From positions 496,001 to 560,000 of the forward strand of contig NZ_RJUO01000002.1 of assembly GCF_003752365.1 (NCBI RefSeq): DNA of 64,000 nucleotides. Reading direction: 5' to 3'. Below, piece by piece: positions 1-64,000 of this stretch. Made by a program: the position numbers and the translations under genes. The stretch is from Frondihabitans sp. PhB188 (GTDB lineage Bacteria; Actinomycetota; Actinomycetes; Actinomycetales; Microbacteriaceae). The notes beneath the pieces are model-generated. The model ran no database searches. It was not told the origin of the DNA and saw only the letters and a list, made by a program, of their open reading frames with translations. Each line of letters starts with the position of its first letter. Position 1 is the stretch's first letter.

Positions 1-106
1 CCGCAAAGAGATGAAGAAGCTCGACAACAACATCGCCAGCCTCCCCGGCATGCAGGGGCTCACCATCTTCGAGAAGGCGCTCGACGGGCTCGGCGTCGCC
101 GCGTAG
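1..106 (+). CDS. C-terminal end of an unidentified protein (5' truncated)
   Basis: The open frame from base 2 to a TAG at 104-106 gives 34 residues ending in LDGLGVAA. Its GC-rich third positions match the neighbouring genes. It is charged at its start (RKEMKKLDNN) and amphipathic afterwards. The rest lies outside the window and I do not recognise the family. It could head the following operon, but a gap of about 60 bases separates the two. Confidence 0.6.
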   Translation, partial: RKEMKKLDNNIASLPGMQGLTIFEKALDGLGVAA

Positions 107-169
107 CGAGTTATCCCCAGGCGCGCACCGTCGCGGTTCCGGCCGCGATGCGTCCGGTAGCGTCGAGGC

Positions 170-937
170 ATGAGCGAGGGCGATTCGCGGCAGGAACCAG
201 ACGTGGCTGAGCCACGCCGCCGCTTCCGCCCGCCCGTCGCAGGCCTCGTCGCCGGCGGCCTCGCGCTGCTCATCGCACTCGGGAGCGCCCTCGGCAGCGC
301 CCTCGTCTTCACCGGCCCGCGCCGCACGTTCGGCGTGCTGCCCAGCCCGAAGCCGCTCGTCCAGACCCCGCCGCCGGCCGCCGTGGCGACGGGCACTCCG
401 CCGCCGATCGCGACGGGCAGCCGCCCCGACCTCGGCTGGATCGTCATCCTCGTGCTGTGCCTGGTGGGCGCGTTCCTGGTATTCGTGGTCGTCCGCTACG
501 TGCTGCGACGACTGCGCGACCGCCAGCGCGGCGGCCCGGGCGGTCTCGGCGATGAGGCGCTCGACCTCCTCGGCGACGACCCGTCGGTCGAGACGAGCGC
601 CCCGTACCTCCGGCGGGGGCTCCGACGCGCACTCGACGTGCTCGACGGAGACCGGGAGCCCGGCGACGCGATCGTGCAGGCCTGGCTCGGCCTGCAGGAG
701 GCCGCGGAGGACGCCGGGTACCGCCGGCTGGAGTCCGAGACCCCGACCGAGTTCACGAGCCGCATCCTGGAACGGACGGGAGTCGACGGGTCCGCCCTCG
801 CCACCCTCCGACGCCTGTACCTGGCCGTCCGGTTCGGCGACGCCGTCTCGACGGCGCGGGACGTGGCCGCCGCGCGCGCGGCCCTGCAGACCCTCGACGC
901 CCAGTGGGCCGCCGCCGACGCGGAGGCCGCGCCGTGA
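170..937 (+). CDS. DUF4129 domain membrane protein
   Basis: This 255-residue protein has two predicted membrane helices, at about residues 22-48 and 88-113, joined by a Pro-rich segment probably outside the cell. The cytoplasmic C-terminal part, about 140-235, looks like DUF4129: a helical region with the typical ETPTEF and LYLAVRFGD segments. In many actinobacteria DUF4129 is the tail of a large transglutaminase-like membrane protein or a separate gene beside MoxR and DUF58. Here it is separate and heads that operon. Its stop overlaps the GTG of the next gene (GTGA, 934-937), so translation is coupled. The biochemical role is unknown. A link to cell-envelope or stress functions of MoxR clusters is inference. 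Confidence 0.85.
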   Translation: MSEGDSRQEPDVAEPRRRFRPPVAGLVAGGLALLIALGSALGSALVFTGPRRTFGVLPSPKPLVQTPPPAAVATGTPPPIATGSRPDLGWIVILVLCLVGAFLVFVVVRYVLRRLRDRQRGGPGGLGDEALDLLGDDPSVETSAPYLRRGLRRALDVLDGDREPGDAIVQAWLGLQEAAEDAGYRRLESETPTEFTSRILERTGVDGSALATLRRLYLAVRFGDAVSTARDVAAARAALQTLDAQWAAADAEAAP

Positions 938-1509
938 GGGCGCTGCTCCGTCCGCCGCTGCGGGTGCCGGCGATCCTGGTCGCCGTCGCCGCGCTCGTCG
1001 TCGGCGGGATCGTCTGGTTCTTCGGCGTCGAACCGCTGCCGGCGTCGCTGGTGAGCCTGGCCGTGTTCGCCGTCGGCGTGACCTGGATCTCGGTCCAGGA
1101 GGGCGACAGGGCCGAGTGGCCGCGCCCGGTCGTCCGGCGCACGCCCGGTGCCCGGCGCGACCTCGAGCGCCTCGGCTGGGCGATGAAATCGCACGGCGGC
1201 ATCCACGAGAAGACGCTGTCCCGAGTCCGCGAGGCGGCCCGGCATCGCCTGCTGTTCCTCTACGGGCTCGACCTGTACGACCCCGACGACCGGGCTCAGA
1301 TCGAGGCGATCCTCGCACCGCCCGTCGTCCGCACGCTGATGACGCCGCGGAGGTCGCACCTCGACCTCGTGTCGTTCACCCGGCTGATGAATGCCGTCGA
1401 GGCGCTCGGCAGGGAACCCGCTTCGGGCCCGGCAGCCGCTCCCAGCAGCGCACCCGATCCAGGCGGCGCACCCGCTTCCGACCCCGCACCCACCGAGAGG
1501 CACCCGTGA
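934..1509 (+). CDS. Small membrane protein of the MoxR-DUF58 operon
   Basis: This 191-residue protein has two adjacent membrane helices at about residues 8-28 and 31-49. A soluble cytoplasmic part of about 100 residues and an Ala/Pro/Ser-rich disordered tail follow. I chose GTG at 934 because it overlaps the upstream TGA in the same way as the other junctions here. An in-frame GTG at 904 would lie inside DUF4129. No catalytic motif is visible. Proteins of this size and topology often sit between DUF4129 and MoxR in Microbacteriaceae, so it is probably part of the same membrane complex (inference). Confidence 0.8.
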   Translation: MRALLRPPLRVPAILVAVAALVVGGIVWFFGVEPLPASLVSLAVFAVGVTWISVQEGDRAEWPRPVVRRTPGARRDLERLGWAMKSHGGIHEKTLSRVREAARHRLLFLYGLDLYDPDDRAQIEAILAPPVVRTLMTPRRSHLDLVSFTRLMNAVEALGREPASGPAAAPSSAPDPGGAPASDPAPTERHP

Positions 1510-2516
1510 CCACGACTTCCCCCGACGCGCAGCTCTCCATCGCCGAGGTCGCCGACCTCAGCCGACGAATCCTCGACGAGGTCGGCCGCCTCGTCGTCGG
1601 CATGCGCGACCCGCTCGAGCTCGCCCTCGCGAGCATCCTGGCCGGCGGTCACGTCCTGTTCGAAGACGTCCCAGGCCTCGGCAAGACGCTCGCGGCGCGC
1701 AGCATCGCGCAGGCCACCGGGCTCGACTTCCGGCGCCTCCAGTGCACGCCCGACCTGCTGCCCGCCGACATCACCGGCTCGTTCCTCTACGCGCCCAAGA
1801 CCTCGGAGTTCGTCTTCCGCCCCGGGCCGGTCTTCACGGGCCTCTTCCTGGCCGACGAGATCAACCGCACCTCGCCCAAGACCCAGTCGGCGCTTCTCGA
1901 GGCGATGGCCGAGGGCCAGGTGACCGTCGAGGGCCAGAGCTTCCCGCTGCCGAAGCCGTTCCACGTCATCGCGACCTCGAACCCCATCGAGTACGAGGGC
2001 ACGTACGCGCTGCCCGAGGCGCAGCTCGACCGCTTCATGGTGCGCCTCTCGGTCGGCTACCCCACGCGGCAGGGCGAGCAGGCCGTGCTGCTCAACCGCG
2101 TCGACCGTCGCCGCGAGGTCGGCTCCGTCGAGGCCGTGATCAGCCCCGAGACGCTGCTCGCGATGCAGAACACCATCGAGACCGTGCACGTCGACCCCGA
2201 CATCGCCCTCTACTGCGTCGACCTCGTCACTGCCACTCGCGGCCACCGCGACATCCAGGTCGGCGCTTCGCCCCGCGGCGCCCAGGGCCTCATGCTCGTC
2301 GGTCGCGCCCGCGCCGTCATGGACGGCCGCGACTTCGTCGCCCCCGAGGACATCAAGGCGGCCGCGGTCCCCGTGCTCGCCCACCGCGTCTCGCTGACCC
2401 CGCAGGCCTGGGCCAACGGCGTCGACTCGGCCGGCGTGATCCGGGGAATCGTCGGACAGGTCGCGGGCCCGCCCGCCGTCGGCGAGGGCGCGCCGGCGGT
2501 CGCCGCGCGCCCGTGA
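1506..2516 (+). CDS. MoxR-family AAA+ ATPase
   Basis: This 336-residue MoxR ATPase has a Walker A segment EDVPGLGKT near residue 55, Walker B LFLADEINR near 115, and a sensor 1 region ATSNPIEYEGTYALPEAQLDRF near 158. It is full length for the family, with the C-terminal lid domain in the last 110 residues. MoxR ATPases act as chaperone-like machines that mature or regulate partner proteins, often VWA or DUF58 proteins encoded beside them. The GTG start at 1506 overlaps the upstream stop (GTGA) and its own stop overlaps the start of the DUF58 gene, so expression is tightly coupled. The actual substrate is not known. Confidence 0.95.
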   Translation: MTTTSPDAQLSIAEVADLSRRILDEVGRLVVGMRDPLELALASILAGGHVLFEDVPGLGKTLAARSIAQATGLDFRRLQCTPDLLPADITGSFLYAPKTSEFVFRPGPVFTGLFLADEINRTSPKTQSALLEAMAEGQVTVEGQSFPLPKPFHVIATSNPIEYEGTYALPEAQLDRFMVRLSVGYPTRQGEQAVLLNRVDRRREVGSVEAVISPETLLAMQNTIETVHVDPDIALYCVDLVTATRGHRDIQVGASPRGAQGLMLVGRARAVMDGRDFVAPEDIKAAAVPVLAHRVSLTPQAWANGVDSAGVIRGIVGQVAGPPAVGEGAPAVAARP

Positions 2517-3925
2517 CCGAGGCCGAGCCTCCGTCGGGGGCGACCTCGCCGACCGGCGCGCAGTCCTCCGGCGGAGTCGGCACGCCTGCGAGAGGCGAGC
2601 GTGATCCGGGTGCGGGAGGGGCGGTCGACCAGACCTCGGCGGCGCCGCGCTGGGCGGTCACCCCGCCCGTGCTCTTCGGCGCCGGCGCCGCCGTGCTGCT
2701 GGCGGCCCTCGGACTCGTCACCACGCACGCCGAGTTCGCCCTGCTGGCGCTCCCGCTGTTCGTGGCGGTGGCGCTTGGGGCTGACGCGCGGCCGCGGCGC
2801 GGGGCCGCGGTGACGGTCCGCACGTTCCTGCGCCCTGATGCCGACTCGTCGGGGGTGGCCTATCGCATCGGCTTCGATCTGCCCGAGGGGGCCGAGAGCG
2901 TCGCCGTGCTGCTGGAGGCCGCCGACGACACGACGCACCGCTTCGCCGTCGACCGCGACACCGCCGCGCGGCTGATCGGCACGATCCCTGTCGCCCACTC
3001 CGGCCCGCAGGAGATCGTGCGCATGCACTACTCGGTGCTGGGTGCCCGCGGCACGGCCGTCTCGTCGCCGGAGCCCGGGCCCGTGAGCTCGCGCGTCGTA
3101 CCGCCGCCGCGCCTCCGGATGGAGAACCTGCCGCTGCCCCTCCGCGTCGTCGGCATCACCGGCGCCCACGGCTCGGCGACGCCGGGAGACGGCGGGGAGT
3201 TCCGCGATGTCGCCCTGTTCACGCCCGGCGATCGGCTGCGGCGCATCGACTGGAAGGCCACGGCTCGCCGAGCAACCCTCGAGGGCGAGCTCTACGTGCG
3301 CCGCACCTTCTCGACCGCCGACGCCATCGTGATGCTCGTCATCGACGACCGCGACGACGTCGGCGCCGACATCACCCGCTGGTCGGGCGCGCGCGGCACG
3401 GTCGCCACGGCGACGTCGCTCGACCTGGCCCGGGAGGCCGCGTTCTCGCTCGCGGCCGCCTACCTGGCCGCCGGCGACCGGGTCGGCCTGCGCGACCTCG
3501 CCGGCACCGCCCGCGCGGTCGAGCCGGGCGGCGGCACGCGGCACCTGGAACGCCTGCAGAAGACCATCGCGACGGCGGCCCCCACGGGCGAGCCGGTCCG
3601 GTCCGTGCGCACGCCGCTCGTGCCGGCCTCGTCGCTGGTCGTCGTGCTGTCGACCTTCCTCGACGAGCAGGCCGCGACCATGGCGATCACCTGGGCCTCC
3701 ACCGGCCACCGGGTGCTCGCCGTCGACGTGCTGCCCGCCGCCGACATCTCCCGCACCACCCGCGAGGAGCGCACCGCCCACCAGCTGCTCATGCTCGAGC
3801 GCACCTACCGGCTCGACAGCATGGCCGCGTCGGGCGTGGAGCTGGTGCGGTGGGGCGAGCAGCCCGGCGTGCCGGTTCCAGCCGTGCAGCTGCGCATGCT
3901 CAGCCGCCCCCGGAGGATGCGATGA
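2513..3925 (+). CDS. DUF58 domain protein, partner of MoxR
   Basis: This 470-residue protein starts with a Ser/Thr/Gly-rich tail of about 40 residues. Two close membrane helices follow at about residues 46-90, then a beta-rich region, then the DUF58 signature near residues 228-265 (EFRDVALFTPGD, LRRIDWKATAR). The C-terminal half has the VWA-like fold expected of DUF58. DUF58 proteins are almost always found with MoxR ATPases and are thought to be their membrane-bound clients. The GTG start at 2513 overlaps the MoxR stop and the gene ends in an ATGA overlap with the next one. A cell-envelope role is inferred from the family. Confidence 0.9.
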   Translation: MTEAEPPSGATSPTGAQSSGGVGTPARGERDPGAGGAVDQTSAAPRWAVTPPVLFGAGAAVLLAALGLVTTHAEFALLALPLFVAVALGADARPRRGAAVTVRTFLRPDADSSGVAYRIGFDLPEGAESVAVLLEAADDTTHRFAVDRDTAARLIGTIPVAHSGPQEIVRMHYSVLGARGTAVSSPEPGPVSSRVVPPPRLRMENLPLPLRVVGITGAHGSATPGDGGEFRDVALFTPGDRLRRIDWKATARRATLEGELYVRRTFSTADAIVMLVIDDRDDVGADITRWSGARGTVATATSLDLAREAAFSLAAAYLAAGDRVGLRDLAGTARAVEPGGGTRHLERLQKTIATAAPTGEPVRSVRTPLVPASSLVVVLSTFLDEQAATMAITWASTGHRVLAVDVLPAADISRTTREERTAHQLLMLERTYRLDSMAASGVELVRWGEQPGVPVPAVQLRMLSRPRRMR

Positions 3926-4455
3926 CCCCCGGCTTCCCCGCGGTCGGCCGCACCGTCCCGGCCGCGGCCGTCACCGTCCTGATCGGCGTCGTCGGAGCCC
4001 TCGCGTCGCTCGTCGTGATCGGCGTCAGCGGCTGGCTCGTCGTCGCGCTCCTCCTCACGGTCGGAGCCGCCGCCCTGCCGCGCACGCCCTTCGCCGCCAT
4101 CCTCAGCGTGATGCTGGGCCTCGCGCTCGTCATCGACGGCGACCTCGGCTACACGCCCGCGTTCGTCGTGCTCCTCGCAGCGATCCACCTCCTGCTCGTC
4201 GCCGGGCAGCTCGCCGCCTGGCTGCCGCTCCGTGCGCGCGTGCAGGTCGCCGTGCTCCGGCCGCCCCTCGTGCGCTACGTGCTCGTGCAGGTGGCGGCAC
4301 AGGTCGTGGCGTTCGTCGTGCTCACCTTCGCGCGCCCTGTGCCGGGCTCCGCCCCGGGCGCGGGCGCCCTCTGGCTCGGCCTCGTCGGGGGTGTCGCCGC
4401 CGTGCTCCTGGCCGTCGCGGTGCTCATCCCCCTCCTCCTCCGCCCCACGCGCTGA
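3922..4455 (+). CDS. Multi-spanning membrane protein ending the MoxR operon
   Basis: This 177-residue protein is almost entirely hydrophobic and has about five or six predicted membrane helices. No charged catalytic pattern is visible. ATG at 3922 is part of an ATGA overlap with the DUF58 stop. A longer frame from 3850 would run inside DUF58 and is unlikely. It is the last of five coupled genes and is followed by a GC-alternating repeat and a hairpin. The function is unknown; operon position suggests it belongs to the DUF4129/MoxR/DUF58 membrane assembly. Confidence 0.75.
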   Translation: MTPGFPAVGRTVPAAAVTVLIGVVGALASLVVIGVSGWLVVALLLTVGAAALPRTPFAAILSVMLGLALVIDGDLGYTPAFVVLLAAIHLLLVAGQLAAWLPLRARVQVAVLRPPLVRYVLVQVAAQVVAFVVLTFARPVPGSAPGAGALWLGLVGGVAAVLLAVAVLIPLLLRPTR

Positions 4456-4469
4456 GCGCGAGCGCGCGC

Positions 4470-4503
4470 TGACGCGCACGCGCACGCGCGCACGCGCGCA
4501 CGC
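4470..4503 (+). repeat. Alternating purine-pyrimidine (CG/CA) tract, possible Z-DNA
   Basis: Just after the stop of the membrane protein gene the sequence is an almost unbroken alternation of C/T with G/A, built from ACGCGC units, for about 32 bases. Such tracts are the classic substrate for left-handed DNA and for slippage. It lies between convergent genes, ahead of an imperfect hairpin. Confidence 0.6.
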
Positions 4504-4507
4504 CGGC

Positions 4508-4565
4508 GAGGAGTCGCTGCTTGTCCTCAACCGCCCCGCCGACAGCAACGAGCGACCCCTCACCG
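4508..4565. terminator. Imperfect inverted repeat between convergent genes
   Basis: GAGGAGTCGCT at 4508 faces AGCGACCCCTC at the other end, with further partial pairing (TTGTC against GACAGCAA). It belongs to the same sequence family as the perfect repeat at 5565-5625. It overlaps the stop of the minus-strand gene ending at 4560. A two-way terminator is likely; there is no U-tract. Confidence 0.45.
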
Positions 4566-5486
4566 GCCTGCAGGGGAAGCATCTGCACCTAGGACGTGCT
4601 TGCGCACTCGCGCGACGACCTGGCTCGACGACGTGCGCAGTGCGCCTCCGGTGACGCGGATGGTGCGCCACCGCGCGTCGGCGAACCGCTCTCGGCGGTC
4701 GATGTCGGACTCGAACTGCTTCCTGTCGACGCGGTGCCCGTCGCCTTCGTACTCCACGACGACTCGAGCGTCGCGGAACACGAGGTCGCCGATGCCGAGC
4801 CAGCGATCGTCGTCATCACGCACCTCGACGTTGAGCTCGGGCTCCGGCAGTCCGCCCCGCACGAGGAGGAGGCGGAGGCGCGTCTCGCCGGGTGAGCGAA
4901 CGTTCGACCGTGCCAGATCGAGCGCCTCCCGGAGTGCGACGACACCGCGGGAACCCGCACGCGAGGCCGCGGCGCGTTCGAGCAGCTCGCGCTCCACGAG
5001 TCGCGCCCGGGGTCGTGTCGACCACTCCCCGAGGAGGCCGTCGGCCATCGCGACGAGATCGTCGACCCGGAGCTGCTCCGAGCACTGCGCCCACGCCGTG
5101 ACCGGGTCGACGACCGGCAGCCCGTCGAGAAGGAGTCGAGCTACGGGCGTGATCCGGTGGCCGATGACTCCCGGACGACGCATCGCCCGACTCCCCGTCG
5201 TCGAGACGTGCAGCTCCACCGGACGATCCGCGTACCGGGAAGGAAGCGGAAGACCCCAGAGGGCCGCCGCCGTGAGGTGGCTGAAGCACTGGTCCGCCCC
5301 GAGCACGAGGGCTGCCTCGCGACATCGTCCGGCCAGGTCTGCTGCCGGGCTGACCGCCCGGACGCCGAGGAACGGCACGGCGAGGTCTGCCGCGCGAAGG
5401 CGGCCCACGCCGACTCCGGCGCGGTACGCATCGGCGACCGCGAACGGCGCCTCAGCCAGCGGATCAGGAAGGGGCGACGAGGACAC
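4560..5486 (-). CDS. DUF559/endonuclease-like protein of unknown role
   Basis: This protein of about 308 residues is of a type common in Microbacteriaceae. The N-terminal half looks like the winged-helix and AbiEi-like region of such proteins, with a SHLTAAALWGLPLP segment. The last 100 residues resemble a PD-(D/E)xK nuclease-like DUF559 domain: SPGETRLRLLL, then GIGDLVF with Asp, then VVEYEGDGH, then RRERFADARW. Family members have been linked to DNA processing or abortive infection, but no activity is shown. I chose GTG at 5486; the frame stays open upstream to 5624, where it would cross an inverted repeat. No partner gene is adjacent, so a toxin-antitoxin role is not supported. Confidence 0.75.
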   Translation of the reverse strand: MSSSPLPDPLAEAPFAVADAYRAGVGVGRLRAADLAVPFLGVRAVSPAADLAGRCREAALVLGADQCFSHLTAAALWGLPLPSRYADRPVELHVSTTGSRAMRRPGVIGHRITPVARLLLDGLPVVDPVTAWAQCSEQLRVDDLVAMADGLLGEWSTRPRARLVERELLERAAASRAGSRGVVALREALDLARSNVRSPGETRLRLLLVRGGLPEPELNVEVRDDDDRWLGIGDLVFRDARVVVEYEGDGHRVDRKQFESDIDRRERFADARWRTIRVTGGALRTSSSQVVARVRKHVLGADASPAGR

Positions 5487-5564
5487 GCACCCAGCGTGGC
5501 GGCCCGGCCACCCCGAGTTCCTGCGCCAGGTCTCTTCTGTGGAGAAGCGCCCCCTGTGGACGAC

Positions 5565-5625
5565 GGTGAGGAGTCGCTCGTTGTCGGCGACCGGGGTCGA
5601 GCAGGACAACGAGCGACTCCTCACC
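5565..5625. terminator. Perfect 21-bp inverted repeat
   Basis: The arm at 5565-5585 pairs without mismatch with 5605-5625 around a 19-base loop. The core is GTCGCTCGTTGTC facing GACAACGAGCGAC. The related core CTCGTTGTCG appears in hairpins at 15.3 and 18.6 kb. It sits downstream of the amidase gene (stop at 5664) and upstream of the nuclease-like gene, so it is a likely terminator for the amidase or a repeat element. Confidence 0.6.
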
Positions 5626-5633
5626 CGCCGGCG

Positions 5634-5660
5634 CCGCAGGCGCAGGCGCAGGCGCAGGCG
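5634..5660. repeat. (GCAGGC)n microsatellite
   Basis: About four copies of the hexamer CAGGCG lie directly after the amidase stop codon. Copy number could vary by slippage. No coding meaning is seen. Confidence 0.6.
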
Positions 5661-5663
5661 CTG

Positions 5664-6533
5664 CTACAGAGACGCTGGGACCTTGTAGAACCAGACGTCG
5701 GCACCGGGGTGGTCCTTGGTGATGGCGGTGTCGAGGTCGCGGTAGTCGTAGTCGAGGTTGTGGCCGACGAGCGAGATCTTGCTGCCTGCGATCGCGCTGA
5801 CGATCATGACGTGGTCGGGCACGCCGTTGTCGTTCCAGTCGAAGTACGCCAGGTCGCCGATGGCGAGCTTCGAGCGCTCGGTCGCGGCCAGGCGGGTGAA
5901 GCCGAGCGACGGCGTCGTCGCGAGGTACGTGTCGAACGACGGAGCGTAGCCCCAGGACTCGCTGTGGCCGGTCGAGTTGTAGTACCAGGAGTCGTTCTGG
6001 GCGAGGCCGCGCGCGGCGAGGGCCTGGCTCACGAAGTTCTGGCAGTCGCCGCCGACGGCGTTGAAGTTGGCGAACGACGCGTTGTACGCCTTCGCCGACC
6101 AGTGCTGGAACGCGTACTGCATCTCTCTGTCGACACCGTCGGTCACCTTGTAGTCGTACGAGAGCCCCGACGACGAGGCGCCGGTGACTGTGACATCGAC
6201 CGTCGACGGCTGGTAGTCGACGGCGTGCGGCACGACGGCGGTGACCGAGGTGGCGGTGGCCTTGACCGAGGTGGCGGCGACGGTGCCGAACTTCACGGCG
6301 CTGACGTCGGCGAGCGACGTGCCCGAGATGGTGACGGTCGAGCCGCCGACGAGACCGCCGGAGGTCGCCGACAGCGATGACGCGGTGGGAGCCGCCGGGG
6401 TCGACGATTTCAGGGGCGTCTGCTCTCCGAGCGTCGCGGGAGGCATGACGCCGGACGTGCCGGAGGTGCATCCTGCTAGCAGGGCGGTCGCGACCACGGC
6501 CGTGGTCAGAACAGGGACGAACCTTTTACGCAT
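5664..6533 (-). CDS. Secreted lipoprotein with TIG domain and amidase domain
   Basis: This 289-residue precursor has a lipoprotein signal peptide: basic MRKR, a hydrophobic stretch, and lipobox LLAGC with Cys22 as the lipid-carrying residue. Residues about 48-130 form an IPT/TIG immunoglobulin-like domain (SATSGGLVGGSTVTISGT). Residues 131-285 match the putative amidase family (Amidase_6): GGDCQNFVSQ with Cys164 as likely nucleophile and GVPDHVMIV with the likely catalytic His near 254. Such proteins are cysteine hydrolases thought to act on peptide or cell-wall amides outside the membrane. The gene is divergent from the drug exporter across a 170-base region containing an operator-like palindrome. 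Confidence 0.88.
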   Translation of the reverse strand: MRKRFVPVLTTAVVATALLAGCTSGTSGVMPPATLGEQTPLKSSTPAAPTASSLSATSGGLVGGSTVTISGTSLADVSAVKFGTVAATSVKATATSVTAVVPHAVDYQPSTVDVTVTGASSSGLSYDYKVTDGVDREMQYAFQHWSAKAYNASFANFNAVGGDCQNFVSQALAARGLAQNDSWYYNSTGHSESWGYAPSFDTYLATTPSLGFTRLAATERSKLAIGDLAYFDWNDNGVPDHVMIVSAIAGSKISLVGHNLDYDYRDLDTAITKDHPGADVWFYKVPASL

Positions 6534-6635
6534 GCACCAAAACCATTCGAGTCAGACCGGGCGGCGGCCACACTAACACTGCGACCTCGGCAGCTCGGGA
6601 GAACGGCTTAGGCAAATTCGTGACACTCGTGTAAT

Positions 6636-6652
6636 TTTGCATCGATTGCAAA
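6636..6652. promoter_or_regulatory. Operator-like palindrome in divergent promoter region
   Basis: TTTGCA-TCGAT-TGCAAA is a perfect dyad (6-base arms, 5-base centre) in an unusually AT-rich stretch between the divergent amidase and drug exporter genes. It lies about 52 bases before the exporter ATG. TetR or MarR proteins bind sites of this shape, and exporters of this family are commonly controlled in this way. No regulator gene is adjacent. Confidence 0.5.
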
Positions 6653-6703
6653 CAATCGCGCGCGGTCAGTGCGCGCGGTACGCAATGAGACGAAAAGAGA
6701 CAG

Positions 6704-8560
6704 ATGTCCCGGGCAGAAGCAGCCGCACCAGAGACGGCACCCGTCGAGCAGCAGGGGTTGATGACGCACAGGCAGATCCTGTTCGTCATCTTCGGCCTGA
6801 TGGCAGGTATGTTCCTGTCGTCGCTCGACCAGACGATCGTCGGCACGGCGATCCGCACCATCGGCGACGACCTCCACGGCCTCGACCACCAGGCCTGGGT
6901 CACGACGGCCTACCTGATCTGCTCCACCATCGCGACGCCGATCTACGGCAAGCTGTCCGACCTCTTCGGCCGCCGCCCGCTGTTCATCATCGCGATCGCC
7001 ATCTTCATCATCGGGTCGGCCGCCGCGTCGTTCTCGGACTCGATGTACATGCTCGCCGCCTTCCGCGGCCTGCAGGGCCTCGGCGCCGGTGGCCTCATGG
7101 CTCTCCCGCTCGCGATCATGGGCGACATCCTCGCTCCCCGCCAGCGCGCGAAGTACCAGGGCTACTTCCTCGCCGTCTTCGGCATCTCGTCGGTCATCGG
7201 CCCGCTGATCGGCGGCCTCTTCGCCGGTGCGGACTCGATCCTGTTCATCACCGGATGGCGCTGGGTCTTCCTGCTCAACGTGCCGATCGGAATCATCGCC
7301 CTCATCATCGTCGGCCGCTTCCTCCACATCCCCGGCCAGAGCCGCAAAGACAACATCCGCATCGACTGGTGGGGCGCCTCGCTCGTCATCGTGTCGGCCG
7401 CGCCGCTCCTCCTGGTAGCCGAGCAGGGCCGCGAGTGGGGCTGGGGCTCGCTCAGCGCCTGGGCCTGCTACGTCATCGGCGGTCTCGGCATCATCGGCTT
7501 CATCGTGGCCGAGCGCATGATGGGCGACGCCGCGCTCATCCCGCTCAAGCTGTTCAAGAGCCGCACCTTCTCGATGGCGACCGTCCTCGGCGTACTGGTC
7601 GGCTTCGGCATGTTCGGCGCGCTCCTGACGGTGCCGCTCTACCTGCAGCTCGTCAACGGCTCCACGCCCACCGAGTCGGGCTTCCAGATGCTCCCGATGA
7701 TCCTGGGCCTGATGATCTCGTCGATCGTCTCGGGCCAGATCATCTCCCGCACCGGCAAGTACAAGATGTTCCCGCCGATCGGCACAGCGTTCATGATCCT
7801 GGGCTTCGCCTGGTTCAGCCAGCTCACCTACGACAAGCCGTGGTACTTCCTCTCCATCGGCATGGTGTTCGTGGGCCTCGGCCTCGGCCAGCTCATGCAG
7901 ACGCTGACCCTCGCCTCGCAGAACTCCGTCGGCCCGGCCGACATCGGCGTCGCGACCTCGTCGTCGACGTTCTTCCGCCAGATCGGCGGCACGGCTGGCA
8001 CGGCGATCCTGTTCTCGGTGCTGTTCTCGCGCCTCGGCACGACGATCCCGGACGGTTTCAAAGACAAGACGCTTGCGGCGAACCTGAAGTCGGCGCTGGC
8101 CGACACGACGGTGACGTCGAACCCGAACAACGCCGGGATCCTCGACCTGCTCAAGCAGGTCCAGACGGGCAACACCGCCGCTCTCGGAAACGCGCTGAAC
8201 GGCGACACCTCGTTCTTGAACAAGGCGACCGAAGCCCTCAAGGCGCCGTTCCTCTACGGCTTCGCGCACGCGTCGGTCTCGGTCTTCACGATCGCGCTCG
8301 TCGTCGTCTCGGTGGCGTTCGTCCTGAGCTTCTTCCTCCGCCCGGCGCCGCTCCGCACGCGCTCCGCCATGGACGAGCAGGCCCACCAGAACGCCGAGCA
8401 GGCCCACCAGAACGCCGCGGCGGCCTCCGCCAAGGCGCAGGTCGATGCCGACGCCGAGGAGACCGACCGCGCCGCACTCGCCGCGCAGTCCGCCGCCAAC
8501 ACGATGGGCTCCCCGGTGTCGCCCGACACCGGCAGCATCCGCATCCCCAGCCGCGACTAG
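6704..8560 (+). CDS. MFS multidrug exporter, DHA2 (14-helix, EmrB/QacA) family
   Basis: This 618-residue transporter has about 14 membrane helices between residues 25 and 550. Family features include [12 protein letters not shown] in helix 1, DLFGRRPLF after helix 2, and [23 protein letters not shown] in helices 4-5 (motif C region). DHA2 exporters expel cationic or amphipathic compounds using the proton gradient. The ATG at 6704 is preceded by a purine-rich site (AAGAGA). An unusual C-terminal cytoplasmic tail of about 65 Ala/Gln/Asp-rich residues contains a perfect 7-residue tandem repeat at 8375-8416. A hairpin follows the gene. The substrate is unknown. Confidence 0.93.
8375..8416 (+). 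repeat. Perfect 2 x 21-bp tandem repeat inside the exporter gene
   Basis: Two identical 21-base units, 8375-8395 and 8396-8416, encode EQAHQNA twice. They lie in the cytoplasmic tail after the last membrane helix. Perfect identity at the DNA level points to a recent slippage duplication. Confidence 0.8.
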
Positions 8561-8622
8561 GTCGGCGGACTCGCGTCCGGGCAGAGCCCAGGGCGCAGGA
8601 ACTCGAGGTGGTCACCTCGGCA

Positions 8623-8655
8623 GAAGGCCCGGAACTCCCGCAGTTCCGGGCCTTC
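8623..8655 (+). terminator. Strong hairpin after the drug exporter
   Basis: A perfect 14-bp stem (8623-8636 with 8642-8655) closes a 5-base loop (CCCGC). A smaller stem, CGAGGTG/CACCTCG, precedes it. There is no U-run, as is common in actinobacteria. It separates the exporter from the flavin reductase gene. Confidence 0.7.
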
Positions 8656-8769
8656 CGCCGCCACGGCCAGGCCTCCGACGAAATACGGCGACTTTTTTCA
8701 CGGCGGCGAAATCTAGATTCAACAATCGAGTGTCACGATGGAACCACAACACCGACGAAGGACCCGATC

Positions 8770-9273
8770 ATGGCTCTCACCCCGTACTCCCCCGACTCGC
8801 AGCTCCTGCGCACGACGTTCTCGTACTTCCCGTCCGGGGTGGTCGCGCTGGCCGCCGAGGTCGACGGCGAGCGCGAAGGCCTCGTGGCCTCGTCGTTCAC
8901 CGTGGGCATCTCGATGGACCCGCCGCTCGTGGGCTTCTCGGTGCAGAACACGTCGACGACCTGGCCCACGCTGAAGAAGGCCGAGCGCATCGGCATCTCG
9001 GTGCTCGGCGAGACGCACGGCCAGACCGCGCGCCAGATCGCCGCGAAAGACAAGGCGACGCGCTTCGAGAACCTCGAGCTGGAGACCAGCGACGACGGAG
9101 CCCTCTTCGTGCACGGCTCGCCCGTGTGGCTCGAGACGAAGGCGTACGCGGAGTACCCCGCGGGCGACCACACGATGATCCTGCTCGAGGTCACCGGCCT
9201 CTACACCGACGCGTCGCTGGAACCCCTCGTGTTCCACGGCTCGGCCTTCAAACAGCTGCTCAAGACGGCCTGA
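8770..9273 (+). CDS. Flavin reductase-like FMN-binding protein
   Basis: This 167-residue protein of the flavin reductase-like (FMN-binding split barrel) family shows the N-terminal FPSGVVALAA segment, GLVASSFTVGISMDPPLVGFSV, and SVLGETHGQTARQIA. These proteins reduce free flavin with NAD(P)H or serve as the reductase of two-component monooxygenases. No monooxygenase is adjacent. ATG at 8770 was chosen because it gives the usual family N-terminus. Upstream are an AT-rich T-run (8692-8698) and the palindrome AATCTAGATT (8710-8719), possible promoter or regulator elements. Confidence 0.85.
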   Translation: MALTPYSPDSQLLRTTFSYFPSGVVALAAEVDGEREGLVASSFTVGISMDPPLVGFSVQNTSTTWPTLKKAERIGISVLGETHGQTARQIAAKDKATRFENLELETSDDGALFVHGSPVWLETKAYAEYPAGDHTMILLEVTGLYTDASLEPLVFHGSAFKQLLKTA

Positions 9274-9282
9274 ACCCTCCCG

Positions 9283-9414
9283 TGGCGGCCTAGGCCGTCA
9301 CGAAGTGGCGGCCTAGGAGCCGTGAGATGCAAGGCGGAGGCGGCCCGGTAATAGCGGAGCTATGCCGGGCCACCGACAACGCAGCAGATTGCGGCCCCTA
9401 GGCCGTCACGAAGT
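9283..9414. repeat. 18-bp direct repeats bracketing a hairpin next to the methyltransferase
   Basis: CCTAGGCCGTCACGAAGT occurs at 9289-9306 and again at 9397-9414, where it is the 3' end of the methyltransferase gene including its stop. The 90 bases between hold a dyad, GGCCCGG/CCGGGCC with partly paired TAATAGC/GCTATG, at 9341-9371. A second short repeat, GGCGGCCTAGG, occurs at 9284 and 9307. The arrangement looks like insertion of a small non-coding element that duplicated its target, or remains of an attachment site. No integrase is seen. Confidence 0.55.
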
Positions 9415-10252
9415 CGGCGTCGGGAAGGCGTCGGCGCATCACGGCGACGGCCTCCGTGTTGCTGTCGACGAGCACGAAGTGGCGGCCCAGCTCGGCCGCT
9501 GCCGCACCCGTCGTGCCGGATCCTGCGAAGAAGTCGAGCACCCAGTCGCCCTCGCGCGTCGAGGCCTGGATGATGCGCCGCAGGATGCCCAGCGGCTTCT
9601 GCGTCGGGTAGCCGGTCTTCTCCTTGCCGGTCGGCGACACGATCGTGTGCCACCAGACGTCGGTGGGCAGCTTGCCCCGCGCGGCCTTCTCGGGCGTGAC
9701 CAGGCCCGGCGCCATGTACGGCTCGCGGTCGACGGCGCTCGAGTCGAAGTGGTACTTCGCCGGGTCTTTCACGTAGACGAGGATCGTGTCGTGCTTGGTC
9801 GGCCAGTGCGACTTGCTCTTGGCGCCGTAGTCGTAGGCCCAGATGATCTCGTTCAGGAAGGACGCGCGGCCGAACAGAGCGTCGAGCAGCACCTTCGCGT
9901 AGTGCGCCTCGCGGTAGTCGAGGTGGAGGTAGAGGGTGCCGTCGTCCGCGAGCAGCCGCCATGCTTCGGCGAGCCGCGGCTCGAGGAACGACCAGTAGTC
10001 GTCGAACCGGTCGTCGTACTTCATCAGGTCGCCGCGGATCCGCTCGTACTGCACGCCCTTGAAGCCGGCCACGGCTCCGGTGCGCGAGCCCCGCACCGAG
10101 TGCGTCTCGTGCCGGGTCTGGCTGCGGCCGGTGTTGAACGGCGGGTCGAGGTAGACGACTGTGAACGCCCCGTCGGGGAGGGTCGGCAGGAACTCGAGGT
10201 TGTCGCCGTGGACGACACGGTCACGCGACTCCGTGGTCCAGTCTGCGGGCAT
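9398..10252 (-). CDS. Orphan DNA methyltransferase, beta-class (N4/N6 type)
   Basis: This protein of about 284 residues has motif IV (YLDPPFN, residues about 33-39) before motif I (DFFAGSGTTG, near 250), the order of beta-class amino-methyltransferases. It should methylate adenine-N6 or cytosine-N4 using S-adenosylmethionine. The target site cannot be read from sequence. No restriction endonuclease or specificity gene lies nearby, so it is an orphan methylase, perhaps regulatory in the manner of CcrM. ATG at 10252 gives a normal N-terminus, but its AGGAGG directly touches the ATG, which is unusual; GTG at 10291 is the alternative. The 3' end is duplicated 108 bases further on. Confidence 0.88.
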   Translation of the reverse strand: MPADWTTESRDRVVHGDNLEFLPTLPDGAFTVVYLDPPFNTGRSQTRHETHSVRGSRTGAVAGFKGVQYERIRGDLMKYDDRFDDYWSFLEPRLAEAWRLLADDGTLYLHLDYREAHYAKVLLDALFGRASFLNEIIWAYDYGAKSKSHWPTKHDTILVYVKDPAKYHFDSSAVDREPYMAPGLVTPEKAARGKLPTDVWWHTIVSPTGKEKTGYPTQKPLGILRRIIQASTREGDWVLDFFAGSGTTGAAAAELGRHFVLVDSNTEAVAVMRRRLPDADFVTA

Positions 10253-10311
10253 CCTCCTATTGTGGTCGTCCTGACAGCGCCGCCCGACCACCGCGGCGTA
10301 TCGTTTCGGCC

Positions 10312-10596
10312 ATGACCGTCGAAGTCCGCAGAGATGACGCCCAGAGCCAGTACACGATCCTCAAGGACGGACGGACGGTCGGCTTCGCCGCCTTCCAGGA
10401 GTCCGACAGCGAGATCGCGTTCACGCACACGGAGGTCGACCCTGCCGAGCAGGGCAACGGCTATGCCGCAGTGCTCGTGCAGCACGCCCTGGACGACGTG
10501 AAGGCGACGAGCGACAAGCGCGTCGTGCCCGCCTGCTCGTATGTCGCGAAGTACGTCGAGAAGAACCCGCAGTACGAGGAGCTCGTGCGGCGCTGA
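10312..10596 (+). CDS. Small GNAT-type N-acetyltransferase (YidJ/NATD1-like)
   Basis: This 94-residue protein belongs to the short GNAT family (GCN5-related N-acetyltransferase 2). It begins VRRDDAQSQYTI. FTHTEVDPAEQGNGYAAVLVQHAL is the acetyl-CoA-binding turn, and VPACSYVAKYVEKNPQY is the conserved family tail. Family members bind acetyl-CoA; their natural acceptors are mostly unknown. The gene is divergent from the methyltransferase, with 59 bases between the starts. No link to methylation is evident. Confidence 0.88.
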   Translation: MTVEVRRDDAQSQYTILKDGRTVGFAAFQESDSEIAFTHTEVDPAEQGNGYAAVLVQHALDDVKATSDKRVVPACSYVAKYVEKNPQYEELVRR

Positions 10597-10628
10597 GTCA
10601 TTGAAATATCTCATGTAGAGTCCTCTGC

Positions 10629-12224
10629 ATGACTTCTGACCGGAGCCCCTCTCCCCATGGCCGTCGCGGCTTCCTCGCCGCGGCGGCCCTCACCACCGCC
10701 GCCGGCATCACGGCCGTCGCCGCCTCGCCGGCATCGGCAGCACCCACACCGGGAAAGAGCGGGCAGAAGGTCACAGCGTCGATGTTCGACGTCACCGACT
10801 TCGGGGCGGTCGGCGACCGCGTCACCGACGACACCGTCGCCTTTCAGGCGGCCATCCAGGCGGCGCACGCGAAACTCGGCGTCGTGCTCATCCCGAGCGG
10901 CCACTACATCATCGACAGCCTCACCATCCCGACCCTGGTCAAGATCATCGGGGAGGGTGCCGACAGCAGCCGATTCACACCGTCGGCCCGCGGCGGCGTC
11001 AACCTGCACCACCGCGAGCGGAGCGTCGACCCGCTGCTCGTGATCGACGGCGGCGCCATCACCGTCGAGTTCATCACGCTCCACGGCAATGGCAGCCGGG
11101 CTCCCCTCATCCGCGTCGACAACGGCTTCGAGTCGCGCATCAACCGCGTCCGGCTGTTCGATGTGCCCGGTACGGCGATCCAGATCAACCGGGTCAACAA
11201 CAACACCTGGACCGACCTGTTCATCGACAACTGCGGAAGCCGCGACGCCGCGGCGATGGTCGTCACCACGCCCGACGACCCGACGAAGCAGACCAACACG
11301 TTCACCTGCTACAACCTCACCATCGAACGGGCAGCCAACGTCGCCCTCGATATCGCCTGGGACGGCCACGGCGGCAATGTCGTGGAGTTCGTGCGCCTGC
11401 CGTTCCTCCACGTCGAGTCGCCGGCCGACGAGCACTCGGCGTTCCCCGGCAACGTCGATCCGCTGATCCGCCTCGGCAACGTCCGCCAGCTCGAGCTGAC
11501 CGACGCGTTCGTCTACGGCGGCCCCGCGCCGCTCCTCGTCCACCGCCAGAACCTGACTCTCACCGAGCCGCTCTCAGGCGGCATCCGCCTCATCGGCGGC
11601 GCCTTCCTGGGCGCTGACGCCAGGAAGACGGGCGGGCCGTCCGAGACCCTCATCCAGCTCGAGCGGGGCGACGACTTCGCCGTCGTCGGCACCCGCTTCG
11701 CGCGGTTCGAGCGCGCGGCGGTCACGGCGGGAGACGCCTACGGCGCTCGGGTCCTGATCGACCCCACGAGCACCGCCCCCTACTCGAAGACCCTCCTGGC
11801 CGATGACCGCGATTCCGCCGACCGTCCGACGTGGATCTGGCCCGGTCGCATCCGCGCGAGCGAGGACGTCATCCTCGGGAGACATCTTCGGTCAGACCGG
11901 GCGCTGTCGAAGCCTCAGCTGACGCCCTTGCCCGGGGCGGGGACCGCTCCGCCCTCGCCGACCTTGAACGGCACGGACACGTCGGGATTCCTCTACTTCG
12001 GCACGGGCACCCTGACCGTGCGAGGGGGCCTGGTGCGGGTCACCTACGACAAGCCGTTCGACGTGACGCCCGCGGTCGTCATCACCCCGACCGGCTCGGG
12101 CGCGGCCACGCGACCGTTCTACGTGTCGCCGTCGCGCACCCACTTCGACATCGGCCTGGCGGAGGTCCCGCCCCAGGGCGTGACCAAGACGGGATTCGGC
12201 TTCACGTACCAGGTCATCGGCTAG
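10629..12224 (+). CDS. Tat-exported right-handed beta-helix (pectate-lyase-3 type) protein
   Basis: This 531-residue protein begins with a twin-arginine signal (GRRGFLAAAALTT, RR at residues 12-13, cleavage near ASA-AP around 39). Residues about 53-400 match the pectate-lyase superfamily / beta-helix fold: FDVTDFGAVGDRVTDDTVAFQAAI, then repeated helical rungs rich in N and G. The last 100 residues form a beta-sandwich-like domain (FLYFGTGTLTVRGG, KPFDVTPAVVI, FGFTYQVIG). Such proteins cut or bind surface polysaccharides; no substrate can be assigned. A degraded second copy of the C-terminal domain follows at 12317-12521. AT-rich sequence with TAGAGT lies just upstream of the ATG. Confidence 0.85.
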   Translation: MTSDRSPSPHGRRGFLAAAALTTAAGITAVAASPASAAPTPGKSGQKVTASMFDVTDFGAVGDRVTDDTVAFQAAIQAAHAKLGVVLIPSGHYIIDSLTIPTLVKIIGEGADSSRFTPSARGGVNLHHRERSVDPLLVIDGGAITVEFITLHGNGSRAPLIRVDNGFESRINRVRLFDVPGTAIQINRVNNNTWTDLFIDNCGSRDAAAMVVTTPDDPTKQTNTFTCYNLTIERAANVALDIAWDGHGGNVVEFVRLPFLHVESPADEHSAFPGNVDPLIRLGNVRQLELTDAFVYGGPAPLLVHRQNLTLTEPLSGGIRLIGGAFLGADARKTGGPSETLIQLERGDDFAVVGTRFARFERAAVTAGDAYGARVLIDPTSTAPYSKTLLADDRDSADRPTWIWPGRIRASEDVILGRHLRSDRALSKPQLTPLPGAGTAPPSPTLNGTDTSGFLYFGTGTLTVRGGLVRVTYDKPFDVTPAVVITPTGSGAATRPFYVSPSRTHFDIGLAEVPPQGVTKTGFGFTYQVIG

Positions 12225-12316
12225 AGCCGATTTCCGTTCGAGTACGAATTCTGGATGACTACCCAGAGTTAATACGCCTCTCCAGGCGCCCGACCGCTTC
12301 ACCCAACGGGGCGCAC

Positions 12317-12521
12317 TAGCCGCCGGCGGCGAACGGAACGGGCGGGCAGCCCGCCGTCGTGTCGGGCTCGGACACCGGCGGCTGGATCGTCTTCGGCACG
12401 GGTGCCCGCGCCACCAGCGGCCCGCAGGTGCGCGTGGTGTTCGCCCAGCCCTTCGAGGTCGCCCCGGCCGTCGTCGGTGACCGGCGGGCGCTTCGGCTAC
12501 CACTACGTCGTCGTCGGCTGA
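12317..12521 (+). pseudogene. Remnant of a second beta-helix protein C-terminal domain
   Basis: After a TAG, the frame reads to a segment SGSDTGGWIVFGTGA, then VRVVFAQPFEVAPAVV. This parallels NGTDTSGFLYFGTG and VRVTYDKPFDVTPAVV of the preceding protein. One base out of frame, the sequence continues as GGRFGYHYVVVG and a TGA at 12519-12521, parallel to GFGFTYQVIG at the end of that protein. The middle of the domain (about 25 residues) is missing and the frame is broken. I read this as the decayed 3' end of a duplicated gene. The 90 bases between the intact gene and this remnant hold nothing recognisable. Confidence 0.7.
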
Positions 12522-12590
12522 CCGGCCCGCGTTCGGGTCGCACCCCTTTGCGGACTTACGCGTGGAGTGCGCTTCCAGGAAACTCAGAGG

Positions 12591-13349
12591 GTGACACTCG
12601 CCCAGCAGCTGACCCGATTCGAGAGCCTTCTCAGTGGAATCGACTCGGCCCTCCTCGCCTCCCTCGCCCCCGGTCTCGACGATTCCGGTGTCGAGGCGCT
12701 CCGTCGCGCCCTCGCGCCGACCGAGCTGAGCGCCCAGGTCGAGGTGCTGTACCGGTGGCGCAGCGGCGGGCCCCTGCCGCTGTTCTTCGGGCGGGCGATG
12801 GCCACGCCGAAGCGGCTGGCGGGCGCGACGGCCGCCGCGGAAGAGGGGGCGGGCCTCGTCGACGGGATTCCCGTGTTCGTCGGGGGTGACGGCGGGGCGG
12901 TTGCCGATCTCGAGTTCCTGCTCTCCGATCTCTGCGACTCGGCCGAGGCCGCCGGCGACTCGCCGTATGAGCGGCGCGCAGCCCTGACCGGCTCCGCACC
13001 GGTGCGGCCCTGCACGACGACCGCCGCCGACGCCGCCGAGACCCGCACGATCGCCGACCTCGTCGAGCAGAGCCACGAGGCAGAGGCCGTCGGCACCGTC
13101 GGCGGCCGCATCGTCGACGCGTGGGATTCTGCGGGATACGTGGAGTTCCGGCTGGCCGACGCCTCGCACACTCTCGTGCTCGGCATCCGCGACCCCGATC
13201 ACGAGTCGCTGCCCGCGCTCGGCCAGGAGCTGCTGATGACCGTGCGCATCCGCAAGGGCGCGACGGCCATCACGGAGCCGATCGACCCGAGGCGGCCGTC
13301 GGTGCTCGGCGCTGTGCCCGCGGACTACCTCTCGCACTCGGCTTTCTAG
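12591..13349 (+). CDS. Protein of unknown function
   Basis: This protein of about 252 residues is not recognised with certainty. The segment LSAQVEVLYRWRSGGPLPLFFG recalls the start of SMI1/KNR4-like domains, where LYRWxNG is typical, but the rest cannot be matched by eye. It has no signal peptide or membrane helix. The C-terminal half (VGTVGGRIVDAWDSAGYVEF) looks beta-rich. GTG at 12591 follows AGAGG closely; GTG at 12567 would add eight residues. It converges with the lipoate ligase gene: its stop overlaps that gene's last bases (13346-13349). Confidence 0.7.
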   Translation: MTLAQQLTRFESLLSGIDSALLASLAPGLDDSGVEALRRALAPTELSAQVEVLYRWRSGGPLPLFFGRAMATPKRLAGATAAAEEGAGLVDGIPVFVGGDGGAVADLEFLLSDLCDSAEAAGDSPYERRAALTGSAPVRPCTTTAADAAETRTIADLVEQSHEAEAVGTVGGRIVDAWDSAGYVEFRLADASHTLVLGIRDPDHESLPALGQELLMTVRIRKGATAITEPIDPRRPSVLGAVPADYLSHSAF

Positions 13350-14395
13350 GGGACGCGGGCCAGCCACTCCGGCGTCGCGAACTTGGTGCGCACCAGCTCT
13401 TCGGCCTGCGCCAGCTCGTCGTCGGTCACGTGACCGACGGTCGCGCCGTAGAGGCCCGTGAACGTGCGCTTGAGGCTGTCGATCACCTCGGCGCGCGGCA
13501 GTCCCGTCTGCGAGCGCAGCGGGTCGACCCGCTTGGCCGCCGAGGTCGTGCCCTTGTCGCTCATCTTCTCGCGGCCGATGCGGAGCACCTGCACCATCGT
13601 GTCGCCGTCCATGTCGTAGCTCATGGTGGCGTGGTGCAGGAGGGCGCCGTTGCCGAGGCGCTTCTGCGCGGCGCCGCCGATCTTGCCCTTGGCGCTCGTG
13701 ATGTCGTTGAGCGGCTGGTAGAACGCGTCGATGCCCATCGACTTGAGCCCCTGGATCACCCATTCGTCGAGGTAGGCGTACGAGTCGGCGAAGCTCATGC
13801 CCTGCACGAGGTCGCCCGGGGCGTACAGCGAGTAGGTCACGATCGAGTCGGCGTCCATGAACATGGCACCGCCGCCCGAGATGCGGCGCACGACCTGGAA
13901 GCCGTGCTTCTCGGCGTTCTCAGCGTCGACCTCGTTCTTGAGCGACTGGAAGCTGCCGATCACGACGGCGGGCTCGTTCCACTCCCAGAAGCGCAGCGTG
14001 GGCCCGCGGCGGCCGGCCCCCACCTCTTCGGTGAGCACCTGGTCGAGAGCGAGATGCACGTTGGGCGAGACGGGCCCGTCGTGGATGATCTGCCAGTCGT
14101 AGTCGCGCCAGTCGGTCGCGCGGCTCAGCGACCGGCGGATCGCGACGGCGATCGCCTCGGGCGAGACGCCGAGCATCGTGGTGCCCTCGGGGAGCCCCGC
14201 CCGGATCGCGGCCGAGATGTCGGCGGAGTCGGCGGCGGCGTCAAGACCGTTGACGGCGCGGTCGATCGCCTCGAGGGCGTCGTCGGGCTCGAGGAAGAAG
14301 TCGCCCGCGAGCCGGAACCCCGACAGCCTCCCGTCGATGACGTCGAGGTCGACGACTACGAGCTTTCCGCCTGGGACCTTGTACTCACCGTGCAT
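13346..14395 (-). CDS. lplA: Lipoate-protein ligase with the accessory domain at the N-terminus
   Basis: This 349-residue protein activates lipoate with ATP and attaches it to lysines of 2-oxoacid dehydrogenases and GcvH. The catalytic BPL/LplA domain occupies about residues 100-330: lipoate-binding RRISGGGAMFMD near 174 and GKIGGAAQ near 240, which holds the catalytic lysine. The first 60 residues (GEYKVPGGKLVVVDL, FRLAGDFFLEPDDALEAI) resemble the LplA C-terminal accessory domain, so the order is swapped relative to E. coli LplA. ATG at 14395 is the only good start. The lipase gene lies just upstream on the same strand, 11 bases away. Confidence 0.88.
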   Translation of the reverse strand: MHGEYKVPGGKLVVVDLDVIDGRLSGFRLAGDFFLEPDDALEAIDRAVNGLDAAADSADISAAIRAGLPEGTTMLGVSPEAIAVAIRRSLSRATDWRDYDWQIIHDGPVSPNVHLALDQVLTEEVGAGRRGPTLRFWEWNEPAVVIGSFQSLKNEVDAENAEKHGFQVVRRISGGGAMFMDADSIVTYSLYAPGDLVQGMSFADSYAYLDEWVIQGLKSMGIDAFYQPLNDITSAKGKIGGAAQKRLGNGALLHHATMSYDMDGDTMVQVLRIGREKMSDKGTTSAAKRVDPLRSQTGLPRAEVIDSLKRTFTGLYGATVGHVTDDELAQAEELVRTKFATPEWLARVP

Positions 14396-14405
14396 AGAAG
14401 CGAGC

Positions 14406-15266
14406 CTACGCAGGAACTGCGGAACGAGCGTCGAGCCACCCGATCAGGTCGACCGTGACCTCGTCCCTGTTGGTCTCGTTGAACACCTCGTGCCGCGCCC
14501 CGTCGTAGACGATGAGCTCGACGTCGGTGAAGCCCGACCGGTCCCGGTACGCCGCCACGAGCTTCTCCGCGCTGGTGCGGCCGCCGAGCGGGTCGTCGTC
14601 GCCGACCATCACGAGCAGCGGCAGGTCGCGCTTCGGGTGCCGGGTAGGGCGGCCGTAGAGGCGGAGCGCGTCGCGGAGGCCGAAGAGCTTCAGGACGGTG
14701 GCTGGTATGGCCAGCGGGTCGACGGCCATCGCGGCGGCGACGGCGGGGTCGCGGCTCAGCCACTCGAACCCCGTGGTGCCGAGGTGCGCGTGGCGCTTGT
14801 TGAGGTCGCCGCCGTTCATCGTCAGGGGCGTGCGATACGCGGTGCCGGTGAGGACGGCGCCGTCGTAGTCGTCGGCGTGCGCGTCGACGATGATCTGAGC
14901 CATCAGCGAGCCCCACGAGTGCCCGAGCAGAACGAGCGGGAGCCCGGGGGCGTCGGCGCGGGCCGTCCGGGTCACATCGCGCACGGCCTCGACGGTGGCG
15001 GGGAGGCCGCCGGGCCCGAGGTGGCCGAGCATCGGGCTGCCCTCGCCCCACTGGCCGATGCCCGTGCGGCCGTGTCCGCGGTGGTCGTCGGCGTAGACGG
15101 TGTAGCCGGCGGCGGCCAGTGCCTCGGCGAGCCGCTCGTACCGGAGCGCGTATTCGCCGACGCCGTGCGCGAGCTGGACGATGCCGCGCGGCGCGGAGGC
15201 CGCCCACACGTAGTAGTGGATGACGACGCCGTGGGCGTCCGTGAGCGTGCGGTCGTCGCGAGCCAT
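14406..15266 (-). CDS. Alpha/beta hydrolase, monoacylglycerol-lipase type
   Basis: This 286-residue serine hydrolase has its nucleophile in GHSWGS (near residue 103), the acid in MVGDDDPLGG and the histidine in YDGARHEVFNE near the C-terminus. QLAHGVGEYALRYERLA and DDHRGHGRTG are typical of the monoacylglycerol lipase/lysophospholipase group (Hydrolase_4). It probably cleaves monoglycerides or related esters. ATG at 15266 gives the usual MARDDRTL N-terminus. The last codons (GCA GTT CCT GCG TAG) are poorly used ones and contain the GCAGGAACT motif. The gene precedes lplA on the same strand and the two may be co-transcribed. Confidence 0.87.
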   Translation of the reverse strand: MARDDRTLTDAHGVVIHYYVWAASAPRGIVQLAHGVGEYALRYERLAEALAAAGYTVYADDHRGHGRTGIGQWGEGSPMLGHLGPGGLPATVEAVRDVTRTARADAPGLPLVLLGHSWGSLMAQIIVDAHADDYDGAVLTGTAYRTPLTMNGGDLNKRHAHLGTTGFEWLSRDPAVAAAMAVDPLAIPATVLKLFGLRDALRLYGRPTRHPKRDLPLLVMVGDDDPLGGRTSAEKLVAAYRDRSGFTDVELIVYDGARHEVFNETNRDEVTVDLIGWLDARSAVPA

Positions 15267-15315
15267 GACGCCAGTCTGGCACTGGGTGGCGGCGAGGCTG
15301 CGGCCCGCGCGCGAA

Positions 15316-15364
15316 AGCGCACTCGTTATCGCACCAGGGGGTCCTGGGCGACAACGAGTGCACT
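15316..15364. terminator. Hairpin of the CTCGTTGTCG family
   Basis: AGCGCACTCGTTATCGC at 15316-15332 pairs with GCGACAACGAGTGCACT at 15348-15364 with two mismatches. An inner CCAGG/CCTGG extends the stem. It lies between two minus-strand genes, downstream of the secreted repeat protein (stop at 15400). A transcription terminator is likely. Confidence 0.55.
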
Positions 15365-15399
15365 CTCGGCGGTGACGGCGGCGCCAGCCGCCAAGACAA

Positions 15400-15993
15400 T
15401 CAGTCGTCAGAGCCGTGTCCGCCGTGTCCGCCGTGGTCGTCACCGGCGTCGTGGCCGGAGCCGTCGTCCGAGCCGCCGTGCCTGCCGCTGCTCGAGCCGT
15501 CGCGGTCTCCACCGTGGTCGTCGCCCGCGTCGTGCGAGGGGCCGTCATCGCTGACGGCGGCGACCGGGGTGGGAGCCGTCGAGGCGACCGGGGCCGGCGC
15601 GGTGGCGTGGTGGCCGGAGTCGTCGGCGGCCGGCGCGGTCGTCGGGGCCGGCGTGGTGGAGGCGACGGGCGCAGGAACTGCGACGACGTCATCGGCCCCA
15701 CGCCCGTGGCGCACGTGGCCCGGAGCGTCGTCGGCCCCGCGTCCGTGGCGCGCGTGACCGGCGGCGTCATCGGCGCCGTGGCCGTGGCGCGCGTGCGGCT
15801 TCGCGGTGGGCGTGGTGCTCGGCGACCCGGTCGGCGTGGCCGATGCCGTGGGGGCGGCGGGGCTGGCGGTGGTCGTGGCGACCGGCGTGGCGGTGTCGTC
15901 GGCGCCCTGCGAGGCGAAGGCGATGCCGGCGGATCCGAGCACGAGCGCCGCGGCGGCGGTGCCGGTGATGACGAGCTTCTTGGTGCGGTTCAT
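15400..15993 (-). CDS. Secreted His/Asp-rich repeat protein linked to the two-component system
   Basis: This 197-residue precursor has a clear signal peptide (MNRTKKLVITGTAAAALVLG, cleavage near AFA-SQ at about 29). A Thr/Pro/Ala linker follows. Three near-repeats based on HARHGRGADDAAGH occupy about residues 72-105, then Pro/Ala-rich sequence and a tail of DDHGGHGG-type units. It is low-complexity, rich in His and Asp, and lacks Cys. Metal binding or wall association is plausible but unproven. GGAGG lies seven bases before the ATG. TTCAG direct repeats about 60 bases upstream match those in front of the response regulator gene, so it is a likely target of that regulator. Confidence 0.75.
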   Translation of the reverse strand: MNRTKKLVITGTAAAALVLGSAGIAFASQGADDTATPVATTTASPAAPTASATPTGSPSTTPTAKPHARHGHGADDAAGHARHGRGADDAPGHVRHGRGADDVVAVPAPVASTTPAPTTAPAADDSGHHATAPAPVASTAPTPVAAVSDDGPSHDAGDDHGGDRDGSSSGRHGGSDDGSGHDAGDDHGGHGGHGSDD

Positions 15994-16052
15994 GATGTCC
16001 TCCGTGGTGGGTGGGCCGCCTGTGCGGCTGACATGACTTTCCCAAGGGGGTG

Positions 16053-16090
16053 CTGAACCGGGTCTGAAGCGCCCTGAACGAACGTTCAGG
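16053..16090 (-). promoter_or_regulatory. Putative response-regulator binding repeats before the secreted protein
   Basis: On the gene strand TTCAG occurs three times with 10- and 11-base spacing (plus-strand CTGAA at 16053, 16064 and 16074). A perfect dyad, CCTGAACG-AA-CGTTCAGG, covers 16073-16090. Direct repeats of about one helical turn are the usual binding pattern of OmpR/PhoB regulators. The same CTGAA-N6-CTGAAGCG lies before the response regulator gene at 18545. Confidence 0.55.
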
Positions 16091-16118
16091 TGCGAACGGG
16101 CTCGGTCGTCGAGGGCCG

Positions 16119-17831
16119 TCAGTCGTCGAGCAGGGGAAGCGACACCTCGAAGCGGGCACCGCCCAGGGCGGAGTCGGCGACGCGCACCTCGCCGTCGTGG
16201 ACGCCGACGAGGCTGCGCACGATGGCGAGTCCCAGCCCCGACCCTCCGGCCTCGCGGGCCCGGGCCTCGTCGAGCCTGACGAACCGTGAGAACACCCGAT
16301 CGCGGTCGGCCGCGGGCACACCCGCTCCGTCGTCGTCGACCGCGAGCAGCACTCGCCCGTCGGCGACCTCGAGTGAGAGGGCGACCGCGCCTGCTGCGTG
16401 CCGGGCGGCGTTGTCGGCGAGGTTCCTGACCACCTGCGCCAGCATCCCCCGATCGCCCCGCACCCGGGCCGCTGTGACGTTCGTGGCGTCGACCGTCACC
16501 GCCCCCGCCGAGCGGAGGCGTGCCGCCTCGCCGAGGACGATGTCGTCGACGTCGACGGCCTGCATCGCAGGCTCGAGTCCGCCCTCGTCGGCTCGCGCGA
16601 GGATCAGCATGCCCTGCACCAGGTCGGCCAGGCGCTGTCCCTCGGTGAGCACGGTGTCGGCGAGCAGCTCCGGCTCGATGCGGCCGGGGTAGGCGCGCTG
16701 CACCTCGGCGAGCTGCCGCATGACGGCGAGGGGCGACCGCAGCTCGTGCGAGGCGTCGGAGACGAAGCGACGCTGCGACTTGGCAGAGTCGTCGAGCCGG
16801 TCGAGCATCTCGTTGAGGGTGGTGGCGAGCCGGGCGATCTCGTCCGAGCCGCCCTGGCCCGGGATCCGATTCGAGAGCCGTGCGGCGGTGATGCCCTCGA
16901 CCTCGAGCCGCATCTGCTCGACGGGCCGGAGCGACCGGCCGACGACCAGCCACGTCGTCGCCGCCATGACCAGCAGCAGGATCGGGATCACGACGCCGAG
17001 CGTGGTGAGCGTGGCGCGCTCGGTCACGGCGTTGGCGGCGAGCGAGCGAGCCGCGGCCACGACGTAGTCGGTCGACGGGTCGGGCCGCGCGGCGGCGAGG
17101 TGGATCACGGGGCCGGGCGTTCTCACGGAGGCCGACCCCGCGTCGGGCGCGGGGGCGCCGGGAGCGGGCGCACCGACGTCGTCGGAGCCACCGCCGCCGG
17201 AGCCACCGCCGCCGCCCTTGCCCGACTGGCGCCCGCTGCCGGAGCCGGAGCCGCCGGAGTCGTCCGACCCGCCGGAGGTTCCGCCGGAGTCTGCTCCCGA
17301 GCCGCCCGAGTCGTCGGTGGTGCCGGTGGTGGTGCCGGTTCCTGCGCCCGAGGTCGGCTCGGAGCTCGGCGACGGGGAGGTCTTGCCCGAGTCGTCCTGG
17401 GCCGGGACGGTGACGGTCGGCACCGGCGTCGGCGTGAACGTGCCCGACGACGTCTCGAACGCGTACCGCTCGCCCGACAGCGACACCGTGCCGGTCTTCA
17501 CCGGCGACGCGAGCGTGAGGTAGGCGCGGACCGCGGAGGGATCGCCCCACGACGCGAGCACCTTCGACCCGTCGGCCGACAGCACCACGGCGACCGACCC
17601 GTCGGGCGTGCCCGTGCCCCGGACCGCCGTCGCGGGCGCCGTTCCGGCCTCGAGGCGCGACAGCACCCGGTCGGCGTCGCTCGTCGCGGTCGACCGCACG
17701 CCCTGCTCGAGCACGGCCCGCTGCACGACGGAGTACACGACCGAGGCCCCCACGAGCGTCACGCCCACGATCGCGACGGCCGCGACGGTGATCCGCAGGC
17801 GGAGAGAACCTCGTCGCCGACGCTCAGCCAC
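16119..17831 (-). CDS. Sensor histidine kinase
   Basis: This 570-residue membrane kinase has a first membrane helix at about residues 14-36 and a large extracytoplasmic region to about 275. A second helix at about 277-302, a HAMP domain, the phospho-acceptor helix (FVSDASHELRSPLAVM, His near 362) and an ATPase domain with N-box (NLADNAARHA), G1 (DDDGAGVP) and G2 (GSGLGLAIV) follow. The extracytoplasmic region carries an unusual linker of about 90 residues made almost only of Ser, Gly, Asp and Thr. The GTG start at 17831 overlaps the regulator stop, so the pair is co-translated. The signal is unknown. Confidence 0.93.
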   Translation of the reverse strand: MAERRRRGSLRLRITVAAVAIVGVTLVGASVVYSVVQRAVLEQGVRSTATSDADRVLSRLEAGTAPATAVRGTGTPDGSVAVVLSADGSKVLASWGDPSAVRAYLTLASPVKTGTVSLSGERYAFETSSGTFTPTPVPTVTVPAQDDSGKTSPSPSSEPTSGAGTGTTTGTTDDSGGSGADSGGTSGGSDDSGGSGSGSGRQSGKGGGGGSGGGGSDDVGAPAPGAPAPDAGSASVRTPGPVIHLAAARPDPSTDYVVAAARSLAANAVTERATLTTLGVVIPILLLVMAATTWLVVGRSLRPVEQMRLEVEGITAARLSNRIPGQGGSDEIARLATTLNEMLDRLDDSAKSQRRFVSDASHELRSPLAVMRQLAEVQRAYPGRIEPELLADTVLTEGQRLADLVQGMLILARADEGGLEPAMQAVDVDDIVLGEAARLRSAGAVTVDATNVTAARVRGDRGMLAQVVRNLADNAARHAAGAVALSLEVADGRVLLAVDDDGAGVPAADRDRVFSRFVRLDEARAREAGGSGLGLAIVRSLVGVHDGEVRVADSALGGARFEVSLPLLDD

Positions 17832-18501
17832 CGTTGCCCGCCAGACGGTACCCGGCGCCGCGCACGGTCTCGATGGACTCGCGGTCGAACGGCCGGTCGA
17901 TCTTGTTGCGCAGATGCCGCACGTAGACCTCGACGATGTTGTTGTCGCCCTCGAAGTCGTCGTCCCAGATGCCGTCGAGCATCTGCCGCTTCGTGACGAC
18001 CTCGCCCGCGTGCCGCATCAGGAACTCCAGCACGGCGTACTCGCGCGTCGTCAGCTCGATCTGCTCGTCGCCGCGAAAGACCTTCCGGGACGCAGGATCG
18101 AGGCGCAGGTCTCCGGCCTCGAGCACCGTCGGCCGCTCGCGAGCGCCCCGCCGCACGAGCGCGCGCATACGGGCGAGCAGGACCGAGAACGAGAACGGCT
18201 TCGTCAGGTAGTCGTCGGCTCCCGTGTCGAGCCCCTCGATCTCGTCCCACTCGCCGTCCTTGGCCGTGAGCATGATGACCGGGGTCCAGTCGCCCTCGTC
18301 GCGCATGGTGCGGCAGATGGCGTAGCCGCTCATGCCGGGCAGCATGATGTCGAGCACGACCACGTCGTACTCGTTCTCGCGGGCGCGCCAGAGGCCGTCG
18401 GTGCCGGTCGCGGCGTGGTCGACGGCGATCCCCTCGGCCTCGAGCCCGAGCCGGAGGCCGTGCGCGAGCCCCGCGTTGTCTTCGACGACGAGCACGCGCA
18501 T
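17824..18501 (-). CDS. OmpR/PhoB-type response regulator
   Basis: This 225-residue regulator has a receiver domain with acidic pocket ED (residues 7-8), phospho-acceptor Asp51 in DIMLPGMSGY, the Thr/Ser site in MLTAKDGEWD and Lys in YLTKPFS. The C-terminal winged helix contains LTTREYAVLEFLMRHAGEVVT and VEVYVRHLRNKID. It pairs with the kinase encoded directly downstream (overlap 17824-17831). ATG at 18501 has GGAGG five bases upstream. CTGAA direct repeats 44 bases upstream suggest autoregulation. Confidence 0.95.
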   Translation of the reverse strand: MRVLVVEDNAGLAHGLRLGLEAEGIAVDHAATGTDGLWRARENEYDVVVLDIMLPGMSGYAICRTMRDEGDWTPVIMLTAKDGEWDEIEGLDTGADDYLTKPFSFSVLLARMRALVRRGARERPTVLEAGDLRLDPASRKVFRGDEQIELTTREYAVLEFLMRHAGEVVTKRQMLDGIWDDDFEGDNNIVEVYVRHLRNKIDRPFDRESIETVRGAGYRLAGNGG

Positions 18502-18544
18502 GCGGCCTCCCCAACTGTGTGGGGCCCATCTTGACGGCAGTTTG

Positions 18545-18560
18545 CTGAAGCGGCGCTGAA
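18545..18560 (-). promoter_or_regulatory. Putative autoregulatory site of the response regulator
   Basis: Two CTGAA copies, at 18545-18549 and 18556-18560, lie 11 bases apart (gene strand TTCAG-N6-TTCAG), 44 bases before the regulator start. The pattern and flanking GCG match the site upstream of the secreted repeat protein. Confidence 0.5.
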
Positions 18561-18583
18561 GCGCGCACTCCCGCGACGAAGAA

Positions 18584-18631
18584 AGTGCGCTCTTTGTCGT
18601 TTTCCGGGGCGGAAACGACAACGAGCGCGCT
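18584..18631. terminator. Hairpin of the CTCGTTGTCG family
   Basis: AGTGCGCTCTTTGTCGTTTT at 18584 pairs with AACGACAACGAGCGCGCT ending at 18631, with few mismatches around GGGGC. It lies between the regulator promoter and the 3' end of the SDR gene on the same strand, so it probably ends SDR transcription. Confidence 0.55.
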
Positions 18632-18667
18632 CTCGGCCTCAGGCGGCCCAGCCGCCCCCTTTGCGGT

Positions 18668-19420
18668 CTAGTGGGCCGAGTAGCCGCCGTCGACGAGGTG
18701 GTACGAGCCCGTGATGAACGACGCGTCGTCGCTGAGCAGGAAGAGCGTCAGCGCGGCGACCTCGGCGTCCGTGCCCAGGCGGCCGGTGGCGTGCTGCGCC
18801 TCGAGGCCGGTCAGCGCCTCGGGGCTGAGCGACGAGCGGACCAGCGGGGTGTCGATGAAGCCCGGGCCGACGGCGTTGGTGCGGACGCCCTGCGCCGAGT
18901 ACTCGAGGGCGGCGACCTTGGTGAGGCCGATGAGGGCGTGCTTCGAGGCGACGTAGGCGGCGTTCTGGGCGATGCCGACGGAGCCGAGCACGCTGCTCAT
19001 GTTGACGACGGCGCCGCCGCCGGCCGCGACGATGGCGGGCAGCTGCGAGCGGAGGCCGTAGAAGACGCCGTTCAGGTCGACGTTCACGACGCGGTCCCAT
19101 GCGGCGACCTCGTAGTCGCCGATGTTCGCGGCGGGCGCGCCGATGCCGGCGTTGTTGACGGCGAGGTGGAGGGCGCCGTAGGTGTCCTGCGCGAACTTCA
19201 CGGTCTTCTCGCTGTCTTCGGCGATGCCGGTGTTGGCCGAAAAGGCCGCGGCGGTGCCGCCGGCGGCCACGATCTCGTCGACGACGCGCTGCGCGGCCTC
19301 GATCTTGATGTCGGTGACGACGACCTTCGCACCCTCGGCGGCGAGCGCCTTCGAGATGCCTTCGCCGATGCCGCTGCCGCCGCCGGTGACGATCGCGACC
19401 CTGCTGTCGAACCTTGCCAT
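18668..19420 (-). CDS. SDR-family NAD(P)-dependent oxidoreductase
   Basis: This 250-residue classical short-chain dehydrogenase has TGGGSGIG (residues 13-20) for NAD(P), NNAG, catalytic Ser in NMSSVLGS, the YVASK catalytic Tyr/Lys pair, and PGFIDTPL. An acidic residue after beta-2 (TDIK) suggests NAD preference. The substrate, an alcohol or ketone, cannot be read. It is divergent from a MarR-MFS operon across a 100-base AT-rich region with two dyads, so the MarR protein probably controls it too. Confidence 0.9.
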   Translation of the reverse strand: MARFDSRVAIVTGGGSGIGEGISKALAAEGAKVVVTDIKIEAAQRVVDEIVAAGGTAAAFSANTGIAEDSEKTVKFAQDTYGALHLAVNNAGIGAPAANIGDYEVAAWDRVVNVDLNGVFYGLRSQLPAIVAAGGGAVVNMSSVLGSVGIAQNAAYVASKHALIGLTKVAALEYSAQGVRTNAVGPGFIDTPLVRSSLSPEALTGLEAQHATGRLGTDAEVAALTLFLLSDDASFITGSYHLVDGGYSAH

Positions 19421-19491
19421 GTTCTTGTGTCCTTCGTGACATTTAGTAAACGGTTGTTGCTTATCTCGAATCCTACGCCGGTGCCATTTAT

Positions 19492-19518
19492 TTAGCAAAG
19501 CTAATTTGTTAGGCTAAC
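19492..19518. promoter_or_regulatory. Two MarR-type operator dyads and -10 region before marR
   Basis: TTAGC-AAA-GCTAA (19492-19504) and GTTAG-G-CTAAC (19508-19518) are both perfect dyads in the marR-SDR divergent region. The second contains TAGGCT (19510-19515), a good -10 hexamer only eight bases before the marR ATG at 19524. Transcription of marR would therefore be leaderless. Autorepression by the MarR protein is the simplest reading. Confidence 0.6.
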
Positions 19519-19523
19519 CATCG

Positions 19524-19982
19524 ATGACCGACCCCAGTCCCAGCACCGGCGCCCTGCGCACGGTGCCCCATTCCCAGCTGGCGACCGACGTGCGCCAGGG
19601 CGTCCTCCGCCTCTCGCGCCGCCTCCGTCAGCAAAAGGCCGACACGCACGTCACCGACGCGCAGATGGCGGCCCTCGGCTTCCTGCTCCAGAACGAGCCC
19701 CTCACGATCGGCGCGCTCAGCGAGCACGAGGGCGTGACTCCCCCGTCGATGAACAGGACGGTCGGCGCCCTCGTCGAGCTCGGCTTCGTCGAGCGCGGCA
19801 CCGACGACGACGACCGGCGCAAGGTCGTGCTCCGCACCACGCTCGACGGCGCGACGTTCGTCCTCGAGACGCGGCGCCGGCGCGACGAGTGGCTGGTGCC
19901 GCGGCTGGCCAGGCTCACCGCCGACGAGCGCCGATCGCTTGCCGAGGCCACGCGGATCCTGCGAGAGCTGGCTCGCGAGTGA
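19524..19982 (+). CDS. MarR-family transcriptional regulator
   Basis: This 152-residue regulator has helix-turn-helix LTIGALSEHEGVTPPSMNRTVGALVELGFVER and wing DDDDRRKVVLRTT. MarR dimers bind short dyads and release DNA on binding small phenolic or drug-like ligands. It overlaps the downstream MFS gene (GTGA) and is divergent from an SDR gene, an arrangement typical of a local detoxification unit. There is no ribosome-binding site before ATG 19524, but a -10 hexamer at 19510-19515 suggests leaderless translation. Confidence 0.92.
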   Translation: MTDPSPSTGALRTVPHSQLATDVRQGVLRLSRRLRQQKADTHVTDAQMAALGFLLQNEPLTIGALSEHEGVTPPSMNRTVGALVELGFVERGTDDDDRRKVVLRTTLDGATFVLETRRRRDEWLVPRLARLTADERRSLAEATRILRELARE

Positions 19983-21331
19983 GCGCGATGTTCAGCTCGC
20001 TCAGCCTGCACAACTACCGGCTGTGGTTCGGCGGGGCGCTCGTGTCGAACACCGGCACGTGGATGCAGTCGACCGCGCAGGACTGGGTCGTGCTCACCGA
20101 GCTCACCGACCACAACGCCACGGCGCTGGGCGTCACGATGGCGTTGCAGTTCTTGCCGCCGATTCTGATGATCCCGATCACCGGGCTCATCGCCGACCGC
20201 TACGACCGCCGCAGGATGCTGATGTTCACGCAGGCGGCCCTCGGCACGCTCGGGCTGGCGCTCGGCCTGCTCGTCGTCACGCACGTCGTCCAGCTCTGGA
20301 TGGTGTGGGGCTTCGCGCTGCTGCTCGGCATCGTGCAGGCCATCGACGCGCCGATCCGCCAGAGCTTCGTCTCCGAGCTCGTGCCGCCCGAGAAGCTGTC
20401 GAACGCGGTGTCGCTCAACTCGGCGTCGTTCAACGGCGCCCGGCTGATCGGCCCCGCCGTCGCCGGCGTGCTCATCGCGACGGTCGGCTCGGGCTGGGTC
20501 TTCCTGATCAACGCGGCGTCGTTCCTGGCGGTCCTGTCGTCGCTCCGCTTCATCCGCGTGCGCGAGCTCGAGTTCAAGCCGAAGGTCTCGCGGGCGAAGG
20601 GCCAGATCAAAGAGGGGTTCCGGTACGTCCGCGGTCGCCCCGACCTGGTCGTCGTGTTCGTGATGATCTTCATCATCGGCACGTTCGGCATGAACTTCCC
20701 GATCTTCACCTCGACGATGGCCACGCAGGCGTTCGGCGTCGGAGCCGACGGATTCGGCCTGCTCACCTCGGCCGTCGCGGTGGGATCCCTCGCCGGTGCC
20801 CTGCTGTCGGCGCGGCGCGAGCGGCCCCGCATGCGGATCCTCGTGCTCGCCGCCGTCTCGTTCGGCGTCACCTGCACCGTGGCCGCTCTGATGCCGACCT
20901 ACTGGAGCTTCGCCGCCGTGCTCGTCGCGGTCGGCCTGTCGTCGATCACCCTCATGACGACCGCCAACGGCACCGTCCAGCTCGGCGCGGCACCCGAGAT
21001 GCGCGGCCGCGTCATGGCCCTCTACATGGCGATCTTCACGGGCGGAACCCCCATCGGCGCCCCGATCGTCGGCTGGGTCGCCAACACCTACGGCCCGCGC
21101 GCGGCCATCGGCGTGGGCGCCGGGGCCGGGTTCGCGGCGGCAGCCGTCGCGATCATCTGGCTCGTCCGGCGCCAGCACCTGCGCCTGCGGCACGACTCGG
21201 GCCTGCACTTCCGGGTGCGGCACGACGGCGACGGGCTGCCCCCGACCGGCCTGATCACGCTGCCGGGCCAGGCGATGCGCGACGGCGTCCGAACGGAGCT
21301 GGCGGCCGACGAGACGGTCGCGCGGCGGTAG
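19979..21331 (+). CDS. MFS transporter (MFS_3, EntS-like group)
   Basis: This protein of about 450 residues has 12 predicted helices. The N-terminal LSLHNYRLWFGGALVSNTGTWMQ and ADRYDRRRML after helix 2 are typical of the MFS_3 exporters related to the enterobactin exporter EntS. GTG at 19979 overlaps the marR stop; ATG at 19988 (MFSSLSL) is equally good and gives 447 residues. The last 60 residues are hydrophilic and Arg/His-rich. It is probably an exporter controlled by the coupled MarR protein; the substrate is unknown. Confidence 0.9.
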   Translation: MSAMFSSLSLHNYRLWFGGALVSNTGTWMQSTAQDWVVLTELTDHNATALGVTMALQFLPPILMIPITGLIADRYDRRRMLMFTQAALGTLGLALGLLVVTHVVQLWMVWGFALLLGIVQAIDAPIRQSFVSELVPPEKLSNAVSLNSASFNGARLIGPAVAGVLIATVGSGWVFLINAASFLAVLSSLRFIRVRELEFKPKVSRAKGQIKEGFRYVRGRPDLVVVFVMIFIIGTFGMNFPIFTSTMATQAFGVGADGFGLLTSAVAVGSLAGALLSARRERPRMRILVLAAVSFGVTCTVAALMPTYWSFAAVLVAVGLSSITLMTTANGTVQLGAAPEMRGRVMALYMAIFTGGTPIGAPIVGWVANTYGPRAAIGVGAGAGFAAAAVAIIWLVRRQHLRLRHDSGLHFRVRHDGDGLPPTGLITLPGQAMRDGVRTELAADETVARR

Positions 21332-21336
21332 CGGGG

Positions 21337-21380
21337 GCGCAGGAACTCGGCGAACGGCGGCGGGCCGCCAGTTCCTGCGC
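21337..21380. terminator. GCGCAGGAACT inverted pair after the MFS gene
   Basis: GCGCAGGAACT (21337-21347) faces AGTTCCTGCGC (21370-21380) as a perfect 11-bp stem. The intervening sequence contains a second stem, GGCGG/CCGCC. It lies six bases after the MFS stop and before the GH114 gene. It is a likely terminator built from two copies of the recurring motif. Confidence 0.65.
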
Positions 21381-21435
21381 GCCTGCCCGATCGGGGGCCT
21401 GCCTCGTGGCGTCGGCGCCACCTAGGCTGGGGCGC

Positions 21436-22257
21436 ATGCTCCGCGCCCGCCTCGCTCTCGCCGCGGCCGCCGTTGTCGCAGCCCTCGTCGTCACCACCGC
21501 CGGAGGGTGCTCGGCCTCGGTCGCCGACCCGCCAGCGACGATCGCACTCCCGCCCGTGCACGGCGCCGCCGACTACCAGCTCGGCGGCTCGTACACGCCG
21601 CCCGACGGGGTCACGGTCGTCACCCGCGACAGCACCTCGAAGCCGGCCAAGGGCATCTACTCGATCTGCTACGTCAACGGGTTCCAGACCCAGCCTGGCG
21701 TGAAGTGGCCGAGCTCGCTCATCGTGCACACCAAGTCGGGCAAGCCGCTGGTCGACCCGGGCTGGCCCGACGAGCACATCATCGACATCTCGACGCGCGC
21801 GAAGCGGCTCGAGGCGGCGACGATCGTCGGCGGGTCGACGAAGTCGTGCGCGACGAAGGGCTTCGAGGCCGTCGAGTTCGACAACCTCGACTCGTACTCC
21901 CGATCGAAGGGCGCGCTGACGCTGGCTCAGGCGATCGCGTTCGCGAAGCTGCTCGTGAAGCAGGCCCATGCCGACGGCCTCGCGGCCGGGCAGAAGAACA
22001 CCGCGCAGCTCGGATCGCGCGGCAAGACGCAGATCGGCTACGACTTCGCGGTCTCGGAGGAGTGCGACACCTACGACGAGTGCGGCACCTTCACGACGGT
22101 GTACGGCTCGAACGTGCTCGACGTCGAGTACACCGACGACCTCCGGGGCACGTTCGCCGAGGTCTGCGCCCGCTCGGCCACGCCGCCGATGACGATCCTG
22201 CGCGATCGCGACCTGACGACGCCGAAGTCGGCCGACTACGTCTACGAGGCCTGCTGA
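21436..22257 (+). CDS. GH114-family glycoside hydrolase lipoprotein
   Basis: This 273-residue protein has a signal peptide ending in TTAGGC, a plausible though non-ideal lipobox (Cys near residue 25). The remainder matches the endo-alpha-1,4-polygalactosaminidase family (GH114): DYQLGGSY, SICYVNGFQ, EFDNLDSYSRS, GLAAGQKNTAQL, FAVSEECDTYDEC. GH114 enzymes cut galactosamine-containing exopolysaccharides such as Pel. The target here is not known. A 26-bp perfect hairpin follows the gene. Confidence 0.87.
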   Translation: MLRARLALAAAAVVAALVVTTAGGCSASVADPPATIALPPVHGAADYQLGGSYTPPDGVTVVTRDSTSKPAKGIYSICYVNGFQTQPGVKWPSSLIVHTKSGKPLVDPGWPDEHIIDISTRAKRLEAATIVGGSTKSCATKGFEAVEFDNLDSYSRSKGALTLAQAIAFAKLLVKQAHADGLAAGQKNTAQLGSRGKTQIGYDFAVSEECDTYDECGTFTTVYGSNVLDVEYTDDLRGTFAEVCARSATPPMTILRDRDLTTPKSADYVYEAC

Positions 22258-22304
22258 CCGTCGGCGCCCTGCTGCGCCGAGCCGCAGAGCCTCCGAGCCG
22301 CCGA

Positions 22305-22372
22305 GCCGCCGAGACTCCAGACGTGGCCCCTTTTCGATACCGAATCGGGGCCACGTCTGGAGTCTCGGCGGC
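22305..22372. terminator. 26-bp perfect hairpin with GAGACTCCAG core
   Basis: Bases 22305-22330 pair perfectly with 22347-22372 around a 16-base AT-rich loop that starts TTTTC. It lies between convergent genes (GH114 ending at 22257, transglutaminase ending at 22417). The core GAGACTCCAG/CTGGAGTCTC recurs at 31.7 and 57.6 kb. A two-way terminator is likely. Confidence 0.75.
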
Positions 22373-22416
22373 TTCGGGGGCGGGAGCGGGGCCGAGGCGG
22401 AGGCGGAGGCCGCGGA

Positions 22417-23262
22417 CTACGCCTCGCGGGTGATCTCGACGGTGACGAAGAGCTTCGACGTCCGCGATCCCCCGTACACCCCGCGCAACGGCGGCACGTC
22501 GTTGTAGTCGCGGCCGTGGCCGACGACGACATGCCGCTCGCCGATGTCGATGAGATTCGTCGGGTCGTAGCCCGACCAGCCGCCGCAGAAGTACTCGACC
22601 CACGCGTGCGACTCGCCGACGATCGTCTCGTGGAGCGGCGCGGCCGGCTTCGGGTGCAGGTACCCCGAGACGTACCGGGCCGGGATGCCCGCCGAGCGGA
22701 GCGCGCCGAGTGTGATGTGGGCGATGTCCTGGCAGACGCCGGCTCCCGCGGCCCAGGCGTCGGCCGCGGTCGACTTCACGTTCGTGACGCCCCGGAGGTA
22801 CTTGACCCGGTCGCCGATCTCCTCGCCGATGCGCAGCGCGGCCTCGCAGGGCGTCGCCGTGTCGGCGACCGCCGCGGCGGCCAGCTCGACGACCTCGGGC
22901 GGCGGCGCCGTGAGGGGCGTCTGCTCGAGCTGCTCGACGAACTCCGAGCGGCGGGTGGCGGCGTCGTGGAGGTCGTCCCACGACAGGTCGTGCGGCAGGT
23001 GGGGCGAGGGGCGCACCTCGATGAGCGACGTCGCCGTCAGCGACAGCTGGCGGTGCGGCTGGAGCACCTCGAACGACGAGACGCGCGAGCCCCAGTAGTC
23101 GAGGTACTCGTGGGCGCCCGAGTTCGGCTCGATGCGGAGGTTCGACGAGAGCACGAACTGGTTCTCGGTCGACGCCGGCAGCATGCGCGCCTCGTTGTAG
23201 CTGGCCTTGGCCTCGCCCTCATACTGGAACCCCGTGACGTGCTTGATGCGGAGTCGGCTCAC
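22417..23262 (-). CDS. Transglutaminase-like protein of the ATP-grasp/alpha-E operon
   Basis: This 281-residue protein has an N-terminal bacterial transglutaminase-like beta domain (residues 1-110, starting LRIKHVTGFQYEG) and a transglutaminase/protease core. The catalytic triad is in GAGVCQDIAH (Cys near 178), GESHAWVEYF (His) and YDPTN (Asp). Proteins of this architecture occur in a conserved cluster with alpha-E and circularly permuted ATP-grasp proteins. Comparative genomics has linked that cluster to peptide or amide-bond modification. It is the last gene of the operon, and its ATG overlaps the alpha-E stop (23259-23262). Confidence 0.92.
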   Translation of the reverse strand: MSRLRIKHVTGFQYEGEAKASYNEARMLPASTENQFVLSSNLRIEPNSGAHEYLDYWGSRVSSFEVLQPHRQLSLTATSLIEVRPSPHLPHDLSWDDLHDAATRRSEFVEQLEQTPLTAPPPEVVELAAAAVADTATPCEAALRIGEEIGDRVKYLRGVTNVKSTAADAWAAGAGVCQDIAHITLGALRSAGIPARYVSGYLHPKPAAPLHETIVGESHAWVEYFCGGWSGYDPTNLIDIGERHVVVGHGRDYNDVPPLRGVYGGSRTSKLFVTVEITREA

Positions 23263-24188
23263 GAGCGCTCACCGACCCAGGTCGGCGCGGCGGAGGTCGG
23301 GAAGTAGCGCTGGCGGATCGCCTCCGATGCGGCCGACGTCGCGGCCTGCACGGCGTCCATGTGCGTCGGCAGGTCGTCGAGGATCTCGGCGATCGGCTTG
23401 TACTCGAGCTCGGAGCGCATCTGTCCGAGGATACGGACCCCGGCATCCGACGAGGCCGTCCGCGCCGTGTTGGGCTCGACCTCGCGCAGGCACGCTTCCG
23501 CCCGCGAGATCGCGAACAGCACGCTCCGCGGGAAGAGGCGATCCAGAAGCAGGAACTCCGCCGCGTTGCGTGCGCTCGGCACCCCGCGGTACGTGCGGAG
23601 GTACGCCTCGTACGCCCCGACCGACCGCAGGATCGTGGTCCACGACGGGCCCGACGCCTCGGTCAGCGTGCGCGTCGCCAGCAGGCGGGCAGTCATGTCG
23701 GCGCGCTCGATCGACCGGCCGAGGGTGAAGAACTGCCAGACCTCGTCGCGGCTCGTCGCCGACTCGATGATGCCGACGGCCAGCGCCGAGCGCTCGCGCA
23801 CCCAGGCGAAGAACTCGTGCACCTTGTCGCTCGACACCTTGCGCGGCATCCGGGCACGGGTCGTGTTGAGGCACTCCCAGAGCTCGGTCGACACGATCTC
23901 GCGGGCCCGCCGGGCGTTCTCGCGCGCCGCTCCGAGCGAGTAGGCGATCGAAGCCGGGTTGTGGCGGTCGACGGCGAGCATCGACAGCACGTCGGCCCGA
24001 GTGATCTCGACGCCCTCGGGCGCCTCCGACCCCATGACCGAGAGGAGCGACCGGCAGGCGGCGTCCTCCTCGATCCAGGGGTCTTCGAGGAGCAGCTGGA
24101 GGTGCACGTCGAGGATGCGGGCGGTGCCGTCAGCCCTCTCGATGTACCGGCCGATCCAGAAGAGGCTCTCGGCGATCCGGCTCAGCAT
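23259..24188 (-). CDS. Alpha-E domain protein (DUF403)
   Basis: This 309-residue all-helical protein of the alpha-E family begins with the family signature MLSRIAESLFWIGRYIERAD. ARENARRAREIVSTELWECLN and FFTLGRSIERADMTARLL follow. Its activity is unknown; it is nearly always encoded between a permuted ATP-grasp protein and a transglutaminase, as here. The start overlaps the end of the ATP-grasp gene (24182-24188) and the stop overlaps the transglutaminase start. The three proteins are therefore made together. Confidence 0.93.
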   Translation of the reverse strand: MLSRIAESLFWIGRYIERADGTARILDVHLQLLLEDPWIEEDAACRSLLSVMGSEAPEGVEITRADVLSMLAVDRHNPASIAYSLGAARENARRAREIVSTELWECLNTTRARMPRKVSSDKVHEFFAWVRERSALAVGIIESATSRDEVWQFFTLGRSIERADMTARLLATRTLTEASGPSWTTILRSVGAYEAYLRTYRGVPSARNAAEFLLLDRLFPRSVLFAISRAEACLREVEPNTARTASSDAGVRILGQMRSELEYKPIAEILDDLPTHMDAVQAATSAASEAIRQRYFPTSAAPTWVGERS

Positions 24189-25864
24189 GACGTGCCTTCC
24201 TGTTGCTGCTGCTGTTCCTGGGTGACGTTGTGGGGTCCGGGAACCTGCGCTTGCTGCTGCTGCGACTGCTGGTCGCGCTTGGGGTCGTCTTCGGGCGAGT
24301 GGTCGGGCACGTGGTCGGCCGCGATGATCGGGATCGACGACGTGGGCGTCGCCTGCTCGCCGACCAGCTCGGAGACGCTGTGCCCCGCCACCCAGGTGCC
24401 GGCGTCGACGCCGACCACCCAGGTGTCCTTCGATCCGCCGCCCTGGCTCGAGTTGACGACGAGCTGCCCCTCGGGGAGCGCGACGCGCGTGAGGCCGCCG
24501 GGCAGCACCCAGACGTCGTCGCCGTCGTTGACCGCGAAGGGGCGGAGGTCGGCGTGGCGGGGCCGGAGGCCGTCGTCGACGAGCGTCGGGATCGTCGACA
24601 GCTGGACGACCGGCTGCGCGATCCAGCCCCGCGGGTCGTCGATGAGTCGAGCTCGGAGCTCGTCGAGCTCCGACTTGGACGCGGCCGGTCCGACCACCAG
24701 GCCCTTGCCGCCCGAGCCGTCGACGGGCTTGACGACGAGCTCGTCGAGCCGGTCGAGCACCTCCTCGAGCGCGCCCGGGTCTTCGAGGCGCCAGGTGTCG
24801 ACGTTCGGCAGGATCGCCTCCTCGCCGAGGTAGTAACGGATCAGGTCGGGCAGGTACGTATAGACGAGCTTGTCGTCGGCGACGCCGTTGCCGACCGCGT
24901 TGGCGATGGTGACGGTGCCGAGCCGCGCCGCCATCAGGAGGCCCGGTGAGCCGAGCACCGAGTCGGCGCGGAACTGCAGGGGGTCGAGGAACTCGTCGTC
25001 GACACGGCGGTAGATCACGTCGACGCGCTGCGGGCCGGCGGTGGTGCGCATCCAGACGCGGCCGCCCGAGCAGTAGAGGTCGCGGCCCTCGACGAGCTCG
25101 ACGCCCATCAGGCGGGCCAGCAGCGTGTGCTCGTAGTACGCCGAGTTGAAGACGCCGGGCGTGAGCACGACCACGGTGGGGTCCTCGACGCCGACCGGGG
25201 CGCTCTTGCGCAGCGCGTGGAGCAGCTTGTTCGGGTAGTCGCCGACCGGCCGCACCCGCATGGAGACGAACAGCTCGGGCAGGGTCTGCGCCATGACCCG
25301 GCGGTTCGAGATGACGTAGCTGACCCCCGAGGGCACTCGCACGTTGTCCTCGAGCACGCGCCAGGCGCCTGCCTCGTCGCGGATCAGGTCGATTCCCGAC
25401 ACCTGGATCCGCACGCCGTTGGCGGGGTCGATGCCGGCGGCCTGCCGGTGGAAGTGGCTCGACGACGTGATCAGCGACGCCGGAATGACGCCGTCCGCCA
25501 CAGCGCGCTGCGGGCCGTAGACGTCGGCGAGGAACGCCTCGAGCGCCTTGACCCGCTGCTTGACGCCCTTCTCGACGTCCACCCACTCGGCCTGCTCGAT
25601 GACGCGCGGCACCGCGTCGAGCGGGAACGGCCGCTCCTCGCCGGCGAAGTCGAATGTGACGCCCTGGGCGAGGTACGAGTCGGCGAGGGCGGCCGTGCGG
25701 CCCCGCAGCTCGTCTTGCGTCATGCTCTCGAGCGCGGCATGGATCTCGCGGTACATGGCGCGTGGACCGCCGGCGCGCAGGAACATCTCGTCCCATGCGC
25801 CCGTGGCCGCGCCGCCGGCCCTGCCGTGGCTGACGCCGGCATAGCCGTCGAAGAGGTCTCCCAT
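24182..25864 (-). CDS. Circularly permuted ATP-grasp protein (DUF404/DUF407)
   Basis: This 560-residue ligase-like protein begins with the family region GAWDEMFLRAGGPRAMYREI. It then has FPLDAVPRVIEQAEW, LEDNVRVPSGVSYVISNRR, the ATP-binding segment VVKPVDGSGGKGLVVGP, and the acidic Mg-binding YRRVDDEF. Permuted ATP-grasp enzymes are predicted to form amide bonds using ATP. It heads the alpha-E/transglutaminase operon. The final 60 residues are an odd low-complexity tail, with runs of Gln interrupted by Pro and ending GTSC. It may be flexible or interaction-prone. Confidence 0.92.
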   Translation of the reverse strand: MGDLFDGYAGVSHGRAGGAATGAWDEMFLRAGGPRAMYREIHAALESMTQDELRGRTAALADSYLAQGVTFDFAGEERPFPLDAVPRVIEQAEWVDVEKGVKQRVKALEAFLADVYGPQRAVADGVIPASLITSSSHFHRQAAGIDPANGVRIQVSGIDLIRDEAGAWRVLEDNVRVPSGVSYVISNRRVMAQTLPELFVSMRVRPVGDYPNKLLHALRKSAPVGVEDPTVVVLTPGVFNSAYYEHTLLARLMGVELVEGRDLYCSGGRVWMRTTAGPQRVDVIYRRVDDEFLDPLQFRADSVLGSPGLLMAARLGTVTIANAVGNGVADDKLVYTYLPDLIRYYLGEEAILPNVDTWRLEDPGALEEVLDRLDELVVKPVDGSGGKGLVVGPAASKSELDELRARLIDDPRGWIAQPVVQLSTIPTLVDDGLRPRHADLRPFAVNDGDDVWVLPGGLTRVALPEGQLVVNSSQGGGSKDTWVVGVDAGTWVAGHSVSELVGEQATPTSSIPIIAADHVPDHSPEDDPKRDQQSQQQQAQVPGPHNVTQEQQQQQEGTSC

Positions 25865-25950
25865 GTGACGAACCTAGGCCGACGGTGTTGCGGGAGTGTT
25901 TCGGGCGCGGGGCGGGGGTGTGACGGCGTCCGGGCCGGCCCGGCGAGCGG

Positions 25951-25990
25951 GCAGGAACTCGCGGCTCGCCGGCGGGCTGCCCGTTCCTGC
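25951..25990. terminator. GCAGGAAC inverted pair upstream of the ATP-grasp operon
   Basis: GCAGGAAC at 25951-25958 faces GTTCCTGC at 25983-25990, with extra G/C pairing between. The 213-base region from 25865 to 26077 holds this repeat and no gene. It follows the stop of the small minus-strand gene (26078) and may end its transcription. Confidence 0.5.
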
Positions 25991-26077
25991 GCCCCCTCCG
26001 TGCGGCCCACGCACTCGCGATCGGCCCGGGTGCCATGCCGCGGACTGATGTGACGGCCGGATCAGGAGGCCCAGCCG

Positions 26078-26431
26078 CTACGCGGGACGCGGCGCCATCT
26101 CGCCGCGGAGCATCTCGAAGGGATCGGCGAGCTCGGGCGCGTCGGCCGGATCGAGCGACATCGCGTGCACTATCAGCGGGGGGAAGTCGGGGATCGCGAA
26201 CTCCCCGTCGCGACTGGCGGACATGTAGCCGTCGATGTCGACGACGTCGAGCGCGGTCCCCGGGCCGAGCAGGAGGGCGTGGGAGGCGATGTCGCCGTTC
26301 TCCTCCAGCACCGGGACCTCCACCACCACGGCCACGCCGCGCCCGGCGACGTGGACCGCGTAGTCGAGCAGAGCGTCGGCCACGACGGCCGCGGTGACGA
26401 GCGAGCGGCCGCCGTAGGTGATTCGCTTCAT
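26078..26431 (-). CDS. Small conserved-looking protein of unknown function
   Basis: This 117-residue soluble protein begins MKRITYGGRSLVTAAVVADALLDYAV. A beta-rich centre (VAVVVEVPVLEENGDI, HALLLGPGTALDVVDI) and an acidic tail follow. Codon use is typical of the neighbours and the ATG lies in a normal context. I do not recognise the family. It stands alone between the ATP-grasp operon and an SDR gene on the same strand. Confidence 0.65.
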   Translation of the reverse strand: MKRITYGGRSLVTAAVVADALLDYAVHVAGRGVAVVVEVPVLEENGDIASHALLLGPGTALDVVDIDGYMSASRDGEFAIPDFPPLIVHAMSLDPADAPELADPFEMLRGEMAPRPA

Positions 26432-26491
26432 CGTTCAGTTCTACGCGTTCGGGGCTGGCGCACAAGGGGTTGCGCGTACCCCTCGACCCGT

Positions 26492-27436
26492 CTACCGCGT
26501 GAGGTCGAGCGACACCGCCCAGAGGCGCTCGGCGGACGACGGGTCGACCGCGTACGCGGCGACGCCCGAGCGCGGGCCGTCGGGGTCGTGGGGCAGGGCC
26601 TCGTTGGCGTCTTCGAAGTAGCGGCCCGAGATGCCGTCCACCAGGGGCGATGCCGCGACGAGCACCGACGTCGACGCGCCCTGCTCCGTGGTCTTGAAGG
26701 CGGGATTCGGGGTGCCGTCTTCGGAGACCCAGCCGGCCTTCCTGGCGAAGTCGGGGTCGAGGTGCCGCTGCAGGTTCGTCATGATGCCGCCGGGGTGGAC
26801 GGCGTTCGCGGTGATCCCGTCGTCGGCCCACTTCTGTGAGACGCCGACGGCGAAGAGCACGTTCGCGGTCTTCGACTGGCCGTAGCCGAGCCAGGGGTCG
26901 TACTCGCGGCGCTCGAAGGCGAGGTCGTCGAAGACCACGTCGGAGGCCAGATGCCCGGTGGAGCTGAGCGACACGATGCGGGCCCCGTCGCGGGCCGAGG
27001 CCAGCGCGTCGTGCAGGGCGACGGCGAGGGCGAAGTGGCCGAGGTGGTTGTTCGCGAACTGCAGCTCGTTTCCGTCGGGAGTGCGCTCGAACGGCGTCGC
27101 CATGATGCCGGCGTTGTTGACGAGGATGTCGAGCGGGCCGTCCCAGGCGTCGGCGAACGCGGCGAGCGTCTCGCGCTTCTGCAGGTCGAGGTAGCGGCTC
27201 GCGACCGTCGTGGACCCCGTGGTCGACGCGATGTCGGCCGCCGCCTCGGCCCCGGCGACCTCGTTGCGGACGGCCAGCGTGACGTCGGCTCCGGCGCCGG
27301 CGAACGCCCGCGCGGTCTCGATGCCGATGCCCGAGGCGCCGCCGGTGACGACCGCGCGCTTCCCGGTGAGGTCGATCCCCTCGAGCACTTCGGCGGCGGT
27401 GGACTTGGCCCCGAAGGGCGTCGTGAGGCGTGTCAT
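26492..27436 (-). CDS. SDR-family oxidoreductase (retinol-dehydrogenase-like)
   Basis: This 314-residue extended short-chain dehydrogenase has TGGASGIG (residues 32-39), AVRNE after beta-2 (Arg, suggesting NADP), NNAGIM, SLSSTGH with catalytic Ser, and YGQSKTANVLF with the Tyr/Lys pair. AVHPGGIMTNLQRHL is typical of the WW-oxidoreductase/retinol dehydrogenase-like group. The substrate is unknown. It is a single gene, divergent from a small membrane protein gene. Confidence 0.9.
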   Translation of the reverse strand: MTRLTTPFGAKSTAAEVLEGIDLTGKRAVVTGGASGIGIETARAFAGAGADVTLAVRNEVAGAEAAADIASTTGSTTVASRYLDLQKRETLAAFADAWDGPLDILVNNAGIMATPFERTPDGNELQFANNHLGHFALAVALHDALASARDGARIVSLSSTGHLASDVVFDDLAFERREYDPWLGYGQSKTANVLFAVGVSQKWADDGITANAVHPGGIMTNLQRHLDPDFARKAGWVSEDGTPNPAFKTTEQGASTSVLVAASPLVDGISGRYFEDANEALPHDPDGPRSGVAAYAVDPSSAERLWAVSLDLTR

Positions 27437-27557
27437 GTCTGAAGGCTATGCCTGCCGGTGGAGGTGGAGCGCAGGAACGGGGTGCCCGAGCCCGCGTATC
27501 GCGCGGTAGAACGGTTATCCAGACCACACAGAGGGAATCCGCTTAGGAGGGAACCCG

Positions 27558-27971
27558 TTGACAGACCCCCAGCCGGGCCACGATCGCCCACCGGCAACTC
27601 TTGTCATCGCTGCGGCCCTGCTGGCCGTCGGCGCCGCGATCGGTGTCGTCTCAACAATCACAGCGGCCGCCTCGACGCCCGGGACTCACGTCGGCGCGCT
27701 GGCGGGCGGGTCGATCCTGCCCGCGATCCTGGTCGTCCTGGCCGTGTTCCTCTGGCGCGGCTGGGGGTGGCCGCGCTGGGTCGTGCTCGGTCTCGCGATC
27801 CCGACGGCCGGGAGCGCGGGGGCCTCGGTCGCCACCGATGTACTGCTGGCTCTGCTCGCGATCTCGTTCGTGTTCGGGTTCGTGCCGCCGTCGCGCAGGT
27901 TTCTGCGCGACCGGGCTACCCGACGACGGGCTCGGCGGCCCGGTGCGGCTGCTCTCCCGCCCGGCCGCTGA
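27558..27971 (+). CDS. Small membrane protein, TTG start
   Basis: This 137-residue protein has about four membrane helices (residues 13-35, 47-66, 70-88, 91-107) and a very basic tail (RRFLRDRATRRRARR). The start is TTG at 27558, chosen because AGGAGG at 27545-27550 lies seven bases upstream, an ideal spacing. No family is recognised. It converges with the ferredoxin gene. Confidence 0.75.
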   Translation: MTDPQPGHDRPPATLVIAAALLAVGAAIGVVSTITAAASTPGTHVGALAGGSILPAILVVLAVFLWRGWGWPRWVVLGLAIPTAGSAGASVATDVLLALLAISFVFGFVPPSRRFLRDRATRRRARRPGAAALPPGR

Positions 27972-28020
27972 CGACCCTCGGGTATCGCTGCGAGACTGCG
28001 GGAACGAGCACGTAAGCCGC

Positions 28021-28320
28021 TCACCCCAGCCGAAGCGCCGCGCGCGGGCACAGCGCGACCGCCTGGCGGGCTGCCCGGGCGAGCTCGGCGGGCACGGCGA
28101 CGTCCGACCCCGGCCCGGTGCGCGCGAGCGGGTAGCCCCACTCGTCGCGGTCGAGCAGCTCCGGCAGGAGCTCGGTGCAGAGCCCGCGGCCGTCGCAGCG
28201 CGTCCAGTCGATGTGGAGCGTGCCGGCGCCCGCCGCGCGGGGCGCGGCGTCGACACCGGCCGCACGCGCGCCGCGCGCACCGACGGCCCGCCGCCCGAAC
28301 GGCACGTCGACGCGGGTCAC
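28021..28320 (-). CDS. Single-cluster ferredoxin
   Basis: This 99-residue protein has an Ala/Arg-rich N-terminal extension of about 30 residues and a ferredoxin core: LHIDWTRCDGRGLC, DEWGYPL, and ALCPRAALRL. Only three cluster cysteines (C-x5-C and C-P) are visible, as in the 3Fe-4S ferredoxins that serve actinobacterial P450s. The GTG at 28320 overlaps the NuoF-like stop (GTGA), so it is translated with it. It probably carries electrons to or from the NuoF-like flavoprotein. No P450 is nearby. Confidence 0.87.
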   Translation of the reverse strand: MTRVDVPFGRRAVGARGARAAGVDAAPRAAGAGTLHIDWTRCDGRGLCTELLPELLDRDEWGYPLARTGPGSDVAVPAELARAARQAVALCPRAALRLG

Positions 28321-29549
28321 GACGTCACCACGCAGCGTCCGGCGAGGTGCTCGCGCACGTCGTCGGCGAAGACGGTGAGCGCGCTCAGGACCATGCGCGA
28401 CGTTCCGTCGGGGTGGTGGCACGAGCCGCGCCCGGCGACCAGCCGCGCCAGCCGGTCGACCTCGCCGGGGAGCCACTCGGCCCGGTCGCGGGCAGCGAGG
28501 CGCCGCAGCACGTCGGCGAGCCGCGGCAGGCCGTTGGCGCACGGGCCGCACTGGCGGGCGGACTGGCCGGCCAGGTACGCCGCGATCTCTGCGGCGGCGT
28601 CGAGGCCGCATCGGTGCGTGCCGAGGGCCATGAGGATTCCGGCGCCGGGGGTTGCGCCGAAGGGCGCGAGTTCCTGCATCGACAACCGGGTGGAGAGCGC
28701 CGACGCCGGGACCCAGGCGCCGTGGTAGCCGCCGACCAGCACGGCTCGGAGGCCGTCGACGGAGGCTCCCGCGGCGCCCAGCGCGTCGGCGAGCGGCACG
28801 CCGCCGGGCACCTCGAAGACGGCCGGCACCGGGAGGTCGCCGCTGAGCGAGACGAGGCGCGTGCCGGGGTCGTCGGGGGTTCCCGCCTGGCGAAACCAGG
28901 TGGCCCCGAACCGGGCGAGCAGCGCCACGTGGGCGAGGGTCTCGACGTTCTGCACGAGGGTCGGGGCTCCGCGCAGGCCCGCATCGGTCAGCCGGGCGGG
29001 GTGGTCGCGCGGGATCGCGGGCCCGCCGCCGACCGCGCTGACCACGGCCGACGCCTCGCCTGATAGGAACGTGTCACGGGCGGCGACCAGACGCACACGG
29101 CCCGCGTCGGGACGCTCGGCGATGGCCCGCGCCACCGGCTCGAACGACGAGGCCGGTGCGTAGAGCACGACGTCGCCGGCGCGGATCGTGGCCGCTGCCA
29201 GGAGGAGCCCGTCGAGCACGAGATGCGGGGCGCTGCGCAGGAGAGTGGCGTCCTTCCTGCTGAGCGGCTCGCCCTCGGCGCCGTTCGCGATGACGACCGC
29301 GGGTCCGCGCTTGGAGGGCACCGACTCGGCCGCGGCGATGAGCTTGCGCCAGGTCGGGAACGCGGCGCCGCCCCGCCCCGTCAGGCCGGAGTCATCGAGC
29401 TCGGCGATCAGATGGCCCTCGTCGAAGGCGGCGGGCATCGGGCCGAACGCGGCGAGGTGCGACGCGAGGTCGGGTGCCGGTGCCGCGAACAGGCGTCGTA
29501 CCCCGGTGGGGCCGGCGACGCTGGTGCGGATGGGCTGGGTCATGGTCAT
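28317..29549 (-). CDS. NuoF-like NADH dehydrogenase subunit (stand-alone)
   Basis: This 410-residue homologue of complex I subunit F has GRGGAAFPTWRK (residues about 58-69) and ANGAEGEPLSRKD for FMN and NADH. An SLBB region and an iron-sulfur domain with ARQCGPCANGL and GSCHHPDG follow. No other complex I genes are present. It lies in a coupled operon with a ferric-reductase-like membrane protein upstream (ATGA overlap 29546-29549) and a ferredoxin downstream. It probably takes electrons from NADH, or gives them back, for this small redox chain. The fit to complex I itself is excluded by context. Confidence 0.9.
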   Translation of the reverse strand: MTMTQPIRTSVAGPTGVRRLFAAPAPDLASHLAAFGPMPAAFDEGHLIAELDDSGLTGRGGAAFPTWRKLIAAAESVPSKRGPAVVIANGAEGEPLSRKDATLLRSAPHLVLDGLLLAAATIRAGDVVLYAPASSFEPVARAIAERPDAGRVRLVAARDTFLSGEASAVVSAVGGGPAIPRDHPARLTDAGLRGAPTLVQNVETLAHVALLARFGATWFRQAGTPDDPGTRLVSLSGDLPVPAVFEVPGGVPLADALGAAGASVDGLRAVLVGGYHGAWVPASALSTRLSMQELAPFGATPGAGILMALGTHRCGLDAAAEIAAYLAGQSARQCGPCANGLPRLADVLRRLAARDRAEWLPGEVDRLARLVAGRGSCHHPDGTSRMVLSALTVFADDVREHLAGRCVVTS

Positions 29550-30103
29550 GAGATCTCTCCGAGTCGAACTCCGCGGAACTCGACGTAGCGCGACGACAGC
29601 CGCCAGCCGAGGGCGACCAGCACGGCGAGCACCGAGGCCCCGGCGAGCGCGAGGAACCAGCCGTCGGTGCCGTTCGTGCCGTTGCCGACGGCGTGCGCCA
29701 GCGCGATCGGCCAGAGCGCGTAGGCCGACCAGTGCAGGGCCTTGAAGACGCGGGGCCCGAGCCGGTTGCGGAGGAGGCTCGTCACGACGATCACGCCGGC
29801 GAGGTCGAACGCGACCGTGCCGAGGCCCTGCCAGAACGGCCGGTACTCGCCGAAGAACGGCACCACCAGGTCGAGCAGGTTCAGCTGCGCGTACGGGTCG
29901 AAGAACAGCGTGCTCATGTGCACGAGCAAGAAGAGGGTTGCCGCGAGCGACACGTTGCGGTGCACGAGCGTCACCGAGAAGCGCGGGAGTCCGGGCAGCG
30001 GCCGGCCCGACCGGGTGATGATGCCGAGCACGATCGACCCCGTGAACAGCACGAGCGCGGCGATGCCGGTGCCTCGGCCGATGGCCCAGAGGGCGTCGTC
30101 CAC
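29546..30103 (-). CDS. Ferric-reductase-like b-type cytochrome membrane protein
   Basis: This 185-residue protein has about five membrane helices. Histidines 48, 62, 124 and 137 (VHRN, LVHM, LHWS, LAHA) give the paired spacing that binds two haems across the membrane in the ferric reductase-like transmembrane family. It carries electrons across the membrane. There is no cytoplasmic flavin domain on the same chain; the coupled NuoF-like protein may take that role. One base separates it from the ApbE gene and it overlaps the NuoF-like start. Confidence 0.87.
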   Translation of the reverse strand: MDDALWAIGRGTGIAALVLFTGSIVLGIITRSGRPLPGLPRFSVTLVHRNVSLAATLFLLVHMSTLFFDPYAQLNLLDLVVPFFGEYRPFWQGLGTVAFDLAGVIVVTSLLRNRLGPRVFKALHWSAYALWPIALAHAVGNGTNGTDGWFLALAGASVLAVLVALGWRLSSRYVEFRGVRLGEIS

Positions 30104-30104
30104 G

Positions 30105-31091
30105 TCAGCTCGCCCAGCGGTCGGCGTGGCGGTGCGGAGCGGTCTCGTCGTCGGGCCAGCCGTTCAGGTGCACGACGTCGCCGTGCGTGTCGACGAGGCG
30201 GGCCGGCATGCCGCGGCGGTTCAGCCAGTCGATCGCGCGGCGCCCCTTGACGATCGCGGCCGTCGAGAGGGTGTTCGCGTGGAAGCAGTCGGGCGCCGCG
30301 ACCGTGACGCTCCGCCAGACCGGGGGCACCGGCAGGCCGAGCCGCGGGTCGAGGATGTGGTGCACCTGGCGGCCGTCATGCACCCACCGGCGCTTCTGCG
30401 TGCTGGAGGTGGCGACCGCGAAGCCGTCGGAGACGGTGATGCGCGACACCGGGTCGTCCGCGAGATCCTGCACCGTCACCTGCCAGCCGTCGCCCAGCGC
30501 CCGCCCGGCCGTGGCGATGTCGCCGCCGAGGCTGACGAGCACGCCGCACTGCAGCTCGGAGGCGATCGCCGTCGCGCAGAGGTCGGCGGCGACGGCCTTC
30601 GCCGTGGCGCCGAGGTCGAGCCGGAGGGGCGCAGGAACTGTCAGAACCCGCCCGTCCAGCCGCACGCGCGACCAGCCGGGCTCGCGCGGCACCGCCACCG
30701 AGATCGAGAACGACGCCTCGTCGCCGTGCTGGGCGCGGGGCAGCATCCTGACGTCACGGTCGTAGCCGAGGCCGTCGAGCACCCCGCCGAGCGTGGGGTC
30801 GACGTCGCCGTCGGTGACGCGGGCGGCGAGCAGCGCCTGGTGCACGAGCGCCGCCAGCATGTCGCTGACCTCGACGCCCTCCCCGGCGCGGTCCTGGATC
30901 CGCCGGACCTCCGAGTCGGCGCGGAACCGGCTCGCCGCCATCTCGACGTCGGCCAGGATCCGGTCGGCGATCTGCCGGGCGCGGGTCAGCGCCACGGCGT
31001 CCGTGACGACGATGCGCGCCGTCGTGCTCCACAGCGGCCACTCGGTCGCGGCCGTGAGGGTCGTGGCCGCCTGCGGGGAGTACTGGGTCAT
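30105..31091 (-). CDS. apbE: FAD:protein FMN transferase (ApbE)
   Basis: This 328-residue ApbE-family protein has RLDLGATAKAVAADL (family DLGGxAKG region), VSLGGDIATAG and VHHILDPRLGLPV. ApbE moves FMN from FAD onto a Thr or Ser of target proteins outside the membrane. No obvious lipobox is present at the N-terminus, so localisation is uncertain. ATG at 31091 follows AGGA; ATG at 31118 would add nine residues. It is first in the operon with the b-type membrane protein, NuoF-like protein and ferredoxin. No FMN-bind acceptor domain is encoded in the window, so its substrate lies elsewhere. Confidence 0.9.
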   Translation of the reverse strand: MTQYSPQAATTLTAATEWPLWSTTARIVVTDAVALTRARQIADRILADVEMAASRFRADSEVRRIQDRAGEGVEVSDMLAALVHQALLAARVTDGDVDPTLGGVLDGLGYDRDVRMLPRAQHGDEASFSISVAVPREPGWSRVRLDGRVLTVPAPLRLDLGATAKAVAADLCATAIASELQCGVLVSLGGDIATAGRALGDGWQVTVQDLADDPVSRITVSDGFAVATSSTQKRRWVHDGRQVHHILDPRLGLPVPPVWRSVTVAAPDCFHANTLSTAAIVKGRRAIDWLNRRGMPARLVDTHGDVVHLNGWPDDETAPHRHADRWAS

Positions 31092-31240
31092 GGCTGGTCC
31101 TTCCGTCGGGACCTCCACTGTCGCGGCCGCACCTTTCGGCCTGCCCTGTCGTCGCCCTGCGGTTCTTATGAGGACCCGGAATGCGCCCTGGGCGCCAGTG
31201 GCCTACTGTTGCACGCACCATCACGAACAAGGGGGATCAC

Positions 31241-31696
31241 ATGAGCGACGCACGGACACCGGACGACGACGGCAAGCCGGCCTACCAGAGCGGGCCTCCG
31301 GCAGGCGGAGGACAGCCGCCGGCATACGGACAGGGCTCCGGCCAGCCGCAGGGCTACGGGTCTCCGCAGCCGTACGACGGGCAGCAGGGCTACAACCCGG
31401 GTGCCGTGCGCCAGGGCACCTCCCCGATGGCCATCGTGGGGTTCATCCTCGCCTTCCTCGGCGTGCTCAGCGTCGTCGGGCTCATCCTGTCGATCATCGC
31501 GTTCCGCACCGCGCCCCGCGACGGCCGGCCGCGTGGCCTCGCCACGGCCGGCATCATCATCGCGAGCGTCGTGCTCGCGCTCACGATCATCGGCGGGATC
31601 ATCGGCGGCATCGCGATCGCGGGCGTCGCCGCCAAGTGCGCCGACCTCGGTCCGGGCACGCACCAGGTCAACGGCGTGACCTACACCTGCTCGTAG
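31241..31696 (+). CDS. DUF4190 membrane protein
   Basis: This 151-residue protein has a Gly/Pro/Gln/Tyr-rich disordered N-terminal half (YGQGSGQPQGYGSPQPY) and then the DUF4190 core with two membrane helices (SPMAIVGFILAFLGVLSVVGLILSIIAF and GLATAGIIIASVVLALTII). It ends in a short tail with two Cys. ATG at 31241 follows AGGGGG. Such proteins are common small actinobacterial membrane proteins without known role. It is divergent from apbE. Confidence 0.85.
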   Translation: MSDARTPDDDGKPAYQSGPPAGGGQPPAYGQGSGQPQGYGSPQPYDGQQGYNPGAVRQGTSPMAIVGFILAFLGVLSVVGLILSIIAFRTAPRDGRPRGLATAGIIIASVVLALTIIGGIIGGIAIAGVAAKCADLGPGTHQVNGVTYTCS

Positions 31697-31712
31697 CCAG
31701 CCTCCTGCAGGT

Positions 31713-31774
31713 GGCGAGACTCCAGATTTGGCCCTTGATCGGCTCCGCCGAGGGGCCACCGCTGGAGTCTCGCC
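31713..31774. terminator. GAGACTCCAG hairpin between convergent genes
   Basis: GGCGAGACTCCAG (31713-31725) pairs perfectly with CTGGAGTCTCGCC (31762-31774). Partial pairing of GGCCC/GGGGCC continues inside. It lies between the DUF4190 gene (ending 31696) and a minus-strand gene (ending 31796), so it is a two-way terminator of the same family as 22305-22372. Confidence 0.7.
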
Positions 31775-31795
31775 GTGCCCGCGGACGGCCTTGGG

Positions 31796-32137
31796 CTAGG
31801 AGCCGGACGACGTCGCGTCGGAGGAGCCCGACGACGTGCCGCTGCTGATGCCGGACGACGAGCTCTCGGACGACGAGGTGTCCGACGGCTCGGTGGAGGC
31901 TGACGATGACGCGGAGGCGGAGGCGGAGGCGGACGACGAGCTCGACGGCTCGGCGGAGGCCGAGTCGGTCGCCGTCGACGAGGTCGACGCGCCCGGCGTG
32001 GTGGCGGCATCGGCCGACGCGTCGGCGCTCTGGTTGAAGACGGCGATACCGCTGACGGCAGCGATGACGACGCCCACGGCCCCGACGACGGCGGTCACGG
32101 CGCGGGCGTTGCGGATCCCTCTGGCGCGGATGTTCAT
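31796..32137 (-). CDS. Membrane-anchored Ser/Ala-rich low-complexity protein
   Basis: This 113-residue protein has one hydrophobic segment (AVTAVVGAVGVVIAAVSGIAVF, about residues 12-33). The tail is made almost only of Ser, Ala, Thr, Asp and Glu. It looks like a small membrane-anchored or secreted spacer. ATG at 32137 (MNIRARG) was preferred over 32173 because it gives a normal basic start to the anchor. No function can be assigned. Confidence 0.6.
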   Translation of the reverse strand: MNIRARGIRNARAVTAVVGAVGVVIAAVSGIAVFNQSADASADAATTPGASTSSTATDSASAEPSSSSSASASASASSSASTEPSDTSSSESSSSGISSGTSSGSSDATSSGS

Positions 32138-32241
32138 GCGGCCCTCTCGGTTCGTGGCTTCCTGACGTGTCAACCATCGGGGCCGCGGCTTTCGACGGGC
32201 TGGACGCCGGCGATGCGATTGCCCTGCGCCCGCACAGACGA

Positions 32242-32269
32242 CCGGGCCCCCGCAAGAGCGGAGACCCGG
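32242..32269 (-). terminator. GC-rich hairpin after the PAP2 phosphatase
   Basis: CCGGGCCCCCGC and GCGGAGACCCGG pair with a small bulge around the loop AAGA. It lies about 22 bases beyond the phosphatase stop codon. It has no U-tract. Confidence 0.6.
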
Positions 32270-32290
32270 CCGACCGTACTGACCTGTGCC

Positions 32291-33739
32291 CTACTTGACG
32301 GCCTTGACGACCTTCGCCACGCCACCGGTCGAGAGCACCTTCACGGTGCCGTTCTTGTTTACCTGGACGATGGCGCTAATTGCCTTCGCGAGGTTGAGCC
32401 GCTCCCACGAGCCGGTCGCCTTGCGGGTCTGGTCGAGCGGGAAGCCCGAGGCGATCTCGGTCTGCGCGAGCACCGAGGTGCGCTGGGCGTCCGTCAGCGT
32501 CGGGTAGGCCGTGAGGAGCAGGCTGCTCGCACCCGCCGGCACGGACGCCGCTGCACCGGTGGCGCCCGTCTTCGGGAAGGCGTACGTCAGGCGGTCGGTG
32601 TAGACGTTGACGGCCGAGCGGCGGTCGGTGACGATCTGCGCGGTTCCGCCGGGCATCTTCTTGCCGCCGTAGGGGTTGTCGGCGTACGACTTCTGGGTCT
32701 TCAGCGTCTTGGCGAGAGTGGTGTGCGTCTGCGACTTGATGTACGCGACGAGCTCCGCGCGCGCGGGAGCGATGACGCCCTTCACGTAGGCGGCGTCCGA
32801 CATGCGGGTCGCGAGAGCGGCCTCGCCCGAGATGCGGCCTCCGACGATGTCGAGCGGGTAGTGCACGCCGAGCACGATGCGGTTGTTGCCGGCCTCGGAG
32901 GTGCGGGCGAGGATCTCGGGGGCGAGCTCGGGCAGGAGCTCGGCCAGCGAGAGTCCGGCCTGGTAGGCCGTCGTGGTGTGACCCGACGGGTACGAGCCTC
33001 CGGTGCAGATGCCCACGGTGCCGTAGCCGGCCGACAGGGCGACGTCGCTGTTCGAGAACTCGTGCGTCGCGTCGACCGTGTCGGCGACGCGCTTGATCTT
33101 CAGGTTTCCGGCCGCGTCGGCGTAGCTCTTTCCGGTGCGGTTGCTCTGCACTGACGACGCGTTCACCGTCGCGGGGGCGCAGCCGGCGGCGTCGCCCGAC
33201 ACGGCGGTCGAGCTCGCGTCGCTGGGGAGGTAGGGGCGCGGGTAGCTGAAGGCGGCCTTCGGCACGCTGGTGCCGACGTAGGCGCCCGAGGTGCCCGTCG
33301 ACGAGTTGACCAGCGCGGTGGTCAGCGGCAGGTCGCCGCTGACGGTGCCCTTGACGTAGAGCTTGGAGATGACCGAGCCGAGGCCGTCGGCGATCGAGAC
33401 CGACTGGTCGTAGGCGGTGCCGTCGCTGGTCTGGTACTCGGAGTTCTGCAGGGCGCGGAACTGCTGCTTCGCCGTGGCGTTGTTGTTGATCCAGACGGCG
33501 AGCCTGTCGTTGAGGGCGAGTGTCGCGTTGTCCTCGACCGAGCCGTGGAGGTCGTTCTTGCCGTCGGAGGTCCAGAACTGGTTGTAGCCGGTCAACAGCG
33601 GGGTGAGCGCCGGTGCCGTGGTGTCGCTGGGGTACGAGGTCGCGGCGGTGGCGGCGATCGGGGTCGCGACGAGGGCGACGGCGGCCAGTGCTGCGACGGC
33701 GGCCGTGCCGACGGCTCGGCGGGTGGGGCGAGTGCGCAT
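32291..33739 (-). CDS. Secreted PAP2-type acid phosphatase
   Basis: This 482-residue protein has a signal peptide (basic start, cleavage near ATA-AT, about 34). The full phosphatase motif set is present: KAAFSYPRP (K-x6-RP), SYPSGHTTTAY (PSGH) and NRIVLGVHYPLD (R-x5-H-x3-D). It should hydrolyse phosphate monoesters or lipid phosphates outside the cell by a phospho-histidine mechanism. The last 120 residues are an extra beta-rich domain. It lies next to a DedA-phosphatidyltransferase fusion gene on the same strand, but about 150 bases separate them. Confidence 0.9.
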   Translation of the reverse strand: MRTRPTRRAVGTAAVAALAAVALVATPIAATAATSYPSDTTAPALTPLLTGYNQFWTSDGKNDLHGSVEDNATLALNDRLAVWINNNATAKQQFRALQNSEYQTSDGTAYDQSVSIADGLGSVISKLYVKGTVSGDLPLTTALVNSSTGTSGAYVGTSVPKAAFSYPRPYLPSDASSTAVSGDAAGCAPATVNASSVQSNRTGKSYADAAGNLKIKRVADTVDATHEFSNSDVALSAGYGTVGICTGGSYPSGHTTTAYQAGLSLAELLPELAPEILARTSEAGNNRIVLGVHYPLDIVGGRISGEAALATRMSDAAYVKGVIAPARAELVAYIKSQTHTTLAKTLKTQKSYADNPYGGKKMPGGTAQIVTDRRSAVNVYTDRLTYAFPKTGATGAAASVPAGASSLLLTAYPTLTDAQRTSVLAQTEIASGFPLDQTRKATGSWERLNLAKAISAIVQVNKNGTVKVLSTGGVAKVVKAVK

Positions 33740-33886
33740 GTTCTTCTCTCTGATCTCGGCGGAGGGTGCCGAGAGAAACCTAGGAAGCCCGGATAACGAA
33801 CAGGGGTCACGAAGGTGAACAACCTGCGCAGCCTGCAAAACGGCAGAGGGCGCAGGAACTGCCGCCGCCCCTCCTGAACCGGCAGG

Positions 33887-35188
33887 CTACGCCGCGTCGA
33901 CCCGCCCCGCCGCCCGCGACCGCTGCCAGAGGCCGAGCATGCCCCGCGCGTTGTGAGTCATCGCCATGTAGTGGCCGATGATGCCGAGCAGGAAGAGCAC
34001 GAATCCGACGCCCACGAACACGCGGTACACCGACGGCACCGCCATTCCGACCAGCATCAGGAACAGCCCGACGAACAGCAGGGTGGTGCGGACCTTGCCG
34101 ATGAACGAGACCTTCACGTCCGGGGCGCCGTTGAAGGCGGCCACCGCCCAGATCCCCATCAGGACGTCGGGGATCAGAAGGATCACGACCGTCTGCCACG
34201 GGACGATCCGCGCGGCGACGAACGAGACGCCGACGATCAGAATGGTGAGGCGGTCGGCGACGGGGTCGAGCCACGCGCCGAGGACGCTGGTCATGTGGAA
34301 GCGTCGGGCGACGAACCCGTCGACGAAGTCGCTGAGGAAGACCACGAGGAGCACGACGATGGACGCCCAGTAGTGCTCGAGCACGAGCAGGATTCCGAAC
34401 ACCGGCAGCAGGAGGATCCGCACCGCCGACACGGCGTTCGGGATCGTCCGCCATTCGTCCTGCTGGAACAGCCGGTACCGCAGCGAGCCGATGACGCCCT
34501 TGGCCGGCGGCATGGTGCCGGCTTCGGCGCCGTTGCCGATCACCGCGCGCTGATCGTCGGCGGGCGCGCGCTTCTGCACGATGCGCACGATGATGACGAT
34601 CACCGCGACGACGAGGACCGCCCCCAGCACCAGCCAGCCGGCCGAGCCCAGGTACTTCTGGATCACGTCGAGCGACGACCGCACGAGGTAGCCGATGCCG
34701 ACGTAGAGGGTCGACCAGGTCAGGGCGCCGAGGAGCGAGGCCGGAAGGAAGGCGAGGTAGGGCACCTGGGCGACGCCGGCCGCGGCAGGAGTGAGAGTCC
34801 GGACGACCGGAACGAGCCGCGTCAGGAAGACCGCGAGGGCGCCGCGCTTCTCGAGCACCCCGACGGCGCGGTCCCAGTTCTTCGTGCCGAGCTTCTGGAT
34901 CAGCTTCGTCTCGCGCATGCGGGGGCCGATCCGGCGGCCGATCGTGTAGCCGACATGGTCGCCCAGCGATCCGCCGACGGCCACGACGACGAGCATCACG
35001 AGGACGGCGGGGACCGACTCGAACGTCGCCGCCAGGATCGTCACGACGGTCTCGCCCGGAACGAAGAAGCCGAGGCCGAGCCCCGACTCGAGGAAGGCGA
35101 ACGCGAATCCGAGGCCCCAGACGAGCGTCGTCGGCAGCTGGCTGGCCGAGTCGGTCAGCCACTGGATGAAGTCGCCGAAATCCTGCAT
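33887..35188 (-). CDS. DedA-CDP-alcohol phosphatidyltransferase fusion protein
   Basis: This 433-residue membrane protein joins two lipid-related families. Residues about 1-215 are a DedA (VTT) domain: FLESGLGLGFFVPGET, GSLGDHVGYTIGRRIG, FLTRLVPVVRTLTPAAAG. Residues about 245-425 are a CDP-alcohol phosphatidyltransferase with the complete motif SDFVDGFVARRFHMTSVLG followed by AWLDPVADR. DedA proteins are implicated in moving lipids such as undecaprenyl phosphate across the membrane. The second domain makes phosphatidyl lipids from CDP-diacylglycerol. ATG at 35188 follows AGG. Confidence 0.9.
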   Translation of the reverse strand: MQDFGDFIQWLTDSASQLPTTLVWGLGFAFAFLESGLGLGFFVPGETVVTILAATFESVPAVLVMLVVVAVGGSLGDHVGYTIGRRIGPRMRETKLIQKLGTKNWDRAVGVLEKRGALAVFLTRLVPVVRTLTPAAAGVAQVPYLAFLPASLLGALTWSTLYVGIGYLVRSSLDVIQKYLGSAGWLVLGAVLVVAVIVIIVRIVQKRAPADDQRAVIGNGAEAGTMPPAKGVIGSLRYRLFQQDEWRTIPNAVSAVRILLLPVFGILLVLEHYWASIVVLLVVFLSDFVDGFVARRFHMTSVLGAWLDPVADRLTILIVGVSFVAARIVPWQTVVILLIPDVLMGIWAVAAFNGAPDVKVSFIGKVRTTLLFVGLFLMLVGMAVPSVYRVFVGVGFVLFLLGIIGHYMAMTHNARGMLGLWQRSRAAGRVDAA

Positions 35189-35348
35189 GCGACCTATGGT
35201 ACCGATCGTCGCGGGCGCATCCGGTCCACCGCGACGGAGGCCGCTGGCGGCACCTGGTCGAGGTGACGACTCCGGATTCCGACGATTGTCGGCCACCCGG
35301 CTGTCGCACTCGCCGTACCGTTGAACGACGGCCACGAGAGGACCCAAC

Positions 35349-36500
35349 ATCGAACACGTCGACACGCTGATCGTCGGGGGCGGCGCGATGGGCTCCGCCA
35401 CAGCCTGGGCCCTCGCCCGACGCGGCCGCGAGGTGCTCCTCGCGGAGCGCTTCGAGCCCGGCCACGCGATGGGCGCCTCGCACGGCGAGTTCCGCAACTT
35501 CAACGTCGCCTACTCCGAGCCCGACTACGTGGCCATGCTCGTCGAGGCACGATGCCTGTGGGAGGAGCTCGAGGCCGCCTCGGGCGCCGAGCTGCTCGAC
35601 CTCGTCGGCCTGGTGAACCACGGCGAGGGCCCGGGCAACGGCGACGGCGAATCGCGGGCCTCGTTCGACGCGGTGCGCGCGGCGCTGGCCGGGACGGGCG
35701 TGCGCTCCGAGTTCCTGCGCCCGGAAGAGGCGCACGAGCGGTGGCCCGGAATGCGGTTCGACACGCGCGTGCTGTTCTCGCCCGACTCCGGCCGCGTGCG
35801 CGCCGATGCCTCGGTCGCGGCGCTGCAGCAGGTCGCGACGTCGCTCGGCGCCGAGGTCAGGCACGCGACGCGCGCCGTCGACATCCGAGTGGCCGACGAC
35901 CACGCCGACGTCGACCTCGAGACCGACGGGCGGGTCGCCACCGTGCGAGCCCGGTCGCTCGTCGTCACGGCCGGCGCCTGGACCGAGAAGCTGCTCGGCG
36001 ACCGGATCCGGCTGCCGCGACTCGTCGTCACGCAGGAGCAGCCCGCCCACTTCGCCCTCAGGCCCGCGCTCGGGGGCGACGCCTGGCCCTCGTTCAACCA
36101 CCTGCACGACCGCTCGAGCGAGTCGGGCGACTACTGGTACTCCGACGTCTACGGCATGCTCACGCCCGGCGAGGGCGTCAAGGTCGGCTGGCACGGCACC
36201 GGACTGGTGACAGACCCCGATGCTCGCACCTTCGAGTCGGAGCCCGTGCAGCTCGAAGCCCTCCGGCGGTACGCGGCGGACTGGCTTCCGGGCGTCGACC
36301 CCGACGACTTCGCCGAGATCAGCTGCACCTACACGTCGACTGACACGACCGACTTCGTGCTCGACCGCGTCGGCCCGGTCACGGTCGGCGCCGGCTTCTC
36401 AGGGCACGGCTTCAAGTTCACGCCGACCGTGGGCCGAATTCTCGCCGACCTCGCGACGGCGGGCGATCGCCCGCCGTCGCGCTTCGCGCTGGCGCGCTAG
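35349..36500 (+). CDS. Monomeric sarcosine oxidase/N-methyl amino acid oxidase-like flavoenzyme
   Basis: This FAD amine oxidase has about 383 residues. The Rossmann segment VDTLIVGGGAMGSATAWALARRG begins before the first in-frame ATG (35388). The upstream frame has no ATG, GTG or TTG back to a stop at 35322. The best start by position is ATC at 35349, six bases after GAGAGGA. CTYTSTDTTDFVLD and GFSGHGFKFTPTVG match monomeric sarcosine oxidase, including the Cys that binds FAD covalently. It should oxidise an N-methyl amino acid, releasing formaldehyde and hydrogen peroxide. Its stop directly abuts the end of the convergent binding-protein gene. Confidence 0.85.
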   Translation: MEHVDTLIVGGGAMGSATAWALARRGREVLLAERFEPGHAMGASHGEFRNFNVAYSEPDYVAMLVEARCLWEELEAASGAELLDLVGLVNHGEGPGNGDGESRASFDAVRAALAGTGVRSEFLRPEEAHERWPGMRFDTRVLFSPDSGRVRADASVAALQQVATSLGAEVRHATRAVDIRVADDHADVDLETDGRVATVRARSLVVTAGAWTEKLLGDRIRLPRLVVTQEQPAHFALRPALGGDAWPSFNHLHDRSSESGDYWYSDVYGMLTPGEGVKVGWHGTGLVTDPDARTFESEPVQLEALRRYAADWLPGVDPDDFAEISCTYTSTDTTDFVLDRVGPVTVGAGFSGHGFKFTPTVGRILADLATAGDRPPSRFALAR

Positions 36501-38132
36501 CTACTTCCGGCCGAGCACCCCGAAGCGGAAGCGGTTCGACGCGTCGAGCGTCGAGTCGATGCCGGTGATGTCGGTCCCCGAGACGGCGACGAGCTTGCCC
36601 TGCAGCAGCGGCAGCGTCGACAGCACCTCGGCGGCGCGGGTCTGGGCCTCCTCGATCAGGGTGGTCCGCTCGGCGGCGTCGGCCTCGACCTTCTCGCCGG
36701 CGATCAGCTCGTTGAGCTTCGCGTCGCGCGCCCCGTTGTTGATGAAAGCGGGCGACGAGGCCGGGTCGTAGATCACGTTGAAGTAGTTGTCGGAGTCGGG
36801 GTAGTCGGCCGACCAGCCGAGCTGGAACTGGGGGTACTCGGCCGCCGAGATGTCTTTCAGGTACTGCTCCCACAGGGTCGACTGCGTGGTGGCGGTGAAC
36901 AGGCCGGAGGCGTTGAGCTGGTCGGCCAGCTCGGAGTACTCGTCCGACGACGAGGCGCCGTAGTGGTCGGTGTTGAACTGCAGCTTGACCGGGACCTTCG
37001 CCGTGATGCCGGCGGCCTTCAGCACGGCCTCGGCCTTCGCGACGTCCGGGCCGCCCTCACCGTCGCCGTAGGCGGTCTTGTAGGCGTCGGTCGCTCCGGC
37101 GAGGCCCGCCGGGATCACCGAGTAGAGCGGCGAGAAGGTGCCTTTGTAGACGTCCTTCGCGAGCGCAGCCCGGTCGACGACGTCGGCGATGGCCTGGCGG
37201 ACGGCGAGAGCCTTGGCCTTGTCGGGGTCGGACGACTTCGTGCCGAACGCCATGGTGTCGAAGTTGAAGACGACGAAGCGCATGTCCGAGCCGGGCCCCG
37301 TATGGATCGTGACCTTGGAGTTCTTCTGGAGCGACACGATGTCGGTCGGCGAGAGGGCGCGCGAGGCGATGTCGACCTTGCCGTCGGCGACGTCGAGCCT
37401 GAGGTCGGTGGCGCTCGTGTAGTACGTGACGAGGATGTTCTTCGTCTTCGGCGAGCCGAGGACGCCGTCGTAGTTCGTGTTGGCCACGTAGTCGGCGATC
37501 TGCGACGGGGTGTACTGCTTGAGGCGGTACTGCGCCGAGAAAGGGTTCCCCGCGACGATCGTCGCGTCGGCGGTCAGCTTCGTCGCCGAGAAGACGTCCT
37601 CGTCGACGATGAAGCCGGCGGGCGAGGCGAGCACCTGCGGGAAGAGCTGGTCGTCGCCCTCCTTGAGCGTGAAGACGACCGTCGTGTCGTCGGGAGCGGC
37701 GACGCTCTCGACGTTCGACAGCAGGGACGACGGGCCGTTCGCGTCTGCGATCGAGATCATGCGGTCGAACGAGAACTTGACGTCGGACGACGTCAGCGCG
37801 TGGCCGTTCGAGAACTTCTCGTCCGAGCGAAGCTTCACCGTGTAGGTCGTCGGCGTCGTGAACTCGGCCGACTCGGCCAGGTCGGGAACCGGCGTCGTCG
37901 TGCCCGGCTTGAAGTTGAGGAGCTCGCCGTAGACGTTGGTCTGGATGGCGAACGACCCGGTATCCCACGAGCCGGCGGGGTCGAGGGCGGTCACCTTGTC
38001 GGTGGTCCCGAGGGTGATGGTGTCAGACGAGCTGTCGTCGACGGAGTCGGAGGAGACGCTGACGCAGCCGGAGAGGACGGCGAGAAGCGCTGCTCCGACG
38101 AGGGGGACGGCGAGCCGGGACTTCAGTCGCAT
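36501..38132 (-). CDS. ABC transporter substrate-binding lipoprotein, peptide/opine type (SBP family 5)
   Basis: This 543-residue lipoprotein has signal peptide MRLKSRLAVPLVGAALLAVL and lipobox LSGC (Cys23). The mature protein follows the family 5 pattern (DppA/OppA): NVYGELLNF, FSNGHALTSSDVKFSFDRM, PQFQLGWSADYPDSDNYF. Such proteins bind peptides, opines or related compounds for an ABC importer, but no permease or ATPase genes are in the window. The flanking FAD amine oxidases suggest an amino-acid-derived ligand. It lies 53 bases after an oxidase gene on the same strand, probably in one operon. Confidence 0.92.
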   Translation of the reverse strand: MRLKSRLAVPLVGAALLAVLSGCVSVSSDSVDDSSSDTITLGTTDKVTALDPAGSWDTGSFAIQTNVYGELLNFKPGTTTPVPDLAESAEFTTPTTYTVKLRSDEKFSNGHALTSSDVKFSFDRMISIADANGPSSLLSNVESVAAPDDTTVVFTLKEGDDQLFPQVLASPAGFIVDEDVFSATKLTADATIVAGNPFSAQYRLKQYTPSQIADYVANTNYDGVLGSPKTKNILVTYYTSATDLRLDVADGKVDIASRALSPTDIVSLQKNSKVTIHTGPGSDMRFVVFNFDTMAFGTKSSDPDKAKALAVRQAIADVVDRAALAKDVYKGTFSPLYSVIPAGLAGATDAYKTAYGDGEGGPDVAKAEAVLKAAGITAKVPVKLQFNTDHYGASSSDEYSELADQLNASGLFTATTQSTLWEQYLKDISAAEYPQFQLGWSADYPDSDNYFNVIYDPASSPAFINNGARDAKLNELIAGEKVEADAAERTTLIEEAQTRAAEVLSTLPLLQGKLVAVSGTDITGIDSTLDASNRFRFGVLGRK

Positions 38133-38185
38133 GAAAGGGCCTATCGATCGGTGGTGGGGAGGTGTGCCTGCTGTGGCGAGGTGGA

Positions 38186-39472
38186 TCAATCGGTGAACGC
38201 GTGCGCGACGCGGTCGCCCTCGGACGCGATGAAGGCCTCGATGGACTCCTCGGTCGGGAAGTCGGCCTGCGGGAGGCGGTCCAGACGGAAGGCCGCGACA
38301 TCGGCGATCGGGTCGTCGGCGCCGGTGACGATGTCGGCGAGGAGCCGGCCCATCCCGGGTCCGTTCATGACGCCGCTCTCGTTGTCTCCGCCGAGCGCCC
38401 ACAGGCCGTCGACACCCGGGACCTCGCCGACGTAGCCGCGGCCGTCGGCGGTCCAGACGGGCTGACCCTGGATGACGGTGACGACCTCGACATCGGCGAG
38501 CACCGGGAACACGTGCTCCATCACGGGCTGGTGCACCCGGAGGGCGTCGACGAGCACGTCGGCACGGGGGCGTCCGACGGCGACTCCGGTGTCGACCCCC
38601 GAGGCGCGGAGCAGTCGCGAGCTCCGATAGCCGGGGCCGGCACCCCACGAGAACGACCCGTGCAGGTTGCGGAGCCACATCGGCCCGAGGTCCCGGCTCT
38701 GGATCGTCGGCATATCGGCGGCGAGCCCGGCATCCGCCGTGACGAACCGCGTGGCCACCATCGGCAGCAGCGGGAGCCGGGTGCCGAGGGGTTCGAGCAG
38801 AGCGTTCAGCCACGCTCCACCTGCGAGGACGACAGCCTCGACGGGGAGGTCGCCGACGGACGTGCTCAGGAGGGAGACACGCCCGTCGGCCGTCTGGAGG
38901 GCGGTGACGCGGGCACCGTAGACGATCTGCACGCCTTCCGCCTCGAGCAGCGCGGTCAGGACCTCGACGACGCGAGAAGTGGTCACCTGGCCGGCTCTGG
39001 GCATGAAGACGCCGCCCGTGATCGCGGCGCCGTCCACCGCGCCTCCGGTGAGGCTCACGACGTCGGCGGCGCTCAGCACCCGGGTGCCGGGATCGGCCAG
39101 GGGATGACCGGCGATTCCGGCCGCCGACTCCGCGAGGAAGGACTCGGTGGTCGCCATGACGATGTTGCCGTGCTCGCCGAACTCGATGTCGTGGCCGTCG
39201 GAGTGGAGCCGCCGGTAGAAGTCGAGCGAGTAGTGCGAGATCGGCACCGCGAACGTGCCGCCCCGGCGGCTCTCGTCGGCGGCGGCAGGAAGCACGAACC
39301 CGGCGCCCGCCGGCGTCGTGCCGTGGAGGGCGGGCCCGGCATCGACGACGGTGATCTCGCGATAGCCCGCGAGATGGAGGTGCCAGGCGGCCGAGAGGCC
39401 GAGGATGCCCGCGCCCACGACGTGCACAGAGCCACGAGCCGCGGCGGCAGGGTTCGGTTGATCGATGGGCAT
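38186..39472 (-). CDS. FAD-dependent amino acid oxidase (glycine oxidase/DadA-like)
   Basis: This 428-residue D-amino acid oxidase-superfamily protein has VHVVGAGILGLSAAWHLHLAG for FAD near residue 17. SRVVEVLTALLEAEGVQIVYGARV, VVLAGGAWLNALL and a C-terminal GDNESGVMNGPGMGRLLADI follow. It resembles glycine oxidase, DadA and SoxB-beta-like enzymes that oxidise small amines. The substrate cannot be chosen. ATG at 39472 gives a short N-terminus before the Rossmann fold. It is upstream of the binding-protein gene, likely co-transcribed. Confidence 0.88.
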   Translation of the reverse strand: MPIDQPNPAAAARGSVHVVGAGILGLSAAWHLHLAGYREITVVDAGPALHGTTPAGAGFVLPAAADESRRGGTFAVPISHYSLDFYRRLHSDGHDIEFGEHGNIVMATTESFLAESAAGIAGHPLADPGTRVLSAADVVSLTGGAVDGAAITGGVFMPRAGQVTTSRVVEVLTALLEAEGVQIVYGARVTALQTADGRVSLLSTSVGDLPVEAVVLAGGAWLNALLEPLGTRLPLLPMVATRFVTADAGLAADMPTIQSRDLGPMWLRNLHGSFSWGAGPGYRSSRLLRASGVDTGVAVGRPRADVLVDALRVHQPVMEHVFPVLADVEVVTVIQGQPVWTADGRGYVGEVPGVDGLWALGGDNESGVMNGPGMGRLLADIVTGADDPIADVAAFRLDRLPQADFPTEESIEAFIASEGDRVAHAFTD

Positions 39473-39564
39473 GCTCGATGCTATTCGGCGGCCGGAGCCC
39501 AGTCGGTCGGCACCTGTCGCGGATGTGGGGTCGCTACCTCGACACGTGTCGCGACCGGCAGAGG

Positions 39565-40317
39565 TCAGCGCCGCCGCGAGTACTGCGTCAGCAGCATGCC
39601 GTCGGCGTTCAGCACGTGGTCGAGCGTCATCGCCCGCAGGTCGATCGGAGCGGCGCCGGCGGCGCGGTGCGTGATCCGGGGGCCGGAGCCGCCCTCGAGC
39701 GCCGGGCTGATGGTGAGGCAGAGCGCGTCGAGCACGTCGGACTCGATCAGGGCGCCGAGCAGCGACGGCCCGCCCTCGCAGTGGATCTGCGTCAGGCCGC
39801 GCGCGACGAGCACCTCGACGAGACGCCGCGGCTCGACCGTGTCGTCGCCGCAGTCGACCACGTCGGCCACCTCGGCGAGCGCCGCACGCCGATCCGCGTC
39901 GGCCGAGGCGGCGGTCAGCACGAGCGGTCGCACCGGCGCCTTCGCGAACACGTCGGAGGACGGGTCGAGGTCGAGGCGCCCCGTCACGATGGCGAAGGCG
40001 GGCTGGGGCGCGAGTTCCTGCGCCCGCCGCCACTGCTCGGCCGACGCCGGCAGGCGCATCGCCCCGTACCCCTCCGAGCGGATCGTGCCCGCAGCCACCA
40101 CGACGACGTCGCAGAGCTGCCGCAGCAGGTCGAACACGCGCTTGTCGGCCGGGCCGCCGAGTGCGCCGGAGAGCCCGGACGCCGTCGCGGACCCGTCGAC
40201 GCTCGCCACGAAGTTCGCGCGCAGCCGCGGCACGGAGCGGTCGGCCGGCGCGTACAGCGCCAGCAGGTCGTCGTCGCTCAGGTCGTTCCCCGGTGTCGGG
40301 AGCAGCGCGTCGATCAC
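39565..40317 (-). CDS. Pyrimidine reductase-family protein (RibD C-terminal/DHFR-like)
   Basis: This 250-residue protein has the RibD C-terminal reductase fold, related to dihydrofolate reductase: RLRANFVASVDGSA, VVVAAGTIRSEGYGAM, LTQIHCEGGPSLLGALI. The stand-alone M. tuberculosis homologue Rv2671 has been reported to show dihydrofolate reductase activity. Here the GTG at 40317 overlaps the stop of the FolP-like gene, in an operon with folE, which favours a folate role over riboflavin. No RibD deaminase domain is present. Confidence 0.85.
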   Translation of the reverse strand: MIDALLPTPGNDLSDDDLLALYAPADRSVPRLRANFVASVDGSATASGLSGALGGPADKRVFDLLRQLCDVVVVAAGTIRSEGYGAMRLPASAEQWRRAQELAPQPAFAIVTGRLDLDPSSDVFAKAPVRPLVLTAASADADRRAALAEVADVVDCGDDTVEPRRLVEVLVARGLTQIHCEGGPSLLGALIESDVLDALCLTISPALEGGSGPRITHRAAGAAPIDLRAMTLDHVLNADGMLLTQYSRRR

Positions 40318-41222
40318 AGGTTGTGCACCGGGTTCGCCGGCTCGCGCCAGCCCAGCACGGCCTCGACCATGCGCATGGCGTCGACGGACTCGCGCACGGC
40401 GTGCATCCGCACAATCCGGGCTCCGAGCATCGCGCACACGGTCGCTGCGGCGATCGAGCCGGCCAGCCGCTCGGGCTTCTCTCGCTCGAGCGACTCGCCG
40501 ATGAAGTCCTTGTTCGACACGGCGGCCAGCACCGGCAGGCCCAGCGTCGTGAACTCCGCCAGCCGGCGCGTCAGCTCGAGGGTCTGCACCGTGCTCTTGT
40601 TGAGGTCGTGCCCGGGGTCGACGATCAGGCGCTCCTCGGGGATCCCCCGCTCGAGAGCGAAGTCGACACGCCCGCGCAGGAACTCCGCCACCTCTCCGCC
40701 GATGTCGTCGTAGTGCGGGCGGGGCACCGGCTGCCGCGGCGCAGCCAGCGAGTGCGTGACGACGAGGGTGGCGTCGCTGGTCGCGACCACGTCGGCGAGG
40801 CGCGGGTCGGCGAGGCCGGTGGTGTCGTTGATGACGCTGGCGCCCGCCGCGATCGCCGCCTCGGCGACCTCCGGTCGGAACGTGTCGACCGAGATCACGA
40901 CATCCGACTGCTGTGCGAGCGCCTCCACCACCGGCACGACGCGCCCCGCCTCCTCGACTGCTGAGAGCTCGGGCCCCGGAGCGAACTTGACGCCGCCGAT
41001 GTCGACCCAGTCGGCGCCGGCCGAGGCGGCGGCGACCGCCGCCTCGACGGCACGGTCGAGCGCGAATGTGGCGCCCTGGTCGTAGAACGAGTCGGGCGTG
41101 CGGTTGACGATGGCCATGACGGCGATCTGGCGGTCGAAGTCGAAGGTACGGCGGCCGATGCGGCGGACCGGGGTCGAGATCGCCGGCAGCCGGAACCCGG
41201 GCGCGGCCTCGAGCGAGGTCAC
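40314..41222 (-). CDS. Dihydropteroate synthase homologue, FolP2-like
   Basis: This protein of about 302 residues has a 35-residue N-terminal extension and then the TIM-barrel pterin-binding domain: MAIVNRTPDSFYDQGATF, WVDIGGVKFAPG, SVDTFRPEVA, INDTTG, LIVDPGHDLNKS and SNKDFIGESL. NRTPDSFYD and SNKDFIGE differ from the canonical NVTPDSFSDGG and SRKRFIG motifs and resemble mycobacterial FolP2, reported not to act as a normal dihydropteroate synthase. GTG at 41222 overlaps the folE stop. Whether it makes dihydropteroate is open. Confidence 0.85.
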   Translation of the reverse strand: MTSLEAAPGFRLPAISTPVRRIGRRTFDFDRQIAVMAIVNRTPDSFYDQGATFALDRAVEAAVAAASAGADWVDIGGVKFAPGPELSAVEEAGRVVPVVEALAQQSDVVISVDTFRPEVAEAAIAAGASVINDTTGLADPRLADVVATSDATLVVTHSLAAPRQPVPRPHYDDIGGEVAEFLRGRVDFALERGIPEERLIVDPGHDLNKSTVQTLELTRRLAEFTTLGLPVLAAVSNKDFIGESLEREKPERLAGSIAAATVCAMLGARIVRMHAVRESVDAMRMVEAVLGWREPANPVHNL

Positions 41223-41803
41223 TCGACCCCCTGGCCGATGAGGGCGATGGCCTCCGCACGACCGGCGGGGTCGCCGAGCACGCCGCGGCTCGCCACCGTG
41301 ACCGTCGAGCTCTGCGTCTGCCGCGAGCCGCGGGTCGTCACGCAGCCGTGGACCGCGTCGAGAACCACGAGGACGCCTGCCGCGTCGACGGACGACGCCA
41401 GCGCGTCGGCGATCTCCTCGCCCAGGCGCTCCTGCAGCGTGGGGCGGGACGCGAGCGTGTCGACCAGCCCGGGGATCTTGCCGAGCCCGACGATCTGCGT
41501 GCCGGGCACGTAGGCGACGTGCGCGACGCCCAGGAACGGCAGCAGGTGGTGCTCGCACACCGCCCGGAACCGGATGTCGCGCACGATGACGAGCTCGCCG
41601 AGCTCGCCGGCGTCGGCGGGGACGACACTGGCGCCCATCAGGGCGCTCACGTCGACCCCGAGCCCGGAGAAGAACTCCTCGTAGGCGTCGGCGACGCGGC
41701 GGGGAGTATCGGCGAGGCCGGGCCGGGCGGGATCGTCGCCGATCGCGCTCAGGATCTCGGCAACCGCCGCCTCGATTCTCGGCCGATCGAACTGTCGCGT
41801 CAT
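41219..41803 (-). CDS. folE: GTP cyclohydrolase I (FolE)
   Basis: This 194-residue enzyme converts GTP to dihydroneopterin triphosphate, the first step of folate synthesis. The zinc ligands and active site are visible: FRAVCEHHLLPFLGVAHVAY, SRPTLQERLGEEIADAL, and AVHGCVTTRGSRQ. It heads the coupled folE / folP2-like / reductase operon (GTGA overlaps at 41219-41222 and 40314-40317). No folB or folK follows, unlike the common actinobacterial ftsH-folE-folP-folB-folK order. Confidence 0.95.
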   Translation of the reverse strand: MTRQFDRPRIEAAVAEILSAIGDDPARPGLADTPRRVADAYEEFFSGLGVDVSALMGASVVPADAGELGELVIVRDIRFRAVCEHHLLPFLGVAHVAYVPGTQIVGLGKIPGLVDTLASRPTLQERLGEEIADALASSVDAAGVLVVLDAVHGCVTTRGSRQTQSSTVTVASRGVLGDPAGRAEAIALIGQGVE

Positions 41804-41826
41804 CTCTGCGCTGTACCCCTCCGCGT

Positions 41827-41844
41827 ACCCCGGTGCTTCGGGGT
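41827..41844 (-). terminator. Small hairpin after the PucR regulator
   Basis: ACCCCG (41827-41832) and CGGGGT (41839-41844) pair around GTGCTT, between the PucR-type gene and folE on the same strand. The stem is short and there is no U-run, so its strength is uncertain. Confidence 0.4.
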
Positions 41845-41894
41845 GCTCGGGCGGAACTTTACCGCGCGGTGCCGACAGCGACCGGAGCGTCCCC

Positions 41895-43109
41895 TCACGA
41901 CTCGAATCGGTCGAGCGTCAGCCACAGGTGCAGCGCCAGTCGGTCCCTGCCGCGGTCGAGGCTGAGACCGGTGGCCTGCTCGAAGCGCGCGACGCGGTAG
42001 TAGAGCGTCGACCGGTGCAGATTGAGCTGGTTCGCCGTGACCGATGCGCTCCCCGCGTTGTCGAGGTACGCGAGGAGCAGGGCGCGGGTGTCGCCACTCT
42101 GCTCTGCCAGCAACGTCGCGAACGGCTCCGGAAGGACCTCGAGGTCGATCCCGCCTGGCGTGATGGCCGCGACGAGCGCGCTCGCGCCGAGACGGGACCA
42201 CAGCCGGAGCGGCTCGGCGTCCGCGCGTGCGGCCCGAACGGCCACGGCGGCCTGCCGAGCGGAGAGGTGCGCCTCGTCGAGCGCGGTCACCGCTCCGCCG
42301 ACGCCGACGGTCGACCCCTCGGCCACGTCCGGGTCGGTCCGGGCCAGGGCGTCGCGGACCCGCGCGCCCACGATCTCGGCGTCGCCATCGGCGGGTACGG
42401 CCGACCAGCCGATGAGGGCGGCGGCTTCCCGCTCGCCGACGGCGACGGCGTAGGTGCCCGGCGGACGCGTCGCGAGCCCGGCTCGGAGGCCTCGCGACAG
42501 GGAGGCCGATAGCGCCTGCCTCGCCGCCGACGGATCCGGACCCGGCTCGACCGCGATCCGCACGACGCTCAGCGCCGGGAGGGTGTCGATGCGGCTCAGG
42601 TCGCCGCCGTCTCCGGCTCGGACCGCGTCGAGGGCGGCGGACCGCTCGGATGCCGACGGCGAGACGAGAGCGCGGACGAGCCTCTGCAGGTGGCGATCGA
42701 CGCCGGCCCTGGTCTCGGCGTCGCGCGACAGGCGGGCCTCGAAGCGCGCCGCCCCGTCGGCGATGAGCGACAGCTGGTCGTCGGTGAGGTCGCCGTCGTC
42801 GATGACCCACAGGAATCCGAGCAGCTCGAGACCTGCGCGCAGCGGCACGCACCAGCGGGTCGCGAACGGGTCATCCCGGGTGCCGGCCACGTGACCCGGG
42901 GTCCGCCACGACGGGACGCCGAGGCGGTGCAGGTGCGAGGCGACGCCGTCCGGCACGCGCCGGTCGACCAGCGATTTGAGCCGGAGGTCGTCCTCGTCGC
43001 CGAAGTGGGCGCTGGACCGGACGAGGCGCAGCTGAGCGTCGTCGACCGCCACGGACCGCTGGATGCTCAGCGCGAGGGAGTCGACCATCGCCTGCAGGTC
43101 GTCGTCCAC
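41895..43109 (-). CDS. PucR-family transcriptional regulator
   Basis: This 404-residue regulator has an N-terminal GAF-like sensing region (residues 1-130) and a middle GGDEF-related segment. The C-terminal PucR helix-turn-helix is LLAYLDNAGSASVTANQLNLHRSTLYYRVARFEQATGLSL. PucR/CdaR proteins switch on catabolic genes in response to metabolites. It may control the neighbouring alditol oxidase gene on the same strand, 103 bases away, but no operator evidence links them. Confidence 0.9.
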   Translation of the reverse strand: MDDDLQAMVDSLALSIQRSVAVDDAQLRLVRSSAHFGDEDDLRLKSLVDRRVPDGVASHLHRLGVPSWRTPGHVAGTRDDPFATRWCVPLRAGLELLGFLWVIDDGDLTDDQLSLIADGAARFEARLSRDAETRAGVDRHLQRLVRALVSPSASERSAALDAVRAGDGGDLSRIDTLPALSVVRIAVEPGPDPSAARQALSASLSRGLRAGLATRPPGTYAVAVGEREAAALIGWSAVPADGDAEIVGARVRDALARTDPDVAEGSTVGVGGAVTALDEAHLSARQAAVAVRAARADAEPLRLWSRLGASALVAAITPGGIDLEVLPEPFATLLAEQSGDTRALLLAYLDNAGSASVTANQLNLHRSTLYYRVARFEQATGLSLDRGRDRLALHLWLTLDRFES

Positions 43110-43169
43110 CCGTCAAGGCTAACCAGCGGCCGTCGAGCCGCCGCCCGTGTGACGCCGCCTTACGCCGAA

Positions 43170-43223
43170 GCCGGGCTCAGCCCCGGAGCCGCGCTCAGCG
43201 CCCGAGCCGCGATCAGCGCCCGA
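43170..43223. repeat. Three tandem 18-bp repeats at the 3' end of the alditol oxidase gene
   Basis: Three consecutive 18-mers (43170-43187, 43188-43205 and 43206-43223) share the pattern GCCGCGCTCAGCGCCCGA with one to four differences. The last overlaps the stop codon of the oxidase gene (43213). It is probably a slippage product. Confidence 0.65.
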
Positions 43224-44481
43224 GCACCAGCTCGTCGAGGAACCCGCCCGAGAACTTGCCGTCGGGGTCGTGCTTCGCGACGAGCGCGCGGAACTCCCCG
43301 AGCCGCGGGTAGCGCTCTTCGAGCTCGGACGCCGACACCGTGTTCACCTTGCCCCAGTGCGGGCGCGGGGTGAACGGCCGCAGGACCTCCTCGATCTGCG
43401 GGATCAGCTCGGCGACCTCGTCGACGTGCTTCGCCCAGGTGAAGTGGATGCAGAGCGAGTCCTGCCCCTGCGTCTCGCTCAGCCAGAAGTCGTCGCCGGC
43501 GACGGCGCGCAGCTCGGTCACGAGCAGGTGCGGCTGGATCTTCGCGGCCAACGTGCGCACCGCCTGGATCGCGGCGGCGCCCTCGTCGAGCGACACGAAG
43601 TACTCCGTCTGGATCTCCTCGCCGTTCGAGGGGTTCCGGTCGATGCGGAAGTGCGGCAGCCGGTCGACCCAGGGGCCGACGGAGCCGTCCATCGGAGTCG
43701 TGTTGTCGTCCTCCGACACGAAGGCGACGCGGTTGTCGTTGTGCTTGCCGCCGAACAGCTCGTCGGGCATCTCGACGTCGTCGACGCCCTCGGGGATCCT
43801 GGTCTTCACCCACATCTGGGTGATGTCGTCGCCGTAGACGGTGAACAGGCTGACGCTGTACGCGCAGCTCATGATCTCCCGCAGTCCCGCACCCTCGAGC
43901 GACGACCACGGCACGCCGAGGTAGACGTCCTGGCGCACGCGGTAGCTCGGCTCGACGTCGAGCGTGACGCGGCTCACGATGCCGAGCGCGCCGAGGTGGA
44001 TGACGCTGCCGGCGAAGTCGGCGTCGCCGCGGGTGACCGTGCGGACCGACCCGTCGGCCGTGACGAACTCCAGGGCGCGCACGGAGGTCGCGAGCGACCC
44101 GTTCGCCGCGCCTGACCCGTGGGTTCCCGTCGCCGTCGCCCCGCCGACGGAGATGTGCGGGAGCGAGCCCATGTTGTGCAGAGCGAGGCCCTGCCGCTCG
44201 AGCTCGGTGGCGACGACGGCGTAGCGGGTTCCTGCGCCCACTGCGACCGAGGTGCGGTCGTCGCTGACGACGATGTCGGCGGGGATGTCGATCGGCGACA
44301 CCAGAACGCCGGGCCCGTCGGCGACCGAGTTGAACGAATGGCGTGTGCCCAGTGCTCGCACACGGGGCTCGGCGGCCACGATCGTGCGCAGCTCGTCGAC
44401 GGATGTGGGATTCAGGATGCGCGAGGCACCGTACACGTGAGTGCCGGCCCAGTTCTGCTCGCGTTCGGCGGTGAACGTCAT
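43213..44481 (-). CDS. Alditol (xylitol/sorbitol) oxidase
   Basis: This 422-residue VAO-family flavoenzyme has NWAGTHVYGA at the N-terminus, GTRHSFN with the His that carries covalent FAD (about residue 48), GGATATGTHGSG in the FAD domain and a C-terminal HWGKVNTVS. It belongs to the alditol oxidase group (AldO), which oxidises terminal hydroxyls of xylitol or sorbitol with oxygen and gives hydrogen peroxide. It is soluble, without a signal peptide. The promoter region contains two dyads at 44501-44544 suitable for a repressor. Confidence 0.9.
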   Translation of the reverse strand: MTFTAEREQNWAGTHVYGASRILNPTSVDELRTIVAAEPRVRALGTRHSFNSVADGPGVLVSPIDIPADIVVSDDRTSVAVGAGTRYAVVATELERQGLALHNMGSLPHISVGGATATGTHGSGAANGSLATSVRALEFVTADGSVRTVTRGDADFAGSVIHLGALGIVSRVTLDVEPSYRVRQDVYLGVPWSSLEGAGLREIMSCAYSVSLFTVYGDDITQMWVKTRIPEGVDDVEMPDELFGGKHNDNRVAFVSEDDNTTPMDGSVGPWVDRLPHFRIDRNPSNGEEIQTEYFVSLDEGAAAIQAVRTLAAKIQPHLLVTELRAVAGDDFWLSETQGQDSLCIHFTWAKHVDEVAELIPQIEEVLRPFTPRPHWGKVNTVSASELEERYPRLGEFRALVAKHDPDGKFSGGFLDELVLGR

Positions 44482-44500
44482 GCGGAGACTCTAGCGGGAG

Positions 44501-44544
44501 TGAGCGCTCACATCACCAATTTGTTCTAACTCGCAACAATTGGT
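44501..44544. promoter_or_regulatory. Palindromes upstream of the alditol oxidase gene
   Basis: TGAGCGCTCA (44501-44510) is a perfect 10-bp palindrome typical of LacI or GntR operators. ACCAATTTGTT (from 44515) and AACAATTGGT (to 44544) form a near-perfect dyad around a nine-base centre. They lie 20-63 bases before the oxidase ATG. The second also touches the stop of the next gene and could act as its terminator. Confidence 0.5.
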
Positions 44545-45404
44545 CAGCCCCGAGGGGTGAACGCCGCGTAGACGCTCGCGATGTCGTCGCCGCCGTGGCC
44601 GTCACCCGATGCCGCCGCGTACGTCGCGGCGAGGGCATCGAGCACGCGCGGCTCGACTCCGGAGCCCCGTGCCGCCTCGCCGATCAGGCTGAGGTCTTTG
44701 CGCAGGCCGTCGAGTGCGAACGACGGCGGGAACTCCCCCGACAGCATCGACTCGCCCTTGACGTGGGCGTAGGGCGTATCGGTCGCACCGCCCTCGATCG
44801 CGCGCAGGAACTGCCCCCCGTCGAGACCCAGGGCCTCCGCCAGCGCGATCGACTGCGCGATCCCCGCCGTGACCGTCGCGACCCAGGCGTTGGCGGCGAG
44901 CTTCAGCGCCGTGCCGTTGCCGACCCGGTCGCCGGCCACGACCGTCTTCGCACCCATGGCGTCGAGCACCGGCTGCACCCTCTCGAGCAGCGCCACGTCG
45001 CCCGCCGCCAGCATCACGAGCTTGCCCGTCTCGGCCGGCTGCTTCGTGCCGAGCATCATGGCCTCGACGAGCGACACGCCCGCGTCGTCGGCCGCGGCGA
45101 CCACTCGGTTCGTGCCGTCGAGGCCGATCGTCGACGCCTGCACCCAGACGGCGTCGTCCGGGACCGCGCCGGACGCCTGAGCGAGCACGCTCAGCACGCT
45201 GTCCGCATCGAACAGGATCGACAGGATCACGTCGGCGCTCGCCACGGCCTCCTCCGGGGACGCCGCCACGGTCGCGCCCTCATCGGCCAGCGGCGCCGCC
45301 TTCTCGGCCGACCGGTTCCAGACGGTGACGTCGAACCCCTCTCTCAGGAGCGTGCGAGCGACGCCGAGACCCATGATGCCGAGACCGAGAACAGTAACCT
45401 TCAT
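44544..45404 (-). CDS. NAD(P)-dependent beta-hydroxyacid dehydrogenase (3-hydroxyisobutyrate dehydrogenase family)
   Basis: This 286-residue enzyme has an N-terminal Rossmann motif VLGLGIMGLGVARTLLREG followed by VWNRS (Arg suggests NADP). It also has DVILSILFDADSV, a NGTALKLAANAW segment bearing the catalytic Lys, and a C-terminal LRKDLSLIGEAA. Such enzymes oxidise beta-hydroxyacids such as 3-hydroxyisobutyrate, tartronate semialdehyde or glyoxylate-type compounds. It lies upstream of the alditol oxidase on the same strand, so a sugar-alcohol breakdown role is possible but unproven. Confidence 0.9.
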   Translation of the reverse strand: MKVTVLGLGIMGLGVARTLLREGFDVTVWNRSAEKAAPLADEGATVAASPEEAVASADVILSILFDADSVLSVLAQASGAVPDDAVWVQASTIGLDGTNRVVAAADDAGVSLVEAMMLGTKQPAETGKLVMLAAGDVALLERVQPVLDAMGAKTVVAGDRVGNGTALKLAANAWVATVTAGIAQSIALAEALGLDGGQFLRAIEGGATDTPYAHVKGESMLSGEFPPSFALDGLRKDLSLIGEAARGSGVEPRVLDALAATYAAASGDGHGGDDIASVYAAFTPRG

Positions 45405-45414
45405 GCACTCGACG

Positions 45415-45990
45415 CTACGCGCCAGGGCTGGCCAGAACCTTGCGGAACCTCAGGTAGCTGATCTGCTCGTAGTCGCCGTCGAGGTCGAACAGCGGCTCGT
45501 AGCCGAGGCGCAGGTAGAGGCCGAGCGCCTCCGGCTGACGCGCACCCGTCGTGAGCTGCGCGGTCGTGTAGCCGCGGGCCAGCGCCTCGGCCTCCAGCAC
45601 GGCCATCACCCGGCGGGCGAGGCCGCGGCGGCGGTGGTCGGGGTGGGTCCAGACGCGCTTCATCTCGACGGTGTCGCCGTCGACGCGGATGAAGGCCCCG
45701 CCGGCGACGGCGGTGGCGATCGGGGCGGGGGCGTCGAGGGCAGGGTCGGCCGGCGCGGTCTCGGTCAGGATCAGGAATGCGCCGCCGCGCTCGGGGGTGA
45801 ACAGCTCGACGGGGTAGCGCGTCAGCTCCGCCGACGACGGGATGCCGTCGTTGGGCTCGTAGCGCGCGTCGTAGTCGCGGGCGAGGTCGTCGACGAGGGG
45901 GCGGGCGAGGGGCGCGTCCGCGGTCGTCCACACGACGGCGAAGGCGTCGGGGCGCGGGGCGTCAGGCGTCGGGTCGGCGGGCGCGGGCAT
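45415..45990 (-). CDS. GNAT-family N-acetyltransferase
   Basis: This 191-residue acetyltransferase has the acetyl-CoA loop RVWTHPDHRRRGLARRVMAVLE and the C-terminal EALGLYLRLGYEPL. FDLDGDYEQISYLRFRKVL ends the protein. Its acceptor is unknown. ATG at 45990 was chosen because the frame upstream becomes Arg/Gly-rich and unlike coding sequence. It stops 11 bases before the dehydrogenase ATG on the same strand, so the two may be co-transcribed. Confidence 0.87.
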   Translation of the reverse strand: MPAPADPTPDAPRPDAFAVVWTTADAPLARPLVDDLARDYDARYEPNDGIPSSAELTRYPVELFTPERGGAFLILTETAPADPALDAPAPIATAVAGGAFIRVDGDTVEMKRVWTHPDHRRRGLARRVMAVLEAEALARGYTTAQLTTGARQPEALGLYLRLGYEPLFDLDGDYEQISYLRFRKVLASPGA

Positions 45991-46091
45991 GCCGCGACGG
46001 TAGCCGCCGGGCCCGTGCGCGGTCAATTCGTGTTGCGCTCCGTGCCGCCCGCCGCCCGCGTGGGTCCTCATCAAAGGACGCCCTGCGCGCT

Positions 46092-46160
46092 CACAAGGAC
46101 TCCGCCGTCCAGCTGCACGCCCCACAAGGCAAACCGCCGCAATCCGCCCGCCCCACAAGG
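46092..46160. repeat. CACAAGG repeats at exact 31-bp spacing
   Basis: CACAAGG begins at 46092, 46123 and 46154, always 31 bases apart (three helical turns), the last two with CC before. An inverted CCTTG follows at 46178. The 274-base stretch 45991-46264 has no gene and holds only these and the 20-bp tandem repeat. It could be a protein-binding array. Confidence 0.5.
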
Positions 46161-46193
46161 ACGTCCACCCCACACTTCCTTGCGAGCAAACAC

Positions 46194-46233
46194 GCGAACA
46201 CGCGAGCTAGCGCGCGAACACGCGAGCTAGCGC
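46194..46233. repeat. Perfect 2 x 20-bp tandem repeat
   Basis: GCGAACACGCGAGCTAGCGC occurs at 46194-46213 and immediately again at 46214-46233. It lies downstream of recQ (ending at 46265). Each unit holds GAGCTAGC. Confidence 0.75.
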
Positions 46234-46264
46234 CTGCACGCAGGCGACCGCCAACGCGTCCGCC

Positions 46265-48319
46265 CTACCGCCACTCGTCGGGCGGCACTCCCTCGTCGTA
46301 CGCGTCGTCGGGCGGCGCGTCGGGCCAGCCGCCGTCGTCGAACTCCGGCTCGGGGTCGAAGCTGGTCACCGGCGCGGCGGCCGGCCCGCGCCCCGGCGCC
46401 GCTCGACCACCCGAGGCAGAAACAGACGCAGAGCCAGCCCCAGCCCCACCCGATCCAGCGGTACCGCCACCCCCAGCACCGCCCACCACCTCGAGCAGCG
46501 CCTCGCCGTAGGTCTCGAGCTTCTTCTGGCCGACGCCCGAGATGGCGGCGAGGGCGGAGAGCGTGGTGGGGCGCGTGGCGGCGACCCCGCGCAGCGTCAC
46601 GTCGCCGAAGACGACGTAGGCGGGGACTCCGGCGGCGCGAGCCGTCGCGGCCCGCCAGGCGCGGAGCTCTTCGAACAGCGGCTGGGCCTCGGCGGGCAGA
46701 TCGGTCACGGCCGCGGCGCCGGAACCCCGACGGGTGCGCACCGACCTCGCCGCGCGCTCGGGCTCCTTGCGAAGCCGGACCGGCCGGGCCCCCGAGAGCA
46801 CCTCGCCAGAGGCGTCCGTCAGCAGGAGGGTGCCGTAGCCGTCGGGCGAGACCGCGAGGAGGCCCTGGGCGAGAAGCTGGCGCACGACGCCTCGCCACTC
46901 GATCTCGCTCAGCTCGGTGCCGATGCCGAACGTGGCGAGGGCCTCGTGGCCCTGCTGCGTCATGCGCGGGGTGCGCTTGCCGAGGAGGATGTCGACGAGG
47001 TGGCCGGCACCGAACTGCTGATTGCGCTCGCGCTTGAGGCGGACGATCGTCGACAGGAGCTTCTGCGCCGGGACCGTGCCGTCGATCGCGGTCGGCGGGG
47101 TCAGGCAGGTGTCGCAGTTGCCGCAGGCCGTCGAGGTCTGGCCGAAGTAGGCGAGCAGCTGCACTCGGCGGCACTCGACGGTCTCGCACAGCGCGAGCAT
47201 CGCGTCGAGATGAGCGGTGAGCTGCCGGCGGTGCGCGGCGTCGCCCTCGGACTGGTCGATCATGCGGCGCTGCTGCATGACGTCCTGCAGCCCGTAGGCG
47301 AGCCATGCCGTGGCGGGCAGGCCGTCGCGGCCCGCACGACCGGTCTCCTGGTAGTAGCCCTCGACCGACTTGGGCAGGTCGAGGTGGGCGACGAACCGCA
47401 CGTCGGGCTTGTCGATGCCCATGCCGAACGCCACGGTCGCGACCATGACGATGCCGTCTTCGCGGAGGAACCGCGACTGGTTGCGCTGCCGCGTGCCGGC
47501 GTCGAGGCCGGCGTGGTACGGAAGCGCCGGGATGCCGTTGGCGACGAGCGACTCGGCGGTCTTCTCGACCGAGTTGCGAGACAGGCAGTAGACGATGCCG
47601 GCGTCGCCGGGGTGCTCGGTCTGAATGAGGCGGAGCACCTGCTTCAGCGGCTGGTCTTTCGCCTCGATGCGGTACTGGATGTTGGGCCGGTCGAAGTCGG
47701 CGACGAAGTGCGCGGCGCCGTCGAGATCGAGGCGGGTCGAGATCTCGCGGTGGGTCGTCTCGGTCGCGGTCGCCGTGAGGGCGATCCGCGGCACATCGGG
47801 CCACCGCTCGTGCAGTACCGAGAGCTCGAGGTAGTCGGGTCGGAAGTCGTGACCCCACTGGGCGACGCAGTGCGCCTCATCGATGGCGAACAGCGAGATT
47901 CGCCCCTGGTCGAGGAGATGCTTCGTCGACTCGAGCCGCAGCCGCTCGGGAGCCAGGTAGAGCATGTCGAGCTCGCCCGAGCGGAAGGCCGCCTCGACGC
48001 CGGCTCGCTGCATCGAGTCCTGCGTGCTGTTCAGGAAGGCGGCCCGGACGCCGACCGCCTCGAGCGCGTCGACCTGGTCTTGCATGAGCGCGATGAGGGG
48101 CGAGACGACGATGCCGACCCCGTCGCGCACGAGCGCGGGCACCTGGTAGCAGAGCGACTTGCCCCCACCCGTGGGCATGAGCACGAGGGCGTCGCCACCG
48201 TTCGCGACCTGGTCGATGATCGCGGCCTGGCTGCCCCGGAACGCGTCGTAGCCGAAGACGTCGTGGAGCACGTCGAGCGGAGTGCGGCCGACGGGAGCGG
48301 GGGCGGAGGTCGTGGTCAC
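46265..48319 (-). CDS. recQ: ATP-dependent DNA helicase RecQ
   Basis: This 684-residue helicase unwinds DNA 3' to 5' in recombination and repair. Visible features are motif I ([12 protein letters not shown]), DEAH box ([20 protein letters not shown]), motif VI ([10 protein letters not shown]), the RQC zinc site ([20 protein letters not shown]) and an HRDC domain around residues 545-620. A Gly/Ser/Ala-rich and then acidic tail of about 60 residues ends the protein. The GTG start at 48319 overlaps the stop of the upstream protease gene. Confidence 0.95.
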
Positions 48320-49272
48320 CGGGCGAGTCTACGAGGGTCGTCCGACATCGCGCTGGCGTTCTCCACAGGCCCGCCACCGGTGCGCTGAGGGCTGTGCCGG
48401 CGCGCCTGCCACTCGACGAGGAGCACGTAGACGCCTGCCGACACGACGGTGATGCCGGCCCCGATCGGCGAGCCGTCGTTCTGGCTGACCTGCACGACGG
48501 GCGCCGCGATGATGAAGACGACGACGTTGTTGATCACGTGCGCGACGATGCCCGCCTCGAGCCCGCCGGTGCGCCAGGTCAGGTACGCGAAGGCGATGCC
48601 GAGCGCCGACACGTCGAGACGGCCCCACGCGTTGTACGAGTGCGCGAACGCGAAGCCGACGACCGGCACGACGATGGCGACGACGGGCCAGCGCACCCAC
48701 GAGCCGAGGCTCTGCATGGCGAGCCCGCGGAAGGCGAACTCCTCGCCGGCCGCCTGGAGCGGCACGAAGAGCAGGATGATCACGATCGAGGCGAACAGCG
48801 CGGCCGGCGGCGTCGCTGTCCCCGGCGCCGTGACTGCACCCTGCTCGGGCCAGATCGACGAGGTCAGCACGTTCAGGCCGATGCTCACGCCGATGAAGAC
48901 GGCGCCGGGCACGATGCACCGCGCCAGCCACCGCCAGCGCAGCCGCCCCACGACGCTGGTCAGCTGACCCCATCCGCCGAGGCCCGCCAGCCGGACCGCG
49001 ATGATCACGGCGGGCACCATCGTCGCGAGCGCGCCCAGCGTCAGCAGCATGACGAGCGGGTTCGAGCTGTCCTGCGGGTTGCGCTGCGCCGCGTCGACCA
49101 GGTCGACGCCCGCCTGACGTCCGCCGACGGCCTCCACGATCAGCACGAGCCCCTGCTGCCAGACGAGCGAGAACCCGAAGTAGAGCGCGAAGCCGATCGC
49201 GATGGCCACCAGCGGCTTCCACCACCGGTACCCGGTGTGCGCGCGGAACATCCGGTGGTAGGCGTGGCTCAC
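48316..49272 (-). CDS. CPBP-family intramembrane metalloprotease
   Basis: This protein of about 318 residues has about eight membrane helices. The CPBP (Abi/CAAX protease-like) motifs are GEEFAFRG (EExxxR), [13 protein letters not shown] and GIVAHVINN. It is predicted to cut membrane peptides or proteins; bacterial members are linked to bacteriocin processing, immunity or stress. GTG at 49272 was chosen; ATG at 49251 is an alternative seven codons later. The stop overlaps the recQ start (GTGA). Confidence 0.88.
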
Positions 49273-49289
49273 CTGGCGAGGGTAGCCGG

Positions 49290-49709
49290 TCAGTCTGCGA
49301 TCAGTCGTCGTCCCAGTCCCATCGCCTTGTCGGGCGCGAACCCGAGGTGCTCGTAGAAGCCGATGACGCGGTCGTTGCCCTCCCGCACCTGCACGTTGAC
49401 CTTCGGGCACCCGAGGTCGAGCAGCAGCCCCTCGGCGTCGGCCATCATGCGCGCGCCCAGCCCGGTGCCCCGCTCGGAGTCCGCGACCGCCACGTAGTAG
49501 ACCCACCCGCGGTGCCCGTCGTACCCGCTCATCGCCGTGGCCACGATCCGTCCGTCGTCGGCCACGGCCACGCGGAAGAGCTCGGCCTGCACGCGCAGCT
49601 TGCGCTCGATGTCCTTGCGCGGGTCGTTCCACGGCCGGGTCAGACCGGCCTCCTGCCAGAGGGCGACCACCGCGTCGGTGTCGGCGGGGTCGAACGATCG
49701 AATGGTCAT
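49290..49709 (-). CDS. GNAT-family acetyltransferase (YpeA-like)
   Basis: This 139-residue acetyltransferase has MTIRSFDPADTDAVVALWQEAGLTRPWNDP, the acetyl-CoA loop VADSERGTGLGARMMADAE and VIGFYEHLGFAPD. It is very close in pattern to E. coli YpeA. Its target is unknown. ATG at 49709 has AGGATGG seven bases upstream. The gene is 18 bases from the protease start and may be co-transcribed with protease and recQ. Confidence 0.9.
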   Translation of the reverse strand: MTIRSFDPADTDAVVALWQEAGLTRPWNDPRKDIERKLRVQAELFRVAVADDGRIVATAMSGYDGHRGWVYYVAVADSERGTGLGARMMADAEGLLLDLGCPKVNVQVREGNDRVIGFYEHLGFAPDKAMGLGRRLIAD

Positions 49710-49795
49710 CCGTCCATCCTCCCTGAAATCCCCGCGGGCGCAGGGCAGTGCCTGGCAGGAACTCGAGGCGGTCGCCAGAAAGACAGGCGCACCCC

Positions 49796-52700
49796 TCACC
49801 GCCCCGCCGTCGTCGTGAGCACGGACGACCCGTCGGGCCTCCTCCGCACCTCGATCCGGTCGGCGATCCGCTGCTTGAGCTCGTCGACGTGGCTCACGAT
49901 GCCGACGACGCGGCCACCCGCCGACAGCTTGCCGAGCTCGGTCATCACGGAGTCGAGCGTCTCGGGGTCGAGCGTGCCGAACCCCTCGTCGACGAAGAGC
50001 GTGCCGAGGTCGATGCCGCCGGCCTCGGACTTCACCACGTCGGCGAGCCCGAGCGCGAGGCTGAGGGAGGCGTAGAACGTCTCGCCGCCGCTGAAGCTCT
50101 TGGGGTCGCGGGTGGTGTCGGTCGCGTTGTCGCGGATCGCCAGCGCGAGGCCGGTCTTGCGGGTGCGGGCGCCCGCTTCGCGCTCGGCCCCTTCGAGCTG
50201 GTAGCGACCGCTCGACATCACGCTGAGGCGGGCGTTGGCCGCGTCGAGCACGTCGTCGAACCGTCGGAGCAGCACGTAGGTCCCGAGCGTCACCCCGCGC
50301 AGGTTCTCGCGTCCGGCGGCGCTGGCGATGTCGGCCATCCGCACGATCGCCCGGGTCTCGCCGGCGACGGCGGCCTGCGCGGAGACGGCGGCGTCGACGG
50401 CCTGCAGCGCCGTCGTGGCCCGCGTCGCCAGGTCGCTCGCCCTGGCGGCCGCATCGACGGCCTCGGCCAGGGCGGTCGTGGCGGCGTCGGCGCGCTCGGT
50501 GGCGGCCTCGAGGCCGGGCTCCTCGTCGCCGGTGAGCGCCGCGATGTCGGCGGCGGCGAGCCCTGCGGCGACGATCGCGGTGGCGGACTCGTGATCAGCG
50601 ACCACCCGCGCGAACTCGGCCTCCCGGGCGGAGCCGAGGACGGCCGCCGCCGCCTCATCGGCGCTCGGGAACGGCGACGCCTCGACGGCTCCCGCCAGTT
50701 CGGCCGCACGCGCTTCGACGGTCTCGGCGGCGCTGTCACGGGTACGGCGGGCGGCGATTCGGCTAGCGAGGGCGCGCTCGTCGGCGTCGAGGGTGGACAC
50801 GAGGTCGCGGCAGCTCTGGGCGCGGCCGTCGAGCGCCTCCGCGACGCGAGCCGTGTCGGCGTCGATCGCCTCGGCGTCCGCCTCGATTCGGGCCGCCCGC
50901 CCCTGGGCCGCCTCGCGGGCGATGCCGAGGGCCGTGGCCATCGCCGTCGTCTCATCGTCGAACGCGACCAGCGCGGTCTCGGCGGTGGCGAGCTCGCCGC
51001 GCGCCGACTCGAGCTCGGCCAGGCGGACGGTCGCCGCCCGAAGCCGCTCGGCGAGCTGGTCGCCGGTCGCATCGCCGACCTCGGCGCTCGCGTCGTCGAG
51101 GAGCGCGCGACGCGCGCTCTCCTCGCCGCGCACCTCACGAAGCCGGGCCTCGGCCTGAGCCCTTGCGTCGGCGGCCTCCTCGATCCGCTCGTCGGACGGG
51201 TGCTCGTCGAGCATCCCGGCCGGGTGCGGATGCTCGACCGCTCCGCAGACCATGCAGGGCTCCCCCGGAATGAGATCGCGTGCGAGCTCCCCGGCCATGC
51301 CCGAGATACGGCGGAGGCGGAGCTCGGCCTCGGCCGCCACGGCCTCCCCCGCCGCCGTGACGGCCAGTGCGACGCGGGCACCGATCGACTCGACCTGCGC
51401 CGCGAGGTCGTCGCGACGACGCAGTCGGGCGAGGGCGACCTCGGCGGCGGCGGACTCGGAGCGCGCCTTCTCGACGTCGCCGACGCGCCGACGCAGGTCG
51501 TCGAGGGCGGCGACCCGCTCGACCCGTGTCGCAGCCCGCTCGGCCAGCGCCGACTCGGTCGTCTCGATGTCGGCGCGCCCCGTCTGCAGCGTCTGTCGCG
51601 ACTGGCTGAGGGCCGACCGGCGAGCGTCGAGCCCCGACTCGACGCGCGCGACGTCGCGAAGCGTGGCGATCTCGGCGAGGAGCGCGTCGCGGCGGAGGAC
51701 GAGGTCACGCAACGAGGACGGCCCCGCGTCAGGAGAAGCGACAGACGCAGCGGAAGCCGACACTGGAGGGGAAGCCGCGAGGGGCGGAGCCGATGTGCCG
51801 GACGCAGGCTCGACGGCCGCGAGAGCGGCAGCAGCCGCCTCGAGCTCGGCCCGAGAACGGGCGAGTGCGGCAGCGGGTGCCACGACGAGGGCGGCCGCGC
51901 GGGCCGACGCGAGGCGAGCCCGCGCGGTGTCGGCAGCGGCGGTGGCGGCCTCGAGTTCCTGCCGCTGGGCCAGAAGACGACTGCGGCGCGCCAGCGCGTC
52001 GACCAGCCGGACCGCCTCGACACGGCGGGCCTCGGCCGCGGCCGCGACGGCTCGACGCGCTTCTCGGGCGTCGACCCCCGAGGAAGCGGCCGCAGTGAAG
52101 CGCGCGACGGCATCGGGTGCGTCGACGACCTCGACCCCGTCGTCGCCGGTGGCGCCGCGAAGGCCCGCGAGCGCCTGCGCGACAGCTGTCTCGGCGGCGG
52201 TCACGGCCGCGTGGGCGTCGCGCCGGGCGATGACGAGCTCGGCGGTGGTGCGGTCGTAGATCTCGGTGCCGAACAGCGACTGCAGCACGAGGCGCCGCTC
52301 TTCTCCGGTCGACGCCAGGAAGCGCGCGAACTCGCCCTGCGGCAGCACGATCGTCTGGAGAAACTGCTCCTTGGTCAGTCCGACGATCCGGACGATCTCG
52401 GAGCCGACCTCCTGCGCGCGCGACGACACCGGCTCGCCGCCCTGCGAGTCGGGCGTGGCCAGCCGCGTCAGGGTGACCGACGCGTTGGCGCGCGTGAAGC
52501 CCTCGCCGCGCGCCTTGGGGCGCTCCCACGCGGGGGTGCGTCGGATGCGGTGGATGCCGACCGGCGTCTCGAAGACGAGCTCGACGAACGGCTCGACGTC
52601 GCGGGCGGCGTGATGGCTGTGGAGGCGGTCGTCGCTCGAGGCCGCGCCGGCCAGCGAGCCGTAGAGCGCGAAGACGATCGCGTCGATGACGGTGGACTTG

Positions 52701-52819
52701 CCGGCGCCGGTCGGCCCCTCGAGCAGGAAGACGCCCGACGTGCCGAGCGCGGCGAAGTCGACGGTGAACTCGCCGGCGTAGGGGCCGATGGCGCGGAGAG
52801 TGAGGCGGTGGAGGTCCAT
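49796..52819 (-). CDS. sbcC: Exonuclease subunit SbcC
   Basis: This 1007-residue SMC-like ATPase has the N-terminal Walker A in LEGPTGAGKSTVIDAI (residues about 31-46). Long coiled-coil arms meet at the zinc hook GEPCMVCG (near residue 522), and the C-terminal signature is SFSGGETFYASLSLALGLAD with Walker B TLFVDEGFGTLDP. With SbcD it forms the nuclease that cleaves hairpins and DNA ends. The ATG overlaps the sbcD stop (52819). Palindromic repeats, which this window has in number, are known substrates of the complex. Confidence 0.95.
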   Translation of the reverse strand: MDLHRLTLRAIGPYAGEFTVDFAALGTSGVFLLEGPTGAGKSTVIDAIVFALYGSLAGAASSDDRLHSHHAARDVEPFVELVFETPVGIHRIRRTPAWERPKARGEGFTRANASVTLTRLATPDSQGGEPVSSRAQEVGSEIVRIVGLTKEQFLQTIVLPQGEFARFLASTGEERRLVLQSLFGTEIYDRTTAELVIARRDAHAAVTAAETAVAQALAGLRGATGDDGVEVVDAPDAVARFTAAASSGVDAREARRAVAAAAEARRVEAVRLVDALARRSRLLAQRQELEAATAAADTARARLASARAAALVVAPAAALARSRAELEAAAAALAAVEPASGTSAPPLAASPPVSASAASVASPDAGPSSLRDLVLRRDALLAEIATLRDVARVESGLDARRSALSQSRQTLQTGRADIETTESALAERAATRVERVAALDDLRRRVGDVEKARSESAAAEVALARLRRRDDLAAQVESIGARVALAVTAAGEAVAAEAELRLRRISGMAGELARDLIPGEPCMVCGAVEHPHPAGMLDEHPSDERIEEAADARAQAEARLREVRGEESARRALLDDASAEVGDATGDQLAERLRAATVRLAELESARGELATAETALVAFDDETTAMATALGIAREAAQGRAARIEADAEAIDADTARVAEALDGRAQSCRDLVSTLDADERALASRIAARRTRDSAAETVEARAAELAGAVEASPFPSADEAAAAVLGSAREAEFARVVADHESATAIVAAGLAAADIAALTGDEEPGLEAATERADAATTALAEAVDAAARASDLATRATTALQAVDAAVSAQAAVAGETRAIVRMADIASAAGRENLRGVTLGTYVLLRRFDDVLDAANARLSVMSSGRYQLEGAEREAGARTRKTGLALAIRDNATDTTRDPKSFSGGETFYASLSLALGLADVVKSEAGGIDLGTLFVDEGFGTLDPETLDSVMTELGKLSAGGRVVGIVSHVDELKQRIADRIEVRRRPDGSSVLTTTAGR

Positions 52820-53967
52820 CAGTCGCTCGCCTCTGCCGAGCGGGCGCGCTCGTAGGCGGAGCGGAGCACGGCGATCTCGACACCGGTCGGCGCCGCACCC
52901 GCCGCGTACTCGACGAACCCGGTCGCGACCTCGACGGGGTCGGCATCGACGGCGATGGCCCGCCTCTCGCTCGGAGCGAGACCGCCGGTGGGCACGTGCT
53001 GAATCGCCAGCACGTGCGGGAACCGCTCGCGCAGGAGAGCGTGGAGCCCGGCGGGATGGACCGCGTCGGTCACGAAGATGCGGAGCCAGTCGTCGACGAC
53101 GTCGTCGTGACGGCCGTCGAGCAGGTCGGCGAGGTCGCCCGTGATCTCGGACAGCCGTCGTGGCACGGGTGCCGGGATCTGCTCGAGCGCGACGCTCCCG
53201 TCCGCCGCGAGCTCGATCAGGGTCGTCGACTTCACCTGCGTTCGCTCGCCGAACGAGAACGCCAGCGGCGACCCCGAGTAGCGGATCACGGCCCTGTCGG
53301 AGCGCAGCGTCTGCTGCCCGTGGAGATGCCCGAGCGCCACGTAGGAGAAGCCGTCGAAGAGCCCGGTCGGCACGGAGTCGACCCCGCCGACGCGGATGTC
53401 GCGCTCGCTCTCGCTGGCCGCCCCGCCCACCACGAAGGCGTGGGCGACGACCACCGACCGTGCGCCGTCCCGGCCGGCGAGGTTGTCGCGGACGCCGGCG
53501 AGCGCTGCTGCCATCACGGCCTCGTGCGAGCGCGGGAGCGGCTCGGCGCCGAACGCGTACCGGACGTCGTCCGGATTGAGGTAGGGGACGCCGTAGAACG
53601 CGACCGGCCCGTCGGAGTCCGTGACGACCACCGGCTCGGCCACGTCGTCGACCGACGCGAGGATGCGCAGGCTCGGCCGCATCAGCCCCGCCGCGAACCC
53701 GAGACGGGTCGCGGAGTCGTGGTTGCCGGGCGTCACGATCACGGTGGCGAGGTCGCTCAGCCGGGCGAAGGCGTCGGAGAGCAGCCGCACCGACGGGACC
53801 GCCGGCACGGCCCTGTCGTACACGTCGCCGGCGACGACGACCACGTCGACTGCCCTCTCGCGCACCACCTCGACGAGGTGCTCGAGGAACGCCGCGTGGT
53901 GCTCGGTCAGATCGACGCCGTGCAGGGTTCGCCCGAGATGCCAGTCGCTGGTGTGGAGGATGCGCAA
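52819..53967 (-). CDS. sbcD: Exonuclease subunit SbcD
   Basis: This protein of about 382 residues is the metallophosphoesterase nuclease partner of SbcC. It has RILHTSDWHLGRTLHG, VVVVAGDVYDRAVP, VIVTPGNHDS, VVAHAFV and ALGHLHGQQ, the Mn-binding motifs in order. The start is TTG at 53967, directly before RILHTSDW; no ATG or GTG fits nearby. AAAGG lies about nine bases upstream. The C-terminal 100 residues are the capping domain that contacts SbcC. Confidence 0.93.
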   Translation of the reverse strand: MRILHTSDWHLGRTLHGVDLTEHHAAFLEHLVEVVRERAVDVVVVAGDVYDRAVPAVPSVRLLSDAFARLSDLATVIVTPGNHDSATRLGFAAGLMRPSLRILASVDDVAEPVVVTDSDGPVAFYGVPYLNPDDVRYAFGAEPLPRSHEAVMAAALAGVRDNLAGRDGARSVVVAHAFVVGGAASESERDIRVGGVDSVPTGLFDGFSYVALGHLHGQQTLRSDRAVIRYSGSPLAFSFGERTQVKSTTLIELAADGSVALEQIPAPVPRRLSEITGDLADLLDGRHDDVVDDWLRIFVTDAVHPAGLHALLRERFPHVLAIQHVPTGGLAPSERRAIAVDADPVEVATGFVEYAAGAAPTGVEIAVLRSAYERARSAEASD

Positions 53968-54286
53968 GCGGGGAGGCCTTTCGTGGAGGGTGGCATCACT
54001 GTATCCAGCCCCTCCGACACGCATCGGAAGTCGTCCACAGCCTCGGCGCGCCACGACTCTCCGCCCGGTGAGGCCCCGATCCCACCCTCGGCGTCGATCG
54101 GCCAGCACGGGGTGATGAGGTGTGACTCCTGAGGTGTCACGTGTTCCACGTGCTGGGCTGAGGTGTGCCTGCTTGCGCGGCCCGCTGCCCCTCGCGGAGA
54201 CATGAGGCGGATTGACCGCCGCCTCGTCGGCTCCGTGCTCGCTCCGATCGGCGCCTACCGACTCACCGGACGAGTCGTCAATTCCA
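53968..54286. promoter_or_regulatory. 319-base gene-free region before sbcD with repeated boxes
   Basis: TGAGGTGTG/C occurs three times (54116, 54130 and 54159). CACGTGTTCCACGTG (54138-54152) contains two CACGTG palindromes three bases apart. The boxes lie 150-200 bases upstream of sbcD and 120-170 bases beyond the DIP1984 gene end. They look like a regulatory array, though distance from the start makes the target unclear. No ORF with proper codon use is present. Confidence 0.4.
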
Positions 54287-54757
54287 TCAGTCCGAGAGGT
54301 CGGCCTCCCAGTTCGCCTGCTGGATGAGCACGTCCAGCTCGCGCAGCCGCCGGGCGACGTCGTCGGCCTGCTGGCGCACACGCGCCGTGGGAAGGGCCGA
54401 GAGGTGCCGCAGCTCGCTGCGGAGCTGCCGGTAGCCGCCGTAGTCCCCGACCCCGGCCGACGCGTCGGCGGCCTGCGTGAGGATCGAGTGCCGGGTCCGC
54501 AGCAGGTCGCGGTGGGCCAGGGCTTCGGTCATGGTGCGCCCGTCGTCGAGGATGGTCGACGCGTTCGTCAGGTTGACGGCGACGACGAGCTGCTCGAGGG
54601 CGTCCTGCAGCGACTGCACCTCCGTGAGGAGCGCCGCGGCGTCCTCGCCCGGCTCCTCGCCCTCCTGGTAGCGGGCGTTGGCCAGGATCCTGGCCCGGAG
54701 CTGCTCGATGCGCTTCTGGAGATCGCCCCGGTTGATCAGGGCCTCTGCGAGCTTCAT
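54287..54757 (-). CDS. DIP1984-family protein
   Basis: This 156-residue helical protein (start MKLAEALINRGDLQKRIEQLRARI) has heptad-like patterns through most of its length. It shows the family segments NARYQEGEEPGEDAAAL and VNLTNASTI. The family is named after a Corynebacterium diphtheriae protein; some members were called septicolysin, but no activity is established. It is divergent from a MarR gene across two operator-like dyads, so it may be under that regulator. Confidence 0.87.
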   Translation of the reverse strand: MKLAEALINRGDLQKRIEQLRARILANARYQEGEEPGEDAAALLTEVQSLQDALEQLVVAVNLTNASTILDDGRTMTEALAHRDLLRTRHSILTQAADASAGVGDYGGYRQLRSELRHLSALPTARVRQQADDVARRLRELDVLIQQANWEADLSD

Positions 54758-54817
54758 CCCTGCATCCTGGCACCGGAGCGCCCCGGGCGGGCGGACTCTC
54801 CCCAGTTCTGGGGATGA

Positions 54818-54864
54818 CTCGATGATCGAGTAGTCGGTTAGCATTGACTACCTCGATCATCGAG
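54818..54864. promoter_or_regulatory. Nested MarR operators in the DIP1984-marR divergent region
   Basis: CTCGATGATCGAG (54818-54830) and CTCGATCATCGAG (54852-54864) are each perfect 13-bp dyads and are also inverted copies of one another. TAGTC and GACTAC extend the larger symmetry inside. TAGCAT (54839-54844) between them could be a -10 element. They lie 62-108 bases before the marR ATG and 61-107 before the DIP1984 ATG, so one regulator could control both directions. Confidence 0.65.
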
Positions 54865-54925
54865 ACATCGGCTCCGGACGACCAGCTGCACGCAGCGCTC
54901 CGCCGCCCTGACAGCAGGAGAACCC

Positions 54926-55411
54926 ATGACCATCAGCGAGGCCACCGCGCCCGCATCGACCTCGGCGGAGCAGCTCACCGCGCTCCTCAAGGCCTTCCGA
55001 CTCATGCAGCTCCAGCACGGCCGCGTCATCATCCACCAGAGCACAGCCCTCGCGATGGGCGCGACCGACATCCGCGCCCTCTTCTTCATCTCCGAGGCCG
55101 GCGACGGCGTCACGCCCAAGCAGGTGGCCGAGTTCCTCGAGCTGTCCACCGGGGCCACGACGAGCCTCGTCGACCGACTCGAGGCGGGAGGCACGATCGA
55201 GCGCACGGCTCACCCCACCGATCGCCGAAGCGTCGTGCTCGCTCTCACCCCGGCCGGCCGCGGCGCCGTGCAGACCGTCGCCGACGTCTACCGCTGCGCC
55301 CTCGCGCAGGCGATCCCCGAGTCGGACTACGCCGAGATGACCACCCTCTTCGGCCGCGTCGCGGTCGCCCTCTCGGAGGGGTCCGACTGCTTCGACCAGA
55401 GCACGGCCTGA
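54926..55411 (+). CDS. MarR-family transcriptional regulator
   Basis: This 161-residue regulator has winged helix-turn-helix VTPKQVAEFLELSTGATTSLVDRLEAGGTIER and wing HPTDRRSVVLALTPAG. The paired 13-bp dyads directly upstream are its likely operators. It is divergent from the DIP1984 gene. Two Cys residues (one in DVYRCALAQ, one in SDCFDQ near the C-terminus) could sense oxidants, but this is speculation. ATG at 54926 was preferred because MTISEATAP gives the usual length. Confidence 0.9.
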   Translation: MTISEATAPASTSAEQLTALLKAFRLMQLQHGRVIIHQSTALAMGATDIRALFFISEAGDGVTPKQVAEFLELSTGATTSLVDRLEAGGTIERTAHPTDRRSVVLALTPAGRGAVQTVADVYRCALAQAIPESDYAEMTTLFGRVAVALSEGSDCFDQSTA

Positions 55412-55460
55412 CTGGTCTCGCCGGCGGGCGCATGTCGGCGGCCGGTCGTAGCGTGGAGCC

Positions 55461-55967
55461 ATGACTCCCGCCGAGCTGCTCACCGACTCCTTCTCCCGCG
55501 TCCCCGCCCTCATCGAGCGCGCGACCGCCGACCTCGACGCCCAGCAGCTCTCCGCCCGCCCGGGCCCCGGCACCAACACGATCGCCTGGCTGGCCTGGCA
55601 CACGGCCCGCGGCCAGGACGTCCAGATCGCCGACCTCGCCGGCACCGAGCAGGTGTGGACGGCCGACGGCTGGTACGACCGCTTCGAGCTCCCGTTCGGC
55701 CCCGACGAGATGGGCTACGGAATGAGCGCCGGCGATGTGGCACGCGTCGTCGCGACGCCCGACCTGCTGAACGGCTACCTGGCCGCCGTCACCGAGAAGT
55801 CGGCCGCCTACCTGGCCGGCGTCGGCGAGTCCGACCTCGACGACATCGTCGACGAGGGCTGGACCCCGCCGGTCACCCGCGGTGCCCGCCTCGTCAGCAT
55901 CGTCGACGACTGCCTGCAGCACGCCGGGCAGGCCAACTACGCGCGCGGCATCCTCGACCGCCTCTGA
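55461..55967 (+). CDS. DUF664/DinB-like protein
   Basis: This 168-residue four-helix-bundle protein of the DinB/DUF664 group has TNTIAWLAWHTARGQDVQIADLAG and a C-terminal RLVSIVDDCLQHAGQANYARGIL. The conserved His residues usually bind metal. In actinobacteria many relatives use mycothiol for detoxification, but this one cannot be assigned. It follows the MarR gene with 49 bases between and may share its transcript. ATG at 55461 lies six bases after GTGGAG. Confidence 0.87.
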   Translation: MTPAELLTDSFSRVPALIERATADLDAQQLSARPGPGTNTIAWLAWHTARGQDVQIADLAGTEQVWTADGWYDRFELPFGPDEMGYGMSAGDVARVVATPDLLNGYLAAVTEKSAAYLAGVGESDLDDIVDEGWTPPVTRGARLVSIVDDCLQHAGQANYARGILDRL

Positions 55968-55970
55968 GCC

Positions 55971-55991
55971 GAGAGAGCCCCGGGCTCGCTC
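55971..55991. terminator. Short hairpin between convergent genes
   Basis: GAGAGAGCCC and GGGCTCGCTC pair with one mismatch around C, directly after the DUF664 stop and ahead of the convergent peptidase-like gene end. It is followed at once by a GCAGGAACT copy (55995-56003). Confidence 0.5.
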
Positions 55992-56027
55992 TGCGCAGGA
56001 ACTGCCCCTCGCCGTCCCTCCGACCCC

Positions 56028-57521
56028 TCAGGCACCCACGGCCGCGAACGGCACCACCGTGCCCGCCGGCAGAGCCTTCCGTAGCGCCTTGACGAACGCC
56101 TTTCCCCGCTTCCACTCGCCGGCGTGGAAGGCGTCCCATCGGCCGTCGGCGTCGACCAGTACGAGCGTTCCCTCGGGCCGCTCCCCCACGATCAGCAGGT
56201 CGTCGAACCGCACCGCCGCGACGACGTCGTCCTCGCGGAACAGCACCGCATCGGCGGCGATGATCGCCTCGACGCCCTCGGCGCCAGCCGACTTCCTCCC
56301 CGACCAGACCGGTGCGCCGGCCTTGACCGCCTTCTTCCACGTCTTCTCGGTCGACTCCTGCAGCAGGTCGAACGAGTCGATCGGCAGCTTCAGCGACATG
56401 GCGACCTTCGCGAGGTCGGCGGCGCCGTCGAACGCGACGAGCAGCGACGGGAGCGCCGCCGAGACGGCCGCCGCCACCGACTCCGAGGTGAAGGCCGAGG
56501 CCGTCGCGATGCTCTCCTCGCGCGTCGCCGTCCCGAAGCTGCGGAGCGCGGCGCCGTTCGCGTCGCGGAGGTGGGCGGCCACCGATTCCGGGTCGCTCGC
56601 CGCGGCCAGACGCGCGTGCTCCACCGCCAGAGTGAGGACCGCCGCGGAGACGCCCTCGTCGGCGATGTCCTGGAGGCCGTGGACCAGCGCCCTCACCCCC
56701 TCGGGGATGTCGGCGAGGGCCGGCTCGAACGAGTAGGTCAGGGCCGACTCCGTGTCGGAGACCCGCGTGAGGTCGAAGTCGACCGAGTAGGCGAGGCCGG
56801 CCTCGACGCGGAGGCGGTCGCGGAGGGCGAGGTGGACGGCGGTCCCGAGTTCCTGCGCCCCGGTGCTGGGGAGGACGATCGACGCACCGATGCCCGCGTT
56901 CTCTGACGCGATCAGGGTGGGCGTACCGGGGCGGGCGACAGCCGTGCCGCGGAACGGCTTGGGGCCCGACGGGAGGTCGAGGTCGAAGGAGGCCGTGATG
57001 GGCTTGGTGAGGGCGACGGCCGCGTTCTCGGCAGTGAGCCAGGTGGCGGCCCAGCGTGAGACGTCCTTCTTGCCGACCCCCGAGGCGCCGGGCTCGCCGA
57101 AGCCGGCGCGGCCGAGTTCTCCGAGGCCGTAGCGGAAGGTGCGCATGTCGACGCCGGGGGAGGCGACGCTGCCGGGATCCTCGAGCTCGAGCAGGCGCTT
57201 GGCCCGGCTCAGCTCGAACGACGAGACGCTGCCGAGGGCCAGGACGGCGTCCGAGAGCGTCTCGAAGAAGCGGAGCACCTGGGCTGTCGTGCCGGAGGCG
57301 CTGAACGTCAGCGCGCCCTCGTCGAGCGCCGCGTCGGCGGGGATGAGGGCAGGCTCCATCGCCGTCTCGATCAGGTGCAGGATCAGGTGGCTGATGCCGC
57401 GGTGAGCCACCGGCTCGTCGCGGGTGCCGACGCCGAAGGCGATCGATCCGTAGCACCGCCCGGGGACGCTGGCGGAGCGGGTCAGGATTCCGTTGGCCGT
57501 GGTCGACGTGACGATCTGCAT
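56028..57521 (-). CDS. Peptidase M16-like protein without the catalytic Glu
   Basis: This 497-residue protein follows the M16 fold pattern: SIAFGVGTRDEPVAHRGISHLILHLIETAM at the place of the zinc motif, LRDRLRVEAGLAYSVDFDLT in the second half-domain, and a C-terminal extra region. The M16 motif HxxEH is HLILH here (His45, His49), so Leu48 replaces the catalytic Glu. It is therefore probably inactive as a protease, like the non-catalytic subunits of paired M16 enzymes. No active partner is adjacent. ATG at 57521 starts MQIVTSTTANG, normal for M16 proteins. Confidence 0.8.
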   Translation of the reverse strand: MQIVTSTTANGILTRSASVPGRCYGSIAFGVGTRDEPVAHRGISHLILHLIETAMEPALIPADAALDEGALTFSASGTTAQVLRFFETLSDAVLALGSVSSFELSRAKRLLELEDPGSVASPGVDMRTFRYGLGELGRAGFGEPGASGVGKKDVSRWAATWLTAENAAVALTKPITASFDLDLPSGPKPFRGTAVARPGTPTLIASENAGIGASIVLPSTGAQELGTAVHLALRDRLRVEAGLAYSVDFDLTRVSDTESALTYSFEPALADIPEGVRALVHGLQDIADEGVSAAVLTLAVEHARLAAASDPESVAAHLRDANGAALRSFGTATREESIATASAFTSESVAAAVSAALPSLLVAFDGAADLAKVAMSLKLPIDSFDLLQESTEKTWKKAVKAGAPVWSGRKSAGAEGVEAIIAADAVLFREDDVVAAVRFDDLLIVGERPEGTLVLVDADGRWDAFHAGEWKRGKAFVKALRKALPAGTVVPFAAVGA

Positions 57522-57563
57522 GGGGCGCAGTCTGGCACGCCGCCGTGAACGGTCGCGATACGA

Positions 57564-57621
57564 CGAGACTCCAGCACCCGATGGTGCGGCGCGTGCCGGA
57601 TCAGCGGGTGCTGGAGTCTCG
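57564..57621 (-). terminator. GAGACTCCAG hairpin after the DEAD-box helicase
   Basis: CGAGACTCCAGCACCCG (57564-57580) pairs perfectly with CGGGTGCTGGAGTCTCG (57605-57621), a 17-bp stem. It lies 12 bases beyond the helicase stop (57634) and upstream of the M16-like gene. It is the third member of the GAGACTCCAG family in the window. Confidence 0.75.
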
Positions 57622-57633
57622 AGGGGGTGACGC

Positions 57634-59850
57634 CTAGAGGCCGGCGAGCTCGTCGATCAGGCGATCGCCGGGACGGGCCTCGATCATGTCGGCCTTGATC
57701 TCGGCGCGGTCGAGGAGCTCCTCCATGCGGCGGCGGCGGGCGCGCGTGATCAGCGTCACGACCGTGCCCTCCTTGCCGGCGCGGCCGGTGCGGCCCGAGC
57801 GGTGCATGTACGTCTTGTACTCGTCGGGGGCGTCGGCCTGGATGACCAGCTCGATGTCGTCGACGTGGATGCCGCGGGCGGCGACGTCGGTGGCGACGAG
57901 CACGTTGACTCGCCCCGAGGTGAGCAGCTGCAGGTTGCGCGTGCGGCGCGACTGGTTCAGGTCGCCGTGGAGGCTGGTCGACGCGATTCCGGCGTCTTCG
58001 AGCTGGTCGGCGAGCTGCTCGGCGAACGCGCGGGTGCGGGCGAAGACGAGGGTCTTGCCCTTGCCCTGCGCGAGCTGCTCGATGATTGCGCCCTTGTCGC
58101 GCTGCTCGATCAGGAGCACGCGGTGGTCGATCGTCGCCGAGGCCTGGTCTTCGCCGGCGACCTCGTGGACGGCCGGGTCGGTCAGGAACTCGTCGACCAG
58201 CTTGGCGACGCCCTTGTCGAGGGTCGCGCTGAACAGGAGCTTCTGGGCGCGGGCGCCGTGGCGGGTGACGTCGGCGGTCTCGCGGAGGATGCGCTGCACC
58301 GGCTCGAGGAAGCCCAGGTCGCACATGTGGTCGGCCTCGTCGAGGACGGTCACGGTCACCTCGCTCAGGTCGAGCTTGCCCTGGTCGATGAGGTCCTCGA
58401 TGCGGCCGGGGGTGCCGATGACGATGTCGACGCCGCGCTGGAGCGAGTGCACCTGTCGCTGCTGCGGAACGCCGCCGTAGATCTGCGTGGTGAAGAGGCC
58501 GACCGAGCGGGCGATCGGCTGCACGGTGTCGTCGATCTGCATCGCGAGCTCGCGGGTCGGGGCGAGGATCAGCGCGCGGGGCTTGCGGCCCATCTTGCGG
58601 TCCTTGGCGCCGCCGTGCTCGAGGAGCTTCTCGGCCAGCGGAGCGCCGAAGGCGATGGTCTTGCCGGAGCCGGTGCGGCCGCGGCCGAGGACGTCCTTGC
58701 CCGCGATGACGTCGGGGATGGTCGCCGCCTGGATCGGGAACGGCGACGGGGCGCCCATCGCGATCAGCTGACGGGTGAGGTTGTCGCCGAGACCCAGGTC
58801 GCCCCAGGTCTTGCCCGCGACGTCGCCGGCCGTGACGACCTCGGCCTGCAGCTTCTCGAGCTTGACGTCGTCTTCGGGGCTGAAGTGCTGGTGGTCGCGC
58901 TTCGGGTAGAAGTCGCTGCTGCGCTCCTGGCGTGCGGGGCGGTCGTCGCGGTCGTAGGAGCGCGCCGGGCGGTCGCTGCGGTCGAACGAGCGGGCCGGAC
59001 GGGCGTCGCGATCGAACGAGCGAGCAGGGCGATCGCTGCGGTCGTAGCTGCGGGGCGCGCGGTCGTCGCCACGCGCGGGGCGGTCGTAGCTGCGGGTTCC
59101 GCGGTCGTCGCTGCGGGCTCCGCGGTCGTCGCGGTCGTTCGAGCGGGCCGGACGCGCGTCGCGGTCGTAGCCGCGCGTCGCACGGTCGTCGCGCGGCGGG
59201 CGGTTGCCTCGCTCGTCGCGGTCGACGCCGCGGGCCGGACGCTCGGTGCCGCGAGCGGAGCGGTCGTCGCGGTCGAACGAGCGCGCTGGGCGACCGGTGC
59301 CGTAGTCGTCGCGCTTCTTGAAGGGGGCGCGGTCTTCGCGGCCCGGGCGGCCGCCCTCGGGGCGGTCGTAGCCGCGGGCCGGACGGTCGTCGCGGTCGGT
59401 GGAACGGGGGGCGCGGTCGTCGCGGCTCGGGCGACCGCCGCCGAAGCGGTCGGTGCGGTCGAAGCGGTCGCCGCCGCGGTTGTAGGCGGGGCGGTCGCCG
59501 CCGCGGTTGTACGAGGGGCGGTCGTCACCGCGCGAGGGGCGCGAGTCGCGGTCGTACGAGGGGCGATCGCCGCCGCGAGCGCCGTTGCGGGCGTCGCGGT
59601 CGTCACGGGCACCGCCGCCGAAGCGGGGGTTGGAGCCGCCGGTCTTGCGCGGCTCCCAGTTGGGGCGGCCGCCCTCGGCGCGGGCCGGACGACCCTCGGC
59701 GCGAGCAGCGCGGCCGTCGGCGTCCCAGCGCTTCTTGACGGGAGCGCCCTCGGCCTCGGGGCGGAACCCGCGGTGCTTGGGGCTCTTGGAGCCGGGTCGC
59801 TCGCCCTTTCCACGGGGCGGGCGCGATGCAGAGCTGTCGTAAGGAGACAT
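57634..59850 (-). CDS. DEAD-box RNA helicase with long Arg/Asp-rich N-terminal repeats
   Basis: This 738-residue protein starts with about 310 disordered residues, mostly repeats such as SYDRDDRPARG and RSFDRDDRPAR. The helicase core follows: GRGRTGSGKT (motif I), APTREL, TPGRIEDL, LDEADHM (motif II), FSATL, VATDVAARGIHV and MHRSGRTGRAG. It unwinds RNA, probably in ribosome assembly or RNA turnover. Most actinobacterial relatives carry RGG-like tails at the C-terminus; here the repeats come first and nothing follows the core. ATG at 59850 follows AGGAA. The frame is open to 60039, but the extra part lies in a likely leader. Confidence 0.92.
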   Translation of the reverse strand: MSPYDSSASRPPRGKGERPGSKSPKHRGFRPEAEGAPVKKRWDADGRAARAEGRPARAEGGRPNWEPRKTGGSNPRFGGGARDDRDARNGARGGDRPSYDRDSRPSRGDDRPSYNRGGDRPAYNRGGDRFDRTDRFGGGRPSRDDRAPRSTDRDDRPARGYDRPEGGRPGREDRAPFKKRDDYGTGRPARSFDRDDRSARGTERPARGVDRDERGNRPPRDDRATRGYDRDARPARSNDRDDRGARSDDRGTRSYDRPARGDDRAPRSYDRSDRPARSFDRDARPARSFDRSDRPARSYDRDDRPARQERSSDFYPKRDHQHFSPEDDVKLEKLQAEVVTAGDVAGKTWGDLGLGDNLTRQLIAMGAPSPFPIQAATIPDVIAGKDVLGRGRTGSGKTIAFGAPLAEKLLEHGGAKDRKMGRKPRALILAPTRELAMQIDDTVQPIARSVGLFTTQIYGGVPQQRQVHSLQRGVDIVIGTPGRIEDLIDQGKLDLSEVTVTVLDEADHMCDLGFLEPVQRILRETADVTRHGARAQKLLFSATLDKGVAKLVDEFLTDPAVHEVAGEDQASATIDHRVLLIEQRDKGAIIEQLAQGKGKTLVFARTRAFAEQLADQLEDAGIASTSLHGDLNQSRRTRNLQLLTSGRVNVLVATDVAARGIHVDDIELVIQADAPDEYKTYMHRSGRTGRAGKEGTVVTLITRARRRRMEELLDRAEIKADMIEARPGDRLIDELAGL

Positions 59851-60117
59851 GGTTCTTCCTGGGTTCTCGATGACGCGAGGATTCACCCGGGCGCCATTGG
59901 CCAGGGACCGTTCACATATGTGATTCGTCGCAGCGGATCGCTGCGATTCCGGCCCCGGAGACTGTCCTGGTGCCTGGAGCAGGCACAGCAGGAACACAAA
60001 CCCATCCGCGCAACTAGCACGGTGTCTCGAGCCGACCAACCAACGCTACACGCCTCACCCCCGAATAGCGAGCGCAGGAACTCGCCGCCGCCCCGAGGTA
60101 GAACCGAGTCCTCCGCC
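59851..60117 (-). promoter_or_regulatory. Upstream region of the DEAD-box gene
   Basis: This part of the 402-base gene-free stretch 59851-60252 contains the 12-bp palindrome TCACATATGTGA (59912-59923). It also contains a 7-bp stem with a 3-base loop, CGCAGCG-GAT-CGCTGCG (59929-59945), and a GCAGGAACT copy (60074-60082). A long leader with structure would fit a temperature- or self-regulated RNA helicase, but no known riboswitch is recognised. Confidence 0.4.
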
Positions 60118-60176
60118 GCGAGATGGCCCTCGCCGTCGGGCGGCGCCGGCCGACCCGACGACGAGGGCCATCTCGC
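60118..60176 (-). terminator. 23-bp hairpin after the RND exporter
   Basis: Bases 60118-60140 pair with 60154-60176 with one mismatch (arms containing GAGATGGCCCTCG and CGAGGGCCATCTC) around a GC-rich loop. It lies about 77 bases beyond the exporter stop and is the likely terminator before the DEAD-box promoter. Confidence 0.7.
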
Positions 60177-60192
60177 GCCGCGCTGCAGGCCG

Positions 60193-60252
60193 CGCGCCGA
60201 GCGCCGAGCGCGGAGCGCAGAGCGCGGAGCGCAGAGCGCAGAGCGCAGAGCG
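60193..60252. repeat. GAGCGCA-type tandem repeat directly after the RND exporter stop
   Basis: About eight imperfect copies of GAGCGCA/GAGCGCG fill the 60 bases next to the exporter stop at 60253. No gene is present. It is a simple-sequence tract prone to slippage. Confidence 0.65.
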
Positions 60253-63200
60253 CTACGCGGCGACCGCCCCGCGCCGCGCCGCGCGCCGCTCCAGCCACCC
60301 GTAGATCAGGCCGTACAGCGTCGGCAGCACGATCAGCGTCAGCACGGTCGACGACACCAGGCCGCCGATCACGACGAGCGCGAGGGGCTGCGAGATGAAC
60401 GAGCCGTGCCCGGTGAGACCTATCGCCAGCGGGGTGAGGGCGAAGATGGTCGCGAGCGCCGTCATCAGGATGGGCCGCAGACGCCGCGACGTTCCTTCGA
60501 TCAGAGCTTCTCGCACGTTCAGGCCACGGCGGCGGTACTGGTTGACCAGATCGATGAGCACGATGGCGTTCGTGACGACGATTCCGACGAGCATCAGCAC
60601 TCCGATGATGGAGGGAACGCCGAGCGGCACGTTGGCGATCAGCTGGAGCAGGATGGCGCCGGTCGCGGCGAACGGGATCGACACCAGGAGAAGCACCGGC
60701 TGCAGCAGGCTCTTGAACGCCGCGACCATGACGATGTAGACGATCAGGATGGCGATGAGGATCGCGATGAGCAGGTCGGCGAACGCCGTGCCCTGCTGCG
60801 AGGTGACGCCGCCGATCTCGGCGCTCGCGCCCTTCGGCAGGTCGACCCCGTCGAGCGCCTTGGTGACCTGCGAGTTCGCGGCGGAGAGGTCGTCGGAGGC
60901 CGGCGTGATCGTGACGGTGGCGCTCCGGACGGCGTTCTCGGTGGTGATCGAGGTCGGTCCGTCGGTCTGCGAGACCGTCGCGATCGACGACAGCGGAACC
61001 GTCCCGGTGGGGGTCGGGATCTTCACCGACTTGAGCGCCGACAGCGTCGCCGGTGCCTTCGTCGGGATCGTGTAGATGTCGACCGTCGTCGCGTCGATCT
61101 CGAGCGATCCGACCTGGAAGGGCTGCACCGCCTGCGAGACGATGCCGCCGACCTCGAGCTCGGTCAGGCCGTAGGTCGCCGCCTTCGCGCGGTCGACTTG
61201 GATGCCGATGAGCGGCTGGGCCGCCGACAGGTTGGTCGAGGCCCCGGCGGTGTCGGGCAGGCCCTTCATCGCCTTCAGCACCCGGTCGGACGCCGTGGAC
61301 AGGGTGGTGGCGTCGTTGGACGTGATGTCCACCTCGATGTCGTTGCTCGATCCGAGCCCCGACGACGCCTCGACCGAGATGTCGCCGGCATCGGAGAGCG
61401 CGCCCAGCTTGTTTCGCACGGTGGCGGTCAGTGCGTCCTGGTCGGCGTTCTCGTCGGTGGTGATCTGGTAGGTCACGGTGCTGCCGCCGGTGCCGCCGAA
61501 GAACGCGGCCAGCGAGTTGCCGCTGGACCCGATGGTGAGCTGCACCGTGTCGACGGCATCGATGGAGTCGAGTGCGCTCTCGACCTTCTCCGCCTGCTTC
61601 GACTGGACGGCGAGGCTGGACGCCGCAGGGAGTTCCTGCGTCACCGTCAGGGTGTTCTGGCCGCTCGACCCGAGGAAGTTCGTCGTCAGGAGGGTCGCGG
61701 CGCCTCCCGAGCCGGCCAGGATCACGACGGCGGCGAGGATCGTCAGCCACGGGTGGCGGAGGGTGCCCAGCAGGATCGGGCGGTACGCGCGGTGCAGCCG
61801 ATCGGTCGGGGCCGCATCGCTCGCCGGGGCGCGGTCGTGTTTGTGCTCCTTCGGCGGGCGCATGAACCAGTAGCCCAGCACGGGCACGATCGTCAGCGAT
61901 ACGAACAGCGACGCCACGAGGGCGATGACCACCGTCAGGGCGAACGGGCGGAACAGCTCGCCGGTGACGTCCTGCACGAAGGCCAGCGGCAGGAAGACCA
62001 CGACGGTCGTGATGGTGGAGGCGGTGACCGCGCCCGCGACCTCGCGCACGGCCTCGGTGATCGCCTGGAGCCGCGGCACCCCCGGCACGAGGTGCCGCTT
62101 GATGTTCTCGGTCACGACGATCGAGTCGTCGACTACGCGCCCGATCGCGATCGTCAGGGCGCCGAGGGTCAGGATGTTGAGCGTGTAGTTCGAGGCGAGC
62201 AGGCCGATGAAGGTGATGAGGACGCTGGTCGGGATGCTGATCGCGGTCACGATCGTCGAACGGAACGACAGCAGGAAGATCAGGATCACGATCACCGCGA
62301 AGGCGAGCCCCAGCAGCCCCTCGGTGGAGAGGCTCTCGATCGACTGCGTGATGAACGGAGCCTGGTCGAAGACGACCTCGATCTTCACGCCGTCTGAGAG
62401 GTTCGACTCGAGCGAGGAGATCTGATCGCGGATCGTGCTCGACACGTCGACGGTGTTGGCCTCGAGGGTCTTGGTCACGGCGATCGTCAGGGCGTCCTTG
62501 CCGTTCACGCGCGAGATGGAGGTGATCGGCGAGCTGGTGAGCTTCACGGTGGCCACGTCGGCGATGTCGGTCGACTGCAGGGCGCCGGTGAGGGCGTTCT
62601 TCGCGCCGACGAGCGGGAGCTTCTGCACCTGCGCCACCGAGGTGAGCCGCTGGCCCGCCTGGATCGAGAGCGTCTTGCCGTTCTGCGTGATCTGGCCGCC
62701 CGGCACGAGAGTTCCGTTGTCGTCGAGGGCGTCCTTGATGGCGGAGATCGTCAGGCCGACCGCGGCGAGCTTCGCCTGGTCGGGCTTGATCGTCAAGCGC
62801 TGCCCGGCGTCGCCGTAGACGGACGCCTGCCGCACCCCGTCGAGCTTCTGAAGGGCAGGGACGGTGATGTTGGTCAGGTCGTCGACGAGCTTCTGCTTGT
62901 CGGCGGGGCCGCCCGTGACGGCGAGCTGCACGACCGGGAGGTCGTCGAGGCTCCCCGACACGACCTGCGTGTTCACGCTGTCGGGCAGGGTGACCGTGTC
63001 GATGGCCTGCTGGATCTTCTCCTCGGTGGCCGGGAGGTCGGTGCCGTAGTCGAACTCGGCCGAGATGTTGCTCTCGGAGGTCTGCGACGTCGCGGTCGTC
63101 GACTTGAGGCCCGGAATCACCTGGATGGCCTTCTCGATGGGCCCCGAGACGCTGTCGTTCACCACCTGGGGCGAGGCGCCCGGGTACGACGACACGATCG

Positions 63201-63339
63201 CGATCTGCGGGAACTGGATGTCGGGGATCAGCTCCTGCTTCAGCGACGTCAACGCGTACCCGCCGAACACCGCCACCACGATCGTGATGAGAGCGATGAG
63301 GGCCCGGTTGCGCAGGCTGAAGACCGAAAGAAGATGCAC
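60253..63339 (-). CDS. RND-family (AcrB/SwrC-like) exporter
   Basis: This 1028-residue transporter has the RND layout: one helix at residues about 13-31, a large external loop, helices 2-6, a second external loop and helices 8-12. LKQELIPDIQFPQIAIVSSYPGASP and GRVVDDSIVVTENIKRHL (with the proton-relay acidic pair) are typical. It resembles B. subtilis SwrC, an AcrB relative that works without an outer membrane. No membrane-fusion protein or regulator gene is adjacent. ATG at 63339 begins MHLLSVFSLRNRALI, the expected N-terminus. Substrate unknown; surfactants or fatty compounds are possible by analogy. Confidence 0.93.
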   Translation of the reverse strand: MHLLSVFSLRNRALIALITIVVAVFGGYALTSLKQELIPDIQFPQIAIVSSYPGASPQVVNDSVSGPIEKAIQVIPGLKSTTATSQTSESNISAEFDYGTDLPATEEKIQQAIDTVTLPDSVNTQVVSGSLDDLPVVQLAVTGGPADKQKLVDDLTNITVPALQKLDGVRQASVYGDAGQRLTIKPDQAKLAAVGLTISAIKDALDDNGTLVPGGQITQNGKTLSIQAGQRLTSVAQVQKLPLVGAKNALTGALQSTDIADVATVKLTSSPITSISRVNGKDALTIAVTKTLEANTVDVSSTIRDQISSLESNLSDGVKIEVVFDQAPFITQSIESLSTEGLLGLAFAVIVILIFLLSFRSTIVTAISIPTSVLITFIGLLASNYTLNILTLGALTIAIGRVVDDSIVVTENIKRHLVPGVPRLQAITEAVREVAGAVTASTITTVVVFLPLAFVQDVTGELFRPFALTVVIALVASLFVSLTIVPVLGYWFMRPPKEHKHDRAPASDAAPTDRLHRAYRPILLGTLRHPWLTILAAVVILAGSGGAATLLTTNFLGSSGQNTLTVTQELPAASSLAVQSKQAEKVESALDSIDAVDTVQLTIGSSGNSLAAFFGGTGGSTVTYQITTDENADQDALTATVRNKLGALSDAGDISVEASSGLGSSNDIEVDITSNDATTLSTASDRVLKAMKGLPDTAGASTNLSAAQPLIGIQVDRAKAATYGLTELEVGGIVSQAVQPFQVGSLEIDATTVDIYTIPTKAPATLSALKSVKIPTPTGTVPLSSIATVSQTDGPTSITTENAVRSATVTITPASDDLSAANSQVTKALDGVDLPKGASAEIGGVTSQQGTAFADLLIAILIAILIVYIVMVAAFKSLLQPVLLLVSIPFAATGAILLQLIANVPLGVPSIIGVLMLVGIVVTNAIVLIDLVNQYRRRGLNVREALIEGTSRRLRPILMTALATIFALTPLAIGLTGHGSFISQPLALVVIGGLVSSTVLTLIVLPTLYGLIYGWLERRAARRGAVAA

Positions 63340-63482
63340 GTGCGCCTCACCCTGAGAAAGAACCGACCGGTAGCAGTTCTCTCATGCAACACCAGCCCCG
63401 CTGAGGGGCGGCTGTGGCACCGCTCCGTGAGGGTGCTGTGAGCGGCCCGAGAACTGGGGGAATACCGGCGCGGCCCGCGATG

Positions 63483-63510
63483 TTGACAGGCCCTCGCACA
63501 GGATTAGGCT
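63483..63510 (+). promoter_or_regulatory. Housekeeping promoter before the APC permease gene
   Basis: TTGACA (63483-63488) and TAGGCT (63505-63510) are separated by 16 bases. Transcription would begin near 63517, essentially at the GTG start (63519), so the mRNA would be leaderless. This is the clearest sigma-70-type promoter in the window. Confidence 0.7.
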
Positions 63511-63518
63511 TGCGGCTC

Positions 63519-64000
63519 GTGACTAACGACGTACGGTCCCCCAAGAGGTGGCTGATCGGCGAGCCGCTGTCCTCCGAGAAGCTGGAGGGTCAGCTCCTCC
63601 CCAAGCACCTGGCGCTGCCGATCTTCGCGAGCGACCCGCTCAGCTCCGTGGCGTACGCGCCGCAGGAGCTCCTCATGATCCTGCTGATCGGCGGCACGGC
63701 GTTCCTGGCCCTGGCGCCGGGTGTCGCCGCCGTGGTCGTCATCCTGCTGATCGTCGTCGTCCTGTCGTACCGCCAGCTCATCAAGGCCTATCCGTCGGGT
63801 GGCGGCGACTACGAGGTCGCCCGCAAGAACCTCGGCGAGAAGCCGGGCCTGATCGTCGCGTCCGCCCTCCTCGTCGACTACGTCATGACCGTGGCCGTGT
63901 CGGTCGCCTCAGGCGTCGACAACATCATCTCGGCCGTGCCTCAGCTCAACGAGGTCCGGGTCGAGATGGCGATCTTCTTCGTCATCCTGCTGGCCGCCGT
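63519..64000 (+). CDS. APC-superfamily permease, KimA-like (3' truncated)
   Basis: The first 160 residues of an APC-family transporter are present. The start is VTNDVRSPKRWLIGEPLSSEK, then LPKHLALPIFASDPLSSVAYAPQELLMIL and SYRQLIKAYPSGGGDYEVARKNLG. FASDPLSSVAYA is typical of the group that includes the B. subtilis potassium importer KimA and actinobacterial amino-acid permeases. The rest lies outside the window, including any C-terminal domain. The GTG at 63519 lies about two bases after the expected transcript start and there is no ribosome-binding site, which points to leaderless translation. Confidence 0.85.
   Translation, partial: MTNDVRSPKRWLIGEPLSSEKLEGQLLPKHLALPIFASDPLSSVAYAPQELLMILLIGGTAFLALAPGVAAVVVILLIVVVLSYRQLIKAYPSGGGDYEVARKNLGEKPGLIVASALLVDYVMTVAVSVASGVDNIISAVPQLNEVRVEMAIFFVILLAA

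Follow-up and report, generated by a model that had tools for sequence, protein, structure and literature searches.

A short word in Frondihabitans sp. PhB188 as a probable dialect of a DNA uptake sequence of the Microbacteriaceae

In the Microbacteriaceae, a Gram-positive family without an outer membrane, the 3.79 Mb genome of Frondihabitans sp. PhB188 (G000) contains 932 copies of the word GCAGGAACT (477 forward and 455 reverse; 246 per Mb), against 53 of the reversed word (29 and 24). We consider it likely, with a probability of roughly 0.72, that GCAGGAACT is the species dialect of a DNA uptake sequence that is read by a type IVa pilus and used across much of the family. G000 shows a genome-wide excess, a pattern of genic and intergenic copies, hairpins, dialect differences from its relatives, and pilus and competence genes. 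Strong circumstantial support for the uptake reading comes from the sharp core, balanced strands, rare-codon copies, inverted hairpins, dialects, and the pilus with comEA/comEC. To judge from genomes, this is apparently the first dialect-forming system of DNA uptake sequences in a Gram-positive family.

The word was noticed in a 64-kb window, in which a preliminary description had counted 23 sites. All 23 are present on the strands named (14 forward and 9 reverse; Table 1), 22 at the exact position and one displaced by a single base (14410 instead of 14409). Dinucleotide shuffles of the window (n = 100) averaged 0.18 copies and never exceeded 2, while a codon-preserving null (500 shuffles) averaged 3.5 and reached at most 9. 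Gene calls upheld the proposed division into nine noncoding sites, six that encode EFL or QFL, and eight genic sites with disfavoured codons. The last group consists of five xQEL sites using GAA, which makes up 9% of Glu codons, and three xVPA sites using GTT (2%), CCT (4%) and then GCA (5%) or ACA (2%). Both facing pairs that had been pointed out are real, the second folding more weakly than the first.

Table 1. Copies of GCAGGAACT and paired arms in the 64-kb window
Position	Strand	Feature	Fold
5516..5524	-	motif copy, noncoding by gene calls	
8595..8603	+	motif copy, intergenic, shortly past gene ending 8560	
10186..10194	+	motif copy, EFLP, within gene 9398-10252(-)	
12913..12921	-	motif copy, EFLL, within gene 12591-13349(+)	
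14410..14418	+	motif copy, AVPA, rare codons GCA GTT CCT, end of gene 14406-15266(-)	
15671..15679	+	motif copy, AVPA, rare codons, within gene 15400-15993(-)	
21339..21347	+	left arm, intergenic inverted pair, directly past stop of gene 19979-21331(+)	
21370..21378	-	right arm of pair at 21339	21328-21392, -42.7 kcal/mol, z -4.0
23549..23557	+	motif copy, EFLL, within gene 23259-24188(-)	
25951..25959	+	left arm, intergenic inverted pair	
25983..25990	-	right arm of pair at 25951, 8-base form GCAGGAAC	z -1.9
28669..28677	-	motif copy, MQEL, rare GAA, within gene 28317-29549(-)	
30631..30639	+	motif copy, TVPA, rare codons, within gene 30105-31091(-)	
33852..33860	+	motif copy, intergenic, 33739 to 33887 gap	
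35710..35718	-	motif copy, EFLR, within gene 35388-36500(+)	
40013..40021	-	motif copy, AQEL, rare GAA, within gene 39565-40317(-)	
40676..40684	+	motif copy, EFLR, within gene 40314-41222(-)	
44804..44812	+	motif copy, QFLR, within gene 44544-45404(-)	
49755..49763	+	motif copy, intergenic, 49709 to 49796 gap	
51954..51962	-	motif copy, RQEL, rare GAA, within SbcC-like gene 49796-52819(-)	
55995..56003	+	motif copy, flanked by convergent genes ending 55967 and 56028	
56848..56856	-	motif copy, AQEL, rare GAA, within gene 56028-57521(-)	
60074..60082	+	motif copy, intergenic, 59850 to 60253 gap	
61631..61639	-	motif copy, TQEL, rare GAA, within AcrB-like gene 60253-63339(-)	

A codon-aware null confirmed the excess: an 844 kb sample of G000 held 223 copies against 25.8 expected (30 codon-preserving shuffles, maximum 32). 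Intergenic abundance likewise extends beyond the window, with 66 copies in the sample against 0.6 under the same null. Over-representation beyond codon usage was found in the G000 genome, in its 844 kb sample and, for the related word CGGATGCCG, in 400 kb of a second genome of the family (G068), and chance and codon usage were rejected by dinucleotide, reversed-word and codon-synonym nulls. Only positions -2 to +10 relative to the core carry more than 0.2 bits of information, and there is a weak trail rich in C; the extended form of the word is GCGCAGGAACT[C/G].

Genes hold 155 of the 223 copies, many of them written with rare codons, and some of the reading frames used are almost absent from the null (xVPA, 28 vs 0; AGT, 20 vs 0.03). 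Among intergenic copies with an adjacent upstream stop codon, 36 of 52 lie no more than 50 bases from it. All ten close pairs in this G000 sample are inverted, none direct, and nine are intergenic; the five that were folded are predicted to form terminator-like stem-loops, with z down to -10. G068 has five inverted intergenic pairs, and ten inverted and two direct genic ones; G003 has a single inverted pair, such pairs being sporadic among the relatives. Spacing is near random (45 gaps below 1 kb vs 43 expected in the 844 kb). The word was kept in none of 12 alignments of nine G000 sites to sister species, so that selection acting on single sites is not apparent, and conserved sites exchanged letter by letter for the sister dialect were not seen in these alignments.

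The exact word GCAGGAACT was lacking in the relatives examined. Those of the same genus carry GCAGGATC, GCAGGAGC or GCAGGATGC, dialects that have GCAGGA in common and that change between sister species with rpoC identities of 92-96% (rpoC tree of 29 rows, G002 left out). Intergenic copies back GCAGGATGC in G003 (9 vs 0.0 under the null), GCAGGAGC in G001 (7 vs 0.4) and GCAGGATC in G005 (5 vs 0.4, the count being 5 or 10 depending on gene calls), with no such backing for GCAGGATC in G001 (1 vs 0.3). Dialects with a conserved core are thus present among related species and are weak in G002 and G004. A split comEC was considered as the cause of the weak word in G002 and dropped, since the rpoC gene of that genome is also split, pointing to frameshifts in the assembly.

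Many other genera of the Microbacteriaceae abound in CGGATGCCG, which shares GGATGCC with the G003 dialect and reaches 2,536 copies per genome. In the 400 kb of G068 there are 284 copies against 34 by the codon-aware null; G068 as a whole has about 690 per Mb, and G062 and G065 contain 1,779 and 1,707. Family genomes below 2.4 Mb (n = 17) have only 7-235 copies, and no such word was found in 60 kb of the pilus-bearing G021. Outside the family, CGGATGCCG was lacking in 59 genomes from the other families of the order (ratio to control median 1.3, maximum 2.8).

G000 has a type IVa pilus locus encoding PilB, PilT, PilC, pilins, PilD and PilM, and also comEA-comEC. Within the genus, two minor pilins and the next protein are only 31-53% identical, compared with 92-95% for PilB. 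The major pilin is divergent too (46-59%), and the fast minor pilins are therefore weak evidence for a receptor; PDB sequence searches with three alignments returned only weak, uninformative matches, one of them to a type IV pilin (E 0.047). With kinship ignored, the median motif ratio is 6.9 in PilT-bearing vs 2.7 in PilT-negative genera (n = 83, p = 7e-5), and 7.6 vs 3.1 among genera of at least 2.4 Mb (n = 66, p = 0.012); a split of the size-filtered set at a ratio of 5, also ignoring kinship, was not significant (27/41 vs 11/25, p = 0.07). Ratios of at least 5 occur in 12 of 40 PilT-negative genera, and ratios below 4 in 10 of 43 PilT-positive ones. We regard the link between motif and pilus genes, with kinship ignored, as moderate. 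ComEC was rejected as a discriminating gene: it is present in 142 of 149 genomes, G000 included, and being nearly universal it gives no account of which genomes have the word.

In the mechanism that we propose, DNA carrying the word would be bound by a component of the competence pilus, most probably a fast-evolving minor pilin of the type IVa pilus. PilT would then retract the pilus, ComEA and ComEC would pass one strand inside, and resident DNA would be replaced through homologous recombination. Because word-bearing DNA would be taken up preferentially, copies would gradually build up on both strands at the places where they should be least harmful, namely terminators and stretches that encode permissive parts of proteins. 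A shift in the preference of the receptor would draw the word along and so give rise to dialects. The uptake preference, the identity of the receptor and the feedback are the parts of this explanation that we infer.

Such a mechanism has known parallels. The DNA uptake sequences (DUS) of Neisseriaceae are described, in the available parts of two reports, as short contiguous words that work with a type IV pilus, number from hundreds to thousands per genome, form dialects that keep an inner core, and have inverted pairs that serve as terminators (PMC3630211, PMC3868556), and on that description the Frondihabitans word resembles them in each of these respects, its inverted pairs being putative terminators. 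It differs in sequence and in its Gram-positive host, in that the system is known from genomes alone, and in that two motif-rich genomes (G062 and G065) lack PilT and prepilins; where the DUS receptor is the minor pilin ComP, the counterpart here consists of candidate minor pilins only. For the uptake signal sequences (USS) of Pasteurellaceae, the accessible part of one report describes two dialects with a 9-base core, a density of 200-800 copies per Mb and inverted repeats that act as terminators, with ComN/PpdA as the predicted receptor (PMC12616744). The densities of G000 and G068 are comparable with that range, but no AT-rich block like the USS extension was seen around the GCAGGAACT core. 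Among actinobacteria, Micrococcus luteus has comEA/comEC and a competence that depends on a Tad/Flp pilus, and the part of the report available mentions no uptake word (PMC6370729), whereas here a type IVa pilus and a word occur together. Natural transformation has been shown in Rhodoluna and Aurantimicrobium, both Microbacteriaceae, with the authors pointing to comEC in the text available (PMC11577799); the 17 word-poor family genomes below 2.4 Mb may include these genera.

Several other explanations were weighed. The word might be an uptake sequence that is read by something else than the type IVa pilus, for instance by ComEA or by a Tad/Flp pilus of the kind described in the M. luteus report (PMC6370729, seen in part). 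We think this unlikely, even though the motif-rich G062 and G065 retain ComEC without a PilT above the family cut-off or a prepilin, and G000 has a third T2SSE-type ATPase on contig C5, away from the pilus locus. PilT-positive genera have the higher motif ratios, and the near-universal ComEC does not discriminate. Decay of the word after pilus loss is unsupported, since the one-off excess of G062 (1.98) falls between the extremes of five genomes that have the pilus (0.73-2.56).

The preliminary description had named three options, an uptake sequence, Chi sites or spread of a small repeat, and the latter two are disfavoured. Chi words are known to be species-specific, and a Chi-like recombination signal for a nuclease of the RecBCD, AddAB or AdnAB type could build up in genes and differ between species; the mostly genic placement would suit it, as would copy numbers that run into the thousands in certain genomes, the two without PilT or prepilins among them. 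Chi sites are, however, strand-biased relative to replication. In the 844 kb of G000, genic copies are evenly divided between 79 sense and 76 antisense, and an origin-independent test, in which the larger strand count per stretch was summed over stretches, gave larger-strand shares of 61% in G068 and 63% in G000. Simulations gave 60% and 66%, respectively, at 50:50 and 75% and 77% at 75:25, with none of 2,000 at 75:25 as low as observed; the halves of the G068 contig have strand counts of 83/68 and 70/63. Because the gene strand is even and the per-stretch counts fit 50:50 and not 75:25, a Chi signal is quite improbable. Both orientations are equally frequent in G000 and G068, without polarity of the Chi or FtsK type. 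To our knowledge, inverted hairpin pairs past stop codons, as seen here, are not a feature of Chi. Those same pairs, and the enrichment past stops, would fit a chromosome-organising or structural motif unrelated to uptake (a terminator family, a nucleoid or segregation site, or the relic of a short mobile repeat). This we hold to be very improbable, given the genic majority, strong information over only about 13 positions, the lack of FtsK-type polarity, and dialects that differ between close sister species. A spreading repeat is disfavoured because the informative stretch is so short, a REP-like element being a longer and mainly intergenic unit.

According to the part of one report available, Neisseriaceae and Pasteurellaceae are the only groups known to take up DNA in a sequence-specific way (PMC12616744), and no uptake sequence in Actinobacteria was found in literature searched by title and abstract opening, mostly without subscription papers and preprints. 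We lean towards the view that the Microbacteriaceae have a third uptake system, family-wide and independently evolved, which would be the first for any Gram-positive phylum, with a receptor that works without an outer membrane and with sister-species dialects that bar recombination between species. If true, uptake words would have arisen a third time, in a large Gram-positive family of environmental bacteria that comprises many genera and uses several dialects, and the essentials of such systems (pilus, receptor and feedback) would be separable from Gram-negative peculiarities. The family would then offer many natural replicates for the co-evolution of receptor and word, and natural competence would be predictable from sequence alone, for instance in Microbacterium, Agromyces and Cryobacterium.

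The window holds 23 copies of the 9-mer GCAGGAACT (14 forward and 9 reverse), against a mean of 0.18 in dinucleotide shuffles; all the sites and strands listed in the preliminary description were found, with one coordinate off by one. The 3.79 Mb genome of Frondihabitans sp. PhB188 contains 477 forward and 455 reverse copies, compared with 29 and 24 of the reversed word, and 551 copies of the 11-base form GCGCAGGAACT (reversed control, 2). The excess is genome-wide and not local to the window.

A codon-aware null was produced for an 844 kb sample of the genome, made up of the window and 39 stretches of 20 kb, by shuffling synonymous codons per called gene and intergenic DNA by dinucleotides. 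The excess survived this comparison, which the preliminary description had proposed, with 223 copies against 25.8 expected and a maximum of 32 in 30 shuffles; for the window alone the null gave 3.5 copies, with a maximum of 9 in 500 shuffles. There were 155 genic copies (null 25.2) and 66 intergenic copies (null 0.6), while two of the 223 lay across a gene edge. The EFL-type frame (47 seen, 21.1 expected) accounts for much of the null, but the other frames do not: xQEL was found 53 times vs 3.7, xVPA 28 vs 0 and AGT 20 vs 0.03. The word was said to be kept at disfavoured codons, and indeed the required GAA, GTT, CCT and GCA make up 9%, 2%, 4% and 5% of their families; ACT (3%) and GGA (8%) are also required.

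Information above 0.2 bits spans only -2 to +10 across 123 GCAGGAACT sites, followed by a weak C-rich trail (at most 0.16 bits) to about +30. In the 844 kb, one-base variants were close to the null, save for changes of the last base (GCAGGAACG, 70 vs 13; GCAGGAACC, 27 vs 6) and GCAGGATCT (26 vs 9). GCAGGATC is a second, weaker word in excess (189 vs 52.5). The same sample is also rich in C/G runs (CCCCCCCCC, 102 vs 26), in the palindrome TTCACGTGAA (12 vs 0.07) and in AAAGCCGCAA (13 vs 0.2); the latter two may reflect clustered local repeats. CTGGAGTCTC occurs six times in the window (0.06 expected).

An upstream stop codon neighbors 52 intergenic GCAGGAACT copies, and for 36 of these it is no more than 50 bases away. 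Intergenic density per kb is highest between convergent genes (0.95), lower for tandem genes (0.61) and lowest for divergent ones (0.45). The facing inverted pairs first noticed in the window recur in the sample: all ten close pairs (two copies of the 8-base form at most 70 bases apart) are inverted, nine are intergenic and eight have the arrangement GCAGGAAC...GTTCCTGC. Fold z values of five pairs were -10.3, -8.3, -5.7, -4.0 and -1.9, the last two being the window pairs, and the best two have 22-23 uninterrupted base pairs. These pairs look like putative terminators carrying the word. Spacing and orientation relative to the origin had also been suggested as checks. Spacing is near random. 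Orientation was measured independently of origin location, as the larger strand count per stretch, summed: 140/223 in PhB188 and 174/284 in G068, a genome rich in the family-wide word CGGATGCCG. A 50:50 model fits both, and every one of 2,000 simulations run at 75:25 gave a higher sum than observed.

Conservation in relatives did not hold for GCAGGAACT itself, although sister words were found as the relatives' own leading words. None of 148 relatives has a GCAGGAACT excess like that of PhB188; among them are six other species of the genus (G001-G006), which carry 34-61 copies each. In samples of 60-100 kb compared with codon-aware expectation, the leading words were GCAGGATGC (32 vs 2.5) and GCAGGAGCC (25 vs 2.3) in G003; GCAGGATCG (20 vs 3.1), GCAGGATCC (17 vs 2.4) and GCAGGAGCC (22 vs 4.5) in G001; GCAGGATCG (27 vs 3.4) in G006; and GCAGGATCG (18 vs 3.1) and GCAGGATCC (16 vs 2.5) in G005, with weak signals in G002 (GCAGGATGC, 14 vs 3.0) and G004 (GCAGGATCC, 7 vs 1.1). 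Intergenic copies back these dialects in G003 (GCAGGATGC, 9 vs 0.0; GCAGGAGC, 10 vs 0.6), G001 (GCAGGAGC, 7 vs 0.4) and G005 (GCAGGATC, 5 vs 0.4), and weakly in G006 (3 vs 0.3) and G002 (3 vs 0.5); GCAGGATC lacks such backing in G001 (1 vs 0.3), and G004 had no intergenic copies in 3.3 kb. Neither the word nor a dialect form was kept in any of 12 alignments of nine GCAGGAACT sites to sister species; thus, the sites turn over.

Six other pilus-bearing genera were sampled; five of them (G007, G008, G011, G013 and, more weakly, G014) had forms of CGGATGCC among their leading words, and the sixth, G021, had none. GGATGCC is common to these words and the G003 dialect. Two pilus-bearing genera poor in the family word have others, GCAGGATC in G052 (15 vs 2.8 in 40 kb) and the GC-rich GGAGGCGCGG in G040 (19 vs 2.6 in stretches L234 and L235), the latter possibly a further dialect. 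Overlapping CAACAAGCAA-type words in another relative, G009 (12 vs 0, stretches L173-L175), are probably a local tandem repeat.

Whole-genome counts of CGGATGCCG were made for the 148 relatives, alongside a control. The highest counts were 2,536 (control 72), 2,375 (96) and 2,320 (106), and 13 of 83 other Microbacteriaceae genera, a family that includes Agromyces and Cryobacterium, exceed 1,000 copies. Ratios to control, calculated after adding 5 to both counts, did not exceed 2.8 (median 1.3) across 59 genomes from other families in the order. By the codon-aware null, G068 has 284 copies vs 34, at equal genic and intergenic density. Named genera and those known only by handle are intermingled in an RpoC tree that had no outgroup family and good support for 10 of its 26 inner branches.

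Copies of CGGATGCCG and of its control in named genomes
Genome	CGGATGCCG	Control
Microbacterium hydrocarbonoxydans	1,751	85
Microbacterium jejuense	1,470	101
Agromyces cavernae	1,035	131
Cryobacterium algoritolerans	982	100
Microbacteriaceae VKM Ac-2854	587	141
Leifsonia virtsii	359	115
Clavibacter lycopersici	180	57
Microbacterium mitrae	83	51
Leucobacter	59	36
Modestobacter (outgroup)	194	194
Cellulosimicrobium (outgroup)	146	104

The type IVa pilus locus of PhB188 adjoins rpoC and was examined as far as pilM, where the stretch ends; comEC is adjoined by a ComEA-like gene (SLBB and helix-hairpin-helix). Identity within the genus is 92-95% for PilB, 46-59% for the major pilin and 31-53% for the PilV-, PilW- and PilX-like proteins. 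PilT was found in 43 of the 83 other genera. Uncorrected for phylogeny, the median motif ratio is 6.9 in these and 2.7 in the 40 without it (p=7e-5); for the 66 genera of at least 2.4 Mb, p=0.012, or 0.07 when split at a ratio of 5, again uncorrected. The CGGATGCCG ratio is low in ten PilT-bearing genera. In G062 and G065, both rich in CGGATGCCG, no PilT over the cut-off and no prepilin were found; either the pilus was recently lost or the word has another reader, and the one-off excess does not decide between the two.

Pilus genes of PhB188 and other features of the window and of G002
Feature	Location	Strand	Remark
PilB	PhB188 pilus locus		MshEN domain
PilT	PhB188 pilus locus		Scores over curated cut-off
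PilC, PilD, PilM	PhB188 pilus locus
Major pilin	PhB188 pilus locus		N-methyl motif
PilV-like and PilW-like (our labels)	PhB188 pilus locus		The two minor pilins; N-methyl motif; PilV model match below its cut-off
PilX-like	PhB188 pilus locus		603 residues; named by position only, no family match
RecQ-family helicase	Window 46265-48319	-	Best listed relatives scattered over several actinobacterial families (~72-75% identity), which suggests a patchy or transferred gene; the list may omit the record of PhB188 itself
tRNA-Ser(tga), ARAGORN	Window 37481-37578	+	Inside the solute-binding protein gene; possibly a false call
Solute-binding protein	Window 36501-38132	-
comEC, G002	C1:2981383-2982173		Apparently split into two frames, which suggests an assembly error
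rpoC, G002	C1:1206492-1210369		Apparently split into two frames, which suggests an assembly error

Our literature search turned up no description of uptake words in Actinobacteria. PMC3630211 and PMC3868556 report dialects that share a conserved core, terminators made of inverted pairs, and ComP as the receptor. The Microbacteriaceae words share the genomic hallmarks tested with the system as described there, but differ from it in sequence, and their hosts differ in cell envelope. Natural transformation is shown in PMC11577799 for Rhodoluna and Aurantimicrobium, both of which belong to the Microbacteriaceae. The preliminary description had proposed an uptake sequence, a Chi site or a small spreading repeat; on genomic evidence, the GCAGGAACT system behaves like an uptake sequence.
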